Below are positions 1 to 64,000 of a stretch of 64,000 nt of DNA, in pieces. Under the pieces are notes generated by a model. That model searched no databases. It worked only from the letters and a program-made list of their open reading frames with translations, and was not told the DNA's origin. The stretch is from assembly GCF_014822185.1 (NCBI RefSeq), contig NZ_QVLR01000028.1:62001-126000 (forward strand). The letters run 5' to 3'. The translations under genes were made by a program, and so were the position numbers. Position 1 is the stretch's first letter. Every line of letters begins with the position of its first letter. This DNA is from Azoarcus sp. Aa7. Its GTDB lineage: Bacteria; Pseudomonadota; Gammaproteobacteria; Burkholderiales; Rhodocyclaceae.

Positions 1-1
1 G

Positions 2-706
2 ATGGAAGGCGAGGCGCGCGAACTCAACATCGGCTTCATCTCGCGCATGACGCGCGGACGCCCGTGGCTGCGTCTCAAGGCAGCGAGCACGCTGGACGGC
101 AAGACCGCCCTGAACAACGGCGTCAGCCAGTGGATCACCAGCGAGGCGGCACGCCGCGACGGCCATCGCTGGCGAGCGCGCGCGTGCGCCGTGCTCACCG
201 GCATCGGCACGGTGCGCGGGGACGACCCGCAGCTCAACGTGCGCGCGGTGCCCTGCGAGCGCCAACCGCCGCGCGTCCTCGTCGACGCCCGCCTCGACGT
301 CCCGCTCTCGGCCAAGCTGCTGCAGGGCGGGAAGTGCCTCGTCGCCGCCGCGGTCGCGGACGAAGGCAAGATCGCCGCGCTCGCCGAGCGCGGCGTCGAG
401 GTTGTCGTGCTGCCCGACGCCGCGGGCAAGGTCGACCTGCCGGCCCTGATGCTGGAACTCGGACGCCGCGGCTTCAACGAAGTCCACGCCGAAGCCGGCT
501 TCAAGCTCAACGGCTCGCTGCTGCGGGAAGGCTGCGTCGACGAGATCCTGCTCTACATGGCGCCCATGCTCGTGGGCGACGCCGCACAGGGGCTGTTCAA
601 CCTGCCGGAGCTCGCCGCCCTCGACAAGGCAGTGCGGCTCGATCTGCGCGACGTGCGCCGCATCGGCGGCGACCTGCGGGTCATTGCCCGCCCCCTGCCG
701 GCCTGA
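2..706 (+). CDS. ribD: RibD C-terminal part (riboflavin biosynthesis reductase domain), 5' cut by window edge
   Basis: This is the reductase half of the bifunctional diaminohydroxyphosphoribosylaminopyrimidine deaminase / 5-amino-6-(5-phosphoribosylamino)uracil reductase, which carries out the second and third steps of riboflavin synthesis in the cytoplasm. The frame is open from the first bases, and the opening EGEARELNIGFISRM is the linker between the RibD deaminase and reductase domains, so the true start lies upstream. Visible reductase motifs are LKAASTLDGKTA, TGIGTVRGDDPQLNVR (NADPH and substrate pocket) and EAGFKLNGSLL. The ATG at the first base is internal and should not be taken as the start. 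The gene ends 12 bp before the convergent moeB gene. Confidence 0.9.
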   Translation: MEGEARELNIGFISRMTRGRPWLRLKAASTLDGKTALNNGVSQWITSEAARRDGHRWRARACAVLTGIGTVRGDDPQLNVRAVPCERQPPRVLVDARLDVPLSAKLLQGGKCLVAAAVADEGKIAALAERGVEVVVLPDAAGKVDLPALMLELGRRGFNEVHAEAGFKLNGSLLREGCVDEILLYMAPMLVGDAAQGLFNLPELAALDKAVRLDLRDVRRIGGDLRVIARPLPA

Positions 707-718
707 GGCGCTACGCGC

Positions 719-1477
719 TCAGGCCTCGTCACGCCCCGCACACACCACGCAGCCGGGATCGCGCCCGAGCGTCACGCTGCGCCATTCCATGCCGAGACCG
801 TCGAGCAGCAGCAGCCGCCCGTCCAGCGTCGTACCGCAGCCGACCAGCAGCTTCAGCGCCTCGGCGGCCTGGGTCGCGCCGATGATGCCGGTGAGCGGTG
901 CGAACACCCCCATCACCGCACAGCGGATCTCCTCCACCTCCTGCCCCTCGGGGAACAGACAGTGGTAGCACGGGCTCTCGGCCTGACGCAGGTCGAAGAC
1001 CGAGACCTGGCCGTCGAAGCGGATCGCGGCTCCCGACACGAGCGGCTTGCGATGACGCACGCAGGCGCGGTTGATCGCGTGGCGCGTGGCGAAGTTGTCC
1101 GAGCAGTCGAGCACCACGTCGGCCGCCGCCACCTGCGCCTCGAGGGCATCCCCCTCCAGCCGCTCGGCCACCGTTTCAACACGGGCTAACGGATTCAGGC
1201 GCAACAGCGTATCGCGCCCCGATTCGACCTTCAGGCGCCCGACGCCCTCCGCGCTGTGCAGGATCTGGCGCTGCAGGTTGGTGAGATCCACCGTATCGCC
1301 GTCGCACAGGACCAGCGTCCCGACGCCCGCGGCAGCCAGATACATCGCCGCCGGCGAACCGAGACCGCCCGCCCCCACGATGAGTACGCGCGCGGCAAGA
1401 ATCGCCTCCTGGCCCTCGACACCGATTTCCGGGAGCAGGATATGGCGGCTGTAGCGGAGCAGCTGATCGTCATTCAT
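719..1477 (-). CDS. moeB: MoeB/ThiF/HesA-family sulfur-carrier protein adenylyltransferase
   Basis: An E1-like enzyme of 252 aa that adenylates the C-terminal glycine of a ubiquitin-like sulfur carrier (MoaD or ThiS) for molybdopterin or thiamin synthesis. The N-terminal LLRYSRHILLPEIG is the family signature. A Rossmann nucleotide loop GAGGLG lies at residues 35-40, followed by DTVDLTNLQRQ and the DCSDN loop. Two CxxC pairs (CYHC and, near the C-terminus, CVVC) form the expected structural zinc site. I chose the ATG at 1477 because it opens directly on the family signature; an upstream start at 1495 would add six unconserved residues. It is the last gene of the minus-strand run gpmA-envC-ctpA-hypothetical-moeB. 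MoeB and ThiF cannot be separated from sequence alone, but moeA lies 14 kb away. Confidence 0.82.
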   Translation of the reverse strand: MNDDQLLRYSRHILLPEIGVEGQEAILAARVLIVGAGGLGSPAAMYLAAAGVGTLVLCDGDTVDLTNLQRQILHSAEGVGRLKVESGRDTLLRLNPLARVETVAERLEGDALEAQVAAADVVLDCSDNFATRHAINRACVRHRKPLVSGAAIRFDGQVSVFDLRQAESPCYHCLFPEGQEVEEIRCAVMGVFAPLTGIIGATQAAEALKLLVGCGTTLDGRLLLLDGLGMEWRSVTLGRDPGCVVCAGRDEA

Positions 1478-1541
1478 CGGCACAAAGACCCACACGGTGC
1501 CGGCCGCAACGCCGGCACATCAACGCCCGGTCGGACCGGGC

Positions 1542-1994
1542 TCATTTGTATTCGCGGAATTCCGGCGGCGTGTCGTCGTGGTCGCCGTGGAGGTGATGCT
1601 CGTACACCTTCACGTAGACCTCATTCGACTTCTTGAGCAGTCGCTCGGGCGACTCGACATTATGCCTCTGCGTTTCCTCGCAGAAGTACACCACGGCGCG
1701 CGTCAGCTTCACGTAGAGCGAGTTGTCGAGGTGGAATCCCGCGTCACGCAGCGCGTCCTCCAGCACCTCGAGCGAGAGCTCGAGCACCGAATAGGAAACG
1801 ATGATGGAATGCAGGCGCTCGCCGTGGGGCGCAGCATGCAGCCCCTTGAGCAGGCGCAGCGAGCGCAGCGCCTGCTCCGCCTGGCGCGGCGGGTACTCGG
1901 AGAAGCGGATCTCCCGCTCCTTGAACAGCCCTGCCGCCACCACGGGATGCTCGTGATGACGGCCGGCCAGTTTGTAGGCGGTTTCTCGGCGCAT
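1542..1994 (-). CDS. Conserved-looking hypothetical protein (150 aa)
   Basis: I do not recognise a named domain. The product is soluble, charged and mostly helical by eye, rich in His near the N-terminus (AGRHHEHPVVAAGLF) and again at the C-terminus (EHHLHGDHDD), with one Cys. The start is well supported: GGGGAGG lies 6 nt upstream of the ATG. The gene sits 32 bp after ctpA and 64 bp before moeB on the same strand, so it is probably co-transcribed with them. The two His/Asp-rich ends could bind metal, but this is only inference from composition. No signal peptide or membrane segment is visible. Confidence 0.7.
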   Translation of the reverse strand: MRRETAYKLAGRHHEHPVVAAGLFKEREIRFSEYPPRQAEQALRSLRLLKGLHAAPHGERLHSIIVSYSVLELSLEVLEDALRDAGFHLDNSLYVKLTRAVVYFCEETQRHNVESPERLLKKSNEVYVKVYEHHLHGDHDDTPPEFREYK

Positions 1995-2026
1995 CCCAGC
2001 CTCCCCATCCAGTAGGCCTTATCGGC

Positions 2027-3427
2027 TCATTGTTTTTTATTCTGGACGATCTGCAGGCCTTTGAGAAGATTTACTGCCTGGCCGAGCTGATAGTCGTCCT
2101 TGCCGGCGAACTCGAAACGGTGCGGCGACGCCACCTCGTCGTCACCGGCCGGCGCCTTGCTGCCTTCGCCCGCCGGCTGCTGGCTCGCCGCCTTGGCCTT
2201 GCGTTCGGCGTCCGGATCCTTGTCGTTGCCGAGGTGTCCGTCCAGATCGGCCTCGCGCAGCCGGCGCGAGGAGCCGTTGGCGCTTTCCTCCACGACGATA
2301 TCCGGCTCGATGCCCTTGGCCTGGATCGAACGGCCGCTCGGCGTGTAGTAGCGCGCGGTCGTGAGCTTGATGGCGGTGCTGGCGTTGAGCGGCAGGATGG
2401 TCTGCACGGAACCCTTGCCGAAGGTCTGCGTGCCCATCACCACCGCGCGCTTGTGGTCCTGCAACGCGCCCGCGACGATCTCCGATGCCGACGCCGACCC
2501 GGCATTCACGAGTACCACCATCGGCAGCGTGCGCGCGCCCTGCGGCAGCGTCTTGAGGAAATCCTCGCGCGTGCCGCGCAGGTAGTCCTCGGGGCTCGCG
2601 CGGTATTCGCGCTTCGCGTCCTCGGTACGGCCGTCGGTGGACACCACCAGCGTATTGGTCGGCAGGAAGGCCGCGGCGACGCCGACAGCGCCGTGCAGCA
2701 GGCCGCCGGGGTCGTTGCGCAGATCGAGGACCAGGCCCTTCAGCTCGTTGCCCTTCGACAGCTTGCCGAGGTGCTCCACCACCGCCTGCGCGGTGTTCTC
2801 CTGGAATTGCGCGACACGCAGGTAGCCATAGCCCGGCTCGACAACCTTGGACTTGACGCTCTGCACCTTGATCACCTCGCGGGTGATCTTCAGCACGATA
2901 GGCTTCTGCTCGCCCTTGCGTGCGATCGTCAGCGTGATGTCGGTCTTCGGCTTGCCGCGCATGCGCTTGACCGCGTCATTGAGGTTCATGCCCTTGACCG
3001 GCGTGTCGTCGAGCTTGACGATGAGGTCGCCCGCCTTCACCCCGGCACGATAGGCCGGCGTGTCCTCGATCGGCGAGATGACCTTGACGAAACCGTCTTC
3101 CATGCCGACCTCGATGCCCAGGCCGCCGAACTCGCCGTGCGTGCCGACCTGCAGCTCCTTGTAGGCTTCCGCGTCGAGATACGCGGAGTGGGGGTCGAGC
3201 CCGCTCAGCATGCCGCTGATGGCGTGATTGATGAGTTTCTTGTCCTCGACCGGCTCGACGTAGCCCTGCTTGATCGCGTTGAAGACGTCGGCAAACGCGC
3301 GCAGCTCTTCCACCGGCAGGGGTGCCTGCGTGGCCTTGTCGGCGCTGGCGGAAAAATTGAGGCTGATCAGGACGCCGGCCACCACGCCGGTCATCACCAA
3401 TCCTGCTTTTTGAAGCTTGTTGCGCAT
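2027..3427 (-). CDS. ctpA: Carboxy-terminal processing protease (S41 family, CtpA/Prc)
   Basis: A periplasmic serine protease of 466 aa that trims C-termini of envelope proteins, often cell-wall hydrolases. A signal/anchor segment occupies residues 7-25, a PDZ domain about 95-170 (GGLGIEVG to RMRGKP), and the S41 protease core about 195-390. The catalytic pair is Ser313 in GSASASE and Lys338 in TFGKGSVQT, exactly 25 residues apart as in E. coli Tsp. The C-terminus carries a low-complexity charged stretch. I chose the ATG at 3427 because GGAG lies 6 nt upstream and the protein then begins with the signal; a longer frame from 3490 would overlap the upstream gene. The neighbouring envC-like gene (44 bp upstream) makes a role in murein-hydrolase control likely. 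Confidence 0.93.
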   Translation of the reverse strand: MRNKLQKAGLVMTGVVAGVLISLNFSASADKATQAPLPVEELRAFADVFNAIKQGYVEPVEDKKLINHAISGMLSGLDPHSAYLDAEAYKELQVGTHGEFGGLGIEVGMEDGFVKVISPIEDTPAYRAGVKAGDLIVKLDDTPVKGMNLNDAVKRMRGKPKTDITLTIARKGEQKPIVLKITREVIKVQSVKSKVVEPGYGYLRVAQFQENTAQAVVEHLGKLSKGNELKGLVLDLRNDPGGLLHGAVGVAAAFLPTNTLVVSTDGRTEDAKREYRASPEDYLRGTREDFLKTLPQGARTLPMVVLVNAGSASASEIVAGALQDHKRAVVMGTQTFGKGSVQTILPLNASTAIKLTTARYYTPSGRSIQAKGIEPDIVVEESANGSSRRLREADLDGHLGNDKDPDAERKAKAASQQPAGEGSKAPAGDDEVASPHRFEFAGKDDYQLGQAVNLLKGLQIVQNKKQ

Positions 3428-3471
3428 GAGCACTCCATCGAGGAAACGTCGCCCGGCCCACGCCGGAAAAT

Positions 3472-4896
3472 CTAGTTGAATTGCACCCACTTCAGGGGAT
3501 CGAGCGGCTGACCCCGATGGCGGATTTCAAAGTATAAACCCGATTCGCTGCCGCCTCCGCTGGCGCCGACGCTGGCAATCGCGTCGCCTCCGGCGATGTT
3601 GTCGCCGAGTTCCTTGAGCAGCGCATCGTTGTTGCCATAGATGGTCAGATAGTCGCCGCCGTGGTCCACGATGATGAGGTTGCCGTACCCGCGCAGCCAG
3701 TCCGAGAAGACCACCTCCCCGCCTGCCACGGCACGTACTTGCGAGCCTCCCGCCGCACGGATGAAGACGCCCCGCCAAGTCGTTCCGCCTTCCGCCCTTG
3801 GAGCGCCAAAGCGCCCCACGAGTTCTCCACGCACGGGAAATCTCATCTTGCCGCGCAACTGCGCAAAGCTCACACCCGTGGGCGTCGGTCCGGCCGACTG
3901 GCGGATCTCGCCGACGACGGGCTCGGAGCGGGCAGGAGCCGGCCGGGTTTGCCCGTGTTCCTGGGCGCCTTCGGCGGCGGCCCTGCCCGCGGCGAGCGCA
4001 GCACCGGGCGCCTGTGCGGTCGCATCCCGAGCGGAGTCGTTCTTCGCAGCCTGTTCCCGTAAAGCCTTTTCCCGCGCGGCCAGCTCACGCGCCGCCTGCT
4101 CGCGTGCAGCCTTCGCCGCTGCGGCGGCGCGCGCCGCTTCGCGCTCGGCGGCACGCCGCGCCAGCACCGCGACCAGCCGCCCGAGGCGCTCCTGGTCCTG
4201 GCGCAGCGTCCGCTCCTCCTTGCGCTGGGAGCGCAACTGCTCGGCGAGACCGGACACGGCCTCTTTGCGCCGCGCCTGCACGGCCTCGAGCTCCTTGCGT
4301 CGCGCCTGCTGCTCCACCTCTAGCGCGACCAGCCTGTCCCGCCGTGCGACGATCGCCTCGCCCAGGCGGTTCTTTTCCTTGAGGTCGGTGCGCAGGGTCT
4401 CGATCAGTTCGAGACGGGCCTTGCCGAGATGTTCGAGATAGTACGCATCGCGCGCGAGCCGGTTCGGGTCGCGCGTCGACAGGAAGGGGGCGACGCCGCC
4501 GGCCGCACCATGCACGTAATGGCGCCGCAGCCAGTCCGCGAGTTCGGACTGGCGGGAGACGATGCGCTCCTCGGCCGCCTGCCGTTCCGCCTCAAGCACG
4601 GCGAGGTTCCGCTCCGCCGCGGCGCGGTTCGAGGCAAGCTGCTGCACCTCGCGCTGCACCCGCGAAACGGCCCGCTCGGCCTCCGCGAGCTCCTCCGAGG
4701 CGCTCGAACGCGATTCCTCGGTATCGGCGATCTCCTTCTGCAACTCGCGGATGCGCTGGCGTACCTCTTCGAGGTCGGAGCGTTTCTGCGCGACTTCCGG
4801 AGCGTCGGCCCCGTGCGCGACGGTGCCCGCAAAGAGGAAGCACGCGGCCAGCGCAAGACGCAGGCTACGCAGTCGCGGATTTCCCTTCATCGGCAA
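3472..4896 (-). CDS. envC: EnvC-like murein hydrolase activator (degenerate LytM/M23 domain)
   Basis: A periplasmic activator of cell-division amidases, 474 aa. It has a signal peptide (residues about 8-29, ending near AHGADA), a long coiled coil (about 35-290, rich in Glu, Arg and Ala), a Pro/Ala linker and a C-terminal LytM domain (about 350-474). The metal ligands of active M23 peptidases are lost: the first His motif reads RGVFIRA and the HxH motif reads LYFEIRHRG. This is the EnvC/NlpD situation, where the domain activates amidases rather than cutting peptidoglycan. Starts: TTG at 4896 with GAG 7 nt upstream, or ATG at 4890 with poorer spacing. It lies 8 bp after gpmA, as envC follows gpmM in E. 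coli. Confidence 0.85.
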   Translation of the reverse strand: MPMKGNPRLRSLRLALAACFLFAGTVAHGADAPEVAQKRSDLEEVRQRIRELQKEIADTEESRSSASEELAEAERAVSRVQREVQQLASNRAAAERNLAVLEAERQAAEERIVSRQSELADWLRRHYVHGAAGGVAPFLSTRDPNRLARDAYYLEHLGKARLELIETLRTDLKEKNRLGEAIVARRDRLVALEVEQQARRKELEAVQARRKEAVSGLAEQLRSQRKEERTLRQDQERLGRLVAVLARRAAEREAARAAAAAKAAREQAARELAAREKALREQAAKNDSARDATAQAPGAALAAGRAAAEGAQEHGQTRPAPARSEPVVGEIRQSAGPTPTGVSFAQLRGKMRFPVRGELVGRFGAPRAEGGTTWRGVFIRAAGGSQVRAVAGGEVVFSDWLRGYGNLIIVDHGGDYLTIYGNNDALLKELGDNIAGGDAIASVGASGGGSESGLYFEIRHRGQPLDPLKWVQFN

Positions 4897-4904
4897 TTGC
4901 AGTC

Positions 4905-5654
4905 TCAGCTCCCGGCCTTGCCCTGTGCAGCCGCCGCGGCCTGCGCCGCGCGCATCGTGTCCTCGTCGGCCAGGCCGTAGCTCTTGATCGGACGCAGATT
5001 GGCGTCCAGCTCATACACCAGCGGCTGCGCCATCGGGATCTCGAGGCCGACGACACCCTCGTCCGGGACTCTGTCGAGATACTTCACGAGGGCACGCAGG
5101 CTGTTTCCGTGTGCCACGATCAGGATGCGGCGACCCGCGAGTAGCTGGGGAACGATGACGGTTTCCCAGTACGGCACCAACCGGACCGCCGTGTCCTTCA
5201 GGCATTCGGCACGGGGAAACTGCGCACGCGGCAGCGACGCGTAGCGCGGATCGTTCATCGTCAGGCGCTCGTCACCCTCGGCCAGCGCCGGCGGCGCAAC
5301 ATCGTAAGCGCGTCGCCACGCCAGTACCTGATCCTCGCCGAACCTGGCGGCGGTCTCGGCCTTGTTCAGCCCCTGCAGCGCGCCATAACTGCGCTCGTTC
5401 AGGCGCCACGAATGCTCGACCGGCAACCACAGTGCGTCGAGCTCCTCGAGCACGAGATTGAGTGTCTTGTTGGCACGCTTGAGCACCGACGTGAAGGCGA
5501 GGTCGAAGGCGTAGCCCTCGCGCCTGAGCAACCGGCCCGCGGCGCGCGCCTCTTCGACGCCCTTCTCGGTGAGATCGACATCGGTCCAGCCGGTGAAGCG
5601 GTTTTCCTTGTTCCAGGTCGATTCGCCGTGACGGAGCAGAACGATTCTGTACAT
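4905..5654 (-). CDS. gpmA: 2,3-bisphosphoglycerate-dependent phosphoglycerate mutase
   Basis: Interconverts 3- and 2-phosphoglycerate in glycolysis and gluconeogenesis. The 249-aa length is normal for the dPGM family. The phosphohistidine motif LLRHGES places the catalytic His at residue 9, [13 protein letters not shown] follows, and the second catalytic His lies in [15 protein letters not shown]. The gene is first in the minus-strand run with envC and ctpA, divergent from the arsR-type gene across 161 bp. In E. coli the unrelated iPGM gene gpmM holds this same position, so here the dPGM replaces it in the same context. Confidence 0.95.
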
Positions 5655-5775
5655 GAGCGCTCAGAGGATGTGTTGGGAGCGAAAAGGGCCTACGCCCCCT
5701 AGCCGGCGCCATGCGGACGCCCCGAAGGGTCCGGCTGCGCACGGCGGCACCGATGGCACGCTATTACGGGCCGCG

Positions 5776-5787
5776 GTATTTTATACT
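5776..5787 (+). promoter_or_regulatory. Putative -10 element with short dyad, arsR-type promoter
   Basis: TATACT at 5782-5787 is a good -10 candidate 28 bp before the GTG of the regulator gene. It overlaps a small dyad GTAT-TTT-ATAC (5776-5786), which could be part of an autoregulatory operator of the ArsR-type protein. No convincing -35 is visible. Confidence 0.35.
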
Positions 5788-5815
5788 ACTCGCTTGATCT
5801 GCACTTCCCGCCATC

Positions 5816-6145
5816 GTGGACACCAAGACCATCATCGACCTCATCGACAAGCACGAGCACATCGAAACCGCTGCGCGCGCGCTCAAGGCCATCGCCCACC
5901 CGCTGCGCCTGAAGATCCTGTGCGTGCTGGGCGAGAACGAGGTGTGCGTCCAGGACATCGTCGAGGCGGTCGGCACCTCGCAAAGCAACATCTCGCAGCA
6001 TCTCGCGATCCTGCGCGACAAGGCCGTGCTGCAGACCCGCAAGGATGCCAACCGCGTCTATTACCGCATCTGCGACCAACGCACCCTTCAGCTCATCGCC
6101 CTGATGCGCGAAGTGTTCTGCAACGACCAGCCCGGCCGGAACTGA
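5816..6145 (+). CDS. ArsR/SmtB-family regulator with the SqrR/BigR/YgaV-type cysteine pair
   Basis: A winged-helix repressor of 109 aa (recognition helix region TSQSNISQHLAILRD, residues 54-68). The start is a GTG. It lacks the CxC metal box of ArsR/SmtB, but has Cys36 in RLKILCVL and Cys102 in MREVFCND. These positions match the two cysteines of the persulfide/peroxide sensors BigR, SqrR and YgaV, where oxidation or polysulfide bridging releases DNA. Two extra cysteines lie at 44 and 86. The downstream rhodanese (72 bp) and glutaredoxin genes fit a sulfane-sulfur or thiol stress role, though target genes are not shown by the sequence. It is divergent from gpmA. Confidence 0.85.
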   Translation: MDTKTIIDLIDKHEHIETAARALKAIAHPLRLKILCVLGENEVCVQDIVEAVGTSQSNISQHLAILRDKAVLQTRKDANRVYYRICDQRTLQLIALMREVFCNDQPGRN

Positions 6146-6217
6146 CAGCCGTGCGGGCGGCGCCCCCTGCCACACACAAGCCGCCACATCACAAGAAAAG
6201 AAACGGAGTAAATCTAC

Positions 6218-6634
6218 GTGGAATTCCTGCAGCAAAACTGGTACTGGGCCGCGCTCGCGGCAGCAAGCGGCGCATGGCTGCTGTTCGACCTGGCGCGCAG
6301 CCAGGGCGACAAGTCGCAGCTTTCGCCCGTCGAGGCGACCCTTCTGATCAACCGCGAGGATGCCCAGTTCATCGACGTGCGCGACCAGGGCGAATTCGTC
6401 GGCGGCCACATTCCCAACGCGCGCCACATCCCGCTCGGCGAGCTCGAACGCCGCAGCAGCGAACTGGAAAAGTTCAAGGACCGCCCCATCATCCTGTGCT
6501 GCGCCACGGGCAACCGCTCCGCGGCGGCCTTCGCCACCCTGAAGAAGGCCGGCTTCGAAAAACTCTTCAACCTGCGCGGCGGCATCGCCGAATGGGAGAA
6601 GGCGGGCCAGCCGCTCAGCCGCAAGAGGAAATGA
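6218..6634 (+). CDS. Membrane-anchored single-domain rhodanese (YibN-like)
   Basis: A 138-aa protein with an N-terminal membrane anchor (residues 8-24) and one rhodanese domain (about 36-135) facing the cytoplasm, which would carry sulfane sulfur as a cysteine persulfide. The active-site loop is CATGNR with catalytic Cys95 and an adjacent Cys94; the ARHIPLGEL and NLRGGIAEWEKAG blocks are typical. The start is a GTG with GGAG 9 nt upstream. It is followed after 2 bp by grxC, matching the yibN-grxC-secB-gpsA order of E. coli. The upstream ArsR-type regulator suggests sulfur-dependent control. Confidence 0.88.
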   Translation: MEFLQQNWYWAALAAASGAWLLFDLARSQGDKSQLSPVEATLLINREDAQFIDVRDQGEFVGGHIPNARHIPLGELERRSSELEKFKDRPIILCCATGNRSAAAFATLKKAGFEKLFNLRGGIAEWEKAGQPLSRKRK

Positions 6635-6636
6635 CG

Positions 6637-6900
6637 ATGCAAGCGAAGATCCGCATGTACGCCACCGCGGTGTGCCCCTACTGCGTGCGCGCCGAGCAAC
6701 TGCTGCGACGCAAGGGCGTGCAGGACATCGAGAAGATCCGCGTCGACCAGGACGCCGCCCGCCGCGACGAAATGATCAGTCTCACCGGTCGCCGCACCGT
6801 ACCGCAGATCTTCATCGGCGACACGCACGTCGGCGGCTGCGACGACCTCTACGAACTCGAACACCGGGGCAAGCTCGACGCGCTGCTGCAGCAGGCCTGA
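6637..6900 (+). CDS. grxC: Glutaredoxin 3
   Basis: A dithiol glutaredoxin of 87 aa that reduces protein and glutathione mixed disulfides. The active site CPYC is at residues 13-16, followed by the glutathione-binding TVPQIFIGD and GGCDDLYEL motifs. The ATG at 6637 has GAGG 8 nt upstream; an ATG at 6631, overlapping the rhodanese stop, is the alternative and would add two residues. Translation is probably coupled to the upstream rhodanese gene. Confidence 0.93.
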   Translation: MQAKIRMYATAVCPYCVRAEQLLRRKGVQDIEKIRVDQDAARRDEMISLTGRRTVPQIFIGDTHVGGCDDLYELEHRGKLDALLQQA

Positions 6901-6901
6901 G

Positions 6902-6946
6902 CCTCCTTTCCTTTCCTTTCCCTTCCCCCTCCCTTTCACCCTTTTC
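6902..6946 (+). other. Homopyrimidine tract in the grxC-secB gap
   Basis: Positions 6902-6937 contain only C and T (36 bases, with CTTTC repeated three times), and the run resumes to 6946 after a single A. It forms most of the 66-bp gap before secB, which lacks a strong Shine-Dalgarno sequence (only AGG near 6957). It may be an unstructured leader; the function is unknown. Confidence 0.6.
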
Positions 6947-6966
6947 AACATTCTCCAGGCACCCAC

Positions 6967-7434
6967 ATGTCCGAAAACGCCCAAGCCCCCGTCTTCTCGA
7001 TCGAAAAGCTCTACGTCAAGGATCTGTCGCTGGAAGTGCCCGGCGCCCCGCGCATCTTCCTCGAGCGCGAAAATCCGCAGATCAACGTGCAATTGCGCAC
7101 CGAGGCGGCCGGTGTCGATGAGGGCGTCTACGAAGTCACGCTGACGGTCACCGTCTCGGCCAAGCTCGCCGACGAACGCACCGTGTTCCTCGTCGAGGTT
7201 GCCCAGGGCGGCATCTTTCAGATCCGCAACATCCCCGAAGGCGACCTCGAACCGGTGACGATGATCGGCTGCCCGAACATCCTCTTCCCGTATGCGCGCG
7301 AGGCGATCTCGGACGCGATCACGCGCGCCGGCTTCCAGCCCGTGGTGCTGGCCCCGGTCAATTTCGAGGCGCTGTACCAGGCGCAGCAGCAACAATCCGA
7401 AGCCCGCGAACCGGGCGAACTGCCGATCCAGTAA
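6967..7434 (+). CDS. secB: Protein-export chaperone SecB
   Basis: A tetrameric cytoplasmic chaperone that keeps precursor proteins unfolded and hands them to SecA. The 155-aa length is typical. Visible family blocks are [34 protein letters not shown] and [17 protein letters not shown]. It lies in the conserved grxC-secB-gpsA order, 5 bp before the SH3-domain gene, which is inserted here relative to E. coli. Confidence 0.96.
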
Positions 7435-7439
7435 TCCCG

Positions 7440-7886
7440 ATGCGCACCCAGCTCCGCTGCATCGCGCTCGCCGCCGCCCTCGTCCTGCCGGCGGCGGGCG
7501 CCCACGCGATCGAGTACCGCTCGGTTGCGGAACCGGCCATCCTGTACGACTCGCCGTCGGACAAGGGCAAGCGCCTGTTCATCGTCGCGCCCGGCACGCC
7601 GCTCGAAGTCGTCGTAAGCCTCGATAAGTGGGCCAAGGTGCGCGACGCGGGCGGCTCGATCAACTGGATCGAGCGCCGCGCCCTGTCCGACAAGCGGACG
7701 GTGATGGTGACCAGCGCCCGCTCCGTGGCGCGCCAGCGCCCCGCGACCGATGCGCCGGTCGCGTTCGAGAGCGCGAAGGACGTGGTCCTCGAGGTCACCG
7801 GAAACGCGAGCGAGGGCTGGCTCCCCGTGCGCCACAAGGACGGCGCGAACGGCTTCGTCCGGGTGACGGAGGTCTGGGGGCTTTGA
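7440..7886 (+). CDS. Secreted bacterial SH3-domain protein
   Basis: A 148-aa exported protein: signal peptide 1-23 (cleavage after AHA), then two SH3-like beta repeats. The first (about 25-90) contains AILYDSPSDKGKRLFI and WAKVRDAGGSINWIERRAL; the second (about 90-148) contains ARSVARQRP and WLPVRHKDGANGFVRVTEVWGL. Such domains often bind peptidoglycan or mediate protein contacts in the periplasm. Its stop overlaps the gpsA start, so the two are translationally coupled. The precise function is unknown. Confidence 0.8.
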   Translation: MRTQLRCIALAAALVLPAAGAHAIEYRSVAEPAILYDSPSDKGKRLFIVAPGTPLEVVVSLDKWAKVRDAGGSINWIERRALSDKRTVMVTSARSVARQRPATDAPVAFESAKDVVLEVTGNASEGWLPVRHKDGANGFVRVTEVWGL

Positions 7887-8878
7887 GCCCGATCCGCATC
7901 GCCGTGTTCGGCTCCGGCGCATGGGGTACCGCGCTGGCGCTGGCCTTCTCGGCGCAGCATCGCGTGATCCTGTGGGGGCGCGACGCCGACCACATCGCCA
8001 CACTCGCCGATGCGCGCGTCAACGCCCGCTACCTTCCAGACGTACCGCTGCCGCAGGCGCTCGAACTGACATCGGATTTCGAGGCCGCGGCACGCGGCGC
8101 CGACCTTCATCTCGTCGTCACGCCGCTCGCCGGATTGCGTCTGACCGCACGCCGCCTGCATGACATCCAGGCGCACACGCCGCTGATCTGGGCGTGCAAG
8201 GGACTGGAAGCGGGCAGCGGACGCCTGCCGCACGAGATCGTGGCAGCGGAACTCGGTGCAGACGCGCCCTGCGGCGTGCTGACCGGCCCCAGCTTCGCCG
8301 CGGAAGTCGCCCGGGGCATGCCGACCGCGGTCACGCTGGCGGCGGCGGACATCGATTTCGCCCGGGAGTGGGTACACAAGCTGCACCAGCCGCGGCTGCG
8401 CATGTACGCCAACAGCGACGTCGTCGGCGCCGAAATCGGCGGCGCGATCAAGAACGTGCTGGCGATTGCCGCCGGGGTTTCCGACGGCATGGGCTTCGGC
8501 CTCAACGCGCGCGCAGCATTGATCACGCGCGGGCTCGCGGAGATCGCGCGCCTGGCCACGGCACTCGGCGGCCGCGCGGACACGCTGATGGGCCTGGCGG
8601 GCATGGGCGACCTCATCCTGACCTGCACGGGCGACCTGTCGCGCAACCGCCGCGTCGGGCTCGCGCTCGCGCAGGGCAAGACCCTCCCCGAGATCCTGCA
8701 CGAACTGGGACATGTCGCCGAAGGCGTGTCCACCGCGCGCGAGGTCGCAAACCTCGCCGCCCGTCGCGGCGTCGACATGCCCCTGTGCGCCGCTGTCGAC
8801 GAACTGCTCCACGGCAACCGCCTGGGGCCGCGCGAAGTCGTCGAGCAACTGCTGTCGCGCGAACCGCGCCAGGAATAG
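7883..8878 (+). CDS. gpsA: Glycerol-3-phosphate dehydrogenase [NAD(P)+]
   Basis: Reduces dihydroxyacetone phosphate to sn-glycerol 3-phosphate for phospholipid synthesis. The product is 331 aa. The start is a TTG at 7883 overlapping the previous stop by 4 nt, with GGAGG about 10 nt upstream; it opens directly on the nucleotide-binding GSGAWGTALA (residues 10-19). Further motifs are TGPSFAAEVARG, GGAIKNVLAIAAG (with the catalytic Lys) and AGMGDLILTCTGDLSRN. It is the last gene of the arsR-gpsA run and converges on trmL. Confidence 0.94.
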   Translation: MSPIRIAVFGSGAWGTALALAFSAQHRVILWGRDADHIATLADARVNARYLPDVPLPQALELTSDFEAAARGADLHLVVTPLAGLRLTARRLHDIQAHTPLIWACKGLEAGSGRLPHEIVAAELGADAPCGVLTGPSFAAEVARGMPTAVTLAAADIDFAREWVHKLHQPRLRMYANSDVVGAEIGGAIKNVLAIAAGVSDGMGFGLNARAALITRGLAEIARLATALGGRADTLMGLAGMGDLILTCTGDLSRNRRVGLALAQGKTLPEILHELGHVAEGVSTAREVANLAARRGVDMPLCAAVDELLHGNRLGPREVVEQLLSREPRQE

Positions 8879-8942
8879 GCAGCACGGCAGCGGCGGGACC
8901 GACCCGCCCATACCCGACCGCCGGCGGCGGCCCCTTCCTTCC

Positions 8943-9410
8943 CTACTGCGAGGCGCCAGCGAATCCCAGCTGCCGCCACGCCTCGAACACGACAACCGCG
9001 ACCGCATTCGACAGGTTCACGCTGCGGTTCGACGGACACATGGGAATACGCAACGTGCTCCCCGGCGGCAGCTTCGCCATTACGTCAGGGGGCAGGCCGC
9101 TGGTTTCCCGCCCGAACAGCAGCACATCGCCTTCGCGGTATTCGACCTTGTCGTAACGCTGCTCCCCCTTCGTGCTCAGCGCGAACATGCGCCGTCCGGC
9201 GAGGACGCGGCAGCACGCGTCGAAATCGTCGTGCACGCTGACGCGTGCGAGATCGTGGTAGTCGAGCCCCGCGCGCGCGAGCTGCCGGTCGGAGAGATCG
9301 AAACCGAGCGGACGGACCAGATGCAGGTGGGCGCCCGTATTGGCTGCGAGACGGATGGAATTGCCCGTGTTGGGCGGAATTTCGGGTTGGTAGAGGACGA
9401 TGTCGAGCAT
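8943..9410 (-). CDS. trmL: tRNA (cytidine(34)-2'-O)-methyltransferase
   Basis: A SPOUT-family methyltransferase of 155 aa that modifies the wobble base of leucine tRNAs. It is closely similar to E. coli TrmL: MLDIVLYQPEIPPNTGN at the N-terminus, RAGLDYHD, the SAM-binding knot LLFGRETSGLP, and IPMCPSNRSVNLSNAVAVV at the C-terminus. The ATG at 9410 is preferred because it opens on the family signature; an upstream start at 9437 would add nine residues. It lies 1 bp after comF and is probably co-transcribed with it. Confidence 0.93.
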   Translation of the reverse strand: MLDIVLYQPEIPPNTGNSIRLAANTGAHLHLVRPLGFDLSDRQLARAGLDYHDLARVSVHDDFDACCRVLAGRRMFALSTKGEQRYDKVEYREGDVLLFGRETSGLPPDVMAKLPPGSTLRIPMCPSNRSVNLSNAVAVVVFEAWRQLGFAGASQ

Positions 9411-9411
9411 T

Positions 9412-10101
9412 TCAGACCGGCGATGGAGTACGCGCAACGACCCGGTTCACTACGCGGGCTGCGCCGTGCGATTTTAACGTGCGCGCGAGCTCGTCGAGCG
9501 TGGCGCCGGTGGTCATCACGTCATCGACGACGACGACGGTCCTGCCATCGAACGAGCCGTGGCAGCGGAAGGCGCCGCGCATGTTGCGCCGCCGCTCGAG
9601 CCACGGCAGCGAGGCCTGCGGCGCCGTGTCGCGGACGCGCTCGACTGCAGCGGTCTCGAACGGCAACCCCCAGGCGCGGGCGAGAGGTCGCGCGATCTCC
9701 GCTGCCTGGTTGAAGCCGCGCTCGCGCAGGCGGCCGGGGTGGAGCGGCATCGGCACCACGACCGCCGGCCCCTGCGGCGGCACGAGCGGTTCCAGCAGAC
9801 CGGAGAGGAAGCGCGCCAGCGCCAGCCGGCGTCCGTATTTCAGCGCCTGGACGAGGCGGTCGACCGGGAACACGTAGGGCAAGGCCGCAGCCGTCGCGTC
9901 GAAGGCGGGCTCCGCGCGCTGGCAACTGCCGCAGATCAGGTCTTCGCCGGAGGGGAGCGCACACACCGGGCAGACCGTCGCCAGCCGTGGCAGGTTCTCG
10001 CGGCAAGCCCCGCAAACCAGCGCGGAGCGGGCCCCCTGGCCGCACACGAAGCACTCGTTCGGCATGAGCCTCGCCGCGACGATTCGCGCCATCGCCTCCA
10101 T
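9412..10101 (-). CDS. ComF-family amidophosphoribosyltransferase-like protein
   Basis: A ComF/GntX-type protein of about 229 aa. An N-terminal zinc-ribbon region carries four CxxC pairs (CFVC, CGAC, CPVC and CGSC), followed by a phosphoribosyltransferase fold with the PRPP loop VVVVDDVMTTGATLDE. Family members take part in DNA uptake in competent bacteria, but in non-competent species the role is unknown. The ATG at 10101 is used; a TTG at 10122 and an ATG at 10092 are alternatives and none has a good Shine-Dalgarno. It is divergent from bioB. Confidence 0.85.
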   Translation of the reverse strand: MEAMARIVAARLMPNECFVCGQGARSALVCGACRENLPRLATVCPVCALPSGEDLICGSCQRAEPAFDATAAALPYVFPVDRLVQALKYGRRLALARFLSGLLEPLVPPQGPAVVVPMPLHPGRLRERGFNQAAEIARPLARAWGLPFETAAVERVRDTAPQASLPWLERRRNMRGAFRCHGSFDGRTVVVVDDVMTTGATLDELARTLKSHGAARVVNRVVARTPSPV

Positions 10102-10179
10102 ACGGTGAAGTACGTTTGACAAGTTTTCGCCGAATGAACGAATATGGGAAGCTTCGCATTACATCCCGGAACTGCTTTC

Positions 10180-11172
10180 ATGACAATGACTTCCGCGTGC
10201 CGCAACCTCGACACACAGTCCGCCGCCAGCACCGCCGCCCGCAAGCAATGGAGCGTCGCCGAGGCCGAAGCATTGTTCGAAATGCCGTTCATGGATCTCG
10301 TCTTCCGCGCCCAGCAGGTACACCGCGAGAACTTCGACGCCAATGCCGTGCAGCGCTCGACGCTGCTTTCGATCAAGACCGGCGGCTGTTCCGAGGATTG
10401 CAGCTACTGCTCGCAGTCGGCCCGCTACAAGACCGGCCTCGACCGCCAGCAGCTGATGGCGGTCGCCGAGGTCGTCGAAAAAGCCAAGGCGGCGAAGGCC
10501 AAGGGGTCCAGCCGCTTCTGCATGGGCGCCGCGTGGAAGGGCCCGAAGGAGCGCGAGATGGAGACAGTCCTTGCGATGGTGCGCGAAGTGAAGGCGCTGG
10601 GCATGGAGACCTGCGTCACCCTGGGCATGCTCAAGGGCGACCAGGCGCAGCAGCTCAAGGACGCCGGCCTCGACTACTACAACCACAACGTCGACACCGC
10701 GCCCGAGTACTACGACAAGGTGATCACGACGCACACCCTCGCCGACCGCCTCGACACCATCGACCAGGTGCGTAATGCCGGCATCAATGTGTGCTCGGGC
10801 GGCATCATCGGCATGGGCGAAGGCCGCAGCGGCCGCGCCGGCCTGCTCGCGCAGCTCGCGAACATGGATCGTCCGCCGGAGTCGGTGCCGATCAACAACC
10901 TCGTCGCGATCCCCGGCACCCCCCTCGCCGAAGCCGAGAAACTCGACCCGTTCGAATTCGTGCGCACGATCGCCGCGGCGCGCATCATGATGCCGACCAG
11001 CTTCGTGCGCCTGTCCGCAGGCCGCGAGCAGATGAGCGACGAGATGCAGGCCCTGTGCTTCATGGCCGGCGCGAACTCGATCTTCTACGGCGAGCGCCTG
11101 CTGACGACGGACAACCCCGAAGCCGACCGCGACGAGAAGCTGTTCGCCCGCCTCGGACTGCGCGCGATCTGA
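10180..11172 (+). CDS. bioB: Biotin synthase
   Basis: A radical-SAM enzyme that inserts sulfur into dethiobiotin. The product is 330 aa. The [4Fe-4S] motif is CSEDCSYC within [19 protein letters not shown], followed by [23 protein letters not shown] and the [11 protein letters not shown] block. The ATG at 10180 has GGA 9 nt upstream; an in-frame ATG at 10144 would add 12 unconserved residues. A TTGACA (10116-10121) lies upstream, but no matching -10 is evident. bioC follows after 14 bp. bioA, bioD, bioF and bioH are not in the window. Confidence 0.95.
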
Positions 11173-11186
11173 GCGGTCCGCAAGGG

Positions 11187-12080
11187 ATGGCCGGCGACGC
11201 AGACTTCGCACTCGACCGCAAACTCCTGATCCGGCGCTTCGGGCGCGCGGCGGCAAGCTGCGACGAGGTCGCCGTGCTCGCACGCGAGGTCGCGCGACGC
11301 ATGGACGAGCGGCTCGACTACATCCGCCTCGAACCGAAGCGCATCCTCGACCTGGGTTGCGGCACCGGCGCCGACCTCGATACGCTCGGGCGGCGCTTCC
11401 CGGCGGCACAACGCGTCGGTGCGGACTTCGCGCTGCCGATGCTCGCCCGCGCGCGCGGCTCGCGCGGGCTGTTCGAGCGCCTGCGCGCATTGGGAAAACC
11501 CCAAGGCCCCGCCCTCGCCTGCGCCGACGCAGCGACCCTGCCCTTTGCGCGCGCCAGCATGTCGCTGGTGTGGTCCAACCTCATGCTCAACTGGCTCGCC
11601 GACCCGCTTCCCGCGCTGCGCGAAGTGCATCGCGTGCTGGAAGTGGACGGCATGCTGATGTTCTCGACGCTGGGCCCGGACACGCTGCGCGAGCTGCGCG
11701 CCGCACTGCCCGCCGCGCAGGGCGAACGCGTGCACCGCTTCATCGACATGCACGACCTGGGCGACGCCCTGGTGCAGGCCGGCTTTTCCGACCCCGTGAT
11801 GGACATGGAAGTGCTGACGCTGACCTACGCGGACCTCGACGAACTGCTGCGCGACCTGCGCCTGTCGGGCTGCGCCAATGCCAGCCTCGCGCGCCCGCGC
11901 GGCCTGGCGGGAAAAGGGGGCTGGGCGGCTGCCCGGCAGACCCTCGAGGCGATGCGCCGGGATGGTCGCCTGCCCGCGACCTTCGAAGTCGTGCAGGGCC
12001 ACGCCTGGAAGGCCCAGCCCAAGACGACCGAGGACGGCCGCGCCATCGTCCGTTTCCAGCCACGCCCCGGCAAGGGCTGA
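11187..12080 (+). CDS. bioC: Malonyl-[acyl-carrier protein] O-methyltransferase
   Basis: A class I SAM methyltransferase of 297 aa that methylates malonyl-ACP to start pimelate synthesis. The SAM motif ILDLGCGTGAD is near residues 53-63, followed by acidic and hydrophobic motifs (CADAATLPFARAS, WSNLMLNW) and GMLMFSTLGPDTLRELR, which is characteristic of BioC. Its position 14 bp after bioB supports the assignment. The HAD-family gene starts 8 bp downstream. Confidence 0.9.
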   Translation: MAGDADFALDRKLLIRRFGRAAASCDEVAVLAREVARRMDERLDYIRLEPKRILDLGCGTGADLDTLGRRFPAAQRVGADFALPMLARARGSRGLFERLRALGKPQGPALACADAATLPFARASMSLVWSNLMLNWLADPLPALREVHRVLEVDGMLMFSTLGPDTLRELRAALPAAQGERVHRFIDMHDLGDALVQAGFSDPVMDMEVLTLTYADLDELLRDLRLSGCANASLARPRGLAGKGGWAAARQTLEAMRRDGRLPATFEVVQGHAWKAQPKTTEDGRAIVRFQPRPGKG

Positions 12081-12088
12081 GGATAGAC

Positions 12089-12748
12089 GTGAGCAGACCG
12101 TGCGCAGGCCCGGTGTGGCTCTTCGATCTCGACAACACGCTGCACAACGCCAGCGCGCACATCTTCCCGCACATCAACCTGAGCATGACGGCCTACCTCG
12201 CGCGGCACCTCGCGCTCAGCGACGAGGAAGCCAACGCCCTGCGAGTGCGCTACTGGAGGCGCTACGGCGCGACGCTGACCGGCCTCATGCGCCACCACGG
12301 CGTCGATCCGCATCACTTCCTCGCGGAGACGCACCGTTTCGAGCGGCTGCACGCGATGATGGTCTTCGACCGCGCACTCGGCGCGCTGCTGCGCCGCTTG
12401 CCCGGGCGCAAGATCGTGTTCTCGAACGGACCGCAGCGCTATGCCGGGGCCGTCCTCGAAGCGATGGGGATCCGCCGTCATTTCGCCGCGGTATATGGCA
12501 TCGAGCAGATGCGCTTCCACCCGAAACCGCAGGCGCGCGCCTTCCGCCACCTGCTGCACGATCTGCGGCTGCGGCCGCGGTGTTGCATCCTGGTCGAGGA
12601 TTCGGCCGACAACCTCCGCACCGCCCGCCGGCTGGGCATGAAGACGGTGCTGGTCGGCCGCGGCATGAAGAGGCCGGCCTACGTCGACGTCAGGATCGCA
12701 TCGATCCTTGACCTGCGCCGCGCGGCCGGCCGCCTGCTACCCCAGTAG
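12089..12748 (+). CDS. HAD-superfamily phosphatase, pyrimidine 5'-nucleotidase type
   Basis: A 219-aa HAD hydrolase of the SDT1/PPH-like pyrimidine 5'-nucleotidase group. Motif I is FDLDNTLHNAS (nucleophile and acid/base Asp), motif II is IVFSNGP, motif III is the Lys in FHPKPQA and motif IV is VEDSADNL. The helical cap between motifs I and II suits a small-phosphoester substrate. The start is a GTG at 12089 with GAGG 6 nt upstream. It is likely co-transcribed with bioB-bioC, although a biotin role is not implied. The physiological substrate is unknown. Confidence 0.82.
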   Translation: MSRPCAGPVWLFDLDNTLHNASAHIFPHINLSMTAYLARHLALSDEEANALRVRYWRRYGATLTGLMRHHGVDPHHFLAETHRFERLHAMMVFDRALGALLRRLPGRKIVFSNGPQRYAGAVLEAMGIRRHFAAVYGIEQMRFHPKPQARAFRHLLHDLRLRPRCCILVEDSADNLRTARRLGMKTVLVGRGMKRPAYVDVRIASILDLRRAAGRLLPQ

Positions 12749-12775
12749 GGAGACCGGGGCAAGGCACCACCGGCC

Positions 12776-13810
<1,035 letters not shown>

Positions 13811-13929
13811 TCAGTTAATCGACATGAAATATAAGGTAACGAATTCGGGTGGGAACTTCTTCAAAGTGCATTTACTCTGAAGGTTCGGATGGTGACGAGC
13901 CGTCCCCCGCTTCACCTCCCTGAGCGGGT

Positions 13930-13985
13930 GCCTTAATCCCGTTAAGGCGTTTGACCCCGGGCTTTATCCCCTTTGGCCCGGGGTC
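13930..13985. terminator. Two adjacent hairpins between engB and hemB
   Basis: A 7-bp dyad GCCTTAA/TTAAGGC (13930-13948, 5-nt loop) is followed by a perfect 10-bp stem GACCCCGGGC/GCCCGGGGTC (13953-13962 and 13976-13985, 13-nt loop). The T-rich run CTTTTATTTT follows on the plus strand, whereas both flanking genes are read on the minus strand. It may act as a bidirectional terminator after engB, but its orientation is odd. Confidence 0.6.
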
Positions 13986-13987
13986 TT

Positions 13988-14638
13988 TTATTTTCCGGCG
14001 CCACCCAGGCGTGCCGTGGCCGGAATCGCAGGCAGCTCTTCCGTCGGCAGATTCAGCCAGCCCGCCACGGTGTGCTCCACCTCTTCGCCCCCGACCTTCT
14101 TCAGGCTCGAGAACAGCTGGGCCGTGATCTGCGCTCCCAGCGGGGCCAGTTCGCGGCGCACCGCGGCGAGCGTGGCCGCCGCCTCGTTGCGCGTGAGCTT
14201 GTCGGCCTTGGTCAGCAGCACGTGAATCGGCCGCCCGCTCGGCAGGAACCAGTCGATCATCTGGCGGTCCAGCGGCGTCAGCGGATGGCGCGAATCCATG
14301 ATCAGCACGAGCCCGACCAGGTTCTCGCGCTGGCGCAGGTAATTCTCCAGCAGGCCCACCCACTGCCGGCGGATCGCCTCGGGAACCTTGGCGTAGCCGT
14401 AACCCGGAAGGTCGACCAGCACCGCCCCGCAATCGAGGCGGAAGAAATTGATCAGCTGCGTGCGCCCGGGCGTCTTCGATACATATGCGAGACGCGTATG
14501 GTCGGCAATCGTATTGATGGCACTCGACTTGCCGGCATTCGAACGGCCGGCAAAAGCGATCTCGGGCCCGTCCGGAACCGGCAGGTCGCCCGATTTTGCA
14601 ATGGATATTTCGAATTTTGCGTTGCGGAAGAGGGACAT
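13988..14638 (-). CDS. engB: Ribosome-biogenesis GTPase EngB (YihA/YsxC)
   Basis: An essential TrmE-Era-EngA-YihA family GTPase of 216 aa needed for 50S ribosome assembly. G1 is GRSNAGKSS, G2 region TPGRTQLINFF, G3 DLPGYGYAKV and G4 LLTKADKL. The ATG at 14638 is chosen because it opens on the conserved MSLFRNAKFE; the upstream extension to 14767 runs into the cytochrome promoter region and is not conserved in character. It is divergent from the cytochrome c4 gene. Confidence 0.94.
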   Translation of the reverse strand: MSLFRNAKFEISIAKSGDLPVPDGPEIAFAGRSNAGKSSAINTIADHTRLAYVSKTPGRTQLINFFRLDCGAVLVDLPGYGYAKVPEAIRRQWVGLLENYLRQRENLVGLVLIMDSRHPLTPLDRQMIDWFLPSGRPIHVLLTKADKLTRNEAAATLAAVRRELAPLGAQITAQLFSSLKKVGGEEVEHTVAGWLNLPTEELPAIPATARLGGAGK

Positions 14639-14708
14639 CGGAAGGGAGGGGAAAACGCTGAGGATTATGCCGGACAGCCCACATTGCATCGCGCAAATCC
14701 GGCTAGCT

Positions 14709-14719
14709 GTTATAGAATA
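14709..14719. promoter_or_regulatory. Overlapping -10 elements in the engB / cytochrome c4 divergent promoter
   Basis: On the plus strand TAGAAT (14713-14718, preceded by TGTTA) can serve the cytochrome gene 42 bp downstream. On the minus strand TATAAC (14714-14709) or TATTCT (14719-14714) can serve engB. No strong -35 accompanies either, so these are suggestions from -10 matches only. Confidence 0.35.
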
Positions 14720-14759
14720 CCGCGTTTGCGATATCCACTCACGGCTTTCTGAGGACACC

Positions 14760-15389
14760 ATGATCAAGCGTTCCCTGCTGCTCTCGCTGCTGCTGGTTAC
14801 GGGCGGCCTTCATGCCCAGGACCAGGCGGCTCCCGACCTCGCCAAGGCGAAACAGACTGCAGAAACCCTCTGCGTCGGGTGCCACGGCGCCGACGGCAAC
14901 AGCCCGATTCCGGTCAACCCGAAACTGGCTGGCCAGCATTCCGACTACCTCTTCAAGCAGCTGAAGAACTTCAAGGGCTGGAACGGCAAGCCCGCCGAAC
15001 GCGAGAACCCGATCATGGGCGGCATGGTGGCGGCGCTCGAGGAAGCCGACATGAAGGCGCTGGCGATCCATTTCTCGTCGCAGACCCTGCAGCCTGACTC
15101 GGCCAAGAATCCCGACCTCGCGAAGCTCGGCCAGAACATCTGGCGTGCGGGCCTCCCGGCCAAGGGCGTTCCCGCCTGTGCCGGCTGCCACGGCCCGGCC
15201 GGCGCCGGCCTGCCGGCCCAGTTCCCGCGCATCGCGGGCCAGTATGCCGACTACACCGAGGCCCAGTTGAAGGCCTTCCGCGACGGCGTGCGCAAGAACG
15301 ACCCCGCGCAGATGATGCAGACCATCGCGCTGAAGATGACCGATCCGGAAATGAAGGCGGTCGCGGACTACGCCGCCGGCCTGCGCTGA
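14760..15389 (+). CDS. Cytochrome c4-type di-haem c
   Basis: A periplasmic electron carrier of 209 aa with a signal peptide (1-20) and two tandem class I cytochrome c domains. Haem attachment sites are CVGCH (38-42) and CAGCH (140-144), each followed by a PKLAGQ- or PRIAGQ-like turn, and with Met-rich loops (PIMGGM; AQMMQTIALKM) supplying the sixth ligands. The duplication and length fit cytochrome c4, which feeds cbb3-type oxidases. GAGGA lies 4 nt before the ATG. A strong terminator follows. Confidence 0.92.
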   Translation: MIKRSLLLSLLLVTGGLHAQDQAAPDLAKAKQTAETLCVGCHGADGNSPIPVNPKLAGQHSDYLFKQLKNFKGWNGKPAERENPIMGGMVAALEEADMKALAIHFSSQTLQPDSAKNPDLAKLGQNIWRAGLPAKGVPACAGCHGPAGAGLPAQFPRIAGQYADYTEAQLKAFRDGVRKNDPAQMMQTIALKMTDPEMKAVADYAAGLR

Positions 15390-15413
15390 TCGTCCGGCGC
15401 CGCAGCGGTCTCG

Positions 15414-15438
15414 AAAGGGGTGGCATGGCCACCCCTTT
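15414..15438 (+). terminator. Rho-independent terminator after cytochrome c4
   Basis: An 11-bp perfect stem AAAGGGGTGGC/GCCACCCCTTT with a 3-nt loop, followed by a T-rich run (TCTTTTT). Confidence 0.9.
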
Positions 15439-15477
15439 TCTTTTTCGGGCACCTGCGTGGATCGCCCTTGCCCCCCG

Positions 15478-15507
15478 TTCGCAAGGCGCGCAAGTTCGGA
15501 CGATAAT
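15478..15507 (+). promoter_or_regulatory. Putative moeA promoter
   Basis: TTCGCA (15478-15483) and GATAAT (15502-15507) are separated by 18 bp, each matching the sigma-70 consensus in at least four of six positions; the moeA ATG is 47 bp downstream. Confidence 0.4.
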
Positions 15508-15554
15508 GCGTCTTTCCCAAGATCGAGCGATCGCCGCATCCAGGAACTAAAACC

Positions 15555-16808
15555 ATGGCACAGAACCCCGGAAGCCCGACCTCCGCCCGCTCGCCCAATT
15601 ACTCCGCCACCGAGGCGAGGCAGGCCATTCTCGACCGGCTGACGCCGATCGGCGGATGGGAACGCGTCAATGTCCGCAGCGCCCTCGGGCGTGTGCTCGC
15701 CGAGGACGTCATCGCACCGTGCAACGTGCCGGCCCACGACAACTCGGCGATGGACGGCTACGCGGTGCGTCACGCCGACCTCGCGCCGCAGGGCGAAAGC
15801 ACCCTGACTGTCGTCGGCACCGCGTTCGCCGGCAAGCCCTTCTCCGGCATCGTCGGAGCCGGCCAGGCCGTCCGGATCATGACCGGGGCGCCAATTCCGG
15901 AGGGCGCTGACACGATCGTCGTGCAGGAAGTGACGCGCGCCGCCGACAGCAAGGTGCATGTACCGGCGGGACAGCGCGCCGGACAGAACCTGCGCCGCGC
16001 GGGCGAGGATCTGGCACTGGGCGGCGTCGCCCTGCCCGCGGGCAAGCGCTGCGGACCGGCCGAACTGGGCCTCATCGCCTCGCTCGGCATTGCCGAGGTC
16101 GTCGTGCGCCGCCGCCTGCGCGTGGCCTTCTTCTCCACCGGCGACGAGCTCGCGTCGATCGGCAAGCCGCTCGCCCCCGGCGAGGTGTATGACAGCAACC
16201 GCTACACGCTCTTCGGCGCGCTCTCGCGCCTGGGCTGCGATCTCATCGACATGGGCGTCGTGCGCGACGACCCGCAGGCGCTCGAAACGGCCTTCCGCGA
16301 CGCCTCGGCCAACGCCGACGCGATCCTGACGAGCGGCGGCGTGTCGGTCGGCGAAGCCGATTTCATCCGCGAACTCGTGAATCGCCTGGGCGAAGTCGCG
16401 TTCTGGAAGATCGACATCAAGCCCGGACGGCCGATGGCCTTCGGGCGCGTCGGCGATGCGTGGCTGTTCGGCCTGCCCGGCAATCCGGTCGCGGTGCTGG
16501 TGACCTTCTACCAGTTCGTCCAGGACGCCCTGCAAGCCCTGTCCGGCGTCTCGCCGCTGCCCGAGCCGGCGTTGTTCGACGTGGCGTGCGCGGAAACCAT
16601 CCGCAAGCAACCCGGACGACGCGAATTCATGCGCGGCCGCCTGGCCCTCGTCGAGGGCCGCCAGACGGTGCGGCTCGCCGGCGCGCAGGGTTCGGGCGTG
16701 CTGCGTTCGATGTCGGAAGCCAATTGCTTCATCGTGCTGCCGGAAGAGCGCGGCGACGTCCTCGCCGGCGAGACGGTGCAAGTGCAGATCTTCGACGGCC
16801 TCGTGTAA
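15555..16808 (+). CDS. moeA: Molybdopterin molybdotransferase MoeA
   Basis: Inserts molybdate into adenylated molybdopterin to complete molybdenum cofactor. The product is 417 aa. Diagnostic motifs are [14 protein letters not shown] (about 61-74), [27 protein letters not shown] (the molybdopterin-binding MogA-like domain) and [14 protein letters not shown]. The N-terminal 15 residues are Ser/Pro-rich and not conserved. rpiA follows after 22 bp. With moeB at the left end of the window it indicates molybdoenzymes, for example nitrate reductase, in this organism. Confidence 0.95.
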
Positions 16809-16830
16809 GACCCACCCACAGGAATACCCC

Positions 16831-17499
16831 ATGAATCAGGACGAACTGAAGAAGGCCGCGGCGCGCGCGGCGCTGGACTACGTCGAGGACGGCATGATCG
16901 TCGGCGTCGGCACGGGCTCGACGGTCAATCACTTCATCGACGGCCTGGCCGAAATGCGCGGCCGCATCGCGGGTGCCGTTTCGAGTTCGGAAGCCAGCGC
17001 ACGCCGGCTCGAGGGCTACGGCATTCCGCTGATCGGCCTCAACGACGTGACGGAGCTGCAGCTCTATGTGGACGGGGCAGACGAGATCGACAGCGGCTTC
17101 GCGATGATCAAGGGCGGCGGCGGCGCACTGACGCGCGAGAAGATCGTCGCTGCGGTTGCCGAGCGTTTCGTGTGCATCTGCGACCAGTCGAAACTCGTGA
17201 GCTGCCTGGGCGCCTTCCCGCTGCCCGTGGAGGTGATCCCGATGGCGCGCGCCTACGTCGAGCGCCGCCTCGCCCGGATCGGCGGACGCCCCGCGCTGCG
17301 CGAGGGTTTCGTGACCGACAACGGCAACCTGATCCTGGACGTGCACGGCCTGCGCATTCCGGAGCCGCAAGCCTTGGAAACGGAGATCAACCAGATCACC
17401 GGCGTCGTGACCAACGGCCTGTTTGCGCTGCGCGGCGCCGACCTGCTGCTGATGGCCACGCCGACGGGTGTCGAGCGGCGCGTCGCCGCGAGCTCCTGA
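16831..17499 (+). CDS. rpiA: Ribose-5-phosphate isomerase A
   Basis: Interconverts ribose 5-phosphate and ribulose 5-phosphate in the pentose phosphate and Calvin pathways. The product is 222 aa. Motifs are [29 protein letters not shown], the catalytic DGADEID and [13 protein letters not shown]. It is likely in one transcript with moeA (22 bp) although functionally unrelated, and phoU follows after 69 bp. Confidence 0.95.
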
Positions 17500-17568
17500 G
17501 CCGCAACCACCTGTGCAATATTTCCGTCACATTCGCCTGCTAGCCTCGCGCTCTCTCGGGACCGGAAC

Positions 17569-18276
17569 ATGAAAATGAGCAAGCACACCTACACGCAGTT
17601 TGACAACGAGCTGGAAGCCATCCGCAAGCGCCTGCTGGAAATGGGCGGCCTGGTGGCCCAGCAGCTGACGCGTGCGATCGAAGGGCTCGGGACGGGCAAC
17701 CACGAGCTGCTGGAACAGGTCATCGCGGATGACCGCAAGGTCAACGACGAGGAAGTCGCGCTCGACGATGCCTGCATCCATGTCATCGCGCGTCATGCCC
17801 CCGCCGCCGGGGACCTGCGCATGGTCATGACGATGATCCAGATGATCACCGACCTCGAACGCATCGGCGACGAGGCCAAGAAGATCGCCAAGGCCGGCCG
17901 CCAGATCATCGACTCGGACGCCGCCTTCGTTCCCAAGGTCGAGCTGCGCCATGTGTCGTCGATGGTCGTCGAGATGCTGCAGGGCGCGCTCGATGCCTTC
18001 GCGCGCATGGACCCGACGGCGTCGCCCGAGATCGTGCGGCGCGACAAGGAGGTCGATGCGATCTTCAAGGGCATCATGCGCCAGCTGATCACCTACATGA
18101 TGGAAGATCCCCGCGTGATCACGCGTTCGCTGGACGTGCTGTTCATCGCCAAGTCGATCGAGCGCATCGGCGACCACACGAAGAACCTCTCCGAATACGT
18201 CGTGTACATGGTCAAGGGCCGCGACGTGCGCCACGAAGGCGTCGAGGCGCTGGAACGCGCTTCCGGCGCCAGCTGA
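17569..18276 (+). CDS. phoU: Phosphate signalling protein PhoU
   Basis: A cytoplasmic regulator that links the Pst phosphate transporter to the PhoR kinase and limits polyphosphate accumulation. The 235-aa product has the two three-helix repeats, each with the metal-binding E-R-I-G-D motif: LERIGDEAKKIAKAG and IERIGDHTKNLSEYV. No pst or phoBR genes are next to it, so this is a stand-alone phoU. A strong bidirectional terminator follows. Confidence 0.95.
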   Translation: MKMSKHTYTQFDNELEAIRKRLLEMGGLVAQQLTRAIEGLGTGNHELLEQVIADDRKVNDEEVALDDACIHVIARHAPAAGDLRMVMTMIQMITDLERIGDEAKKIAKAGRQIIDSDAAFVPKVELRHVSSMVVEMLQGALDAFARMDPTASPEIVRRDKEVDAIFKGIMRQLITYMMEDPRVITRSLDVLFIAKSIERIGDHTKNLSEYVVYMVKGRDVRHEGVEALERASGAS

Positions 18277-18311
18277 CGGCCATCACGCCGCCCTGCGGCG
18301 GCGGCCGATGC

Positions 18312-18341
18312 AAAAAGGGATGGCCGCGGCCATCCCTTTTT
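18312..18341. terminator. Bidirectional terminator between phoU and yggX
   Basis: A 14-bp palindromic stem AAAAAGGGATGGCC/GGCCATCCCTTTTT with A- and T-runs at its two ends, sitting between convergent genes, so it can stop transcription from both sides. Confidence 0.9.
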
Positions 18342-18373
18342 CATTCAGTCACGCCGCATTCCGAGGTGGGCGC

Positions 18374-18646
18374 TCACTGCGCGGGCGGAACGTAGCCGCC
18401 GACCTGGTCGGCGCCGCCTTCGAAGAAATGCTTCTCCATCTGCTCCGACAGGTACTTGCGCGCGCGCGCATCCATCAGGTTCAGGCGGTTCTCGTTGATC
18501 AGCATGGTCTGGTACTTGACCCACTGCTGCCAGGCTTCCTTCGAGACGTTGTCGAAGATGCGCTTTCCGAGCGCACCGGGAACCGGGGGCAGGTCCAGCC
18601 CCTCCGCCTCGCGACCAAGCTTGATGCAATTGACCATACGGGCCAT
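18374..18646 (-). CDS. yggX: Probable Fe(2+)-trafficking / oxidative-damage protection protein YggX
   Basis: A small 90-aa cytoplasmic protein that protects iron-sulfur enzymes from oxidative damage. Family blocks are [14 protein letters not shown] (with conserved Cys7), [35 protein letters not shown] and [16 protein letters not shown] -10 candidate (minus strand, 18701-18696) lies about 50 bp upstream, inside the end of the neighbouring GGDEF gene, so yggX can be expressed separately from it. Confidence 0.94.
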
Positions 18647-18649
18647 CGT

Positions 18650-20386
18650 TCAGTCCTCTCTTCTGCAATCGGGTTCATCGGATTCGGTGGGCCTCATTCT
18701 AGCGGATTCGCCCGCGCAGCTCGCTGCCATGGTCCATTGATCGCGGCCGCCGCTCTTCGAGCGGTACATGGCCTGATCGGCCGCCGCGATCAACTGTTCG
18801 GCAGAAGGGGCGTGGCGCGGGTAGATCGCGATGCCGAGGCTCGCGGTGATGCCCACGGTGCGCCCGCCGAAGTCGAAACGCAGCCCCTCGATCACTTCGA
18901 TGATACGGCGCGCCAGCTCGCACAGTTCGCTCTCGCCCGCATCGGGCGCCACCACGCCGAACTCGTCGCCGCCCAGGCGGCAGAACATCTCGTTGCGGCG
19001 GATGACGTCGCCGACCTTCTCGGCCAGGGCGACCAACACCTCGTCGCCGGCCTGATGGCCGAACTCGTCGTTGATCGGCTTGAAGTCGTCGAGGTCGATC
19101 GCCACAAGCCCGACCTGGCCGCCACGGCGCGAGGCTTCGGCAAGCTGCCGGTCGAGCTCCTCGTGGAAGCGCCGGCGGTTGTAGAGGCCGGTCAGCGGAT
19201 CGTGTTCCGCCAGTTCGACCAGACGCTGCGCGGTGCGGCGCTGCTCGGTGACGTCCTCGTAGATCCACAAACGCCCGATGCCGCGGCGCCCCTGCACGGC
19301 CTCGACCAGCGCGGCGATGTCCGTGACGATGCGGCCATCCTTGAAATGCACTTCGTGGGGCTCGCTGACGACATAGGTGCGCAGCACCGCGTCGATGTGC
19401 TCGAAGTAGGCCTCGGGCTGCTCGATCAGTTCGGCGACACGGCTCTGCAGCACGACGTCGCGCATGCCGATGAGGTTCTCGTCGGGCGGGAAGCCCCAGA
19501 TGTCGAGCATCGCGCGGTTGTAATAGAGCACGCGGTGGTCGCGATCCATGAACAGGATGCCCAGGCGGATGACGTTGAGCAACGCGGACAGGCGCTGACG
19601 CTCGTCGTTCGAGCGCGCCAGGTAGCGCTCGCGCAGCGCCTGTGCACGCCGCAGCTCGGTGACGGTTTCGAGGAGTTTGTATTCGGCTTCCTTGCGCGCC
19701 TGGATGTCCTCGGCCGACATCCGGAGGCCGGCCGGCTGCCCTCCCTCCCGGCCGAGCGGCCGCCAGTGGCAGGCCACCCAGCAGATGTGGCCGTCCTCGC
19801 GCAGCAGGCGCATCTCGAAATCCTCGCCCAGGCTTCCCTCGGCGACGCGCTGCGCCATGCGCTGGCAATAGCGGCGGTCGGATTCGTGCACCAGCAGGGC
19901 GAGCGCATCGGGTGCTTCGAGGCAGGCTGCGGGACGCCAGCCCGTCAGCCGTTCGATCGACGGGCTGATCCAGGTCAGGCGCCCGCGCATGTCGAACAGG
20001 GCTTCGACGCCATGCACGCCTTCGGCGATTTCGCGCAGGCGGGACACGCCGACGGCAACCGCATCCAGCCGCTTCGCATGATCGGCTGCCGGCTCGCCCG
20101 CCCCGGCGCCGGCGCCGGCGGAAAGATGCACGACGGCGTCCAGTGCATCGAGGCGCGACCCGATCGCCGCGTCGTCGCCTGTCTGCCGGCGGACCGCCGC
20201 GTTGGCGCAGATAAACGCGACCGCGGCACTCACCCCCCCTGCTGGGAGGAGCACGAGGGCCAGCAGGCCCCACTCGCCGGCGACGCCGAAATACGCACCT
20301 GCCAGCGCGCCAAGGCCCGCAAGGAGGCCCCCCGCCACGCCGGCCAGGGCCGGAGCGACCCGCGAAGGGGCTTCCTTTCCGCTCAC
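18650..20386 (-). CDS. Membrane PAS-GGDEF diguanylate cyclase
   Basis: A c-di-GMP synthase of about 578 aa. It has two N-terminal membrane helices (about residues 10-60), a linker, two PAS/PAC sensor domains (about 115-235, containing DMRGRLTWISPSIERLTGW, and about 265-385, containing MDRDHRVLYYNRAM) and a GGDEF domain (about 395-560) with HDPLTGLYNRRRF and the active site RLGGDEFG. The product-inhibition site is degenerate (RRNE in place of RxxD). The GTG at 20386 is preferred because GGAGG lies 4 nt upstream; an ATG at 20419 lacks a Shine-Dalgarno. No EAL domain. The signal sensed is unknown. It starts 58 bp after the argA stop. Confidence 0.88.
   Translation of the reverse strand: MSGKEAPSRVAPALAGVAGGLLAGLGALAGAYFGVAGEWGLLALVLLPAGGVSAAVAFICANAAVRRQTGDDAAIGSRLDALDAVVHLSAGAGAGAGEPAADHAKRLDAVAVGVSRLREIAEGVHGVEALFDMRGRLTWISPSIERLTGWRPAACLEAPDALALLVHESDRRYCQRMAQRVAEGSLGEDFEMRLLREDGHICWVACHWRPLGREGGQPAGLRMSAEDIQARKEAEYKLLETVTELRRAQALRERYLARSNDERQRLSALLNVIRLGILFMDRDHRVLYYNRAMLDIWGFPPDENLIGMRDVVLQSRVAELIEQPEAYFEHIDAVLRTYVVSEPHEVHFKDGRIVTDIAALVEAVQGRRGIGRLWIYEDVTEQRRTAQRLVELAEHDPLTGLYNRRRFHEELDRQLAEASRRGGQVGLVAIDLDDFKPINDEFGHQAGDEVLVALAEKVGDVIRRNEMFCRLGGDEFGVVAPDAGESELCELARRIIEVIEGLRFDFGGRTVGITASLGIAIYPRHAPSAEQLIAAADQAMYRSKSGGRDQWTMAASCAGESARMRPTESDEPDCRRED
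18696..18701 (-). promoter_or_regulatory. Putative yggX -10 element
   Basis: TAGAAT on the minus strand, within TCCGCTAGAATG, a 12-base string also found upstream of argA (21888-21893). No convincing -35. Confidence 0.35.
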
Positions 20387-20444
20387 GAGGCCTCCGCACG
20401 CATGCCGCACGCGCACCATCGGCCGGACAATGCGCGCGCGTCCG

Positions 20445-21824
20445 TCATAGCTTCTTCACGAACACTTTCGAGCGGCGCTGGTAGTTGTACAGGTCGCGCT
20501 TCTTCTGCGGCAGCGCCTCGGGGCCGATCTCGCTGAAACCGCGCTCGCGGAACCAGTGCGCGGTACGCGTCGTGAGCACGAACAGGCGCTCGAGGCGCTG
20601 GTTGCGCGCGCGCTGCTCGATGCGGCGCAACAGCTGGTCGCCGAGACCCGCGCGGCGATACTCGGGCGTGACGGCAAGGCAGGCGAGTTCCGCGGCACGC
20701 TCGTCGGAAAACGGGTACAGCGCCGCACAGCCGACCAGCACACCGTCGTGCTCGACGACCGAGAAGCGGTCGATCTCCTGCTCCAGAAGTTCGCGCCCGC
20801 GCCGCACCAGCGTACCGTCCGCCTCCATCGGCGAGATCAGCGCGACCAGCGCGGCGACATCCTCGAAACCCGCGTCGCGCAGCCGGAACAGCGGATCGCG
20901 CGACACGACGGTGCCCACCCCGGCGTGGGTGAAGAACTCCAGCAGCAGGCCGCCGTCCTTGTCGTGGTCGATGAGGTGCACGCGCGCCACGCCGCGGCGC
21001 ACCGCGCGGATCGCGCACGGCAGGTAAAGGTCGAGATCCTCGGTAAGCCCTTCGCCGGCGTTGAACATGCGCTCGGCCTCGTCGGCGGTCACCGAATCGA
21101 TCAGGCGCTGGTCCGCATCCAGCAGGCCCGGGGCGTCGCACAGGTAGATGAGCTTCTCCGCCTTCACCGCGACGGCGACCGCCTCGGCGACCTCCTCCAT
21201 GCTGAGGTTGAAGATCTCGCCCGCCGGCGACACCCCCATCGGCGAGATCAGCACGACATTCTGCTGATCGAGGTCGGCGTTGATCTCCTCGGCGATGATC
21301 TTGCGCACGGCCCCCGTGTATTGGTAGTCGACGCCGTCGACGACACCGACCGGGCGGGCCGTGATGAAGTTGCCGCCCGTCACGCGCATGTAACTGCCTG
21401 CCATCGGCGTGTTCGGCAGCCCCTGCGACAGCAGCGCCTCGACTTCGAGGCGCGTCACCGCCATCGCGGCCTTCACGCATTCGAGCGCATCGGCGTCGGT
21501 GACGCGCAGCCCGTTGTGATAGCGCGGCTCCAGCCCGCGGCGCGCGAGCTCCGCTTCGATCTGCGGCCGGGCGCCATGCACGAGCACGAGGCGGATGCCC
21601 AGCGCGGCCAGCAGGTTGCAGTCGTAGGCGAGGCTCTGGGCGCGCGCGCCGGCGGCCACTTCCCCGCCGAAGGCGATGACGAAGGTGCGCCCGCGAAACG
21701 CATGGATGTAGGGCGCGGCCCCGCGCACCCAGGCCACGAACTGCTCCGTCGATGCCGCGATGTCGGATGCCGCGGGATTGGGGTTGGGGTTGGGGTTGGG
21801 GTTGGGGTTGGAGTTGCCGCTCAA
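20445..21824 (-). CDS. argA: Amino-acid N-acetyltransferase (N-acetylglutamate synthase, ArgA type)
   Basis: Makes N-acetylglutamate, the first step of arginine synthesis. The product is 459 aa with an N-terminal amino-acid-kinase-like domain (about 30-300; FVIAFGGE, VHGARPQIEAEL, GSYMRVTGGNFI) and a C-terminal GNAT acetyltransferase domain (about 310-450; VTPEYRRAGLGDQLL and FVLTTRTAHWFRERGF). The start appears to be a TTG with GGTGA 4 nt upstream; no in-frame ATG occurs before the kinase domain. The first 20 residues are an (Asn-Pro)n tract encoded by a hexanucleotide repeat. The kinase domain usually carries arginine feedback inhibition. Confidence 0.92.
   Translation of the reverse strand: MSGNSNPNPNPNPNPNPAASDIAASTEQFVAWVRGAAPYIHAFRGRTFVIAFGGEVAAGARAQSLAYDCNLLAALGIRLVLVHGARPQIEAELARRGLEPRYHNGLRVTDADALECVKAAMAVTRLEVEALLSQGLPNTPMAGSYMRVTGGNFITARPVGVVDGVDYQYTGAVRKIIAEEINADLDQQNVVLISPMGVSPAGEIFNLSMEEVAEAVAVAVKAEKLIYLCDAPGLLDADQRLIDSVTADEAERMFNAGEGLTEDLDLYLPCAIRAVRRGVARVHLIDHDKDGGLLLEFFTHAGVGTVVSRDPLFRLRDAGFEDVAALVALISPMEADGTLVRRGRELLEQEIDRFSVVEHDGVLVGCAALYPFSDERAAELACLAVTPEYRRAGLGDQLLRRIEQRARNQRLERLFVLTTRTAHWFRERGFSEIGPEALPQKKRDLYNYQRRSKVFVKKL
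21775..21816. repeat. Hexanucleotide tandem repeat (GGGTTG)n at the 5' end of argA
   Basis: Seven 6-bp units: five perfect GGGTTG copies (21781-21810) flanked by GGATTG and GAGTTG variants. Read on the minus strand they encode repeated Asn-Pro within residues 4-17 of ArgA. Gain or loss of a unit would keep the reading frame. Confidence 0.95.
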
Positions 21825-21887
21825 ATCGTCACCATCAAGAAATCTGAAACTTCGCCGGATGCGGCGCAGCGCACGCGAGTCCGGTCC

Positions 21888-21893
21888 ATTCTA
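21888..21893 (-). promoter_or_regulatory. Putative argA -10 element
   Basis: TAGAAT on the minus strand about 63 bp before the argA TTG, in the context TCCGCTAGAATG shared with the yggX upstream region. No clear -35; the rest of the 150-bp argA-PPK2 gap holds nothing else I recognise. Confidence 0.35.
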
Positions 21894-21974
21894 GCGGAAT
21901 ACACCACACATCGCGCCGCGCGTCGCGGCGTGACCGCCGCACGCGATCTGGGCATCCGCACGCAGTCCCGTCCG

Positions 21975-23462
21975 TCAGCGCCGCAGTGCGGATTCGAGCC
22001 GCTCGCACAGCGTGCGCAGCACCTTGATGCGGGCAAACAGCTTGTTGTCCGCCTCGACCAGGGTCCACGGCGAGGTTTCGGTGCTGGTACGGTCGACCAT
22101 GTCGCACACGGCGCGGGCGTAGTCGTCCCAGCGTTCGCGGTTGCGCCAGTCCTCGGCGGTGATCTTGAAGCGCTTGTGCGCTTCGGCTTCGCGCGCGCGG
22201 AAACGTTCCAGCTGCTCGTCCTTGCCGATCTGCAGCCAGAACTTGACCACCACCGCCCCGGCGCCGGCCAGCTGGTCCTCGAAGTCGTTGATCTCCGAGT
22301 ACGCGCGCATCCAGTCCGCCTCCGAGCAGAAGCCCTCCACACGCTCGACGAGGACGCGGCCGTACCACGAGCGATCGAAGATCGCCACCCTGCCCTGACG
22401 CGGCAGATGCCGCCAGAAGCGCCACAGGTAGGGCTGGGCGCGCTCCTCTTCGGTCGGCGCGGCCACCGGCACGACGTTGTACTGGCGCGCGTCGAGCGCG
22501 GCGGTGACGCGGCGTATCGCGCCGCCCTTCCCTGCGGCATCCGCGCCCTCGAAGACGAGCACGAGCGAGCGGCCGCGGAAAGCCTCGTCGCGCGTGAGCA
22601 GCGCGAGCCGCCCCTGATAGCGTTCGAGGAGCTCCTGGTATTCCTTCTTGTCCAGCGGCTGCCGCAGCATGAGGCTGTTGAGCAGGTTGCGCGAATCGGG
22701 CGCGGGCGGCAGCGGGGGCGCGGTCTGGCGCGCCACCCAATGACGCGCGCCGGCATCGAGCCGCTTGCGCAAGGCATCGAGCAGCGTGCGCGCAACGAAG
22801 AGCTCGCGGTAGCACGGATCGGAACCGTCCACGATCATCCACGGTGCATCGCCGGTGCTGGTATGACGCAGCGTGTGTTCGGCCACCTCGCGATAGCGGT
22901 CGTAACGCTCGTAGGAATGCCAGTCCTGCTCGGTGACCCGCCAGCGCGTGCGCGGATCCTTTTCCAGCGCCTTGAGGCGCTTGCGCTGCCCGTCCTTCGA
23001 CAGGTGGAACCACACTTTCAGGAGCAGCACGCCCTCACGCACCAGCATCGCCTCGAAGCGGTTGATCTCGTCGAGGCGCTGGTCGAGGTCGGCCTTCTTC
23101 GACACCTTCTCGACGCGTTCGCGCATCGGGTCCGTGTACCAGTTGCCGAACAGGATGCCGATGCGCCCGCGCGGCGGCAGCGCGCGCCAGAAGCGCCACA
23201 TGAAGGGGCGCTCGGCCTCGTCGGTGGTCGGCGAATCGAAGGCCAGTGTCTGGATGTGGCGCGGGTCCATCCATTCGTTGAGGAGATTCACCGTCTCGCC
23301 CTTCCCGGCGCCGTCGATGCCGTTGATCAGCACGACGACGGCAAAGGATTTCGCTTCGAGGAGATCGAACTGCGCATCGAGCAGCTGCGCGCGCAGCTCC
23401 GGCTCGGCCGCGTCGTATTCGTCCTTGTCGATCCTGTGGCCCAGTTCAGCCGATTCGAACAT
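21975..23462 (-). CDS. Two-domain PPK2-family polyphosphate:AMP phosphotransferase (Pap type)
   Basis: A 495-aa protein with two tandem PPK2 kinase domains, the arrangement of polyphosphate:AMP phosphotransferases, which make ADP from AMP and polyphosphate. Domain 1 (about 1-235) has Walker A INGIDGAGKGE, the lid/Walker B region RIGILFGNWYTDP and RVTEQDWHSYERYDRY. Domain 2 (about 255-495) has EGADAAGKGG, RVAIFDRSWYGRVLVERVEGF and KITAEDWRNRERWDDY. In known two-domain enzymes the C-terminal half carries activity; here both P-loops are intact. rsmE lies 12 bp upstream on the same strand, suggesting one transcript. phoU lies 4 kb away. Confidence 0.88.
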   Translation of the reverse strand: MFESAELGHRIDKDEYDAAEPELRAQLLDAQFDLLEAKSFAVVVLINGIDGAGKGETVNLLNEWMDPRHIQTLAFDSPTTDEAERPFMWRFWRALPPRGRIGILFGNWYTDPMRERVEKVSKKADLDQRLDEINRFEAMLVREGVLLLKVWFHLSKDGQRKRLKALEKDPRTRWRVTEQDWHSYERYDRYREVAEHTLRHTSTGDAPWMIVDGSDPCYRELFVARTLLDALRKRLDAGARHWVARQTAPPLPPAPDSRNLLNSLMLRQPLDKKEYQELLERYQGRLALLTRDEAFRGRSLVLVFEGADAAGKGGAIRRVTAALDARQYNVVPVAAPTEEERAQPYLWRFWRHLPRQGRVAIFDRSWYGRVLVERVEGFCSEADWMRAYSEINDFEDQLAGAGAVVVKFWLQIGKDEQLERFRAREAEAHKRFKITAEDWRNRERWDDYARAVCDMVDRTSTETSPWTLVEADNKLFARIKVLRTLCERLESALRR

Positions 23463-23474
23463 CGCCCAGCCTCC

Positions 23475-24197
23475 TCAAAAGTCGCCCCACACGGCCTGCA
23501 GCGCGGCGACCGCGGCCAGCCCCGCGGTCTCGGTGCGCAGCACGCGCGGCCCCAGCCCCATGCCGGCGCAGCCCGCGCTGCGGCAGGCCGCGAGTTCGTC
23601 GTCGGACCAGCCCCCTTCCGGACCGATCAGCAGATGCACCTCCCCCGCCGGGCGCCGCGCGTCGAGCAGGCGCTGCGTGGCCGCCGGATCGAGGATCAGG
23701 CGCACGCCCTCGCAGGGACGTGCAAGGTAGTCGCGCAGTCCGGCGATCGGCGCGACTACCGGTACGCGGTTGCGTCCGCTCTGCTCGCACGCCGACACGG
23801 CGACCTGCTGCCAGTGCTCGACGCGCTTGGCCGCACGCTCGCCGGCAAGCCGCAGCACGGAACGTTCCGCCTGCACCGGCACGACGGCGGCAACACCCAG
23901 CTCGACCGCCTTCTGCACGATCCAGTCCATCTTGTCGCCGCTCGCGAGGGCCTGCACCAGCACCAGCCGCAGCGGCGACTCGCGCTCTACGCCGCGCCGC
24001 GCCTGCAGTTCGGCGAAGCACTGCTTGCCGCACAGCCGCAGTACGGCCGGAATCTCGCCGCCGGTGCCGTCGAACAGGACGACAGGATCACCGTCGCGCA
24101 GCCGCAGCACGCGCGCGGCATGATGGGCCAGCGCCTCGGGCAGCTGGATCTCGCCGGAAGCCGGCAGCGGGAGTGGGTAAAAGAAGCGCGAAATCAT
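23475..24197 (-). CDS. rsmE: 16S rRNA (uracil(1498)-N3)-methyltransferase
   Basis: A SPOUT-family rRNA methyltransferase of 240 aa. It has an N-terminal PUA-like domain (RFFYPLPLPA, HHAARVLRLRDGDPVVLFDG) and a C-terminal knotted SAM domain (about 75-240) with KMDWIVQKAVELGV, ERSVLRL, HLLIGPEGGWSDDEL and LGPRVLRTETAGLAAV. A perfect TATAAT lies only 8 bp before the ATG, which would give an almost leaderless transcript. It is divergent from the inositol-phosphatase family gene. Confidence 0.94.
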   Translation of the reverse strand: MISRFFYPLPLPASGEIQLPEALAHHAARVLRLRDGDPVVLFDGTGGEIPAVLRLCGKQCFAELQARRGVERESPLRLVLVQALASGDKMDWIVQKAVELGVAAVVPVQAERSVLRLAGERAAKRVEHWQQVAVSACEQSGRNRVPVVAPIAGLRDYLARPCEGVRLILDPAATQRLLDARRPAGEVHLLIGPEGGWSDDELAACRSAGCAGMGLGPRVLRTETAGLAAVAALQAVWGDF

Positions 24198-24205
24198 CGT
24201 GGTGT

Positions 24206-24211
24206 ATTATA
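24206..24211 (-). promoter_or_regulatory. Perfect -10 TATAAT just upstream of rsmE
   Basis: TATAAT on the minus strand with 8 nt between it and the rsmE ATG. A start site 6-8 nt downstream would fall at or next to the A of the ATG. No good -35 at 16-18 bp. Confidence 0.45.
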
Positions 24212-24377
24212 AGGACACTGCATCCCAGCGAGACCACGCGTCCGGCACGGCCATGATTTCCAGTGTTCCCGACCGCCCCTCATGCGCCTCCCCGGCGCCA
24301 GCCGACACGGCACGCAGGAATGCGCGGTCGCGCAAGGCCGCGGTCATCGCTTCGCACATGAGCGCGGGGCGCCGCTG

Positions 24378-25187
24378 ATGCCCACGGCCAGCCAACGGCT
24401 CGCCCAGGCGCGGGCGCTCGAATCGCTGGTGCGCGACGTCGCCCGCGAGGTGATCCTGCCGCGCTACCTCAAGACCGCACGCAACCGCAAGGCGGACGGC
24501 ACGCTGTTCACCGAGGCCGACCTCGAATCGCAGCGCCGCTTTTCCGAGGAACTGCCCAAGCTGGCGCCCGGCGCCGTGCTCGGCGAGGAGATGAGCGCTG
24601 CGGAACAGGCACACATGTGGAGCGATGGACGACGCGGCCTGTGGTGCATCGACCCCATCGACGGCACGACGAATTTCGCCAACGGCATTCCCTTCTTCGC
24701 CGTCTCGATCGCCTATCTGGTCAATCACGAGCCACGCTTCGGCGTCGTCTACAACCCCGTCACCGACGAATCCTTCTACGCCGCCAAAGGCGCCGGCGCC
24801 TTCCTGAACGGCGTCGAACTGCCACTGCGCGTGGCCGCGGCGCATCTGTCGGATGCGGTGGCCGGCATTGATTTCAAGCGCATCAGCCACCATCTCGGCG
24901 ACGAGCTCGCGGTGCGGCCGCCCTATTTCTCGCAGCGCAATTTCGGCTCCAGCGCGCTCGAATGGTGCTTCGTCGCCGCGGGACGACTGGACGTGTACCT
25001 GCATGGCGGCCAGATGCTGTGGGACTATGCGGCGGGCAAGCTGATCCTGGATGAGGCGGGCGGCAAGGCAGCCGCACTGGACGGCAGCACAGGGATCGCG
25101 GGACCGTCGATCAAGCGCGGCGTGATCGCGGCCGCCAGCCCCGGGCTGTTCACCGACTGGCGCAACTGGGTAAGCGCCCACTCCTGA
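24378..25187 (+). CDS. Inositol monophosphatase-family phosphatase
   Basis: A metal-dependent phosphatase of 269 aa. Metal-ligand motifs are GEEMS (Glu), DPIDGTTNFANG (the IMPase signature) and WDYAAGKLILDEAGG near the C-terminus. Members hydrolyse inositol phosphates, fructose 1,6-bisphosphate or 3'-phosphoadenosine 5'-phosphate; the substrate cannot be read from sequence. Its place just before phosphoribulokinase makes a fructose-bisphosphatase-like role conceivable, but that is inference. The ATG at 24378 is chosen because the upstream 32 codons look like non-coding leader. Confidence 0.85.
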   Translation: MPTASQRLAQARALESLVRDVAREVILPRYLKTARNRKADGTLFTEADLESQRRFSEELPKLAPGAVLGEEMSAAEQAHMWSDGRRGLWCIDPIDGTTNFANGIPFFAVSIAYLVNHEPRFGVVYNPVTDESFYAAKGAGAFLNGVELPLRVAAAHLSDAVAGIDFKRISHHLGDELAVRPPYFSQRNFGSSALEWCFVAAGRLDVYLHGGQMLWDYAAGKLILDEAGGKAAALDGSTGIAGPSIKRGVIAAASPGLFTDWRNWVSAHS

Positions 25188-25248
25188 TCGCCCGGCACCA
25201 GGCCGAAGGCGAACACACACGAATCAGCCACGCTCCCGGAACCGAGTC

Positions 25249-25518
25249 ATGACTTCGTCCCCCTCCGCTCCATCCGGCTTGCAGGAACGCCGCTCGCATC
25301 ACCGCGTGCGCGAAATATTTATCGAGGCGTGCGAACTGATCATGCCCTTCTTCGCGCGGGAAAACCGCTGGGGCAACTCGACGCTCGACCACCTCGCCTA
25401 CCGCGTGCTGCGCGACCATTACCCCGAACTATCGTTCGAGGAAGTACACGTGCTGGTCGTCGCCGCGCACCGTGTGCATACCGCCCGAGGCAGGCACTCC
25501 CGCCTCACCGACTCATAA
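25249..25518 (+). CDS. Hypothetical protein (89 aa)
   Basis: A small soluble protein without a domain I recognise. The central part (RVREIFIEACELIMPFF and WGNSTLDHLAYRVLRDHYPE, then LSFEEVHVLVVAAHRVH) looks like three amphipathic helices; the ends are Ser- and Arg-rich. It is read in the same direction as the phosphatase (61 bp before) and phosphoribulokinase (45 bp after), so the three may share a transcript. Confidence 0.65.
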   Translation: MTSSPSAPSGLQERRSHHRVREIFIEACELIMPFFARENRWGNSTLDHLAYRVLRDHYPELSFEEVHVLVVAAHRVHTARGRHSRLTDS

Positions 25519-25563
25519 GGGTCACGCACCGCGCGCCCACGTCCCCCCGCAACGGCAACCACC

Positions 25564-26439
25564 ATGTCGACCAAACACCCCATCATCGCCGTCACCGGCT
25601 CGTCGGGCGCCGGCACCACGACGGTCAAGCACACCTTCGAGGCGATCTTCCATCGCGAGAACGTGAACGCGGCCATCGTCGAGGGCGACAGCTTCCACCG
25701 CTACACCCGCGAGGAGATGACGAAGCTGATCGAGGAAGCCGAACGGGCGGGCCAGCGGGGCATCAGCCATTTCGGCCCCGAGGCGAACCTCGTGGAGGAA
25801 CTGGAAGCCCTGTTCCGCGCCTACGGCAAGTCCGCGACGGGACGCCATCGCAGCTACATCCACGACGCCGAACGCGCGGCACGCACCGGCCTGCCGATCG
25901 GCAGCTTCGCGGAGTGGGAGGATCTCCCCGTCGGCACCGACTGCCTGTTCTACGAAGGGCTGCACGGCGCGCTCGTGACCGACAAGGTCGACGTCGCCCG
26001 CCACGTCGACCTCCTGATCGGCGTCGCGCCGACGATCAACCTAGAATGGATCCAGAAGCTGCACCGCGATACGCGCGAGCGCGGCTACTCGCCCGAGGCG
26101 GTGCAGGACACGATCCTGCGGCGCATGTACGACTACGTGCATTACATCGTCCCGCAGTTCTCGCGCACGCACATCAACTTCCAGCGCGTGCCGGTCGTCG
26201 ACACCTCCAACCCCTTCATCGCGCGCGAAGTGCCCACGCTCGACGAGTCGATGGTGGTGATCCGCTTCAAGGACCCGCGCGGCGTCGATTTCCCCTACCT
26301 GCTGCGCATGATCCACGATGCGTTCATGTCGCGCGCAAACAGCATCGTGATTCCCGGCGGCAAGCTCGATCTCGCGATGCAGCTCATCCTCACGCCGCTG
26401 ATCTGGAAGCTGATGGAGCGCCGGCGCGAAGCGATCTGA
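25564..26439 (+). CDS. prkB: Phosphoribulokinase (bacterial class)
   Basis: Phosphorylates ribulose 5-phosphate to ribulose 1,5-bisphosphate, the Calvin-cycle step that makes the RuBisCO substrate. The 291-aa length matches bacterial octameric enzymes. Motifs are the P-loop [29 protein letters not shown] with the catalytic Asp, [20 protein letters not shown] and LFYEGLHGA. RuBisCO is not in the window, but transketolase, GAPDH, phosphoglycerate kinase and aldolase genes follow. Calvin-type function is established for the family; use in this strain is inferred. Confidence 0.93.
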
Positions 26440-26542
26440 AGCCCCGAGAGACGCGCGGCGGCACGATATTTGGCCTGAACGCACAGGGGCTTGGCGCGTT
26501 TTGCAGCGCAGCAGGCGCTACCCAAGCCCCCCGTTTTTCGGC

Positions 26543-26548
26543 GATAAT
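26543..26548 (+). promoter_or_regulatory. Putative tkt -10 element
   Basis: GATAAT in CGGCGATAATCCGG, 39 bp before the tkt ATG, within the 148-bp prkB-tkt gap; no clear -35. Confidence 0.3.
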
Positions 26549-26587
26549 CCGGCCTTTTCCCAGCCGGCCAAAAGGCCCGAGAGATCC

Positions 26588-28633
<2,046 letters not shown>

Positions 28634-28732
28634 CGCGTCGGGGCCCGCCCTCCCGGCGCAGTCGGCGCCGGCAGTCCGCGGCGCCGGCGTTCAGATTGTG
28701 TTGTTTGTATCAATGCTCCGGGAGAATCCTCG

Positions 28733-29749
28733 ATGACCATCAAACTCGCCATCAACGGCTACGGCCGCATCGGTCGCTGCACGCTGCGCGCCCTGTACGA
28801 ACTCGGTCTGCGCGACCAGTTCGAAGTCGTTGCGATCAACGCCTCCGGCGACCTGGCGACCAATGCCCACCTGACGAAGTACGACACGACCCACGGTCGC
28901 TTCGCCTTCCCGGTGGAGACCGAAGGCGACAACGTGCTGATCGTCAATGGCGACCGCATCCCCTTCTTTTCGACCAAGGATCCGCTGGGCGTGAACTGGG
29001 GCGACCTGGGGGTCGATGTGCTGCTCGAATGCACCGGCGCCTACACCGCCAAGGCCAAGGCCGAAGTGCTGCTCAAGCAGGGTGCGAAGAAGGTCCTGAT
29101 CTCGGCGCCGGGTGGCGACGACGTCGATGCGACGATCGTCTATGGCGTGAACCACGACATCCTGACCGCCGCGATGACCGTGGTGTCGAACGCGTCGTGC
29201 ACCACCAACTGCCTGGCGCCGGTTGCCAAGGTGCTGCAGGACAACATCGGCATCGAAAAGGGCCTGATGACGACCGTGCACGCCTACACCAACGACCAGG
29301 TGCTGGTCGACGTGCGCCACAAGGACCTGCGCCGCGCGCGCGCCGCGGCGCAGAACATCATCCCGACCAAGACCGGCGCCGCGAAGGCCGTCGGTCTGGT
29401 GCTGCCCGCACTGAAGGGCAAGTTCGACGGCTTCGCGCTGCGCGTGCCGGTGATGAACGTGTCGCTGGTCGACCTGACCTTCACTGCGAGCCGCGCGACC
29501 TCGAAGGACGAGATCAACGCGCTGATGAAGGAAGCCTCCAAGGGCGCGCTGAAGGGCGTCCTCGCGGTGAACGAGGACCCTCTGGTATCGATGGACTTCA
29601 ATCACGACGCGCACTCGTCGATCTTCGACGCCACCCAGACGCGCGTGATGGACGGCAATCTGGTGAAGGTGCTCGCCTGGTACGACAACGAGTGGGGTTA
29701 CTCCTGCCGCATGCTCGACGCCGCGCGCGCGTTCCATCAGGCCAAGTAA
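28733..29749 (+). CDS. gap: Glyceraldehyde-3-phosphate dehydrogenase with NADP-type cofactor site
   Basis: A GAPDH of 338 aa. The catalytic Cys is in [12 protein letters not shown], with the His in [10 protein letters not shown]. The nucleotide site NGYGRIGR (8-15) is followed by INASGDL, where the Asp that binds the adenosine ribose in NAD-dependent enzymes (usual AIND) is replaced by Ala37. The same NAS sequence is found in NADP-using gluconeogenic GapB of Bacillus. The enzyme is therefore probably NADP-accepting and suited to Calvin-cycle or gluconeogenic flux. It lies between tkt and pgk; a hairpin terminator separates it from pgk. Confidence 0.93.
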
Positions 29750-29772
29750 GCACCTCATTCAGCACGCAATGC

Positions 29773-29798
29773 AACGCCCTGCTCCGCGGGGCGTTTTT
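29773..29798 (+). terminator. Hairpin terminator/attenuator between gap and pgk
   Basis: A 7-bp stem AACGCCC/GGGCGTT (29773-29779 and 29789-29795) with a 9-nt loop, running into five T residues. It lies within the 66-bp gap, so it would lower read-through from gap into pgk. Confidence 0.75.
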
Positions 29799-29815
29799 CC
29801 ATCGGGAACGAATCC

Positions 29816-31000
29816 ATGCAAGTCAAGAAACTCGTCGACCTCAACGTCACCGGCAAGCGCGTCTTCATCCGCGCCGACCTCAACGTGCCGCAGGACGAGG
29901 CCGGCAACATCGTCGAGGACACCCGCATCCGCGCGTCGCTGCCGTCGATCAAGTACTGCCTCGACAACGGCGCCGCGGTCATGGTCACCTCGCACCTCGG
30001 ACGCCCGACCGAGGGCGAATGCCGCGCCGAAGACACGCTCGCGCCGATCGCGGTGCGCCTGGGCGAACTGCTGCACAAGCCGGTGCGCCTGATCCGCGAC
30101 TGGGTCGAGGGCGGCTTCGAAGTGAAGCCGGGCGAAGTCGTCCTGCTCGAAAACTGCCGCTGCAACAAGGGCGAGAAGAAGGACAACGAAGAGCTGGCGA
30201 AGAAGATGGCCGCGCTGTGCGACATCTACGTCAATGACGCCTTCGGCACCGCCCACCGCGCCGAGGCGACGACCCACGGCATCGCCCGCTTCGCCCCGGT
30301 CGCGTGCGCCGGCATGCTGATGGGCGCGGAGATCGACGCGCTCACCAAGGCCACCGAAAGCCCGGCCCGCCCACTCGTCGCAATCGTCGGCGGCGCCAAG
30401 GTGTCGAGCAAGCTGACCATCCTGAAGACCCTGGCGCAGAAGGTCGACCAGCTGATCGTCGGCGGCGGCATCGCCAACACCTTCCTGCTCGCCTCGGGCC
30501 ACCGCATCGGCGACTCGCTCGCCGAGCCCGAGCTGGTCAAGGAAGCGCAGGCCGTCATCGACATCATGAAGGCACGCGGAGCCGACGTGCCGCTGCCGGT
30601 CGACGTCGTCGTCGCGGACGAGGTCTCCGCGCTGGCGCGCGCGAACCGCATCCCGGTCGAGGAAGTCGGCCCGCACGACCGCATCCTCGACGTCGGCCCG
30701 AAGACCTCGGCGAAGCTCGCCGACATCATCGCCCACGCCGGCACCATCGTGTGGAACGGCCCGGTCGGCGTGTTCGAGCACAACCAGTTCGCCGGCGGCA
30801 CGAAGATGATGGCCTCGGCGATCGCGCACTCCGACGCCTTCTGCATCGCGGGCGGCGGCGACACGCTAGCGGCGATCGCGAAGTTCCACATCGCCCAGGA
30901 CGTCGGCTACATCTCGACCGGCGGCGGCGCCTTCCTCGAGTTCCTCGAAGGCAAGACCCTGCCGGCGATCGCGGCGCTGGAAGGGCGCTTCAACGACTGA
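29816..31000 (+). CDS. pgk: Phosphoglycerate kinase
   Basis: Interconverts 1,3-bisphosphoglycerate and 3-phosphoglycerate with ATP/ADP. The product is 394 aa. Motifs are [12 protein letters not shown] near the N-terminus, [26 protein letters not shown]-type substrate loop (seen as [16 protein letters not shown]), [21 protein letters not shown] and [11 protein letters not shown]. It follows gap in the order usual for betaproteobacteria. A long palindrome follows. Confidence 0.96.
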
Positions 31001-31045
31001 GGCAATCCTCGCGCGATGCGGGCCCGGCAACAGCGCGGGCCCGAC

Positions 31046-31079
31046 ATGAAGAAGGCCACCCGAGGGTGGCCTTCTTCAT
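31046..31079. terminator. Palindromic terminator after pgk
   Basis: A 16-bp perfect inverted repeat ATGAAGAAGGCCACCC/GGGTGGCCTTCTTCAT with a 2-nt centre, between the convergent pgk and the small Cys-tailed gene. The ends lack a long T-run, but the symmetry suits bidirectional stopping. Confidence 0.75.
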
Positions 31080-31108
31080 TCATTACCGAGCGGAAGCCCA
31101 GCAAACGC

Positions 31109-31357
31109 TCAGCCGCAGCTGCAGCTCCCGCAGCCGCCGCACTTCTGCTTGCGCGTGACGAGATACGCCGCGATCTGGTCGCGATCGAATTCGAACTCGT
31201 CGCTGCTGCCGTAACCGATCCCTGGCTGGAAGGTCTCGCCATCGATCACGATGGTCAGCGCGTGCAGGTCGCTTGCGGGATCGTGCGCGACCGAAAGGTC
31301 GTAGCTGCCGCCGCGCGGCAGGCTGTCGAGCAGGGAGCGGGTAACGTCGTCGATCAT
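31109..31357 (-). CDS. Hypothetical small protein with Cys/Gly-rich C-terminal tail (82 aa)
   Basis: I do not recognise the family. The body (residues 1-70) looks like a small alpha/beta domain (SYDLSVAHD, ALTIVIDGETFQPGIGYG, FDRDQIAAYLV) and the last ten residues are CGGCGSCSCG, four cysteines spaced for metal or haem/thiol chemistry. The ATG at 31357 has GGATGA about 9 nt upstream; a longer frame to 31420 has no support. It lies 112 bp downstream of the tandem-Cache gene on the same strand. A metal-binding role is inferred only from the tail. Confidence 0.7.
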   Translation of the reverse strand: MIDDVTRSLLDSLPRGGSYDLSVAHDPASDLHALTIVIDGETFQPGIGYGSSDEFEFDRDQIAAYLVTRKQKCGGCGSCSCG

Positions 31358-31469
31358 GGGCGCTTCATCCTTCAGGGGGTAATCATTCGCCGGACGGCAT
31401 GGCGTCCGACGGCGGTGCATTCTCCCGGATCGGCCTTCGCGGGATATTGTCGGAGGTCAACCCGATGCG

Positions 31470-32345
31470 TCAACGCGTGTAATAGCCGACGCCGACCAGC
31501 ATGTCGTCCACGCGCCGGATGAACGAATGCTTGGTCTCCAGCTTGTCGGTGACCGGGTTGCGCCACGCGTAGTCGAGCTCGCCCTCGCCCTTGCGGCTGA
31601 CGATATTCACCATGTCGGCGACGATCGCCTTGCCCTTGGGGTCGCGCACCGCACGCCCGTCGCTGCCGACCAGCTTGGGCATCGCACCGTGCGCGAGGAA
31701 ACGCTGCGAATTCATGTCGATCGCGAACACGTAGAGATCGTCCTGCACGAAGCCACCGTCGAGCGAGTTGAAGGCGACGACAGCCGTCTGCGTCCCCTTC
31801 TCCTTCACCGCCGCAACCGCGCGGTTCAGCAGCTCCTTCGCCTGCGCCGGCGTCGCGCGCGGCACGTAATAACCGACTGCGATGATGCGTTCGCCGACCT
31901 TGCGGAACAGCGTCACCTTCGGCTCCTCGCGGTTGTCGACACGATTGAGCCAGCGATACTCGACACGCCCTGCCTCGCTCTTCGCCGCGACGTCGAGCAT
32001 CTCGCGGAAGAAGGGCTTGCCGGCCGCATCCTGCATGGTCGCCACGTTGCGCCCTACCAGGACCACCGAGGAGCCGCCGCTCGCGAGCATGGTGCCATCC
32101 GTACTCAGGGCGTACACATACAGCTCGCGGTCCTTGAACTGCGGCGCACGGTTGAATTCGTCGAACGCCGCATCGCCGACTTCGCGAAAACGCACCACCG
32201 CCTTGTCGAGCAGGCGCAGGCTGCGATTCTCGTCGGCACGCTGCACGAGGGTCCCCTGTCCCGATGCGGACGCAGGGTCGACGGCAAACACGGGCGGCGT
32301 CATCAGGACGAGCACACACAAGGATGCGACGGGAGCGAGTTTCAT
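31470..32345 (-). CDS. Periplasmic protein with two tandem Cache domains
   Basis: A 291-aa secreted protein: signal peptide 1-21 (TPPVFA), then two clearly homologous single-Cache units. The first contains LYVYALSTDGTMLAS and VEYRWLNRVDNREEP ending RIIAVGYYV; the second contains LYVFAIDMNSQRFLAHG and LDYAWRNPVTDKLETK ending MLVGVGYYTR. Cache domains bind small ligands outside the cytoplasm, normally as part of chemoreceptors or kinases; this one has no membrane helix or output domain and so must work through a partner or as a binding protein. A perfect TATAAT lies 40 bp upstream. It is divergent from pyk. Confidence 0.85.
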   Translation of the reverse strand: MKLAPVASLCVLVLMTPPVFAVDPASASGQGTLVQRADENRSLRLLDKAVVRFREVGDAAFDEFNRAPQFKDRELYVYALSTDGTMLASGGSSVVLVGRNVATMQDAAGKPFFREMLDVAAKSEAGRVEYRWLNRVDNREEPKVTLFRKVGERIIAVGYYVPRATPAQAKELLNRAVAAVKEKGTQTAVVAFNSLDGGFVQDDLYVFAIDMNSQRFLAHGAMPKLVGSDGRAVRDPKGKAIVADMVNIVSRKGEGELDYAWRNPVTDKLETKHSFIRRVDDMLVGVGYYTR

Positions 32346-32384
32346 GGTATTCGGAAGTCCGGTGATTGAATTGATGAAGACAAA

Positions 32385-32390
32385 ATTATA
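32385..32390 (-). promoter_or_regulatory. Perfect -10 TATAAT upstream of the tandem-Cache gene
   Basis: TATAAT on the minus strand with a 39-nt leader to the ATG at 32345. No recognisable -35. A TAGAAT (32491-32496) on the plus strand in the same gap could serve pyk. Confidence 0.45.
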
Positions 32391-32530
32391 GGAAGCCTCA
32401 GCATCTGTCGAGAGGGCGAACGAGCCCTGCCCGCGGGCGAGACGCCGCGCAGCGCGGCCATGTCGGCCCCGTCGCCCGGCCGCGTGCAGGTAGAATCGTG
32501 TTCTCGGATGCATATCGACACGGAGACAAC

Positions 32531-33979
32531 ATGCTGCGCCACACGAAGATCGTCGCCACCCTGGGCCCGGCCTCGTCCGACCCGCAAGTCCTGGAACGCA
32601 TGGTGCATGCGGGGATCGACGTCGTGCGCATGAATTTTTCGCACGGCAAGGCGGAAGACCACATCGCCCGCGCAACGGCAATCCGCGAGGCCTCCGAGCG
32701 GGCCGGCCGGCCGGTGGGCATCCTCGCCGACCTGCAGGGCCCCAAGATCCGCGTCGGGAAGTTCGCCGGCGACCGGGTGCAGCTGCACAAGGACGCGGAG
32801 TTCATCCTCGACGCACGCTGCGAACTGGGCGACACGACGCGCGTCGGTCTCGACTACAAGAACCTGCCCCGGGACGTGAAGACGGGCGACGTCCTGCTGC
32901 TCGACGACGGGCGCATCAAGCTGGTCGTCAACCGCGTCGTCGGCGCCGAGATCCACACCATCGTGCGGGTCGGCGGCGAGCTGTCGAACAACAAGGGCAT
33001 CAACCGCCAGGGCGGCGGCCTCACCGCGCCCGCGCTGACCGCGAAGGACATGGACGACATCAAGACCGCCGCCCTCATCGGCGTCGACTTCGTGGCCGTC
33101 TCCTTCCCCAAGAGCGCCGCCGACATGTACATGGCGCAGCAGCTGCTGCGCGCGGCCGGCTGCGAGGCCCTGCTGATCGCGAAGATCGAGCGCACCGAGG
33201 CGGTCGCCAACCTCGACGAGATCCTCGACGCCTCCGACGGCATCATGGTCGCCCGCGGCGACCTCGCGGTCGAGGTCGGCGACGCGGCCGTCCCGGCGCT
33301 GCAGAAGAAGATGATCCGCGCGGCGCGCGACCGCAACAAGCTGACGATCACCGCGACGCAGATGATGGAATCGATGATCGGCAGCCCGGTGCCGACACGC
33401 GCGGAGGTCTCCGACGTCGCCAATGCGGTGCTGGACGGCACCGACGCGGTGATGCTGTCGGCGGAGACCGCGTCGGGCAAGTACCCGGTCGATGTCGTCG
33501 AGGCGATGAGCCGCGTGTGCCTCGAAGCGGAGAAGTCCGCCGAGGTCACGCTCGACCGCGAAGTGCTCAACCGCGTGTTCACACGCATCGACCAGTCGAT
33601 CGCGATGGCGGCGATCTGGACCGCGTGGCACCTGAAGGTCAAGGCGATCGCCTCGCTCACGCAGACCGGCTCGACCGCGCTGTGGATGAGCCGCCTCAAC
33701 AGCGGCGTGCCGATCTACGCATTGACACCCGAGATGGCCTCGCGCAACCAGATGACGCTGTACCGCGAGGTCTTCCCGCTGCTGATGTCGCAGATGCACC
33801 AGGACCGCGACCTGATGCTGTGGGAGGCCGAACAGATCCTGCTCGACCAGGGCGTCGTCGAGCACGGCGACCTCATCGTGCTGACCATCGGAGAGCCGAT
33901 CGGCGCCTCCGGCGGCACGAACACGCTCAAGATCGTGCGCGTCGGCGAACATCCGGCACCGCATCTCAACGACCAATGA
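32531..33979 (+). CDS. pyk: Pyruvate kinase
   Basis: Converts phosphoenolpyruvate and ADP to pyruvate and ATP. The product is 482 aa. Motifs are TKIVATLGPAS, VRMNFSHG, ADLQGPKIR, the catalytic IAKIER with DGIMVARGDLAVEVG, and TATQMMESM. The C-terminal domain ends in GASGGTNTLKIVRVG. The ATG at 32531 has GGAG upstream and opens on the conserved LRHTKIVATLGP; an earlier ATG at 32498 lies in the leader. bluB follows after 53 bp. Confidence 0.95.
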   Translation: MLRHTKIVATLGPASSDPQVLERMVHAGIDVVRMNFSHGKAEDHIARATAIREASERAGRPVGILADLQGPKIRVGKFAGDRVQLHKDAEFILDARCELGDTTRVGLDYKNLPRDVKTGDVLLLDDGRIKLVVNRVVGAEIHTIVRVGGELSNNKGINRQGGGLTAPALTAKDMDDIKTAALIGVDFVAVSFPKSAADMYMAQQLLRAAGCEALLIAKIERTEAVANLDEILDASDGIMVARGDLAVEVGDAAVPALQKKMIRAARDRNKLTITATQMMESMIGSPVPTRAEVSDVANAVLDGTDAVMLSAETASGKYPVDVVEAMSRVCLEAEKSAEVTLDREVLNRVFTRIDQSIAMAAIWTAWHLKVKAIASLTQTGSTALWMSRLNSGVPIYALTPEMASRNQMTLYREVFPLLMSQMHQDRDLMLWEAEQILLDQGVVEHGDLIVLTIGEPIGASGGTNTLKIVRVGEHPAPHLNDQ

Positions 33980-34032
33980 GTCAGCGAGAGAATGGCCCGT
34001 TCGCCGTCCACTGCGCTTCACAAGGGGATTCG

Positions 34033-34788
34033 ATGAAGAGCACCGCTCCCGGCCAACAGGCCCACCATCATTTCGACGACGCCGAGCGCGCCGCCGTGTA
34101 TCGCAACATCCTCGCGCGGCGCGACGTGCGCGGCCAGTTCCTGCCCGATCCGGTCGCCGACGACATGCTCGCGCGCATCCTCACCGCCGCGCACTTCGCC
34201 CCCTCGGTCGGCTTCATGCAGCCGTGGAGCTTCATCCTCGTCCGCGACCAGACCGTGAAGCAGCGCGTGCACGACGCCTTCACGCTCGCCAACGCCGAAG
34301 CCGCGCAGATGTTCGAAGGCAAGCAGCGCGAGGTGTATTCCGGCCTGCGCCTGCAGGGCATCCTCGAGGCGCCGATCAACCTGTGCATCACCTGCGACCG
34401 CGACCGCGCCGGCCCGGTCGTGATCGGCCGCACACACATCAAGGCGATGGATCTCTATAGCTCGGTGTGCGCCGTGCAGAACCTGTGGCTCGCCGCCCGC
34501 GCCGAAGGGCTGGGCGTGGGCTGGGTAAGCATCTTCCGCCAGTCGGCGATCCGCGAGATCCTGTCCTTGCCCGAACGCATCATGCCGGTCGCCTACCTGT
34601 GCATCGGCCACGTCAGCCACTTCCTCGACCAGCCGGAACTGCAGACCGCCGGCTGGCGCCAGCGCCTGCCGCTCGACGAGCTCGTGCATTTCGACGGCTG
34701 GGGCGGCGACAGCGCGGACGCCGCATCGCTGCGCGAGGCGCTGCGCGCGGCCCAGGCGCTCGCGGCGCAGGGCCTGCCACCCCTCTGA
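34033..34788 (+). CDS. bluB: 5,6-dimethylbenzimidazole synthase (BluB), nitroreductase fold
   Basis: An oxygen-dependent enzyme that breaks down reduced FMN to 5,6-dimethylbenzimidazole, the lower ligand of vitamin B12. The product is 251 aa. Diagnostic blocks are ILARRDVRGQFLPDPV, AAHFAPSVGFMQPWSFI, APINLCITCDRDRAGPVVIG and AMDLYSSVCAVQNLWLAARAEGLGVGW. AAGGGGA lies 4 nt before the ATG. No other cobalamin gene is nearby; it sits between pyk and fba. Confidence 0.9.
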   Translation: MKSTAPGQQAHHHFDDAERAAVYRNILARRDVRGQFLPDPVADDMLARILTAAHFAPSVGFMQPWSFILVRDQTVKQRVHDAFTLANAEAAQMFEGKQREVYSGLRLQGILEAPINLCITCDRDRAGPVVIGRTHIKAMDLYSSVCAVQNLWLAARAEGLGVGWVSIFRQSAIREILSLPERIMPVAYLCIGHVSHFLDQPELQTAGWRQRLPLDELVHFDGWGGDSADAASLREALRAAQALAAQGLPPL

Positions 34789-34857
34789 CGTGACGGGGCG
34801 GCAGCGGGTATTTGCATGCCGTTTCCTTCGCCGGACCCACCGCCGCCCAACAAACGC

Positions 34858-34863
34858 TAAAAT
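34858..34863 (+). promoter_or_regulatory. Putative fba -10 element
   Basis: TAAAAT in ACGCTAAAATGCG, 60 bp before the fba ATG, in the 135-bp bluB-fba gap; no clear -35. Confidence 0.35.
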
Positions 34864-34923
34864 GCGTGCCAATTCGCAACCCGGCACGTTTGTCGTGCCT
34901 GCACTTGATACCGGAGAAGGACA

Positions 34924-35988
34924 ATGCCCCTCGTTTCCATGCGCCAGCTGCTCGATCATGCCGCCGAAAACGGCTACGGTTTGCCGGCGTTCAACGTCAA
35001 TAACCTCGAGCAGGTCCAGGCGATCATGGAAGCCGCGGCCGAATGCGACAGCCCGGTGATCATGCAGGCCTCGGCCGGCGCCCGGAAGTACGCCGGCGAA
35101 GCCTTCCTGCGCCACCTGATCGATGCCGCCGTCGAGGCCTATCCGCAGATCCCCGTTGTGATGCACCAGGACCACGGCCAGTCGCCCGCAATCTGCATGG
35201 GCGCGATCCGTTCGGGCTTCTCCAGCGTGATGATGGACGGCTCACTGATGGAAGACGGCAAGACCCCGTCCTCGTACGAGTATAACGTCGCGGTGAGCCG
35301 CGAGGTCGTGAAGTTCTCGCACGCCATCGGCGTCACCGTGGAGGCCGAACTGGGCTGCCTCGGCTCGCTCGAAACCGGCCAGGCCGGTGAAGAGGACGGG
35401 GTCGGCGCGGAAGGCACGCTGGACCACTCGATGCTGCTCACCGACCCCGACCAGGCCGCCGACTTCGTCAAGCAGACCGACTGCGACGCGCTGGCGATCG
35501 CGATCGGCACCAGCCACGGCGCCTACAAGTTCACGCGCAAGCCGACCGGCGACATCCTCGCGATGGAGCGCGTGAAGGCGATCCACGCGCGCCTGCCGAA
35601 CACCCACCTGGTGATGCACGGGTCGTCGAGCGTGCCGCAGGAGCTGCTCGAGATCATCCGCCAGTACGGCGGCGACATGAAGGAAACCTACGGCGTGCCG
35701 GTCGAGGAGATCCAGACCGCGATCAGGTTCGGCGTGCGCAAGATCAACATCGACACCGACATCCGCCTCGCGATGACCGGCGCGGTGCGCAAGTTCCTGT
35801 TCGAGAATCCGTCGAAGTTCGATCCGCGCGAATTCCTCAAGCCGGCCCGCGAAGCCGCCAAGCTGGTGTGCAAGGCGCGCTTCGAGGCTTTCGGCTGCGC
35901 CGGCCAGGCGAGCCGCATCAAGCCGGCGTCGCTGGAAAAGATCGCCGCGCGCTACAAGTCCGGCGAGCTCACGCAGGTCGTCCGCTAA
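34924..35988 (+). CDS. fba: Class II fructose-1,6-bisphosphate aldolase (Calvin type)
   Basis: A zinc enzyme of 354 aa that cleaves or forms fructose 1,6-bisphosphate and, in autotrophs, sedoheptulose 1,7-bisphosphate. Zinc and catalytic motifs are [35 protein letters not shown] and [12 protein letters not shown], with [11 protein letters not shown] near the C-terminus. The length and the HQDHGQ motif match the CbbA-like subgroup. GGAGAAGGA precedes the ATG. Together with prkB, tkt, gap and pgk it completes most of a Calvin-cycle regeneration set. Confidence 0.94.
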
Positions 35989-36002
35989 GACCTTTGCCCG
36001 GC

Positions 36003-36020
36003 CCGCGCCTTCGGGCGCGG
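36003..36020 (+). other. UUCG-capped hairpin after fba
   Basis: A 7-bp stem CCGCGCC/GGCGCGG capped by a TTCG tetraloop, in the 37-bp gap between fba and the next gene. No T-run follows, so it is more likely an mRNA-stabilising end or processing site than a terminator. Confidence 0.55.
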
Positions 36021-36025
36021 AACCC

Positions 36026-36709
36026 ATGCGCAGCCCCATGTCCAAGGCAAATCTGAAGCTCACCGTCGGCTTCGAGTTCGAACTCGAAGCGCCCGCCGCA
36101 TTTCTCGATGGCAGTCACGAGAAGTTATGCAAGGCCGTGCAGGAACTGCTCGGCGCGATGGTGCTGCAGGGAATGCCGACCGTCACGGCCAAGCAGCTCG
36201 GGAAGGCCGGAATCGCGGTGGTTTCCCACCACCATCACCTCGACGTCCTGAACACCGCGGCGGCGGCGATTCCCCGCGAGGAACTGGTCGCCGCCGGCCC
36301 GCACCTCACCGACGACGAGCTCGACCAGCTCACGCGCCGCTCGGCCGGGCGCGTGCCCCTCGCCGACGTCGAGCGGGCGCGCTTCCTGCGCCGGCATGCG
36401 CTCGCGCTCGCGGGCGAGTTCCGCATGGTGCCCTGCGTGGTCGGGGCGCGCCTGAACTCGGGCAAGGACGCCACGCTCAACGCGCGACTGAATCTCACCA
36501 ACGGCAGCGTGCTGGTGAGCGACCAGGACCGCCAGAGCCGCTTGCAGGCCAATCAGGAAGGGCTGGTGGTGGCGATCCAAGGCGCGGACGTGCGCCTGCG
36601 CGGCGCCTGTGCCGGACACACGCTGAGCGGCCCGGTGATCGAGGTGGCACTCGGCGAACTCGCCGCGCACCACGACGCCCTCATCGCCATCTGGCAAAAA
36701 AACAGCTGA
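36026..36709 (+). CDS. Hypothetical protein (227 aa)
   Basis: I do not recognise the family. The protein is soluble with no signal peptide. It contains a natural four-histidine run (VVSHHHHLDVLN, about residues 69-80), an N-terminal segment LTVGFEFELEAPAAFLD, a helical middle (LTDDELDQLTRRSAGR) and a beta-rich C-terminal half (NARLNLTNGSVLVSDQDRQSRLQ, GLVVAIQGADVRLRGACAG). It follows fba by 37 bp and is probably in its transcript. The ATG at 36026 has GGA 6 nt upstream; the ATG at 36038 is the alternative. The His run might bind metal. Confidence 0.65.
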   Translation: MRSPMSKANLKLTVGFEFELEAPAAFLDGSHEKLCKAVQELLGAMVLQGMPTVTAKQLGKAGIAVVSHHHHLDVLNTAAAAIPREELVAAGPHLTDDELDQLTRRSAGRVPLADVERARFLRRHALALAGEFRMVPCVVGARLNSGKDATLNARLNLTNGSVLVSDQDRQSRLQANQEGLVVAIQGADVRLRGACAGHTLSGPVIEVALGELAAHHDALIAIWQKNS

Positions 36710-36764
36710 GCCGGCCCGGCGCGAAGCAGGCCATCCCCGGGAAGACTTCCGCCAGCCCCGCCGC

Positions 36765-38630
36765 TCAGTACGAGTCGGCGTGCCCTTCCCACATCTCGGA
36801 CCTGAAGCGCACGACGCGATTGCGGCCATCATCCTTCGCGCGATAGAGGGCCACGTCCGCGAACTTCACGGTCTGCCAGAAGGTTTCGCTGTCTTCGGGG
36901 AACATCGCCAGACCGATCGAGATCGTCTTCTGCAGCACGGCGCCCCCGACCTGGATCTTCAGGTCCCCGACGGTCGCGCGGATGTTCTCGGCGACCCGCA
37001 GCGCATTCTCCGCCTCGGTTTCCTGCAGGACGATGAGGAACTCTTCCCCGCCGAAGCGGATGACCATGTCGGACGCCCGCACCGCGGTCCGCAGCACCGC
37101 GGCCAGCGATTTCAACACGGCGTCGCCGGCATCGTGGCCGTAGGTGTCGTTCACCATCTTGAAGTAGTCGATGTCCAGCACCAGGATCGCCAGCTCGATT
37201 TTGCGCCGGCGCGCCGTGGCGACCAGGGTGTCGACGTATTCCTCGAGGAAGCGGCGGTTGTTCAGGCCCGTCATCGCATCGCGCAGCGAGGACTCGCGCA
37301 GCGTCTCGGTCAGGCGCTTGGCCTCCAGGACCGGCGCCATCTCGCGCACATAGACGTTCACATACGGCACCTGGGCATGGAAGCGCGCGGCCTCCGATTC
37401 GCGCACGACGAGCTGGACGATGCTGCCCACTGCGCCGGATTGCATGATCGGCACGCAATAGTGGCGCCGCGGCTCCCCCGTATCGTCGGGCTGCTTGAAC
37501 GCGTAGCAGATGCCCGGTTGGGTCAGGCCATCGACGGTGTGGCCGGAGCGCTTGGCACGGCACATGTCGCTGCGCACGAGGATTTGCGGATCGCACCAGT
37601 GGCAGGGGCTGCCCTGCACGCCGTCCACCATGAAGGGTTCCAGCTGCTTCGGCCCGGAGGTCTCGTAGATGGAGAATTCGCGCACGCCGAACTGGTCGGT
37701 CAGCACGCGGCCGAAGCGGTCGAAGATCTCGGACTTGGTCTCGTCCTCCTCGATCGCCTGCTTGAAGCTGGACGCATCGGCCAGGCCGTTGACCATGTCG
37801 ATCGCGACCTCTAGCTGGTTGTCGTCCTGCCGCAGGGTGCGGCCGGTGAGCTGCACCACGCGCTGGCTGATGCGCGCGAGGCCGTCGTCGAGGAAGGTGA
37901 GCAGATTGTTGGTCTCGCTGGCGATCTGGCCGATCTCGTCATCGGTGCGCTTTTCCACGCGCCCCTTGAAGTCGCCCTTCAGCGCCCGCTGCACCGCCCG
38001 CTCCACCGCCTGCGCGGTCGAGCCGACCGGCAGGATCAGACGCCGGGCGAGAACAATGGAGAGCGCCGCGAACACCGCCATCGTGACGCTGATCCAGGTC
38101 ACGGTCGTGAGCGCCTTCTCCTTGAGCTCGGTCAGCGACAGCTCCATCGTGACGGCGCCGAGCACCATTCCCTCGCTGACCTTGTGGCACTGCAGGCAGT
38201 TCGGGGTGCCGCGCGACGACGCGGCGAACGGGATGGTGCCGCGGAATACCGAATCGCCTGCCTCATCGCGGATCTCGTAGCGGGGCTGGCCGTCGGCGAG
38301 CACGAGCTTCTCGATCTCGTCCGCGTTCATTTCGCGGTTCATGCCGGCGCCGAACTGTTCGTTCACGTACGTGGAACGCACGACCCGCGCGGTGCGCAAG
38401 CCCTGGACCTCGAGCAGGCGATTGAGGAACTGTTCGCGCTTGTCGATGACCCCCTGGATCATCGACTCGGTCAGATGTACGCGCACGATTTCCGCGGCCG
38501 TTCGCACGTGCGCGGTCGACGAGGCGATCGAATAGCTGCGGAAGGCATAAAGGCTGATCAGGATCAGCATCACCAGTGTGCCCACAGCGATGCCGCCGAA
38601 CAGCAGGGTCATCTTTCGATTCAGATTCAT
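36765..38630 (-). CDS. Membrane diguanylate cyclase with periplasmic haem-c motif and Cys-rich cytoplasmic sensor
   Basis: A 621-aa c-di-GMP synthase. Order: membrane helix 8-29; periplasmic sensor (about 30-173) with the covalent haem motif CLQCH at 145-149; membrane helix about 174-197; HAMP about 198-250; a GAF-like cytoplasmic domain (about 290-435); GGDEF domain (about 445-610) with active site GGEEF (527-531) and an intact inhibition site RASD (518-521). The GAF-like part carries five cysteines (343, 346, 357, 375, 392), an unusual set that could hold a metal centre. The layout suggests a redox, NO or O2 signal sensed outside and c-di-GMP made inside. It is divergent from the glutathione peroxidase gene. 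Confidence 0.9.
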   Translation of the reverse strand: MNLNRKMTLLFGGIAVGTLVMLILISLYAFRSYSIASSTAHVRTAAEIVRVHLTESMIQGVIDKREQFLNRLLEVQGLRTARVVRSTYVNEQFGAGMNREMNADEIEKLVLADGQPRYEIRDEAGDSVFRGTIPFAASSRGTPNCLQCHKVSEGMVLGAVTMELSLTELKEKALTTVTWISVTMAVFAALSIVLARRLILPVGSTAQAVERAVQRALKGDFKGRVEKRTDDEIGQIASETNNLLTFLDDGLARISQRVVQLTGRTLRQDDNQLEVAIDMVNGLADASSFKQAIEEDETKSEIFDRFGRVLTDQFGVREFSIYETSGPKQLEPFMVDGVQGSPCHWCDPQILVRSDMCRAKRSGHTVDGLTQPGICYAFKQPDDTGEPRRHYCVPIMQSGAVGSIVQLVVRESEAARFHAQVPYVNVYVREMAPVLEAKRLTETLRESSLRDAMTGLNNRRFLEEYVDTLVATARRRKIELAILVLDIDYFKMVNDTYGHDAGDAVLKSLAAVLRTAVRASDMVIRFGGEEFLIVLQETEAENALRVAENIRATVGDLKIQVGGAVLQKTISIGLAMFPEDSETFWQTVKFADVALYRAKDDGRNRVVRFRSEMWEGHADSY

Positions 38631-38824
38631 TCGGACTCCGGGGGTGCGCGCCTCCCCCGCTTGATTGTTTCGCCGGGGTGCAATTATGCCCTGAAAAGCT
38701 TTGTAACACCCGCCAACGGGGGACGTTCACATTTGCTCCTGGCATCGCCGGTGCGCGCTCGCGACGAACTCGAACCGGGCTTCGGGGTCTCACGCACACC
38801 CCAGCCCCCGACAGCGAGAAAACC

Positions 38825-39373
38825 ATGATCCGCGCACTCTCCGCAGCGGCGTGCGCCGCCCTGCTCCTTCCCCTCGGCGCGTCGGCGGCCGGCCCGGCCG
38901 ACGGCCTCGCCTACCTGGACCACACCCTGCGCCGACTGCACTCCGAAGAGGTCGTCAATCTGCGCCAGCGCTACGGCGGCAAGCCGCTGCTGATCGTCAA
39001 CACCGCCAGCCACTGCGGCTACACCGGACAGTTCAAGGCGCTCGAAGCGCTGCACCGGCAGTACAAGGAGCGCGGCCTCAAGGTCGTCGGATTCGCGTCG
39101 AACGATTTCCGCCAGGAAGCCGCGAACGAGGCGGAGGCCGCACAGGTATGCTTCGTGAATTACGGGGTGAGCTTCGACATGTTCGCGCCGATCGGCGTCA
39201 GCGGAGACGGCGCCCACGCGGTGTTCCGCGAACTCGCGCGGCAGTCGGGCGCGCCGCGCTGGAATTTCCACAAGTACGTGGTGGATCGCAACGGCAAGGT
39301 GATCGCGTCGTTCCCGAGCCGGGTCGAGCCGGATTCCCGGGAAGTGCGCGAGGCGATCGAACGCGCGCTGTAG
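38825..39373 (+). CDS. Exported glutathione peroxidase-family protein
   Basis: A 182-aa thiol peroxidase with a signal peptide (1-22, ending GASA). The peroxidatic Cys is in VNTASHCGYTGQFKALE, followed by FASNDFRQEA and the WNFHKYVVDRNGKV signature. The usual FxCNQF segment reads FASNDF, and a second Cys in AAQVCFVNYG may act as resolving cysteine, suggesting thioredoxin-like rather than glutathione-driven reduction in the periplasm. It is read away from the haem-c diguanylate cyclase; both could respond to oxidants, but that link is speculative. Confidence 0.88.
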   Translation: MIRALSAAACAALLLPLGASAAGPADGLAYLDHTLRRLHSEEVVNLRQRYGGKPLLIVNTASHCGYTGQFKALEALHRQYKERGLKVVGFASNDFRQEAANEAEAAQVCFVNYGVSFDMFAPIGVSGDGAHAVFRELARQSGAPRWNFHKYVVDRNGKVIASFPSRVEPDSREVREAIERAL

Positions 39374-39484
39374 GAAGCCACGGCCACGGTGCCCTGCCCC
39401 GCGGTCGATGACCGGGACGGGCAATCGTGACATCATCCCGCTCGCCGCGGGAACCGCCCGCACGCGACACCGCCGAGGCCGCCC

Positions 39485-40183
39485 ATGTCACCTTCCGCCG
39501 CACAGCTCGCCACCCTCGTCGCCGCGTGGACGCTGTACGGACTGATCCATTCGTTGCTGGCCTCGTTCGCGGCGAAGGGATTCGTCGCACGGCACTGGCC
39601 TGCCGCGGCGCGCGGCTACCGGCTGGCCTTCAACGCCATCGCGGCCCTGCTGCTCGTGCCGCCCGCGTGGCTCACCTTCGCGCTGCGCGGCCCGCTCCTG
39701 TGGGAATGGGCCGGCATCGGGGCGTGGGTCGCGAACGCCCTCGCGCTCGGGGCGCTGGCGGGTTTCGCGTGGACGACGCGCCATTACGACATGGGAAGCT
39801 TTTCGGGCTTGGCGCAGTGGCGCGCGGGTACCAATCCGCCGCAGCATGAAGAAGGACGCCTGCAGCTGTCGCCCCTGCACCGCATCGTGCGCCACCCGTG
39901 GTACTTCCTGGGCCTGCTGATCCTGTGGACGCGCGACATGGATGCGGCGCGGCTGACGTCCTCGCTATGCGTCACCGCCTACCTATGGATCGGCTCCCTG
40001 CTCGAGGAGCGCAAGCTCCTCGCCCTGCACGGCACGCCCTATGCCCGCTACCGCGCCGCCGTCGCCGGGCTGGTGCCCCTGCCGGGCCGGTTCCTCACGC
40101 GCGAACAGGCCGATGCGCTCCTCGCGGGAGGCGATTCCCTTGCCCGCAACAAGGCTTTCCGTAATGGGGGCAGGGGAGTATAG
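39485..40183 (+). CDS. NnrU / isoprenylcysteine-methyltransferase-like integral membrane protein
   Basis: A 232-aa protein with about five membrane helices (for example residues 7-27, 45-67, 73-97 and 135-165). The C-terminal part carries the PEMT/ICMT-type signature RHPWYFLGLLILW followed by EERKLLALHGTPYARYRAAV, which binds S-adenosylmethionine in methyltransferases of this fold. Related NnrU proteins occur in denitrifiers, but a substrate is not known. A GGAAATTTCC palindrome (40189-40198) follows the stop, ahead of the next gene. Confidence 0.75.
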   Translation: MSPSAAQLATLVAAWTLYGLIHSLLASFAAKGFVARHWPAAARGYRLAFNAIAALLLVPPAWLTFALRGPLLWEWAGIGAWVANALALGALAGFAWTTRHYDMGSFSGLAQWRAGTNPPQHEEGRLQLSPLHRIVRHPWYFLGLLILWTRDMDAARLTSSLCVTAYLWIGSLLEERKLLALHGTPYARYRAAVAGLVPLPGRFLTREQADALLAGGDSLARNKAFRNGGRGV

Positions 40184-40296
40184 TCCGCGGAAATTTCCTT
40201 TTTGTTACGCGTTCTTACACTTCCCCTCGGGCGTCAGACCGGTCCCCGGCGGTGGCCGCGTGCGGCGCCTGCGCGAGACCGGGATCGCCCCACGCA

Positions 40297-42867
40297 ATGA
40301 CTCCGATCAAGACCATCCGCGGACTCCTGCTGACTGCTGCCGTCGTCTTCTCGACGGCGCTCGCGGTCGCCACCCAGTACGTGGTCTCCAATCTCCACGA
40401 GCGCTCGATCCGCGAGGAGGCGATGCGCGACGCGAACACCTTTGCGGAAATGACTTTCCAGTCGATGTTCCAGCTGATGCGTACCGGCTGGACCCGCACG
40501 CAGCTCGAGGAATTCATCCGCGCGATCGAACGTTCGGTGGACAAGACCAAGCACCAGATCGCGATCTACCGGGCGCCGCGCGTCACCGAACTGTTCGGCG
40601 AGATCAAGCAGCGCGAGATGGATGCCGCGATCCTCGAGGTGATTGCGACCGGCGAGAGCCGCCGCATGGATCAGGGCCCGGAAGTGCGCTTCATCAACGC
40701 CCTGCGCGCCGAGGCCGAATGCCGGCAATGCCACACGAACGCGAAGCCCGGCGAAGTGCTGGGCGTCATCGACGTGCGCCAGGACATCCGGCCGCTCCTC
40801 GAGGCCGGCAACCGCCAGTTCATGTTCGCCTTCGCGCCGGTGGTGCCGGTGGCGATCGTGGCGACGCTGCTGATGGTGGTGTATATCCGCCGCCGGCTGG
40901 ACAAGGCGATAGCGGGCTTTGCGACGAACATACGCTCGATCAGCCGGCTTTCCGACCTGAAACAACTCGAAAACGCTTCGCTCGACTTCGGCTTCAGCGA
41001 ATTCAGCCCGGTCGTGACCGAGGTCAGGCAGCTCACCGAGCGCGTCCGCAGCGTGGCCGTCGACAAGGACATGCTCGAGTTCGAGATCCGTCTGCTGGAG
41101 AAATTCATCCTCACGTCCGACGTCGTCAAGGACTGGCGCGAGTATGTGAATCGCCTGCTCATCGACATCGACGGCGTGATGCCGGCCTACGCGCTGTTCT
41201 CGATCTTCAAGACCGGCGAGGACATCTTCGACCTCGAGGTGTTCTGGCGCTACGCGCCCTCGGCGGAGAGCCGGCAGCTGTTCGAGGAGACCGTGCGCGA
41301 ATCGCTGCGCCGCAACCCGTACTTCGCCGACGGCTACGCCGTGAGCATCGAGCACAACATCGCCGACAACTCGCGCAACGCGCCGGAGCTGGTGCGCTGC
41401 GACATCGAGGTGCAGACGAAATCCCTGCTGGTCGAGGCGCCCAAGATCGGCGGCATCGTCGGCATCGGCATGCAGGCCCAGGCCGGCACCGACGCGACGC
41501 GCTGGCTGGTGGTCGAGAGCATCCTGTCGACGCTGCTGAACGTGGTCGGCTCGGTGAAGGCGATCGACAAGTACACGAAGGACCTCGAGTACTACGCGAC
41601 GCGCGACCCGCTGACCAACCTCTACAACCAGCGCGTGTTCTGGGAACTGCTCGACAGCGAGGCCACGCGCTCGGGTCGTCACGGCTACAAGTTCGGGCTG
41701 CTGATGATCGACGCCGACAACTTCAAGTCGGTGAACGACACCTACGGCCACGGCTTCGGCGACGTGTTCCTGCAGGAGGTCGCGACGACCATCCGTCGCG
41801 CGATCCGCGAGGATGACCTGCTCGCGCGCTACGGCGGCGACGAGTTCGTCGCGATCCTGCCCGAGACCGACCTCGCCGGCACCATCGAGGTCGCCCAGCG
41901 CATCATCGACGCCGTGACCTCGCTGGCGATCGAGACGCCCGACGGTGCACACGTAAGCGGCTCGCTATCGGTCGGCATGGCGACCTATCCCGACCACGCC
42001 ATCGAGACCAAGGACCTGTTCCTGTTCGCCGACAGCATGATGTATCGCGCCAAGGCCGACGGCAAAGGCCGGGTGGCGATCCCCACCGAGCAGGACGTCG
42101 TCGAGGTGTTCCGCTCGCTGTCCGAGAAGAGCATGCTGATCCTCGCGGCGGTCGAGGCGCGCGGGGTGATCCCCTACTACCAGCCGATCATCGACCCGAA
42201 GACGGGCAAGGTCGAGGCGCTGGAAGTGCTGGCGCGCATCCGCCTCGACGACGGCTCGATCCTCGTTGCCGACGCCTTCGTCGCGATCGCCGAGAAGATG
42301 GGCCTGATGCACAAGCTCGACTACATCCTGATGGAGCGCGCGCTCGAGGCCGCAACCGCGGCCGATTACCAGGGCCTGCTGTTCCTCAACATGTCGCCAC
42401 GTGCGCTGGTACTGAACGATTTCGTGCAGGAGACGCGGCGCATCGCCGCCGAATCGGGCTTCGACCCCTCGCGCATCGTGTTCGAGATCACCGAGCGCGA
42501 GACGATCAAGAACATGGCGCTGCTCGAGCGCTTCATCAACACCTTGCGGGGCGAAGGCTTCCGTCTCGCGATCGACGACTTCGGCTCGGGCTTCTCGTCC
42601 TTCCACTACGTGAAGCGCTTCCCGATCGACTTCCTGAAGATCGAAGGCGACTTCATCCTCGGTATGAAGCACAACGACAAGGATCGCGCGCTGGTGCGCA
42701 GCATCGTCGCGCTCGCGCGCGAGCTGGGCATCCGCACCGTGGCCGAGTATGTCGAAGACGCGGAAGTGCTCGACAAAGTCGTCGCCCAGTCGATCGATCT
42801 CGCGCAGGGCTATCACATCCAGCGCCCGACGCCATCCATCGAACAGGCCATTGGCATCGGCACCTGA
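40297..42867 (+). CDS. Membrane GGDEF-EAL (EVL) c-di-GMP enzyme with periplasmic haem-c motif
   Basis: An 856-aa dual-domain protein. Order: membrane helix about 8-30; periplasmic sensor with CRQCH at 142-146; membrane helix about 175-196; linker and a GAF-like domain (about 255-425); GGDEF domain (about 430-590) with active-site GGDEF (513-517) and inhibition motif REDD (504-507); C-terminal EAL-type phosphodiesterase (about 615-850). The EAL signature is EVL (EVLAR), a variant, but the other catalytic motifs are present: LNMSP, FEITERE, DDFGSGFSS and FLKIEGDFI. Both activities are therefore possible. The sensor matches those of the genes at 36765 and 62644 in layout. Confidence 0.9.
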   Translation: MTPIKTIRGLLLTAAVVFSTALAVATQYVVSNLHERSIREEAMRDANTFAEMTFQSMFQLMRTGWTRTQLEEFIRAIERSVDKTKHQIAIYRAPRVTELFGEIKQREMDAAILEVIATGESRRMDQGPEVRFINALRAEAECRQCHTNAKPGEVLGVIDVRQDIRPLLEAGNRQFMFAFAPVVPVAIVATLLMVVYIRRRLDKAIAGFATNIRSISRLSDLKQLENASLDFGFSEFSPVVTEVRQLTERVRSVAVDKDMLEFEIRLLEKFILTSDVVKDWREYVNRLLIDIDGVMPAYALFSIFKTGEDIFDLEVFWRYAPSAESRQLFEETVRESLRRNPYFADGYAVSIEHNIADNSRNAPELVRCDIEVQTKSLLVEAPKIGGIVGIGMQAQAGTDATRWLVVESILSTLLNVVGSVKAIDKYTKDLEYYATRDPLTNLYNQRVFWELLDSEATRSGRHGYKFGLLMIDADNFKSVNDTYGHGFGDVFLQEVATTIRRAIREDDLLARYGGDEFVAILPETDLAGTIEVAQRIIDAVTSLAIETPDGAHVSGSLSVGMATYPDHAIETKDLFLFADSMMYRAKADGKGRVAIPTEQDVVEVFRSLSEKSMLILAAVEARGVIPYYQPIIDPKTGKVEALEVLARIRLDDGSILVADAFVAIAEKMGLMHKLDYILMERALEAATAADYQGLLFLNMSPRALVLNDFVQETRRIAAESGFDPSRIVFEITERETIKNMALLERFINTLRGEGFRLAIDDFGSGFSSFHYVKRFPIDFLKIEGDFILGMKHNDKDRALVRSIVALARELGIRTVAEYVEDAEVLDKVVAQSIDLAQGYHIQRPTPSIEQAIGIGT

Positions 42868-42965
42868 GCCCTGCGCATTTACAATTCGTTATGCTTCCCG
42901 GAACCCCTAGCGGGCGGACACGCTCAAAATAGGGCAGTTCGCTCTTTTCAACCCAGGAGGCAATA

Positions 42966-43658
42966 ATGAAAAAAACATTGATCGTCACGGCCCTGTCGAT
43001 CCTGACGGTCGCAGGGTGTGCGCAGAATCCGTTCTACGGCGAACATGCTCAGACCACCCGCGGAGCGGCCATCGGCGCCGGCGCCGGCGCGATCCTCGGC
43101 AACGTCGTCGCCGGTTCGGGCAACCGCACGACGGGCGGCCTGGTGGGCGCCGCGATCGGCGCGACCGTCGGCGGTCTGGTCGGCCGCCAGATGGACAAGC
43201 AGGAAGCCGAGTTGCGCCAGCAGATGGCCGGCACCGGCGTGCAGGTGCAGCGCCAGGGCGACACGATCCGCCTGCAGGCGCCCGAGAACATCACCTTCGA
43301 CACCGGCCGCGCCGATGTGAAGCCGCAGTTCCAGCCGGTGCTGTCGCGCCTGTCGCAGAGCATCCAGCAATACCCCGACACCATCGTGCAGATCGAGGGC
43401 CACACCGACTCGACCGGCGCGGCGAGCATGAACCAGACGCTGTCCGAGAACCGCGCCGATTCCGTGCGCACCTACATGGCCCAGCGCGGCGTGGAGTCGA
43501 ACCGGCTGATCGCCGTCGGCTACGGCGCATCGCGACCGGTCGCCGACAACGGCACGCCGCAGGGACGCGCCCAGAACCGCCGCGTCGAAGTGCTGATCGT
43601 GCCCGCACAGGCCCAACAGCCCGGCGCAATGCAGCCGGCCCCCGGCCCCCGCTACTGA
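42966..43658 (+). CDS. OmpA-family lipoprotein with glycine-zipper segment (YiaD-like)
   Basis: An outer-membrane lipoprotein of 230 aa. The lipobox is LTVAGC (Cys18). A glycine-zipper region (about 33-75; GAAIGAGAGAILGN and GGLVGAAIGATVGGLVG) probably inserts in the membrane. The C-terminal OmpA domain (about 105-215) binds peptidoglycan: NITFDTGRADVKP, QIEGHTDSTGA, NRADSVRTYMAQRGV and NRRVEVLIVPA. An excellent Shine-Dalgarno AGGAGG lies 5 nt before the ATG. It probably tethers outer membrane to cell wall. Confidence 0.92.
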   Translation: MKKTLIVTALSILTVAGCAQNPFYGEHAQTTRGAAIGAGAGAILGNVVAGSGNRTTGGLVGAAIGATVGGLVGRQMDKQEAELRQQMAGTGVQVQRQGDTIRLQAPENITFDTGRADVKPQFQPVLSRLSQSIQQYPDTIVQIEGHTDSTGAASMNQTLSENRADSVRTYMAQRGVESNRLIAVGYGASRPVADNGTPQGRAQNRRVEVLIVPAQAQQPGAMQPAPGPRY

Positions 43659-43675
43659 TCGCAGCGGCCTCCTGC

Positions 43676-43720
43676 AGCCCCGCCCTGCCCGCGGCAGCCA
43701 TGCCCGGGCGCGGCGGGGCT
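43676..43720 (+). terminator. Possible terminator after the OmpA lipoprotein gene
   Basis: A 9-bp stem AGCCCCGCC/GGCGGGGCT with a long 27-nt loop and TT directly after. The stem is strong but the T-run is short. Confidence 0.5.
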
Positions 43721-43774
43721 TTCGTTATCGCCCCGCGGTCGCTAACCTAGCGCGTCCAACCCCATTGCCGCGCC

Positions 43775-45064
43775 ATGCCCCTGTTCGACGAATATCCGCT
43801 CCGCCACAAACTGAACGACGAAGTCCACGCGCGGCCCCCGGTCACGCTGGAAACGCCGGAGTTCGTCACCTACCTCGCCTTCCTGCACGTCGACGGCAGC
43901 GCCGAACGCGAAGCCGATCACCTGCGCCTGCTCGCCGAACAGTTCGAACTGCCGCCGCCTGACACCTCCTCCGGGCACGTCTTCCTCGATGCCGGCGGCT
44001 TCCGCCTGAAGTGGGAACGCCACAACGAATTCACCAGCTACACCTTCGTGCGCCGCATCGACTTCAGCGGCACGAGCGACGACAACCCGCTGCTCGACGT
44101 GCCGGCCGCGTGGCGGCGCGAGATCCCCGGCCAGTTGCTGGTCGCCACGCACATCGAGCTGCGCGGCGTCGATGAGGTCGCCCCTGAGACGGTGCTCGCA
44201 CAGCTGACGCCGACGGGCACGACCTCGGTCGCATCGCAAATCGCCGACGGCGCGGGCTGGGTGTTCACGGACTTCCAGATCGCCGACGGCTTCTCGCGCT
44301 TCCTCGTCCTCGACGCCTCGCTGACCCCGCGCCAGGCGGGGCGCACGGTGCAGCGCCTGCTCGAGATCGAGACCTACCGCGTGATGGCCCTGCTCGCCTT
44401 CCCGGTCGCGAAGGAGGTCAGCCGGCTGCTCGCCCTCGCGGAGGACGAGCTGGCCGACCTGATGGACGCGATGAGCGCGGCGACCTCGCCCGAGGACGAA
44501 CGCCAGGTGCTCGGCCGCCTGACGCGGCTCGCGGCGCACGTCGAACGTTCGGTCGCCCGCACGACCTACCGCTTCGGCGCCGCGGCCGCCTATTACCGGC
44601 TGGTGCGCCAGCGCATCGACGACCTGCGCGAGGTGCGCGTCAAGGGTTACCCGCCGGTACGCGAATTCATGGAGCGGCGCCTGACGCCGGCGATCGACAC
44701 CTGTGCGACAGTCGCGCGGCGGCAGGAGGACCTGTCGAGCCGCATCGTGCGCAACTCGCAGCTGCTGCGCACGCGCGTGGAGATCGAGCTCGAACGCCAG
44801 AATCAGGAGCTGCTCGGCCAGATGAACCGCCGCGCGAAACTGCAGCTGCGCCTGCAGGAAACGGTGGAAGGCCTGTCGGTGGTCGCGATCACGTATTACG
44901 CCTCGCAGCTCGTGCAATACCTCGCCAAGGGCGCGAAGGACTACATCCATCCGGCCACACCCGAGGTCGTCACGGCGGTGTCGATCCCGCTGATCGCCGG
45001 CCTGGTCGCCTTGGGGCTGCGCCGCATGCACCGCCAGCTCGCTGCAGAGGAAGGCGGTCATTGA
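43775..45064 (+). CDS. DUF3422 family protein
   Basis: A 429-aa uncharacterised membrane-anchored protein. Family features are the N-terminal [12 protein letters not shown], a cytoplasmic beta-rich domain ([18 protein letters not shown]), a long helical middle, and two hydrophobic helices at the C-terminus (about 370-392, [14 protein letters not shown], and about 400-418, [14 protein letters not shown]). The topology resembles a tail-anchored sensor or scaffold. The function is unknown. Its last codons and stop lie in a 12-bp tandem repeat just ahead of the purC promoter. Confidence 0.85.
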
Positions 45065-45088
45065 GGTGGCCATTGAGGTGGCCATTGA
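45053..45088. repeat. Three-copy 12-bp tandem repeat at the DUF3422 stop codon
   Basis: The unit GGTGGCCATTGA is present as two perfect copies (45065-45076, 45077-45088) and one copy with two differences (45053-45064). The stop codon of the DUF3422 gene is the TGA of the first copy, so the stop is present three times in the same frame. Confidence 0.9.
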
Positions 45089-45113
45089 GGGGTAGCCGGC
45101 ACCCAAGCTGTCC

Positions 45114-45119
45114 TATAAT
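45114..45119 (+). promoter_or_regulatory. Perfect -10 TATAAT of purC
   Basis: TATAAT with 28 bp to the GTG start of purC. No good -35 at 16-18 bp. Confidence 0.55.
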
Positions 45120-45147
45120 TGCGCTTTGCCCTGAAAGAGTTTCCATC

Positions 45148-46083
45148 GTGGCCACTCCCCTGTTCGAATCCTCCATCAAGAGCCTGCAGCTGCTCGGGCG
45201 CGGCAAGGTGCGCGACATCTACGCCGTCGATGCCGACAAGCTGCTGATCGTCACCAGCGACCGGCTCTCCGCCTTCGACGTGATCCTGCCGGACCCGATT
45301 CCGGACAAGGGCCGCGTGCTGACCGCGATGGCGAATTTCTGGTTCTCGCGCCTGGGCCACATCGTGCCTAACCAGCTCACGGGCATCGATCCGGAATCGG
45401 TGGTGGCCGCCGACGAGCGCGAGCAGGTGCGCGGCCGCGCGCTGGTGGTGAAGCGCCTGAAGCCGCTGCCGATCGAGGCCGTGGTGCGCGGCTACGTGAT
45501 CGGCTCGGGCTGGAAGGACTACCAGGACACCGGCACGATCTGCGGCATCAAGCTGCCGGCGGGCCTCCAGCAGGCGGCGAAGCTGCCCGCACCGATCTTC
45601 ACTCCGGCCTCCAAGGCCGAGGTCGGCGACCACGACGAGAACATCTCCTTCGCCGAAGCGCAGACACGCTGCGCCGCCGCGCTGGTCAACGAGCTCGCGG
45701 GCACCGGCAGGAACGGCGCCCAGCTCGCCGCGCAGGCGCGCGACGCGGCGATCGCGCTGTACGCCGAAGCGGCCAACTACGCGGCGGGACGCGGCATCAT
45801 CATCGCCGACACGAAGTTCGAGTTCGGCGTCGACGCGGCCGGCACGCTGCACCTCATCGACGAGGCCCTGACGCCCGACTCCTCGCGCTTCTGGCCGGCC
45901 GACAGCTATCGCGAAGGCATCAGCCCGCCGAGCTACGACAAGCAGTACGTGCGCGACTACCTCGAGACGCTGACCTGGAACAAGAAGGCGCCGGGACCGT
46001 CGCTGCCGGCGGAAGTGATCGCGCGCACCGCGGCGAAGTACCGCGAAGCCTACGAGCGCCTGACGGGCCAGACGCTGGCCTGA
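45148..46083 (+). CDS. purC: Phosphoribosylaminoimidazole-succinocarboxamide synthase
   Basis: Joins CAIR and aspartate in purine synthesis. The 311-aa product belongs to the longer (yeast Ade1-like) class rather than the 237-aa E. coli class. Motifs are [47 protein letters not shown] and [11 protein letters not shown] with [16 protein letters not shown]. The start is a GTG with GAAAGAG 8 nt upstream. It is transcribed from its own promoter and closed by a hairpin terminator. Confidence 0.95.
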
Positions 46084-46102
46084 GCACGTAGCGCCCCCTC
46101 CG

Positions 46103-46147
46103 AGGCCCGCCCTTCCCGGCACACTGCCGGGGATGGCGGGCCTTTCC
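46103..46147 (+). terminator. Terminator after purC
   Basis: An outer stem AGGCCCGCC/GGCGGGCCT (46103-46111 and 46135-46143) encloses an inner stem CCCGGCA/TGCCGGG (46115-46121 and 46125-46131); it ends in TTT. The rest of the 228-bp gap to the next gene holds no feature I recognise. Confidence 0.75.
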
Positions 46148-46311
46148 ACGTCCCTCGCCCGCCGGTTACGGGAACGAAGTCGCAGGCTTGCCGCGAAGTG
46201 GGTGAACTTGCCCGACCCCGGCCGCTCTAACACTCCACCCGGGGGCTATTCCCATCGCGGCCACGCCGGACGGAGCCGCCCCCTGGTACTTCCAACCCCA
46301 AGGAGGCTGCC

Positions 46312-47085
46312 ATGGCCAAGTCCTACAATACCCTCGACCGTCATTTCACCCTGCCCCACGTCAGGCAGGTCGAAGCATCGCGGCCGCTGCAGTGGCTGCG
46401 CATGGGCTGGGATGACATGCGCGCGAACATGGCTGCGAGCTTGAGCTACGGACTGATCTTCGCCGTGCTCGGCTACCTGATCCTCGCCTACGCGACGGAC
46501 ATGCCTTACCTGTTCACCGCGGCGATCTCCGGCTTCTTCCTCGTCGGCCCGCTGGCCGCGGCTGGCCTGTACGAGATTTCGCGCCGCCACGAGCGCGGCG
46601 AAGACGCAGGCTTTGTCGACTCCGTGAAGGGACTGGCGAAGCACGGCGACCACCTGCTGTACTACGGGGCCTTTCTCGCCTTCGTGCTGCTCGGCTGGGA
46701 GCGCCTGTCTGCGATCCTGTTCGCGCTCTTCTATCACGGCGTTGCGCCGGACATGGCGAACTTCTTCCAGGATGTGTTCCTGTCCGGCGACTACGTGCAT
46801 TTCGTCGTCTCCTACCTCGTCGTCGGCGGTGCGCTTGCCGGCGTAGTGTTCGCGCTGTCCGTGGTGTCGGTGCCGATGCTCATGGACCGCAGCAGCGACA
46901 TGGTGACGGCGATGATGACCAGCGCCCGTGCGGTCGGCTTCAACCTCGGCGCGATGGCGGTATGGGCGGCGCTGATCGTGGTGCTGATCGGGCTCGGCTT
47001 CGCGACGATGATGATCGGCATGGTGGTGCTGCTGCCACTCGTCGGCCATGCCACGTGGCATGCCTACAGGGATCTCGTCGAGTAA
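46312..47085 (+). CDS. DUF2189 family integral membrane protein
   Basis: A 257-aa inner-membrane protein with about six hydrophobic helices (for example residues 42-60, 66-90, 115-135, 160-185 and 205-245). The N-terminal cytoplasmic stretch LPHVRQVEASRPLQWLRMGWDDM is typical of the family, which is common in betaproteobacteria and otherwise uncharacterised. AAGGAGG lies 6 nt before the ATG. It stands alone between purC and prlC. Confidence 0.82.
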   Translation: MAKSYNTLDRHFTLPHVRQVEASRPLQWLRMGWDDMRANMAASLSYGLIFAVLGYLILAYATDMPYLFTAAISGFFLVGPLAAAGLYEISRRHERGEDAGFVDSVKGLAKHGDHLLYYGAFLAFVLLGWERLSAILFALFYHGVAPDMANFFQDVFLSGDYVHFVVSYLVVGGALAGVVFALSVVSVPMLMDRSSDMVTAMMTSARAVGFNLGAMAVWAALIVVLIGLGFATMMIGMVVLLPLVGHATWHAYRDLVE

Positions 47086-47243
47086 GCCGGCAAGCTCGCT
47101 CCCGCGTGCGCCGGCGGCGCCGATCGCCGCGCACGCCCCACGGCCCCTGCGGTTAGAATGACCGGCCGGGGCTGCGCGCGCGCCCGACTCGCAGCGCTGT
47201 TCCCGCCCCTTCCAGAACGATCATTGCGCCAGCCGAGAAACGC

Positions 47244-49301
47244 ATGCCCAATCCCCTGCTCGATTTCACCAGCCTGCCGCGCTTCGACGAGATCCGGCCG
47301 GAACATGTCGCCCCCGCGATCCGCCAGCTCATCGACGAGGACCGCGCGCTGATCGCCGACCTCATCGCCGACCCGGCACCGCCCACGTGGGCCAACTTCG
47401 TCACGCCGCTCACCGAGGAAGGCGAACGCCTCGGCCGCGCGTGGGGCGTGGTCGGCCATCTGCACAGCGTGATGGACGTGCCCGAGTGGCGCGAGGCGTA
47501 CAACGCCCTGCTGCCGGAGGTGTCGAGCTTCTACGCCGAGGTCGGCCAGAATCTGGAGCTGTTCGAAAAGTACCGCCAGCTCTTCAACAGCGCCGAGTAC
47601 GATCAGCTGCCGCCGGTGCGCCGGCGCATCATCGACCACGAGATGCGCGACTTCCGCCTGTCCGGCGCGGAGCTGCCTGACGCCGACAAGCCGCGCTTCA
47701 AGGCGATCCAGGAGGAGATGTCGGCGCTCGCGGCGAAGTTCTCCGAGAACCTGCTCGACGCCACCAACGCTCACGCCGAGTGGATCACCGACGAGGCCGA
47801 ACTCGCCGGCCTGCCCGAAGACGCGCTCGACGCCGCGCGTGCCGCAGCCGAGCGCGAGGGCAAACCGGGCTGGAAGTTCACGCTGCAGATGCCCTCCTAC
47901 CTGCCGGTGATGCAGTACGCCGACAACCAGGCGCTGCGCGAGCGCATGTACCGCGCCTATGCGACGCGCGCGTCCGAACAGGGCAAGGCGGAACTCGACA
48001 ACGGCCCGTTGATCGGGCGCATCCTCGCGCTACGCGCCGAAGAGGCGAAGATGCTGGGCTACGCGAACTACGCCGAGGTGTCGCTGGTCGCGAAGATGGC
48101 CGAGTCGCCCGCGCAGGTGCTCGACTTCCTGCGCGAGCTCGCGGCCAAGGCGAAGCCCTTTGCCGAACGGGATCTCGCCGCGCTGAAGGATTTCGCACGC
48201 ACCGGCCTGGGTTTGGCCCCGCTGCAGCCGTGGGACCTCGCCTACGCGTCGGAGAAACTGCGCCAGGCGCGCTATGCGTTCTCCGAGCAGGAGGTAAAGC
48301 AGTATTTCCCCGAGCCGAAGGTGCTCGAAGGCCTGTTCGGCGTGATCAGGAGCCTGTACGGCGTCGATATCGTCGCCGAGGACGCGCCGAAATGGGATCC
48401 CAGCGCGCATTTCTTCCGTATCGAGAAGGCGGGCGAGACGGTCGGCCACTTCTACCTCGACCTGCATGCGCGCGAGACCAAACGGGGCGGGGCGTGGATG
48501 GATTCGGCGCGCAGCCGCTACTCGAACATGCGCGGCGTGCAGACGCCGGTCGCCTACCTGGTATGCAACTTCCCCGGTCCGGTCGGCGGCAAGCCGGCAA
48601 CCTTCACGCACGACGACGTGCTGACCCTGTTCCACGAATGCGGCCACGGCCTGCACCACCTGCTGACGCGCGTCGATGACCTCGCGGTGTCGGGCATCCA
48701 TGGTGTGGAATGGGACGCGGTCGAGCTGCCCAGCCAGTTCATGGAGAACTTCTGCTGGGAATGGGACGTGCTTTCCGGCATGACCTCCCACGTCGACACC
48801 GGTGCGCCGCTGCCGCGCGAACTCTTCGACAAGATGATCGCGGCGAAGAACTTCCAGGGCGGCATGCAGATGGTGCGCCAGCTCGAATTCTCGATGTTCG
48901 ACCTGCGCCTGCACAGCGAGCCGGATGCATCGACCGGCCCGGTGCCGGTCGAGCAGGTGATGGCGCTGCTCGACGCGGTGCGCCGCGAGGTCGCGGTGAT
49001 GTTCCCGCCCGCCTGGCACCGCTTCCCGCACAGCTTCTCGCATATTTTCGCGGGCGGCTATGCGGCGGGCTACTACAGCTACAAGTGGGCGGAGGTATTG
49101 TCGGCCGACGCGTTCGCGGCCTTCGAGGAGGCCGGTGCGGGCAAGGGGACGCTGCTCGATCGCGACACCGGCGAGCGCTTCTGGCGCGAGATCCTCGCAG
49201 TGGGCGGCAGCCGCCCGGCGCTGGATTCGTTCAAGGCCTTCCGCGGACGCGAACCGCGCGTCGATGCGCTGCTGCGCCACAACGGCATGGTGGAGGCGTA
49301 A
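47244..49301 (+). CDS. prlC: Oligopeptidase A (M3 family zinc metallopeptidase)
   Basis: A cytoplasmic peptidase of 685 aa that degrades signal peptides and short peptides. The zinc site is HECGHGLHHLL (HExxH form), with the downstream Glu in GVEWDAVELPSQFMENF, and the M3 substrate loop FSHIFAGGYAAGYYSYKWAE near the C-terminus. The length is that of the family. The start ATG has only a weak GAG upstream. Confidence 0.94.
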   Translation: MPNPLLDFTSLPRFDEIRPEHVAPAIRQLIDEDRALIADLIADPAPPTWANFVTPLTEEGERLGRAWGVVGHLHSVMDVPEWREAYNALLPEVSSFYAEVGQNLELFEKYRQLFNSAEYDQLPPVRRRIIDHEMRDFRLSGAELPDADKPRFKAIQEEMSALAAKFSENLLDATNAHAEWITDEAELAGLPEDALDAARAAAEREGKPGWKFTLQMPSYLPVMQYADNQALRERMYRAYATRASEQGKAELDNGPLIGRILALRAEEAKMLGYANYAEVSLVAKMAESPAQVLDFLRELAAKAKPFAERDLAALKDFARTGLGLAPLQPWDLAYASEKLRQARYAFSEQEVKQYFPEPKVLEGLFGVIRSLYGVDIVAEDAPKWDPSAHFFRIEKAGETVGHFYLDLHARETKRGGAWMDSARSRYSNMRGVQTPVAYLVCNFPGPVGGKPATFTHDDVLTLFHECGHGLHHLLTRVDDLAVSGIHGVEWDAVELPSQFMENFCWEWDVLSGMTSHVDTGAPLPRELFDKMIAAKNFQGGMQMVRQLEFSMFDLRLHSEPDASTGPVPVEQVMALLDAVRREVAVMFPPAWHRFPHSFSHIFAGGYAAGYYSYKWAEVLSADAFAAFEEAGAGKGTLLDRDTGERFWREILAVGGSRPALDSFKAFRGREPRVDALLRHNGMVEA

Positions 49302-49340
49302 GCGCCTGACGGGGGCGCTGCCCTGCAGCGCTCCCGCGCA

Positions 49341-49520
49341 TCACTGCATCGCGGCGTGACCTTCGAACACGCGGTCCTGCACATGGACGGGAACGCCGCG
49401 CTCGGTCATGTTCGTTCGCGCATTCGCCCGGTCGCCGCCGCGGGCGAGATACTGGACGATCGTTTCCACGTACTGGCGCATCACCCAATCGATGCGCTGC
49501 TCCAATCCAGGATTTTCCAC
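49341..49520 (-). CDS. Small hypothetical protein (59 aa)
   Basis: A short gene starting with GTG, supported by GGAG 7 nt upstream in a GGAGGGGGAG run. The product is soluble and charged: ENPGLEQRIDWVMRQYVET and IVQYLARGGDRANART look helical, then MTERGVPVHVQDRVFEG. It is convergent with prlC and opposite in direction to the DUF3617 gene. I do not recognise a family; the clean Shine-Dalgarno and protein-like composition argue that it is real. Confidence 0.55.
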   Translation of the reverse strand: MENPGLEQRIDWVMRQYVETIVQYLARGGDRANARTNMTERGVPVHVQDRVFEGHAAMQ

Positions 49521-49802
49521 GATCGAACTCCCCCTCCGGGACGCCCTCACGAACGCCAATCCCTCACGCCCTGTCCGGTTCATCCAGCGCATGATTCGCG
49601 TCATTCTTTCAGAAAATAATAAATTGCCGGCGATACAAACGGATGCCAAATCGCGCACATCGGCGGTACAAAACGGTGTAAAAGCGCGGAATACACGCGT
49701 CCTACACGCGTGAACGCTGCCACCGATACGTCCTCGCGGGGCAATCGCACGGAACCGCGGGTGCCTTCGTGCCGTCAAACGAGCCACTTCAAGAACACTG
49801 CT

Positions 49803-50345
49803 ATGGACCGCAATTCCTCCCGCAAGTTTTCCCTCGCACTGGGCCTCGTCGCATGCAGCATGGCCTGCGCAGTGCAGGCTGCCGACATCCGCCCTGGGCT
49901 GTGGGAGTTCCGCTCGACGCGACTCAACATCGGCGGCCTGCCCGACCTGTCCTCGCAGATGGCGCAGGCCCAGCAGTACCTCCGCAGCCTGCCCCCCGAC
50001 ATGCGGCGCATGGTCGAGCAGCAGATGGCGGCACGCGGCGTCAGCCTCGGCAACGACGGCGCCGCGCGCAGCTGCATCACGCCCGAACAGGCGAAATCCG
50101 ACACCATCTATTCGGGCAAGACCGAAGGCAGCTGCACGCTCGACAAGGTCGTGAAATCCGGCAGCACCGTACGCGGCCAGCTCACCTGCACGCAACCCAC
50201 TGCCACGGGCAACTTCGAGGCACACGTCCAGACGCCCGAGCGCTTCACGACGCGGGTGCACATGAACTCCCAGCGCGGAGACATGCAAATGGACACGGAC
50301 GCGCGTTGGCTCGGCCCAGACTGCGCCGCGCCGCGCCGGGGCTGA
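49803..50345 (+). CDS. Secreted DUF3617-domain protein
   Basis: A 180-aa exported protein: signal peptide about 1-28 (CAVQAA), then the family pattern DIRPGLWEF, cysteines in ARSCITPEQA and GSCTLDKV, and a Thr-rich end (LTCTQPTATGNFEAHV). DUF3617 proteins are periplasmic and of unknown function. The ATG at 49803 is chosen because it opens on the signal peptide. The 282 bp before it include an A/T-rich stretch (about 49605-49640) that may hold the promoter. Confidence 0.8.
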   Translation: MDRNSSRKFSLALGLVACSMACAVQAADIRPGLWEFRSTRLNIGGLPDLSSQMAQAQQYLRSLPPDMRRMVEQQMAARGVSLGNDGAARSCITPEQAKSDTIYSGKTEGSCTLDKVVKSGSTVRGQLTCTQPTATGNFEAHVQTPERFTTRVHMNSQRGDMQMDTDARWLGPDCAAPRRG

Positions 50346-50661
50346 AGCGCTCCCCAGCGATCGCACGAATACGGGCCCGCGCGGCGCCGGCCGGCGATGC
50401 AGGCTCCGTAGGGCGGATGAGCCGCAGGCCGAGTTTGCCAACTGCGCCGCCGCATGTCCATGATCACCTCCGCCATGCGGCGGAAGGCGCTGCGCTTTTC
50501 CGCCCTACGCCGGCCTGCACGGCGCTTGACCCGGATAACTGTATCTACGGGAATTCGTGCGATTACTCTGACGCCCCCACAGCAACGGAGAGCTCGGGCA
50601 GAATGCCGGCATTGCGGAGGCCGCGTCCTCGCGCGCCCACTCGTCACCAAGCCGTCACCCC
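50346..50661. other. 316-bp intergenic region before xthA
   Basis: No gene is visible. The centre (50407-50509) is a palindromic repeat listed separately. The right part has TTGACC (50526-50531) as a possible -35 for xthA without a clear -10. Confidence 0.7.
50407..50509. repeat. Palindromic intergenic repeat (REP/MITE-like)
   Basis: A 103-bp element bounded by 11-bp perfect inverted ends CGTAGGGCGGA (50407-50417) and TCCGCCCTACG (50499-50509), with an inner 10-bp inverted repeat CCGCCGCATG/CATGCGGCGG (50447-50456, 50474-50483). The GTAGGGCGGAT...TCCGCCCTAC layout resembles dispersed intergenic repeats of proteobacteria. It has no coding capacity. Confidence 0.75.
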
Positions 50662-51423
50662 ATGAAGATCGCCACCTGGAACGTCAACTCCCTCAAGGTC
50701 CGCCTGCCCCACGTGCTCGACTGGCTCGCCGCCAACCGGCCGGATGCCCTGTGCCTGCAGGAGCTCAAGATGGAGGACAAGGCCTTCCCCGCCGCCGAAC
50801 TCGAGGCGGCCGGCTACCGCGCGGTGTTCAACGGCCAGAAGACTTACAACGGCGTCGCGATCCTCAGCCCGCAGGCCCCGGATGAAACGATGCGCGACAT
50901 TCCCGGCTTCGCCGACGAACAGAAGCGCATCATCGCCGCCACCATCGGCGGCGTGCGCGTCGTCAGCGCCTACTTTCCCAACGGTCAGGCCGTCGGCTCG
51001 GACAAGTTCGAATACAAACTGCGCTGGCTCGCCGCCCTCACCGACTGGCTGCACGAAGAGATGAAGACCCACGAGCGCCTCGTGCTCGCCGGCGACTTCA
51101 ACATCGCGCCCGAGGACCGCGACGCCCACCCCGACTGGAAGGAAGAGATACACGTCTCGCAGCCCGAACGGGCCGCATTCGCCGCGCTGACGGAACTGGG
51201 CCTCGCCGACGCCTTCCGCCTCTTCGAGCAGCCGGAGAAGAGCTATTCGTGGTGGGATTACCGCATGGGCGCGTTCCGTCGCAACTTCGGCCTGCGCATC
51301 GACCACATCCTCGTCTCGCAGGCGCTGCGCGGAAACTGCCGCAGCTGCGCGATAGACAAGACCCCGCGCAAGCTCGAACGCCCCTCCGACCACGCCCCGG
51401 TGGTCGTCGAACTCGACCTGTAG
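50662..51423 (+). CDS. xthA: Exodeoxyribonuclease III
   Basis: A DNA-repair AP endonuclease and 3'-exonuclease of 253 aa. Motifs of the family: MKIATWNVNSLKVRLPHV, LCLQELKMED (Mg ligand Glu), VVSAYFPNGQ, LAGDFNIAPEDRD and SDHAPVVVELDL (catalytic His/Asp). It lies 12 bp before the Crp-family regulator gene, so the two may be co-transcribed. Confidence 0.95.
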   Translation: MKIATWNVNSLKVRLPHVLDWLAANRPDALCLQELKMEDKAFPAAELEAAGYRAVFNGQKTYNGVAILSPQAPDETMRDIPGFADEQKRIIAATIGGVRVVSAYFPNGQAVGSDKFEYKLRWLAALTDWLHEEMKTHERLVLAGDFNIAPEDRDAHPDWKEEIHVSQPERAAFAALTELGLADAFRLFEQPEKSYSWWDYRMGAFRRNFGLRIDHILVSQALRGNCRSCAIDKTPRKLERPSDHAPVVVELDL

Positions 51424-51435
51424 GCACCACCCGCC

Positions 51436-52113
51436 ATGATCACGCCGACTCCGGATACCGCCCTCGCCGCCGCCCACTACCCGATGATCGCGGCGCTGCC
51501 CGAAGCCGCGCGCCGGCGCCTGCTCGCAGCCGGGCGCTGGGCACGCGTGCCGGCCGGCACCCTGCTGTTCGACGACCGCCAAGCCTGCGAAGGCTTTCCC
51601 TTCGTCGTCGAAGGCTCGGTGCGCGTCGTCAAGTGCGCGCCGAACGGGCGCGAGCTGCCGCTGTACCGCGTCACGCCGGGCGAGACCTGCATCATCTCCT
51701 CGTCCTGCCTGCTCGGACACGAGGACTACAACGCGCGCGGCATCGCCGAGACCGACACCGTGCTGCTGATGCTGCCCAAGCCCGAGTTCGACGCGCTGCT
51801 CGCCGAACCGGCCTTCCGCAGCTTCGTGTTCCACCTCTTCGCCGAGCGCATCGCCGACCTGATGCAGCTCATCGAGGAAGTCGCCTTCCACCGCCTCGAC
51901 CAGCGCCTCGCCGCCCAGCTCCTCGGCAAGGGACGCCTCCTGCACGTCACGCACCAGCAACTCGCCGACGAGCTCGGCAGCGTGCGCGAATTCGTCAGCC
52001 GCCTGCTCAAGGGCTTCGCCGCGCAGGGCCTGGTGAAGCTGTCGCGCGAACAGGTCGAGATCCTCGACCCCGCAGGCCTGCGCCGCATCGCGAGCGACGG
52101 CCGGCAGACCTGA
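51436..52113 (+). CDS. Crp/Fnr-family transcriptional regulator
   Basis: A 225-aa regulator with an N-terminal cyclic-nucleotide-type beta-roll (about 20-130) and a C-terminal helix-turn-helix (about 170-205; THQQLADELGSVREFVSRLL). It lacks the N-terminal FNR cysteines, but has cysteines at 51, 67, 85 and 91, the last two within CIISSSCLLGHEDYN, so a redox- or sulfur-type signal is possible. The cAMP-binding motif is not conserved. A perfect TGTAA-N6-TTACA palindrome lies directly after its stop, upstream of the DUF2892 gene, its likely target. Confidence 0.88.
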   Translation: MITPTPDTALAAAHYPMIAALPEAARRRLLAAGRWARVPAGTLLFDDRQACEGFPFVVEGSVRVVKCAPNGRELPLYRVTPGETCIISSSCLLGHEDYNARGIAETDTVLLMLPKPEFDALLAEPAFRSFVFHLFAERIADLMQLIEEVAFHRLDQRLAAQLLGKGRLLHVTHQQLADELGSVREFVSRLLKGFAAQGLVKLSREQVEILDPAGLRRIASDGRQT

Positions 52114-52126
52114 GCGCCTGGGGCTG

Positions 52127-52142
52127 TGTAACCGAGGTTACA
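52127..52142. promoter_or_regulatory. Crp/Fnr-type operator TGTAA-N6-TTACA
   Basis: A perfect palindrome TGTAACC-GA-GGTTACA, 14 bp after the regulator stop and 62 bp before the DUF2892 ATG. Its spacing (5-bp half-sites, 6-bp centre) matches Crp-family operators. A weak -10 (TGAAAT, 52164-52169) would place the site near -41, the activator position. Confidence 0.7.
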
Positions 52143-52204
52143 GACCGGCGGGCCGGCGAGTGTTGAAATACGCTCGCAAACCTGGACAACCCCCGGAGAA
52201 AATC

Positions 52205-52399
52205 ATGAATGCAAACGTCGGCGGTATCGACAAGATCCTTCGCATCGTCGCGGGCCTGGTCCTGATCGCTCTCGCGATCATGGGCATCGGCGCCCCCTGG
52301 ACCTGGATCGGCGTCGTGCCCCTCGCCACCGGCCTGATGGGCTGGTGCCCGGCCTACTCGATCTTCGGCCTCAACACCTGCCCGATGAAGAAGGCCTGA
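52205..52399 (+). CDS. DUF2892 (YgaP-like) small membrane protein
   Basis: A 64-aa membrane protein with two hydrophobic helices (about 10-27 and 30-45) and the family signature GWCPAYSIFG followed by NTCPMKK. The same domain forms the membrane part of E. coli YgaP, a rhodanese. The ATG at 52205 has GGAGA 6 nt upstream. It stands behind the Crp-type operator and ends before a strong terminator, so it is probably a single-gene transcript controlled by the neighbouring regulator. Confidence 0.88.
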   Translation: MNANVGGIDKILRIVAGLVLIALAIMGIGAPWTWIGVVPLATGLMGWCPAYSIFGLNTCPMKKA

Positions 52400-52419
52400 A
52401 CGTCCTTCGCGACGTCGCA

Positions 52420-52445
52420 AAAAAGCCGGGGCGACCCGGCTTTTT
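52420..52445. terminator. Terminator between DUF2892 gene and ksgA
   Basis: An 11-bp stem AAAAAGCCGGG/CCCGGCTTTTT with a GCGA loop, flanked by A- and T-runs; works for both convergent genes. Confidence 0.92.
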
Positions 52446-52473
52446 GTCGTTTACGGCTCGGAGTCCTCCCGAA

Positions 52474-53259
52474 CTAGGCCGAGACACCCTTCTTGGCGAC
52501 ATGGTTCGCGATATTGACATAGTCCGTGACGCTCAGCCGCTCGCCGCGCAGCCCCGAATCCACGCCCAAGGCCGCGAAGTCCTGCTCGTCGAGAAAGTCT
52601 CGCAGCGTATTGCGCAGCGTCTTGCGCCGCTGGCCGAAGGCCGCCGCGACGATGCGGCCGAGCAGCTCCTCGTCCTCCGCGCCGAGCTGCTCGGGCGGCA
52701 GCGGCACCATGCGCACGATGCTGGAAGTCACCTTCGGCGCCGGGCGGAACGCCCCCGGCGGCACGTCGAAAAGGCGCCCCATGCGGAACCGGTACTGCAG
52801 CATCACCGACAGGCGTCCGTACTCCTCGGTCCCTGGCTCGGCCACCATGCGCATCACGACCTCCTTCTGCAGCATGAAGGTCATGTCCGTGACGCTCTCG
52901 GCGAAGGACGCGAGATGGAACAGCAGCGGCGTCGAGATGTTGTACGGCAGGTTGCCCACCACGCGCAGCGGCGCGCCCAGGGTGCCGAAATCGAACTTCA
53001 GCGCATCGCCCTCGTGGATCGTCAGGCGCTCCGGCGTGTAGCGCTCCTTCAGGCGCGCGATCAGGTCGCGGTCGATCTCGACCACGTGCATGTGCCCGAG
53101 GCGCTCGACCAGCGGATCGGTCATTGCCGCGAGCCCCGGACCGATCTCGACGATCGTGTCGCCAACGGCAGGGCGGATCGCATCGACGATCTTGCGGATG
53201 ATGTTGGGGTCGGACAGGAAGTTCTGCCCGAAACGCTTGCGGGCGTGGTGCTCGGTCAT
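52474..53259 (-). CDS. ksgA: 16S rRNA (adenine(1518)-N6/adenine(1519)-N6)-dimethyltransferase
   Basis: Dimethylates two adenines in 16S rRNA helix 45 during 30S maturation. The product is 261 aa. Motifs are [10 protein letters not shown] at the N-terminus, [11 protein letters not shown] (SAM), [21 protein letters not shown] (catalytic NLPY) and the C-terminal [12 protein letters not shown]. It is the last gene of the lptD-surA-pdxA-ksgA run, 167 bp after pdxA, with a long hairpin in that gap. Confidence 0.95.
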
Positions 53260-53314
53260 TCGATATCTCTACAGGTTGTCGGCGACGCCGAAGCGGCAGT
53301 GCTTCCGTGATGCA

Positions 53315-53390
53315 GCCCGCGCGATGGCGGCTTTCGGGCCGAGGCGTCCGCCACGCGCCAACGAGGACCGGAAGCCGCCGTCGCGCGGGC
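53315..53390. repeat. 26-bp inverted repeat in the pdxA-ksgA gap
   Basis: Arms at 53315-53340 and 53365-53390 match at 23 of 26 positions around a 24-nt loop. On the plus strand two of the three mismatches would be G-U pairs in RNA. The gap otherwise holds no gene. Confidence 0.8.
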
Positions 53391-53426
53391 GGGTCGACCG
53401 GCACTCAGGTTCAAAGAATCCGGCGT

Positions 53427-54413
53427 TCAGCCGCGCCCACGCGCCATTGCCATCGCCAGCTCGACCGCCGCGAACAGGCTGCCCGGATCGGCCCTTCCCG
53501 TTCCGGCGAGGTCCAGCGCCGTGCCGTGATCGACTGATGTGCGGATGATCGGCAGGCCCAGCGTCACGTTCACGCCGCCACCGAAGCTCGCGTGCTTCAA
53601 CACCGGCAGGCCCTGGTCGTGGTACATCGCCAGCACCGCATCGCCCTGTTCCAGCGTGTGCGGCACGAACAGCGTGTCGGCAGGCAGCGGCCCGGCGAGC
53701 TGCATGCCCTCGCCGCGCAGCTTCTCCAGCACCGGCGTGATCACCTCGATCTCCTCGCGCCCCATATGGCCGCCCTCGCCCGCATGCGGATTCAGGCCGG
53801 CGACGAGGATGCGCGGCGCCGTCAGGCCGAAATGCCGCACCAGGTCGCCGTGCAGGATGCGCAGCGTCGCCTCCAGCAACTCGCGCGTGATCGCCGCAGG
53901 CACCGCCGCGAGCGGCAGGTGCGTCGTCGCCAGCGCAACGCGCATGCCACCGCCAACCAGCATCATCACCACCAGCGGCGTGCCGGTATGCTCGGCGAGG
54001 TACTCGGTATGCCCGCTGAAGGGCACCCCGGCGTCGTTGATGACGCCCTTGTGCACCGGCGCCGTCACCATCCCGGCGAACTCGCCGCTGCGGCAGCCCG
54101 CCAGCGCGCGGTCGAGCAGCGCGAGCACGTAGGGGGCGTTTGCCGCGTCGAGCACGCCGGCGCGCGCCGGCACGGCCAACGGAACGTGCAGCACCTCGAG
54201 TGCGTTCTCCGGCGCCGCATCGCATGCGGGATCGAAGGGCACGACCGCGACGCGGCCACCGGCACGCTCGCGGATCAGCCCGATGTCGCCGAGGACGACG
54301 GTACGCACCGGCCAGTCGCGCCCGGCCAGATGCGCGCACAGCTCGGGGCCGACACCGGCCGGCTCGCCGCTCGTGACGGCTAGGACAGGCAACCTCGTGG
54401 GCAGCCCCGGCAC
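53427..54413 (-). CDS. pdxA: 4-hydroxythreonine-4-phosphate dehydrogenase
   Basis: An NAD-dependent enzyme of pyridoxal-phosphate synthesis, 328 aa. Motifs are TSGEPAGVGPELC, MVTAPVHKGVIND, FSGHTEYLAEHTG, the metal-binding GLNPHAGEGGHMGREE, and AMYHDQGLPVLKH followed by RTSVDHGTALDLAG. The start is a GTG with GGAG 9 nt upstream, 6 bp after the surA stop, so translation is likely coupled. Confidence 0.95.
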   Translation of the reverse strand: MPGLPTRLPVLAVTSGEPAGVGPELCAHLAGRDWPVRTVVLGDIGLIRERAGGRVAVVPFDPACDAAPENALEVLHVPLAVPARAGVLDAANAPYVLALLDRALAGCRSGEFAGMVTAPVHKGVINDAGVPFSGHTEYLAEHTGTPLVVMMLVGGGMRVALATTHLPLAAVPAAITRELLEATLRILHGDLVRHFGLTAPRILVAGLNPHAGEGGHMGREEIEVITPVLEKLRGEGMQLAGPLPADTLFVPHTLEQGDAVLAMYHDQGLPVLKHASFGGGVNVTLGLPIIRTSVDHGTALDLAGTGRADPGSLFAAVELAMAMARGRG

Positions 54414-54419
54414 GCCGGC

Positions 54420-55739
54420 TTACTCCTTCTCCGTGCGGTACTCGACGTAGGTGCGGTCGCGCAGCTGGCGCAGCCATTCCTCGTAGGCCTCTTCGGCCTT
54501 GCGCTCGCGCAGGGCGTTGCGCGCGGCGGCGCGCTTGCGCTCGTCGGTGACGTCCTGCATGCGGCGCTCCTCGACCAGGATCAGGTGCCAGCCGAAGGGC
54601 GACTTGATCGGGGGGCTGACTTCGCCCGGCTTGAGTGCCTCCATCGCACGCTCGAACTCGGGCACCGTGTCGCCCGGATTGACCCAGCCGAGGTCGCCGC
54701 CCTTGGCGGCCGACAGGTCGGCCGAATTCACCTTCGCCAGTTCCGCGAAGTTACCGCCGTTGATGACGCGTTCGCGCAGGCCGTTCAGGCGACTCTCGGC
54801 GTCCGCGTCGGTCACGATCTCGGAGGTGCGGATCAGGATGTGGCGCGCACGCGTCTGCTGCATCTGCTGCAGCCCCGCCGCCGCCCCGCCGCGGCGCTCG
54901 ACGAGCTTGACGATGTGGAAGCCCGCCGGGCTGCGAATGACCTTGGATACCTCGCCCGGCTGCATCTGGCGCACGGCATCCGCGAACAGCACCGGCATGC
55001 GGTCGCGCCCGCGCCAGCCGAGATCGCCGCCGCTCAGGCCGTCCGGAGCGTCCGAATACGAGGCCGCGATGCGGCCGAAATCCTCGCCCGCCCGCAGGCG
55101 CTCGACGACGCTCTCGGCGCGCGCGAGGCGCTCCGACTGCTGCTGCATCGTTGCGCCTTCGGCCACGCGCACGAGGATGTGAGCGACGTGGAACTCCTCG
55201 CCCGACAGCGCATCGGCGTTGTTCGCGAGGAAGTTCTCGATCTCCGCGTCGGTCACGACGACGCGGCTGTCGACGTCCCGTTCGCGCAGGCGCGTGAGCA
55301 GGATCTCGGAGCGGATCTGGTCGCGGAAGCGGTTCCACGTGATGCCGTCCTTCTCCAGCGCAAGGCGCAGGTCGGTCATGCTCATGCGGTTGTTGTCGGC
55401 GATGCGGCCGATCGCCCGCTCCAGCGTCGCGTCGTCGACCTTGAGCGAGGTTTCCGCGGCCAGTTGCTGTTGCGCGCGCTCGAGTACCAGCCGCTCGAGC
55501 ACCTGGCGTTCGAACACGTCGGCCGGGGGCAGCGCCGTGCCCTGGCGGGCGAGCTGGCGCTGCGCCTGCTGGACGCGCTCGCGCAGCTCAAGCGTGGTGA
55601 TGACCTCGTTATTGACGACGGCGACGATGCGGTCGACCGCGACCGGGCGCGCGGGCGCCGCATGCGCGGGAAGCAGCGCGGGGGCGCCGGCCAGGCCGAG
55701 GACCAGGGCAATGCACAGGCGCGAGGGAATTCGGTTCAT
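54420..55739 (-). CDS. surA: Periplasmic chaperone / peptidyl-prolyl isomerase SurA
   Basis: Assists folding of outer-membrane beta-barrels such as LptD. The product is 439 aa: signal peptide about 1-27 (LPAHA), N-terminal chaperone domain with VDRIVAVVNNEVIT, then two parvulin domains (EEFHVAHILVRV, about 165-265, and QTRARHILIRTSEIV, about 275-375) and a C-terminal helix. The ATG at 55739 opens on the signal peptide. It lies 29 bp after lptD, its main client gene, and just before pdxA. Confidence 0.94.
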   Translation of the reverse strand: MNRIPSRLCIALVLGLAGAPALLPAHAAPARPVAVDRIVAVVNNEVITTLELRERVQQAQRQLARQGTALPPADVFERQVLERLVLERAQQQLAAETSLKVDDATLERAIGRIADNNRMSMTDLRLALEKDGITWNRFRDQIRSEILLTRLRERDVDSRVVVTDAEIENFLANNADALSGEEFHVAHILVRVAEGATMQQQSERLARAESVVERLRAGEDFGRIAASYSDAPDGLSGGDLGWRGRDRMPVLFADAVRQMQPGEVSKVIRSPAGFHIVKLVERRGGAAAGLQQMQQTRARHILIRTSEIVTDADAESRLNGLRERVINGGNFAELAKVNSADLSAAKGGDLGWVNPGDTVPEFERAMEALKPGEVSPPIKSPFGWHLILVEERRMQDVTDERKRAAARNALRERKAEEAYEEWLRQLRDRTYVEYRTEKE

Positions 55740-55768
55740 GTTCTGTCGTGGTGTGGATGTTGGGGCGC

Positions 55769-58198
55769 TCATTCGGCGCCGAAAACGCGATCGGAAACGG
55801 GATCGTTGATCTTCCCATAACCGGCGACGCTGCGTTTGAGCAGATTGACCGGGCTGGTGCCCACGCTCGCGAGGTCGTTGAGCTCGAGCTGCACGAACAC
55901 GGCCTGGGTCACGTCATTGGGGTCGGTCGCGAAGCGGTGCACCGCGGTGCGCACGACCCAGCAGCCGCCATCGTACTCGATGCCCGCGATCGCCTCGGTG
56001 ATGCGGTCTTCCGTCAGCGAGCGCGTCACGCGCCCGACACCGTACCATCCGCCGCCCAGCGGCCACTGGCCGGACAGCGCGAGATCCTGGACCTTGTCGC
56101 TCTCATCGGCGAGCCGGCCGCGCGAATAGCGGTAGGAGAGATTCAGTGCCTTGGCGAAATCCGGCTGGAAGCGCACGCCGACGTTGAATCGTTCGGTCCA
56201 GTTGTCGCGCGGGTTGTACTGCAGGGTCGAATCGAGCCAGGTCTTCGGCATCACGTAGCCGCTGAAGAGGCCGAGGACGTCGGCGCGGCGGCCGGTGCGC
56301 GGCTCCTCGCCGGGCAGCGTCACGCGCTGGTCGTCGAAGTAGAAGCGCTGGCCGACGGTCGCGCGCAGGCGTTCGCCGCCGGATTGGGGGTCGATCAGGC
56401 GCGTGGTCACCGCCGCCGTCACCTGGTTCGCATCGGCGATGCGGTCGCCGCCGGAGTACTGGTTCTCGGAGAAGATCTGCGCAAGGCCGAAGTCGTAGCG
56501 CGACGAATCGAACACCGGAATGTCGGTCTGGTCGCGGAACGGCGTCTTGACGTAGAACACGCGCGGCTCCAGCGTCTGCAGGAAGTCGCGGCCGAACAGA
56601 TTGGCATCGCGCTCGAAAAACAGGCCGCTGTCTACGGAGAAGATCGGCACCGAGCGCATGATCGAGCGGCTGTTGCCGGTCAGGTCGCGGTCGAGGTCGT
56701 ACTGCGTGTAATGCAGGCCGAACTTGGGCGTGACGTAATAACCGGCGCGCTCGAAGGGCAGCGACACCTGCGGATGGAGCGTGAAGCGGCTGCCTTCGGC
56801 AACATTCGAGTCCGGATGGTCGAACTGCACGTATTCGCCGCGGAACGCGAAGGCCGAACCGCCGATCAGCTCGCCGCGGTTGGCGTTCAGCAGCAGCTGC
56901 GGCAGCTTGCGGTACGGCTCGCCGCCCGACAGGGTCTGGTAGCTCTGCACCAGCGCGGAGGCGTTCCACCACTCGCTGCCGGCATAGCTGAGCGTGCCCT
57001 TGCGCACGAGGTTCGCGCGCGAGGCGACCGACACGCGCGAGCTGAGGTCCTCGAAATACTCCTTGTCGGTGACGCCGTTCCAGTCGATCGCCGCGAACAG
57101 GCTCGGGGTGATGACCTGCGTATGCTGGAAGGACCCCAGCGCACGCTCCTCGCCGGTGACGTTGTCGCGCGGCAGGTATTCGACGCGCGCCTCGCCGCCC
57201 TGCGTCGGCGTCAGGTAACGGAATTCGGTCGCCAGCTGCACGCCGCGGCGGCCCATGATGCGCGGGGCGATCGTCGCGTCGTAGTTCGGCGCGATGTTCC
57301 AGTAGTACGGCACCGAGATGTCGAGACCGACCTTGTTCGACATGCCGAAGGTCGGCGCGAGGAAGCCGGACTGGCGCTGGCCGACGAGCGGGAACTCCGC
57401 CCACGGCCACCACAGCATCGGCACGTCCTGGAACACCAGGCTCGCGCCCTGCGCGGTGCCGAGTTCGCGGTCGTAGTCGAGACGCAGGTCGCTCGCCTTC
57501 AGGTACCAGTCGGGATCGCTCGCCTCGCAGGTCGACCAGGTCGCGTTCTTCAGGCGGTACTGGTTCTCGCCCTCGAAATACAGCACATCGGCCGAACCGC
57601 CCCCGGCGACCTCGCGCGGCGTCTCGCCCGGCTGCACCGGCGCGGTCGACTGGCGCTTGATGCGGTAGGTCGGCGAGTCGAACGAGCCCAGACGCTCCTC
57701 GAGCTTGAGCCGCGCCTCCGGTCCGCTGATGCTGTCCTCGCCGCGCTTGAGCCGCACATTGCCCTCGGCATGCGCCTCATCGTCGAGCTCGCGGTAGCTC
57801 AGCTTGTCCGCGGAAAGCAGCAGGTCGTCGCGCTGCAATTCGGCATCGCCTTCCGCCAGGAGTTCGACGGAGCGCGTGCCGCGGATGCTCCGGGCACGCA
57901 CCTCGGTCGAACCCGGCGGCAATGCGGCAGTCGCCTGCGCGGGCACCTTCGCAGCCGGCGTCGGAGTCGCGGCGGCGGGCGCCGGCGCAGGCGCCTTCGC
58001 TGCCGGACGAGTGCCGCCCGCGGGCTGCGCGGACTCCGCCGGAGCCGCCGCGGGCGCAGGCTTCGCCGGTGCACGGGGGCTACCGCCGCCGAGCAGGTCC
58101 GGCGACACGACCAGCGGCGGCAGTCCGGCCGCCAGGGTCGAGCCCGAGAAACAGCACAGCAGCAGCGGGATCGCCCGTAGCTGCGTTCTCAATCGCAT
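55769..58198 (-). CDS. lptD: LPS-assembly protein LptD
   Basis: The outer-membrane barrel that inserts lipopolysaccharide at the cell surface with LptE. The product is 809 aa: signal peptide 1-23, an unusual Ala/Pro-rich linker (about 38-97), a periplasmic OstA/LptA-like domain (about 98-235; LLAEGDAELQRDDLLLSAD, EGNVRLKRGEDSISG) and the C-terminal barrel. Only one cysteine is seen in each conserved region (STCEASDPDW and GGCWVVR), whereas E. coli has two pairs, so one interdomain disulfide is expected. The ATG at 58198 lacks a clear Shine-Dalgarno. It is divergent from amgK. Confidence 0.93.
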   Translation of the reverse strand: MRLRTQLRAIPLLLCCFSGSTLAAGLPPLVVSPDLLGGGSPRAPAKPAPAAAPAESAQPAGGTRPAAKAPAPAPAAATPTPAAKVPAQATAALPPGSTEVRARSIRGTRSVELLAEGDAELQRDDLLLSADKLSYRELDDEAHAEGNVRLKRGEDSISGPEARLKLEERLGSFDSPTYRIKRQSTAPVQPGETPREVAGGGSADVLYFEGENQYRLKNATWSTCEASDPDWYLKASDLRLDYDRELGTAQGASLVFQDVPMLWWPWAEFPLVGQRQSGFLAPTFGMSNKVGLDISVPYYWNIAPNYDATIAPRIMGRRGVQLATEFRYLTPTQGGEARVEYLPRDNVTGEERALGSFQHTQVITPSLFAAIDWNGVTDKEYFEDLSSRVSVASRANLVRKGTLSYAGSEWWNASALVQSYQTLSGGEPYRKLPQLLLNANRGELIGGSAFAFRGEYVQFDHPDSNVAEGSRFTLHPQVSLPFERAGYYVTPKFGLHYTQYDLDRDLTGNSRSIMRSVPIFSVDSGLFFERDANLFGRDFLQTLEPRVFYVKTPFRDQTDIPVFDSSRYDFGLAQIFSENQYSGGDRIADANQVTAAVTTRLIDPQSGGERLRATVGQRFYFDDQRVTLPGEEPRTGRRADVLGLFSGYVMPKTWLDSTLQYNPRDNWTERFNVGVRFQPDFAKALNLSYRYSRGRLADESDKVQDLALSGQWPLGGGWYGVGRVTRSLTEDRITEAIAGIEYDGGCWVVRTAVHRFATDPNDVTQAVFVQLELNDLASVGTSPVNLLKRSVAGYGKINDPVSDRVFGAE

Positions 58199-58312
58199 AT
58201 CGCGCAAAGCGCTTTCCCCAATCCTGGTTTCATCGCCGGCGACCCGTGCCCGGCACGGTCCCGGCCTTTTGATAAACTCGCGGATTTTACACGAAGCGTT
58301 GCGGAGAACCCG

Positions 58313-59317
58313 GTGCACAGACTTGCCCAACTGAACGACTGGCTGACCACCCGAATGTCCGGAAAGGCCTTCGAGCTGACGCCCGCATCGGCCGACGCCA
58401 GCTTCCGTCGCTATTTCCGCGTGAACTTCGCCGACGGCAGCCCCAGCCTGATCGTCATGGACGCCCCGCCCGAGCGCGAGGACTGCCGCCCCTGGCTCAA
58501 GGTCGAGGAGCTGTTCCGCGCCGCCGGCGCACACGTCCCGGAAGTGCTCGCGCAGGACCTCGACCAGGGCCTCCTGCTGCTCTCCGACCTCGGCAGCACG
58601 ACCTACCTCGCCGCGCTGAACAAGGACAACGCCGCCCATCTCTACGCCGACGCCCTCGGTTCGCTGATCGCGATCCAGCGCGCGAGCCGCCCCGACGTGC
58701 TGCCCGAATACTCGCGCGAACTGCTGCTGCGCGAACTGATGCTGTTCCCCGAGTGGTACATCGAGCGCCACAAGGGCGTCACCCTCGACGACCGCCAGCG
58801 CGTCACCCTGATGGACACCTTCGACCGCATCCTCGCGGTGAACCTCGCCGAGCCGCAGGTCTTTGTGCACCGCGACTACCACTCGCGCAACCTGATGTAC
58901 CTCCCGGACCAGGCCAACCCCGGCATCATCGACTTTCAGGATGCCGTGTACGGCCCGCTCACCTACGACCTCGCCTCGCTGTTCAAGGACGCCTACATCC
59001 ACTGGGAAGAGGACTTCACCCTCGACATGCTCGCGCGCTACTGGGAAGCGGCGCGCAAGCTGGGCCTGCCGGTGCGGGAGGACTTCTCGGATTTCCACCG
59101 CGACTACGAATGGATGGGCGTGCAACGCCACATCAAGGTGCTGGGCATCTTCGCGCGCCTGTATCACCGCGACGGCAAGGACGGCTACCTCGCCGACATG
59201 CCGCTGGTGATGGACTACCTGCGCCGCGCATGCAAGCGCTACCGCGACCTCGGGCCGCTGCTGAAGCTGCTCGACCGCCTCGACCCCGAGCCGGTCGAAG
59301 TCGGCTACACCTTCTGA
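58313..59317 (+). CDS. amgK: N-acetylmuramate/N-acetylglucosamine kinase AmgK
   Basis: A phosphotransferase of the aminoglycoside-kinase fold, 334 aa, that phosphorylates the anomeric carbon of MurNAc and GlcNAc in the cell-wall recycling shortcut to UDP-MurNAc. The catalytic loop is [11 protein letters not shown] and the Mg loop [11 protein letters not shown]. The start is a GTG with GGAG 7 nt upstream. It overlaps murU (TGATG), and the pair beside lptD-surA matches the arrangement in Pseudomonas. This pathway bypasses MurA and gives fosfomycin tolerance in known cases. Confidence 0.9.
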
Positions 59318-60006
59318 TGCACGCGATGATCCTCGCCGCCGGGCGCGGCGAACGCATGCGCCCGCTGACGGACGCCTGTCCCAAACCGCTGCTGCAGGCG
59401 GGCGGCAAGCCGCTGATCGTGTGGCACATCGAGCGCCTGCGCGACGCCGGCTTCACCGACATCGCGATCAACCACGCCCACCTCGGCGCGATGATCGAGG
59501 CCGCCCTCGGCGACGGCAGCGCCTTCGGCGTGCGCATCCGCTACTCGCCCGAGGCCGAGGCGCTGGAAACCGCCGGCGGCATCCGCCAGGCGATGCCGCT
59601 GCTCGGCGATGCACCCTTCCTGGTGGTGAATGGCGACGTGTTCTGCGACGCCGACCTCGCGGCCCTGCGCGCCCGTGGCGCCGCGCTCCCGGCCGACGGC
59701 GACCTCGCCCACCTGCTGATGGTGCCCAATCCCGAACACCATCCCGACGGGGATTTCCACCTTGCCGACGGACGCCTGCAGCGGAACGGCGAGCCGCGCC
59801 TGACCTTCTCGGGCATCGGCGTGTACCACCCCGCCCTCTTCGCGGGCATCGCGGCGGGTACGCGCGCCGCGCTCGGGCCGCTGCTGCGCGAAGCGATGGA
59901 CGCCGGGCGCGTCGGTGGTACGCCGCATGACGGCTACTGGCTCGACGTCGGCACGCCCGCACGGCTGGCCGAACTCGACGCCCGGCTGCGGCGGGCCGGC
60001 ACCTGA
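59317..60006 (+). CDS. murU: N-acetylmuramate alpha-1-phosphate uridylyltransferase MurU
   Basis: A sugar-nucleotide transferase of 229 aa. The signature [20 protein letters not shown] is followed by the metal-site Asp in VVNGDVFCD and by [13 protein letters not shown]. It converts MurNAc 1-phosphate and UTP to UDP-MurNAc. The ATG overlaps the amgK stop. Generic glucose-1-phosphate thymidylyltransferase-like function is the alternative, but the amgK partner favours MurU. Confidence 0.9.
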
Positions 60007-60063
60007 ACGCGCCCCCGCAGGTCCGGTCGAATCCGACACCAGCGCACATGCCATAATCCGCCG

Positions 60064-61416
60064 ATGAATACGCCCTCCGACCGCTCCACGCTCGACGTCG
60101 CCCCCTTCCGCGCCCGCCGCGAGCGCCTGCTCGCCCGCATGAACGCACTCGGCGGCGGCGTCGCCGTCGTGCCGACCGCCCCGGAATACGCGCGCAATCG
60201 CGACACGCACTACCCGTTCCGCTACGACAGCTACTTCCACTACCTCACCGGCTTCGGCGAGCCCGAGGCGGTGGTGGTGCTGATCGCCGGCGACACGCCG
60301 AAATCGATCCTGTTCTGCCGCGAGAAGAACGAGGAGCGCGAGATCTGGGACGGTTACCGCTACGGCCCCGACGCCGCGCGCGAGCGCTTCGGCTTCGACG
60401 AAGCCTGGACCATCGGCGAGCTCGACCAGCGCCTGCCCGACCTCCTGTCCGGACGAGCCGCGCTGTGGTGCAGCCTCGGCCACGACAGCGACTGGGATGC
60501 CCGCGTGCTGCGCGCACTCAACACCGTGCGCGCGAATGCCCGCGCCGGCGCGATCCCGCCGCACGCGATCCGCGACGTGCGCGCCGAACTCGACGAGATG
60601 CGCATCCTCAAGGACGCCTCCGAAATCGCGATCATGCGCCGCGCCGGCGACATCTCCGGCGAAGCCCACCGCCGCGCGATGGCCGCGACCCGCCCCGGCC
60701 GCTTCGAGTACGAGATCGAGGCCGAACTGATCCATCATTTCCGCCGCGCCGGCAGCCAGGCCCCCGCCTACCCGTCCATCGTCGCCAGCGGCGCCAACGC
60801 CTGCGTGCTGCACTACGTCGAGAACGAGCGCCAGATGCGCGACGGCGACCTGTTGCTGATCGACGCCGGCTGCGAACTCGACGGCTACGCCTCCGACATT
60901 ACCCGCAGCTTCCCCGTGAACGGCCGCTTCAGCGGCCCCCAGCGCGACATCTACGAACTCGTGCTCGCCGCCCAGACGGCCGCGAAGGCCACGATCCGTC
61001 CCGGCGCGCACTGGAACATGCCGCACGACGCCGCCGTCGAAGTCCTCGCGCAGGGCATGCTCGACCTCAAGCTCCTTTCCGGCAGCCTCGCCGAAGTCCT
61101 CGAACAGGGCCACTACCGCCGCTTCTACATGCACCGCACCGGCCACTGGCTCGGGCGCGACGTGCACGACGCGGGCGAATACAAGCTCGCCGGCGAGTGG
61201 CGGCCGCTGGCACCGGGCATGGTGCTGACGGTCGAGCCGGGCTGCTACATCCGCCCCGCCGAAGGCGTGCCGGAAGCGTTCTGGAACATCGGCGTGCGCA
61301 TCGAGGACGACGCGCTGGTCACCGAAGACGGCTGCGAATACATCACCGAAGCGGCGCCGCGCTCGGTCGCCGACATCGAGGACGTCATGCGCGAGGCCGC
61401 CGATGGCGCAGCATGA
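60064..61416 (+). CDS. pepP: Xaa-Pro aminopeptidase
   Basis: A dinuclear metal peptidase (M24B, 450 aa) that removes N-terminal residues preceding proline. The metal ligands are in LLIDAGCELDGYASDITRS (two Asp), HRTGHWLGRDVHD (His), TVEPGCYIRP (Glu) and VRIEDDALV (Glu). An N-terminal creatinase-like domain (about 1-170) has RYDSYFHYLTGF. It overlaps ubiH by 14 bp, as pepP-ubiH in E. coli. Confidence 0.95.
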   Translation: MNTPSDRSTLDVAPFRARRERLLARMNALGGGVAVVPTAPEYARNRDTHYPFRYDSYFHYLTGFGEPEAVVVLIAGDTPKSILFCREKNEEREIWDGYRYGPDAARERFGFDEAWTIGELDQRLPDLLSGRAALWCSLGHDSDWDARVLRALNTVRANARAGAIPPHAIRDVRAELDEMRILKDASEIAIMRRAGDISGEAHRRAMAATRPGRFEYEIEAELIHHFRRAGSQAPAYPSIVASGANACVLHYVENERQMRDGDLLLIDAGCELDGYASDITRSFPVNGRFSGPQRDIYELVLAAQTAAKATIRPGAHWNMPHDAAVEVLAQGMLDLKLLSGSLAEVLEQGHYRRFYMHRTGHWLGRDVHDAGEYKLAGEWRPLAPGMVLTVEPGCYIRPAEGVPEAFWNIGVRIEDDALVTEDGCEYITEAAPRSVADIEDVMREAADGAA

Positions 61417-62560
61417 CCTGCTGATCGTCGGCGCCGGCCCGGTCGGCCTGTCGCTCGCCCTCGCGCTCAAGGACAGCGGCCTCGCGATCACGCTGGCCGA
61501 CACGCGTCCGCGCGACGCCGTCGCCGCCGATCCGCGCGCGCTCGCGCTGGCCCACGGCTCGCGCCTGACGCTGGAGCGGCTCGGCGTGTGGCACGAACTG
61601 CCGGCCACGCCGATCCGCCACATCCACGTGTCGCAACAGGGCGGCTTCGGCCGCACCCGGCTCGAGGCCGACGACTACGGCCTGCCCGCGCTCGGCTACG
61701 TCGTCCGGGCAGGCGCCCTGGCCGACGCCCTGCGCAACGCCGTCGAGCGCGCCGGCATCACGGTCATGGACCAGACCGAGGTGTCGGACCTGGCCGCGGG
61801 CTCCGACTCGGTGACGGCCAGCCTCGCCGGCAGCGGCACCGCCATCCATGGCGCCACCACCAGCGCCCGCCTCGTCGCCTGTGCCGAAGGTGGCCTGCAG
61901 GCCGGCGCACCGGACATCGTCGAGCGCGACTACGGCCAGCACGCACTGATTGCCCACGTGGGCATCGCCGGCCGCCACGGCGACACCGCCTTCGAGCGCT
62001 TCACGAGCGAGGGACCGATCGCGCTGCTGCCCCACGGCGACGAGTACGCGCTGGTGCATGTAGTCTCCCCCGCCCGTGCCACCGAACTCCTGGCCCTGCC
62101 CGACGCCGCCTACCTCGAACACCTCCAGCGCCGCTTCGGTAGCCGCGTGCAACTCGCGCGCGTCGCCGGGCGACTGCGCTACCCGCTGGTGCTGCGCTAC
62201 CGGACCGATCCGGTCGGCCAGCGCACCGTGTGGCTCGGCAATGCCGCCCAGACCCTGCACCCGGTCGCCGGCCAGGGCTTCAATCTCGCACTGCGCGACG
62301 TGTGGGCGCTCGCCCGCACCCTCCTCGACCATGGCGGCGACCCCGGCCTCGCCGGCACGCTCGCCGCCTGGCGCGATGCCCGCCGGCTCGACCGCTTCGG
62401 CGCGATCAACTTCACCGACGGCCTCGTGCGCATCTTCAGCAACGACTTCGCCCCCCTGCACCACGCGCGCGGCGCCGCCCTGTTCGCGCTCGACATGCTT
62501 CCGCCGCTGCGCCACTTCCTCGCCCGCCGCATGATGTTCGGCGCCCGCGCCTGGCCGTGA
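61403..62560 (+). CDS. ubiH: UbiH-type FAD-dependent ubiquinone-biosynthesis hydroxylase
   Basis: A flavin monooxygenase of 385 aa that hydroxylates the ubiquinone ring. FAD motifs are LLIVGAGPVGLSLALAL at the N-terminus and WLGNAAQTLHPVAGQGFN (the GNAAQ form typical of UbiH) at about 275-292. The hydrophobic C-terminal region fits membrane association. The ATG overlaps pepP by 14 bp with translational coupling likely. VisC/UbiI and UbiF are close relatives, but GNAAQ and the pepP context favour UbiH. Confidence 0.92.
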   Translation: MAQHDLLIVGAGPVGLSLALALKDSGLAITLADTRPRDAVAADPRALALAHGSRLTLERLGVWHELPATPIRHIHVSQQGGFGRTRLEADDYGLPALGYVVRAGALADALRNAVERAGITVMDQTEVSDLAAGSDSVTASLAGSGTAIHGATTSARLVACAEGGLQAGAPDIVERDYGQHALIAHVGIAGRHGDTAFERFTSEGPIALLPHGDEYALVHVVSPARATELLALPDAAYLEHLQRRFGSRVQLARVAGRLRYPLVLRYRTDPVGQRTVWLGNAAQTLHPVAGQGFNLALRDVWALARTLLDHGGDPGLAGTLAAWRDARRLDRFGAINFTDGLVRIFSNDFAPLHHARGAALFALDMLPPLRHFLARRMMFGARAWP

Positions 62561-62643
62561 CACGCACGGCGCCGGCCCCGCCGGCAATCGGCCGTTCGTT
62601 ATATGATTGCGGCCGGACAATCCTGGCGCCAACGTTCCATCAC

Positions 62644-64000
62644 ATGAACAAGAACATGCGGATTCGCTACAAAATCACCCTCGCGGTCGGCGTTGCAGTC
62701 ACGGTCGTGCTCGTGGCGATGGCGTTCTTCTACACGCACTTCCAGGAACAGTCGGTCCTGAGCCAGAACGAACGCACGATGGAAAAGCTCACCGAAAGCG
62801 TGGCCCAGGGCCTGCAGGCGGTGATGCTGGCGGGTTCCGCGGACATCGCCGAATCCTATGCGGACCGTCTGAAGAAGGTCACCGACATCCTCGACTTCCG
62901 CATCCTGCGCACCAACGGCGACGAAGCCTTCCGCGACAACAAGACCATCCACGACGTGAACCGCCGCCGCGGCGAGGAGACCTTCACGCCGCGCGATCAC
63001 GAGCAGCAGATCCCCGTGCTGCCGGCCGACGACGCCAACCTGCTCGCAACGGTCGGCGAAGGCCGCACGCTTGCGATCTACGAACCCGGCCTGGACGGCC
63101 ACCGCAACCTGACCTTTCTCGCCCCGATCAAGTACATCGACGCCTGCAGCAAATGCCACGGCGCCGCGAACAGGGTACGTGGCGTGATCAAGCTGACGAC
63201 CTCGCTTGCCGCCGTCGAACGAGACATCTACGAGGTGCGCCAGTACGCGATCGGCGGCCTCGCCCTGGCGCTGATGGCGACCATGCTGCTCACCGGCTAC
63301 ATGCTCGGGCGCACCATCGTCGAGCCGCTCGAGAAGGTCACCCACGCGATGTCCCGCGTGTCCGACGGCGACCTCGATCACCAGGTGCCGATCCACAGCC
63401 GCGACGAAATCGGCACGATGGCCAACAGCTTCAACCGCATGACCTCGGAGCTGAGAACGACGTACGACGGCCTGCGGCGCGAACAGGACAAACTCACGAC
63501 CATCATCCACGGGGCTGGCGAAGGCATTGTCGTCACCGACAGCACAGGCGAAATCGTACTGGTCAACCCCGCCGCCGAACGCCTGCTCGAAAAGCCGGCG
63601 AGCCAGATCGTCAGGGAAGGCTTCTACGCACTCCTCGACGACGAGGAGCAGATGCGCCTGTGGCTGTCCGATCCCGAGCAGGGCGGCGCGATCACGACGG
63701 CCTACAAGGAGCGCGTCCTGCAGATCTTCGCCTCTACGATTTTCGGCAACGACCACAACGTCGTCGGGTCGGCCGCGCTGCTGCGCGACATCACCGAGGA
63801 AAAGCGCCTCGAGGACGAACTGCGCCGGCTCTCGACCACCGACGGACTCACCGGCCTGTTCAACCGCCGCCACCTCGACGCCACGCTGGACACCGAATAC
63901 AACCGCGCACAGCGCACCGGCACCTCGCTCGCGGTGCTGATGTTCGATATCGACCATTTCAAGAAATTCAACGACACGCACGGCCACGACCAGGGCGACC
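62644..64000 (+). CDS. Membrane PAS-GGDEF protein with periplasmic haem-c motif (3' cut by window edge)
   Basis: The first 452 residues of a putative diguanylate cyclase. Order: membrane helix 11-30; periplasmic sensor (about 31-200) with CSKCH at 168-172; membrane helix about 201-220; HAMP about 220-270; PAS domain (about 283-385; GIVVTDSTGEIVLVNPAAE); start of the GGDEF domain (DGLTGLFNRRHLDATLD, FDIDHFKKFNDTHGHDQGD). The active-site GGDEF and any EAL domain lie beyond the window. The ATG at 62644 has no clear Shine-Dalgarno; an ATG at 62656 is also possible. Its sensor architecture matches the genes at 36765 and 40297. Confidence 0.88.
   Translation, partial: MNKNMRIRYKITLAVGVAVTVVLVAMAFFYTHFQEQSVLSQNERTMEKLTESVAQGLQAVMLAGSADIAESYADRLKKVTDILDFRILRTNGDEAFRDNKTIHDVNRRRGEETFTPRDHEQQIPVLPADDANLLATVGEGRTLAIYEPGLDGHRNLTFLAPIKYIDACSKCHGAANRVRGVIKLTTSLAAVERDIYEVRQYAIGGLALALMATMLLTGYMLGRTIVEPLEKVTHAMSRVSDGDLDHQVPIHSRDEIGTMANSFNRMTSELRTTYDGLRREQDKLTTIIHGAGEGIVVTDSTGEIVLVNPAAERLLEKPASQIVREGFYALLDDEEQMRLWLSDPEQGGAITTAYKERVLQIFASTIFGNDHNVVGSAALLRDITEEKRLEDELRRLSTTDGLTGLFNRRHLDATLDTEYNRAQRTGTSLAVLMFDIDHFKKFNDTHGHDQGD

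Follow-up and report, generated by a model that had tools for sequence, protein, structure and literature searches.

Predicted periplasmic haem-c Cache sensors on three c-di-GMP enzymes of an Aromatoleum genome

Three genes in the 64,000-nucleotide stretch of DNA analysed here (the window) encode what are probably inner-membrane c-di-GMP enzymes, designated P0001, P0002 and P0003, each with a periplasmic haem-Cache domain in which the state of the haem would switch a distal Met ligand and so alter the output. The basis for this mechanism obtained here is the domain architecture, the homology and fold of the periplasmic domains, the conservation of a CxxCH motif and a Met, and natural loss of the domain from enzymes that keep their output. 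The ligand switching, NO or redox as the signal, and the path and sign of signalling would follow from relatives or from reasoning. The ORFs are located where the first-pass annotation had placed them, and each predicted protein combines two membrane helices with a single CxxCH motif (CLQCH at residue 145, CRQCH at 142 and CSKCH at 168, respectively).

36765..38630, minus strand: P0001, TM-haem Cache-TM-HAMP-Cys-rich GAF-GGEEF diguanylate cyclase, 621 aa, predicted from sequence and model
38103..38549, minus strand: P0001 predicted periplasmic haem-Cache domain, aa 28-176 (profile and model)
38184..38198, minus strand: P0001 predicted haem-c site CLQCH, aa 145-149 (33/33)
38460..38462, minus strand: P0001 Met57, predicted distal haem ligand (alignment, 33/33 and 29/29)
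36816..37286, minus strand: P0001 GGEEF domain with I-site RASD (motifs)
40297..42867, plus strand: P0002, TM-haem Cache-TM-conserved linker-GGDEF-EAL, 856 aa (sequence and model)
40372..40824, plus strand: P0002 predicted periplasmic haem-Cache domain, aa 26-176 (profile and model)
40720..40734, plus strand: P0002 predicted haem-c site CRQCH, aa 142-146 (30/30)
40477..40479, plus strand: P0002 Met61, predicted distal haem ligand (alignment, 28/30)
41596..42069, plus strand: P0002 GGDEF domain with I-site REDD (motifs)
42145..42828, plus strand: P0002 EAL domain (motifs EVLAR, LNMS, EITE, DDFGSG, KIE, AEYVE and QGY)
62644..64000, plus strand: P0003, TM-haem Cache-TM-HAMP-PAS-GGEEF, 452 aa in the window and 573 aa in full (full length from locus L063)
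62731..63249, plus strand: P0003 predicted periplasmic haem-Cache domain, aa 30-202 (passes the Pfam PF21563 cut-off)
63145..63159, plus strand: P0003 predicted haem-c site CSKCH, aa 168-172 (16/16)
62824..62826, plus strand: P0003 Met61, aligned with GSU0935 Met60 (16/16)

The outputs differ, as first described, with GGEEF in P0001, GGDEF plus an EAL domain with the usual motifs in P0002, and PAS-GGEEF in P0003, with the P0003 motif located past the window end. An RxxD I-site is present in all three and, with the GG[DE]EF motifs and the EAL motifs of P0002 intact, the proteins are predicted to be active cyclases and, for P0002, a phosphodiesterase.

By profile and fold comparison, all three periplasmic domains belong to one family with the sensors of the haem-c chemoreceptors GSU0582 and GSU0935. 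A shared sensor had been proposed, and profile comparisons of the three segments with each other gave probabilities of 99.0, 97.8 and 97.3, or 98.4, 96.9 and 95.8 with the membrane helices removed, against a best value of 6.1 from 60 column-shuffled controls. Unrelated folds, the result that would have spoken against a shared sensor, were not found by the profiles of all three or by the models of P0001 and P0002. Without the part that contains the CxxCH, the P0002 and P0003 domains have no directly detectable similarity (profile probability 5.8%), so their kinship rests on intermediates. A single Cache fold between two membrane helices is predicted by AlphaFold models for P0001 and P0002, and by Pfam PF21563 and profile for P0003. 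In the models, the CxxCH is in the loop that leads from the third strand to the fourth (126-136 and 156-165 flanking 145-149 in P0001, 129-137 and 154-163 flanking 142-146 in P0002), and the later of each pair, the last periplasmic beta strand, is the G-[AV]-[IV] strand noted at first pass. The fold of the P0002 model was compared by VIA-align; for P0001, VIA-align covers mainly residues 265-445 and the periplasmic part was compared by Foldseek. The GSU0935 match to the P0002 model spans only 70 residues, which a domain-swapped crystal would lead one to expect. Of the three, only P0003 passes PF21563 (Mcp40H-20_sensor, the GSU0582 type), with 36.0 bits against a cut-off of 27. At the limits applied, P0001 and P0002 themselves have no match to PF21563, with 14/30 P0002-type members matching at E <= 0.01. 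The P0001 sensor has no Pfam match, PF21563 being detected in 2/29 P0001-type members (E <= 0.01, best E 0.0055), and its profile has no significant match in the PDB (best E 0.047, to a designed protein).

The haem sensor is not restricted to these three proteins, since at least four more haem-Cache proteins are encoded elsewhere in this Aromatoleum genome, at least seven with the window trio. The proposal of a repeated sensor with swapped outputs is upheld insofar as the domains are related. The P0001 sensor is much nearer to chemoreceptor sensors (hhalign 100%; chemoreceptor alignment A4 excludes locus L094) than to those of P0002 or P0003, and local triplication is rejected; the haem-c Cache module is an old and widespread family that also serves chemoreceptors.

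From composition, a CxxCH is expected by chance about 0.0001 to 0.001 times per protein. The motif occurs in every sequence of all three sensor alignments (33/33, 30/30 and 16/16 for P0001, P0002 and P0003, respectively), the conservation on which the original proposal depended, and its His is 28, 31 and 31 residues ahead of the peak of the second helix. The P0001-type set consists of 33 proteins with matches >90 bits and >460 aa, cut loci excluded, from which alignments A1 (31) and A5 (29) were made by removing near-identical rows. The P0002-type alignment (A2, 30 rows) excludes two excised orthologues (see below), a split copy in genome G072 and one duplicate locus. A helix Met, three residues ahead of a Gly, aligns with Met60, the distal ligand in GSU0935, in 29/29, 28/30 and 16/16 sequences, and P0001 Met57 is kept in 33/33 of the larger P0001-type alignment; its equivalence to Met60 was established via the P0003 domain. 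This conservation makes a His/Met ligand switch under redox or NO control the likely mechanism in all three sensor families. From the motif, the homology and the presence of cytochrome c assembly (Ccm) genes in the genome, we infer that P0001, P0002 and P0003 carry covalent haem c. That the CxxCH instead forms a metal or disulphide site is scarcely credible: the motif is periplasmic in a genome with cytochrome c assembly genes, the domains are homologous to three crystallised haem-c proteins, and a conserved Met is positioned on the far side of the haem. A structural haem, with the Cache pocket holding some small molecule in the manner of other Cache domains, would fit a fold that is that of ligand-binding Cache domains. 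This is improbable, as the presumed distal Met is as conserved as the CxxCH and relatives are described as binding NO and CO at the haem (PMC8396549).

In the ligand-switch mechanism, haem c would be attached through the CxxCH with His149, His146 and His172 as the proximal ligands in P0001, P0002 and P0003, respectively, and the long first helix would supply the distal Met (57, 61 and 61), to be freed by haem oxidation or NO binding. Because the Met-bearing helix directly continues TM1, Met release would alter how TM1 packs on the sheet and on TM2. The change would then pass to the cytoplasmic dimer via HAMP in P0001 (20.5 bits, under the Pfam cut-off of 25) and P0003, or via the continued TM2 helix in P0002, and alter GGDEF (and EAL) activity, with P0001 perhaps receiving a further signal from the cytoplasm through its Cys-rich GAF domain.

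Among the candidate signals, NO and redox are better supported than O2 by what has been published on relatives. It is quite possible that these are purely sensors of redox or redox stress, the haem reporting periplasmic redox poise with gas ligands irrelevant in the cell. The potentials reported for GSU0582 and GSU0935 are -156 and -251 mV, and their spin state is described as switching with redox (PMC8396549). A glutathione-peroxidase-like gene adjoins P0001. Redox and NO sensing are, however, compatible with each other, and one signalling-type member, recently tested, is described as holding NO like known NO sensors (PMC12889525). If NO from denitrification is the signal, sensor and nitrite reductase should co-occur. 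Among 68 genera of the bacterial family, NirS/NirK is found in 12/17 with a P0001-type protein and 35/51 others (odds ratio 1.1, p 1.0), a null result consistent with redox sensing, and in 18/20 with a P0002-type protein versus 29/48 (odds ratio 5.9, p 0.02, uncorrected for phylogeny or two tests), a weak association. The cut-offs were set by us (P0001-type E <1e-25, P0002-type linker E <1e-50, NirS E <1e-100); NirK was above cut-off in 12/150 genomes. Sensor loss does not mark lost denitrification: the five Aromatoleum genomes that lack P0001 and P0003 (G004, G006, G007, G008, G011) keep NirS, which matches at E <1e-150 in 17/17 genomes of the genus. O2 sensing, as in DosC/DosP or globin-coupled cyclases, is very unlikely. 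The periplasmic haem-c chemoreceptor DcrA of Desulfovibrio is described as a sensor of redox potential and oxygen (PMC8396549), but the sCache_heme proteins reported as tested oxidise with no stable O2 complex (PMC12889525). A haem c ligated by Met is, moreover, poorly suited to O2 binding.

Judging from gene sequences, related bacteria have lost the haem domain by in-frame excision on at least two occasions while keeping the enzyme.

40480..40824, plus strand: segment of P0002 (115 codons, aa 62-176 or 61-175) absent in frame from the orthologues in A. anaerobium (G008) and G011
40894..41586, plus strand: P0002 cytoplasmic linker domain, aa 200-430, the query for output-first searches

The two P0002 orthologues, both from Aromatoleum, lack 115 codons at an identical in-frame joint, which sits on a Met codon, and the shorter protein has one extra C-terminal residue. 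A P0001 homologue in another genus (G039, a single-contig genome) lacks about 124 codons, also in frame. When orthologues were found via the output half, the sensor was kept in 37/40 (P0002) and 23/24 (P0001). The orthologues without the sensor might be genes in decay or artefacts of assembly instead of functional enzymes, given that G008 is a draft genome, that three close relatives, G004, G006 and G007, are without any P0002-type gene, and that the G072 copy is interrupted by a transposase-like ORF. We consider this unlikely, as two genomes have the same in-frame joint and the G039 excision is in frame on a single contig. Moreover, the remainder of the excised orthologues is 84% identical with GGDEF and EAL motifs retained, and the cytoplasmic half of the excised pair is constrained (dN/dS 0.126 over 602 codons; 0.106 and 0.086 for intact pairs). 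Natural enzymes of this kind, such as the A. anaerobium P0002 orthologue, would serve as ready controls that lack nothing but the haem domain. A literature search found no paper on sensor-domain loss in cyclases.

The P0001 linker has, in the model, a GAF fold with a Cys-rich insertion that may form an additional sensor on the cytoplasmic side, based on a metal or on thiols.

37296..37805, minus strand: P0001 cytoplasmic GAF domain, aa 276-445
37455..37604, minus strand: Cys-rich GAF insertion with C343, C346, C357, H364, C375 and C392 (29-32 of 33 per position)

Two of 31 P0001-type proteins (L098 and L099), both with other outputs, lack the Cys motif. The segment has no Pfam match and no significant sequence match in the PDB (best E 0.14), and a literature search found no relevant paper on Cys-rich or Fe-S GAF cyclases. 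In comparison with the GAF domains of free methionine-R-sulfoxide reductase (3MMH, 3KSF), P0001 differs by this ~50-residue Cys5/His insertion. More speculatively, P0001 could be a two-compartment redox integrator, in which haem-c Cache and Cys5/His GAF (metal, Fe-S or thiol) jointly gate the cyclase so that c-di-GMP is made only if the two compartments agree. In the same vein, the haem module would be a plug-in, removed whole at least twice independently to leave enzymes ruled by the cytoplasmic part alone. Should the GAF hold a metal or cluster, a single c-di-GMP switch would combine periplasmic with cytoplasmic redox inputs, in bacteria that denitrify and degrade aromatic compounds. In a plasmid search with P0001, limited to 5000 records, no record spans 80% of the query at a single site, and the ten listed begin no earlier than residue 167.

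The general idea has a precedent in sCache_heme (DUF3365/Tll0287), described in a 2026 preprint by Deshpande et al. with NO binding and fusions to chemoreceptor, kinase and GGDEF/EAL outputs (PMC12889525). The accessible text of that preprint has no assay of a GGDEF/EAL fusion and reports no natural domain loss (PMC12889525). Our literature search found no enzyme activity read out through a haem-c Cache domain; such domains have so far been studied on chemoreceptor-type or isolated proteins, and P0001 and P0002 offer an enzyme readout. None of the three reaches the PF11845 (Tll0287-like) cut-off of 24.1 bits (P0002 scores 15.6, or 17.6 when only its sensor is used; no match is listed for P0001 or P0003) and they are thus members of the wider superfamily only, whereas L001 and L002 of the same genome are above it. 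Beyond the first-pass annotation, the sequences add the conserved Met, which takes the place of the Cys ligand found in the stand-alone Tll0287 type, the in-frame domain excisions, and the P0001 Cys5/His GAF insertion absent from Pfam. The CxxCH and the Met60 position are shared with GSU0582 and GSU0935 (PF21563; PDB 3B47, 3B42), with P0003 in that family by the Pfam cut-off and P0002 and P0001 more distant relatives, but the output there is chemotaxis and here c-di-GMP turnover. The fold of the haem-Cache models is also that of the extracytoplasmic Cache domains of WalK/YycG, CitA and DcuS, which to our knowledge bind no haem. Haem control of c-di-GMP is held in common with DosC/DosP and with globin-coupled or H-NOX-linked c-di-GMP enzymes, but in those the haem is cytoplasmic and non-covalent, whereas in P0001, P0002 and P0003 it is predicted to be a periplasmic haem c in a Cache fold.

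The first-pass annotation recognised three open reading frames in the window encoding c-di-GMP enzymes with membrane helices and a single CxxCH motif apiece, and re-reading of the frames and motifs agrees with this description. The architectures are as follows.

36765-38630, minus strand: P0001, TM-periplasmic-TM-HAMP-GAF-GGEEF
40297-42867, plus strand: P0002, TM-periplasmic-TM-linker-GGDEF-EAL
62644-64000, plus strand: P0003, TM-periplasmic-TM-HAMP-PAS-GGEEF, running past the window end (573 aa in full)

The chance expectation of CxxCH is 0.0001 to 0.001 per protein. The P0001 HAMP is sub-threshold (20.5 bits; Pfam cut-off 25), and the cytoplasmic GAF of P0001 has a Cys5/His motif (37455-37604, minus strand), unnamed in Pfam, that is present in nearly all relatives. 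The 227-aa product of 36026-36709 (plus strand), adjoining P0001, has no match in Pfam (E <= 0.001) or NCBIfam (E <= 0.01). Between P0001 and P0002 are a secreted-looking, glutathione-peroxidase-like gene (38813-39373, plus strand; PF00255), which is absent from the 8 kb examined at the P0002 locus of genomes G008 (A. anaerobium) and G011, and a membrane protein gene (39485-40183, plus strand) with a sub-threshold match to MddA, methanethiol S-methyltransferase (53 bits, cut-off 270), and no Pfam match at E <= 0.001. Elsewhere in the window, a 328-aa open frame with two CxxCH motifs (14403-15386, plus strand) perhaps encodes a dihaem cytochrome.

Profile-profile comparison of the periplasmic segments, as proposed in the first-pass annotation, gave probabilities of 99.0% (P0001/P0002), 97.8% (P0001/P0003) and 97.3% (P0002/P0003), and 98.4, 96.9 and 95.8%, respectively, without the membrane helices; the highest value in 60 control comparisons with shuffled columns was 6.1%. 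With the CxxCH part removed, both P0001 pairs fall to ~88% and P0002/P0003 to 5.8%, the kinship of the latter pair then running via chemoreceptor sensors (96.3 and 94.6%). Judged by these profiles, the three sensors are one family, at a distance. Local triplication of the sensor is rejected, as the P0001 sensor is far nearer to the chemoreceptor sensors (100%, E 1.9e-49) than to those of P0002 and P0003, and we therefore regard the module as an old family carried on many outputs. The genome encodes at least seven haem-Cache proteins, the three enzymes included, among them a fourth cyclase (L001, CLECH), a stand-alone secreted protein (L002, CLNCH) and two chemoreceptors (L093, CTECH; L094, CVECH), together with NirS and cytochrome c assembly genes.

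The orthologue searches for P0001 and P0002 used the cytoplasmic half as query, which left the sensor out of the search. Strong copies of P0002 (E below 1e-50) number 40, across 36 of 150 genomes. A CxxCH sensor lies within the same ORF in 37 copies, two (G008 and G011) have none, and in one (G072, L278:1-6001) a 265-aa sensor ORF with CLACH lies ~3 kb from the output, with a transposase-like ORF, named by eye, in between. In G008 and G011, residues 1-61 and 174-854 give gap-free alignments (identity 69-72% and 84%, respectively) and the 115 intervening codons are absent, in frame, so that TM1, a helix stub, TM2 and the entire output are kept. The dN/dS of this pair over 602 codons of the cytoplasmic half is 0.126, compared with 0.106 and 0.086 for intact pairs. 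Of the 32 named loci carrying the P0002 linker, one (A. anaerobium) is without the sensor, and one (L169) is cut by the contig start. Of 24 copies of the P0001 cytoplasmic domain, spread over 22 of 101 genomes, 23 include the sensor; the exception, in a single-contig genome of another genus (G039), has lost ~124 codons at the same place, is 62% identical elsewhere, and is accompanied by a second, intact P0001-type gene. Given these in-frame losses from P0002 and P0001 homologues, the sensor module has been lost in its entirety on at least two occasions.

In an LptD tree of 17 genomes, G004, G006, G007, G008 and G011 form one clade (100/100). P0001 and P0003 are missing throughout this clade, and P0002 is wholly absent from G004, G006 and G007; G004 may be A. 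aromaticum EbN1, which, if so, lacks all three enzymes. Outside the clade, G012 and G015 lack only P0003. At G005:C21:89473-90126 (plus strand) there is another P0003-type sensor copy, interrupted by an internal TAA stop.

Loss of CxxCH among relatives was named in the first-pass annotation as a refuting observation; the motif is conserved in 33/33 P0001-type, 30/30 P0002-type and 16/16 P0003-type homologues. Passages of PMC8396549 describe the haem ligands of the chemoreceptor sensor GSU0935 as His144 plus, in one of two protomers, Met60, with the Met bound to reduced haem; it is lost when the haem is oxidised, and NO or CO can displace it. The His144 numbering in that source and the aligned chain place Met60 at the first of the two Met residues in YMMKG. 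P0003 Met61 aligns with this residue, as does P0002 Met61 via the equivalent residue of GSU0582, and P0001 Met57 aligns with P0003 Met61; the Met is conserved in 29/29, 28/30 and 16/16 aligned P0001-, P0002- and P0003-type rows. In the structural models of P0001 and P0002, the Met-bearing helix is continuous with TM1 (3-59 and 3-62, respectively), which suggests a possible route from ligand loss to the membrane. A P. azotoformans relative shows tight NO binding and does not form a stable complex with O2, according to PMC12889525. From the ligand data on relatives, the conserved Met and CxxCH and the modelled helix continuity, we favour a His/Met switch sensitive to redox and NO, in which oxidation or NO would free the Met from the haem and the change could pass along the TM1 helix to the membrane. 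By genus, co-occurrence with NirS/NirK is null for P0001-type proteins (12/17 genera vs 35/51) and weak for P0002-type proteins (18/20 vs 29/48, p 0.02 uncorrected).

PMC12889525 already describes the sensor family, its fusions with c-di-GMP enzymes and one signalling-type member that binds NO, and the redox/ligand-switch model is older, appearing in passages of PMC8396549 and PMC3460858. The term 'c-type' does not occur in the passages considered of a review of c-di-GMP sensing (PMC8846402), and the open-licence literature yielded no report of a haem-c Cache cyclase having been assayed. Within the reach of our searches of that literature, what is new is the in-frame excision of the sensor, the Cys-rich GAF of P0001 and a Met signature in these three subfamilies that the Pfam Tll0287 model does not capture.
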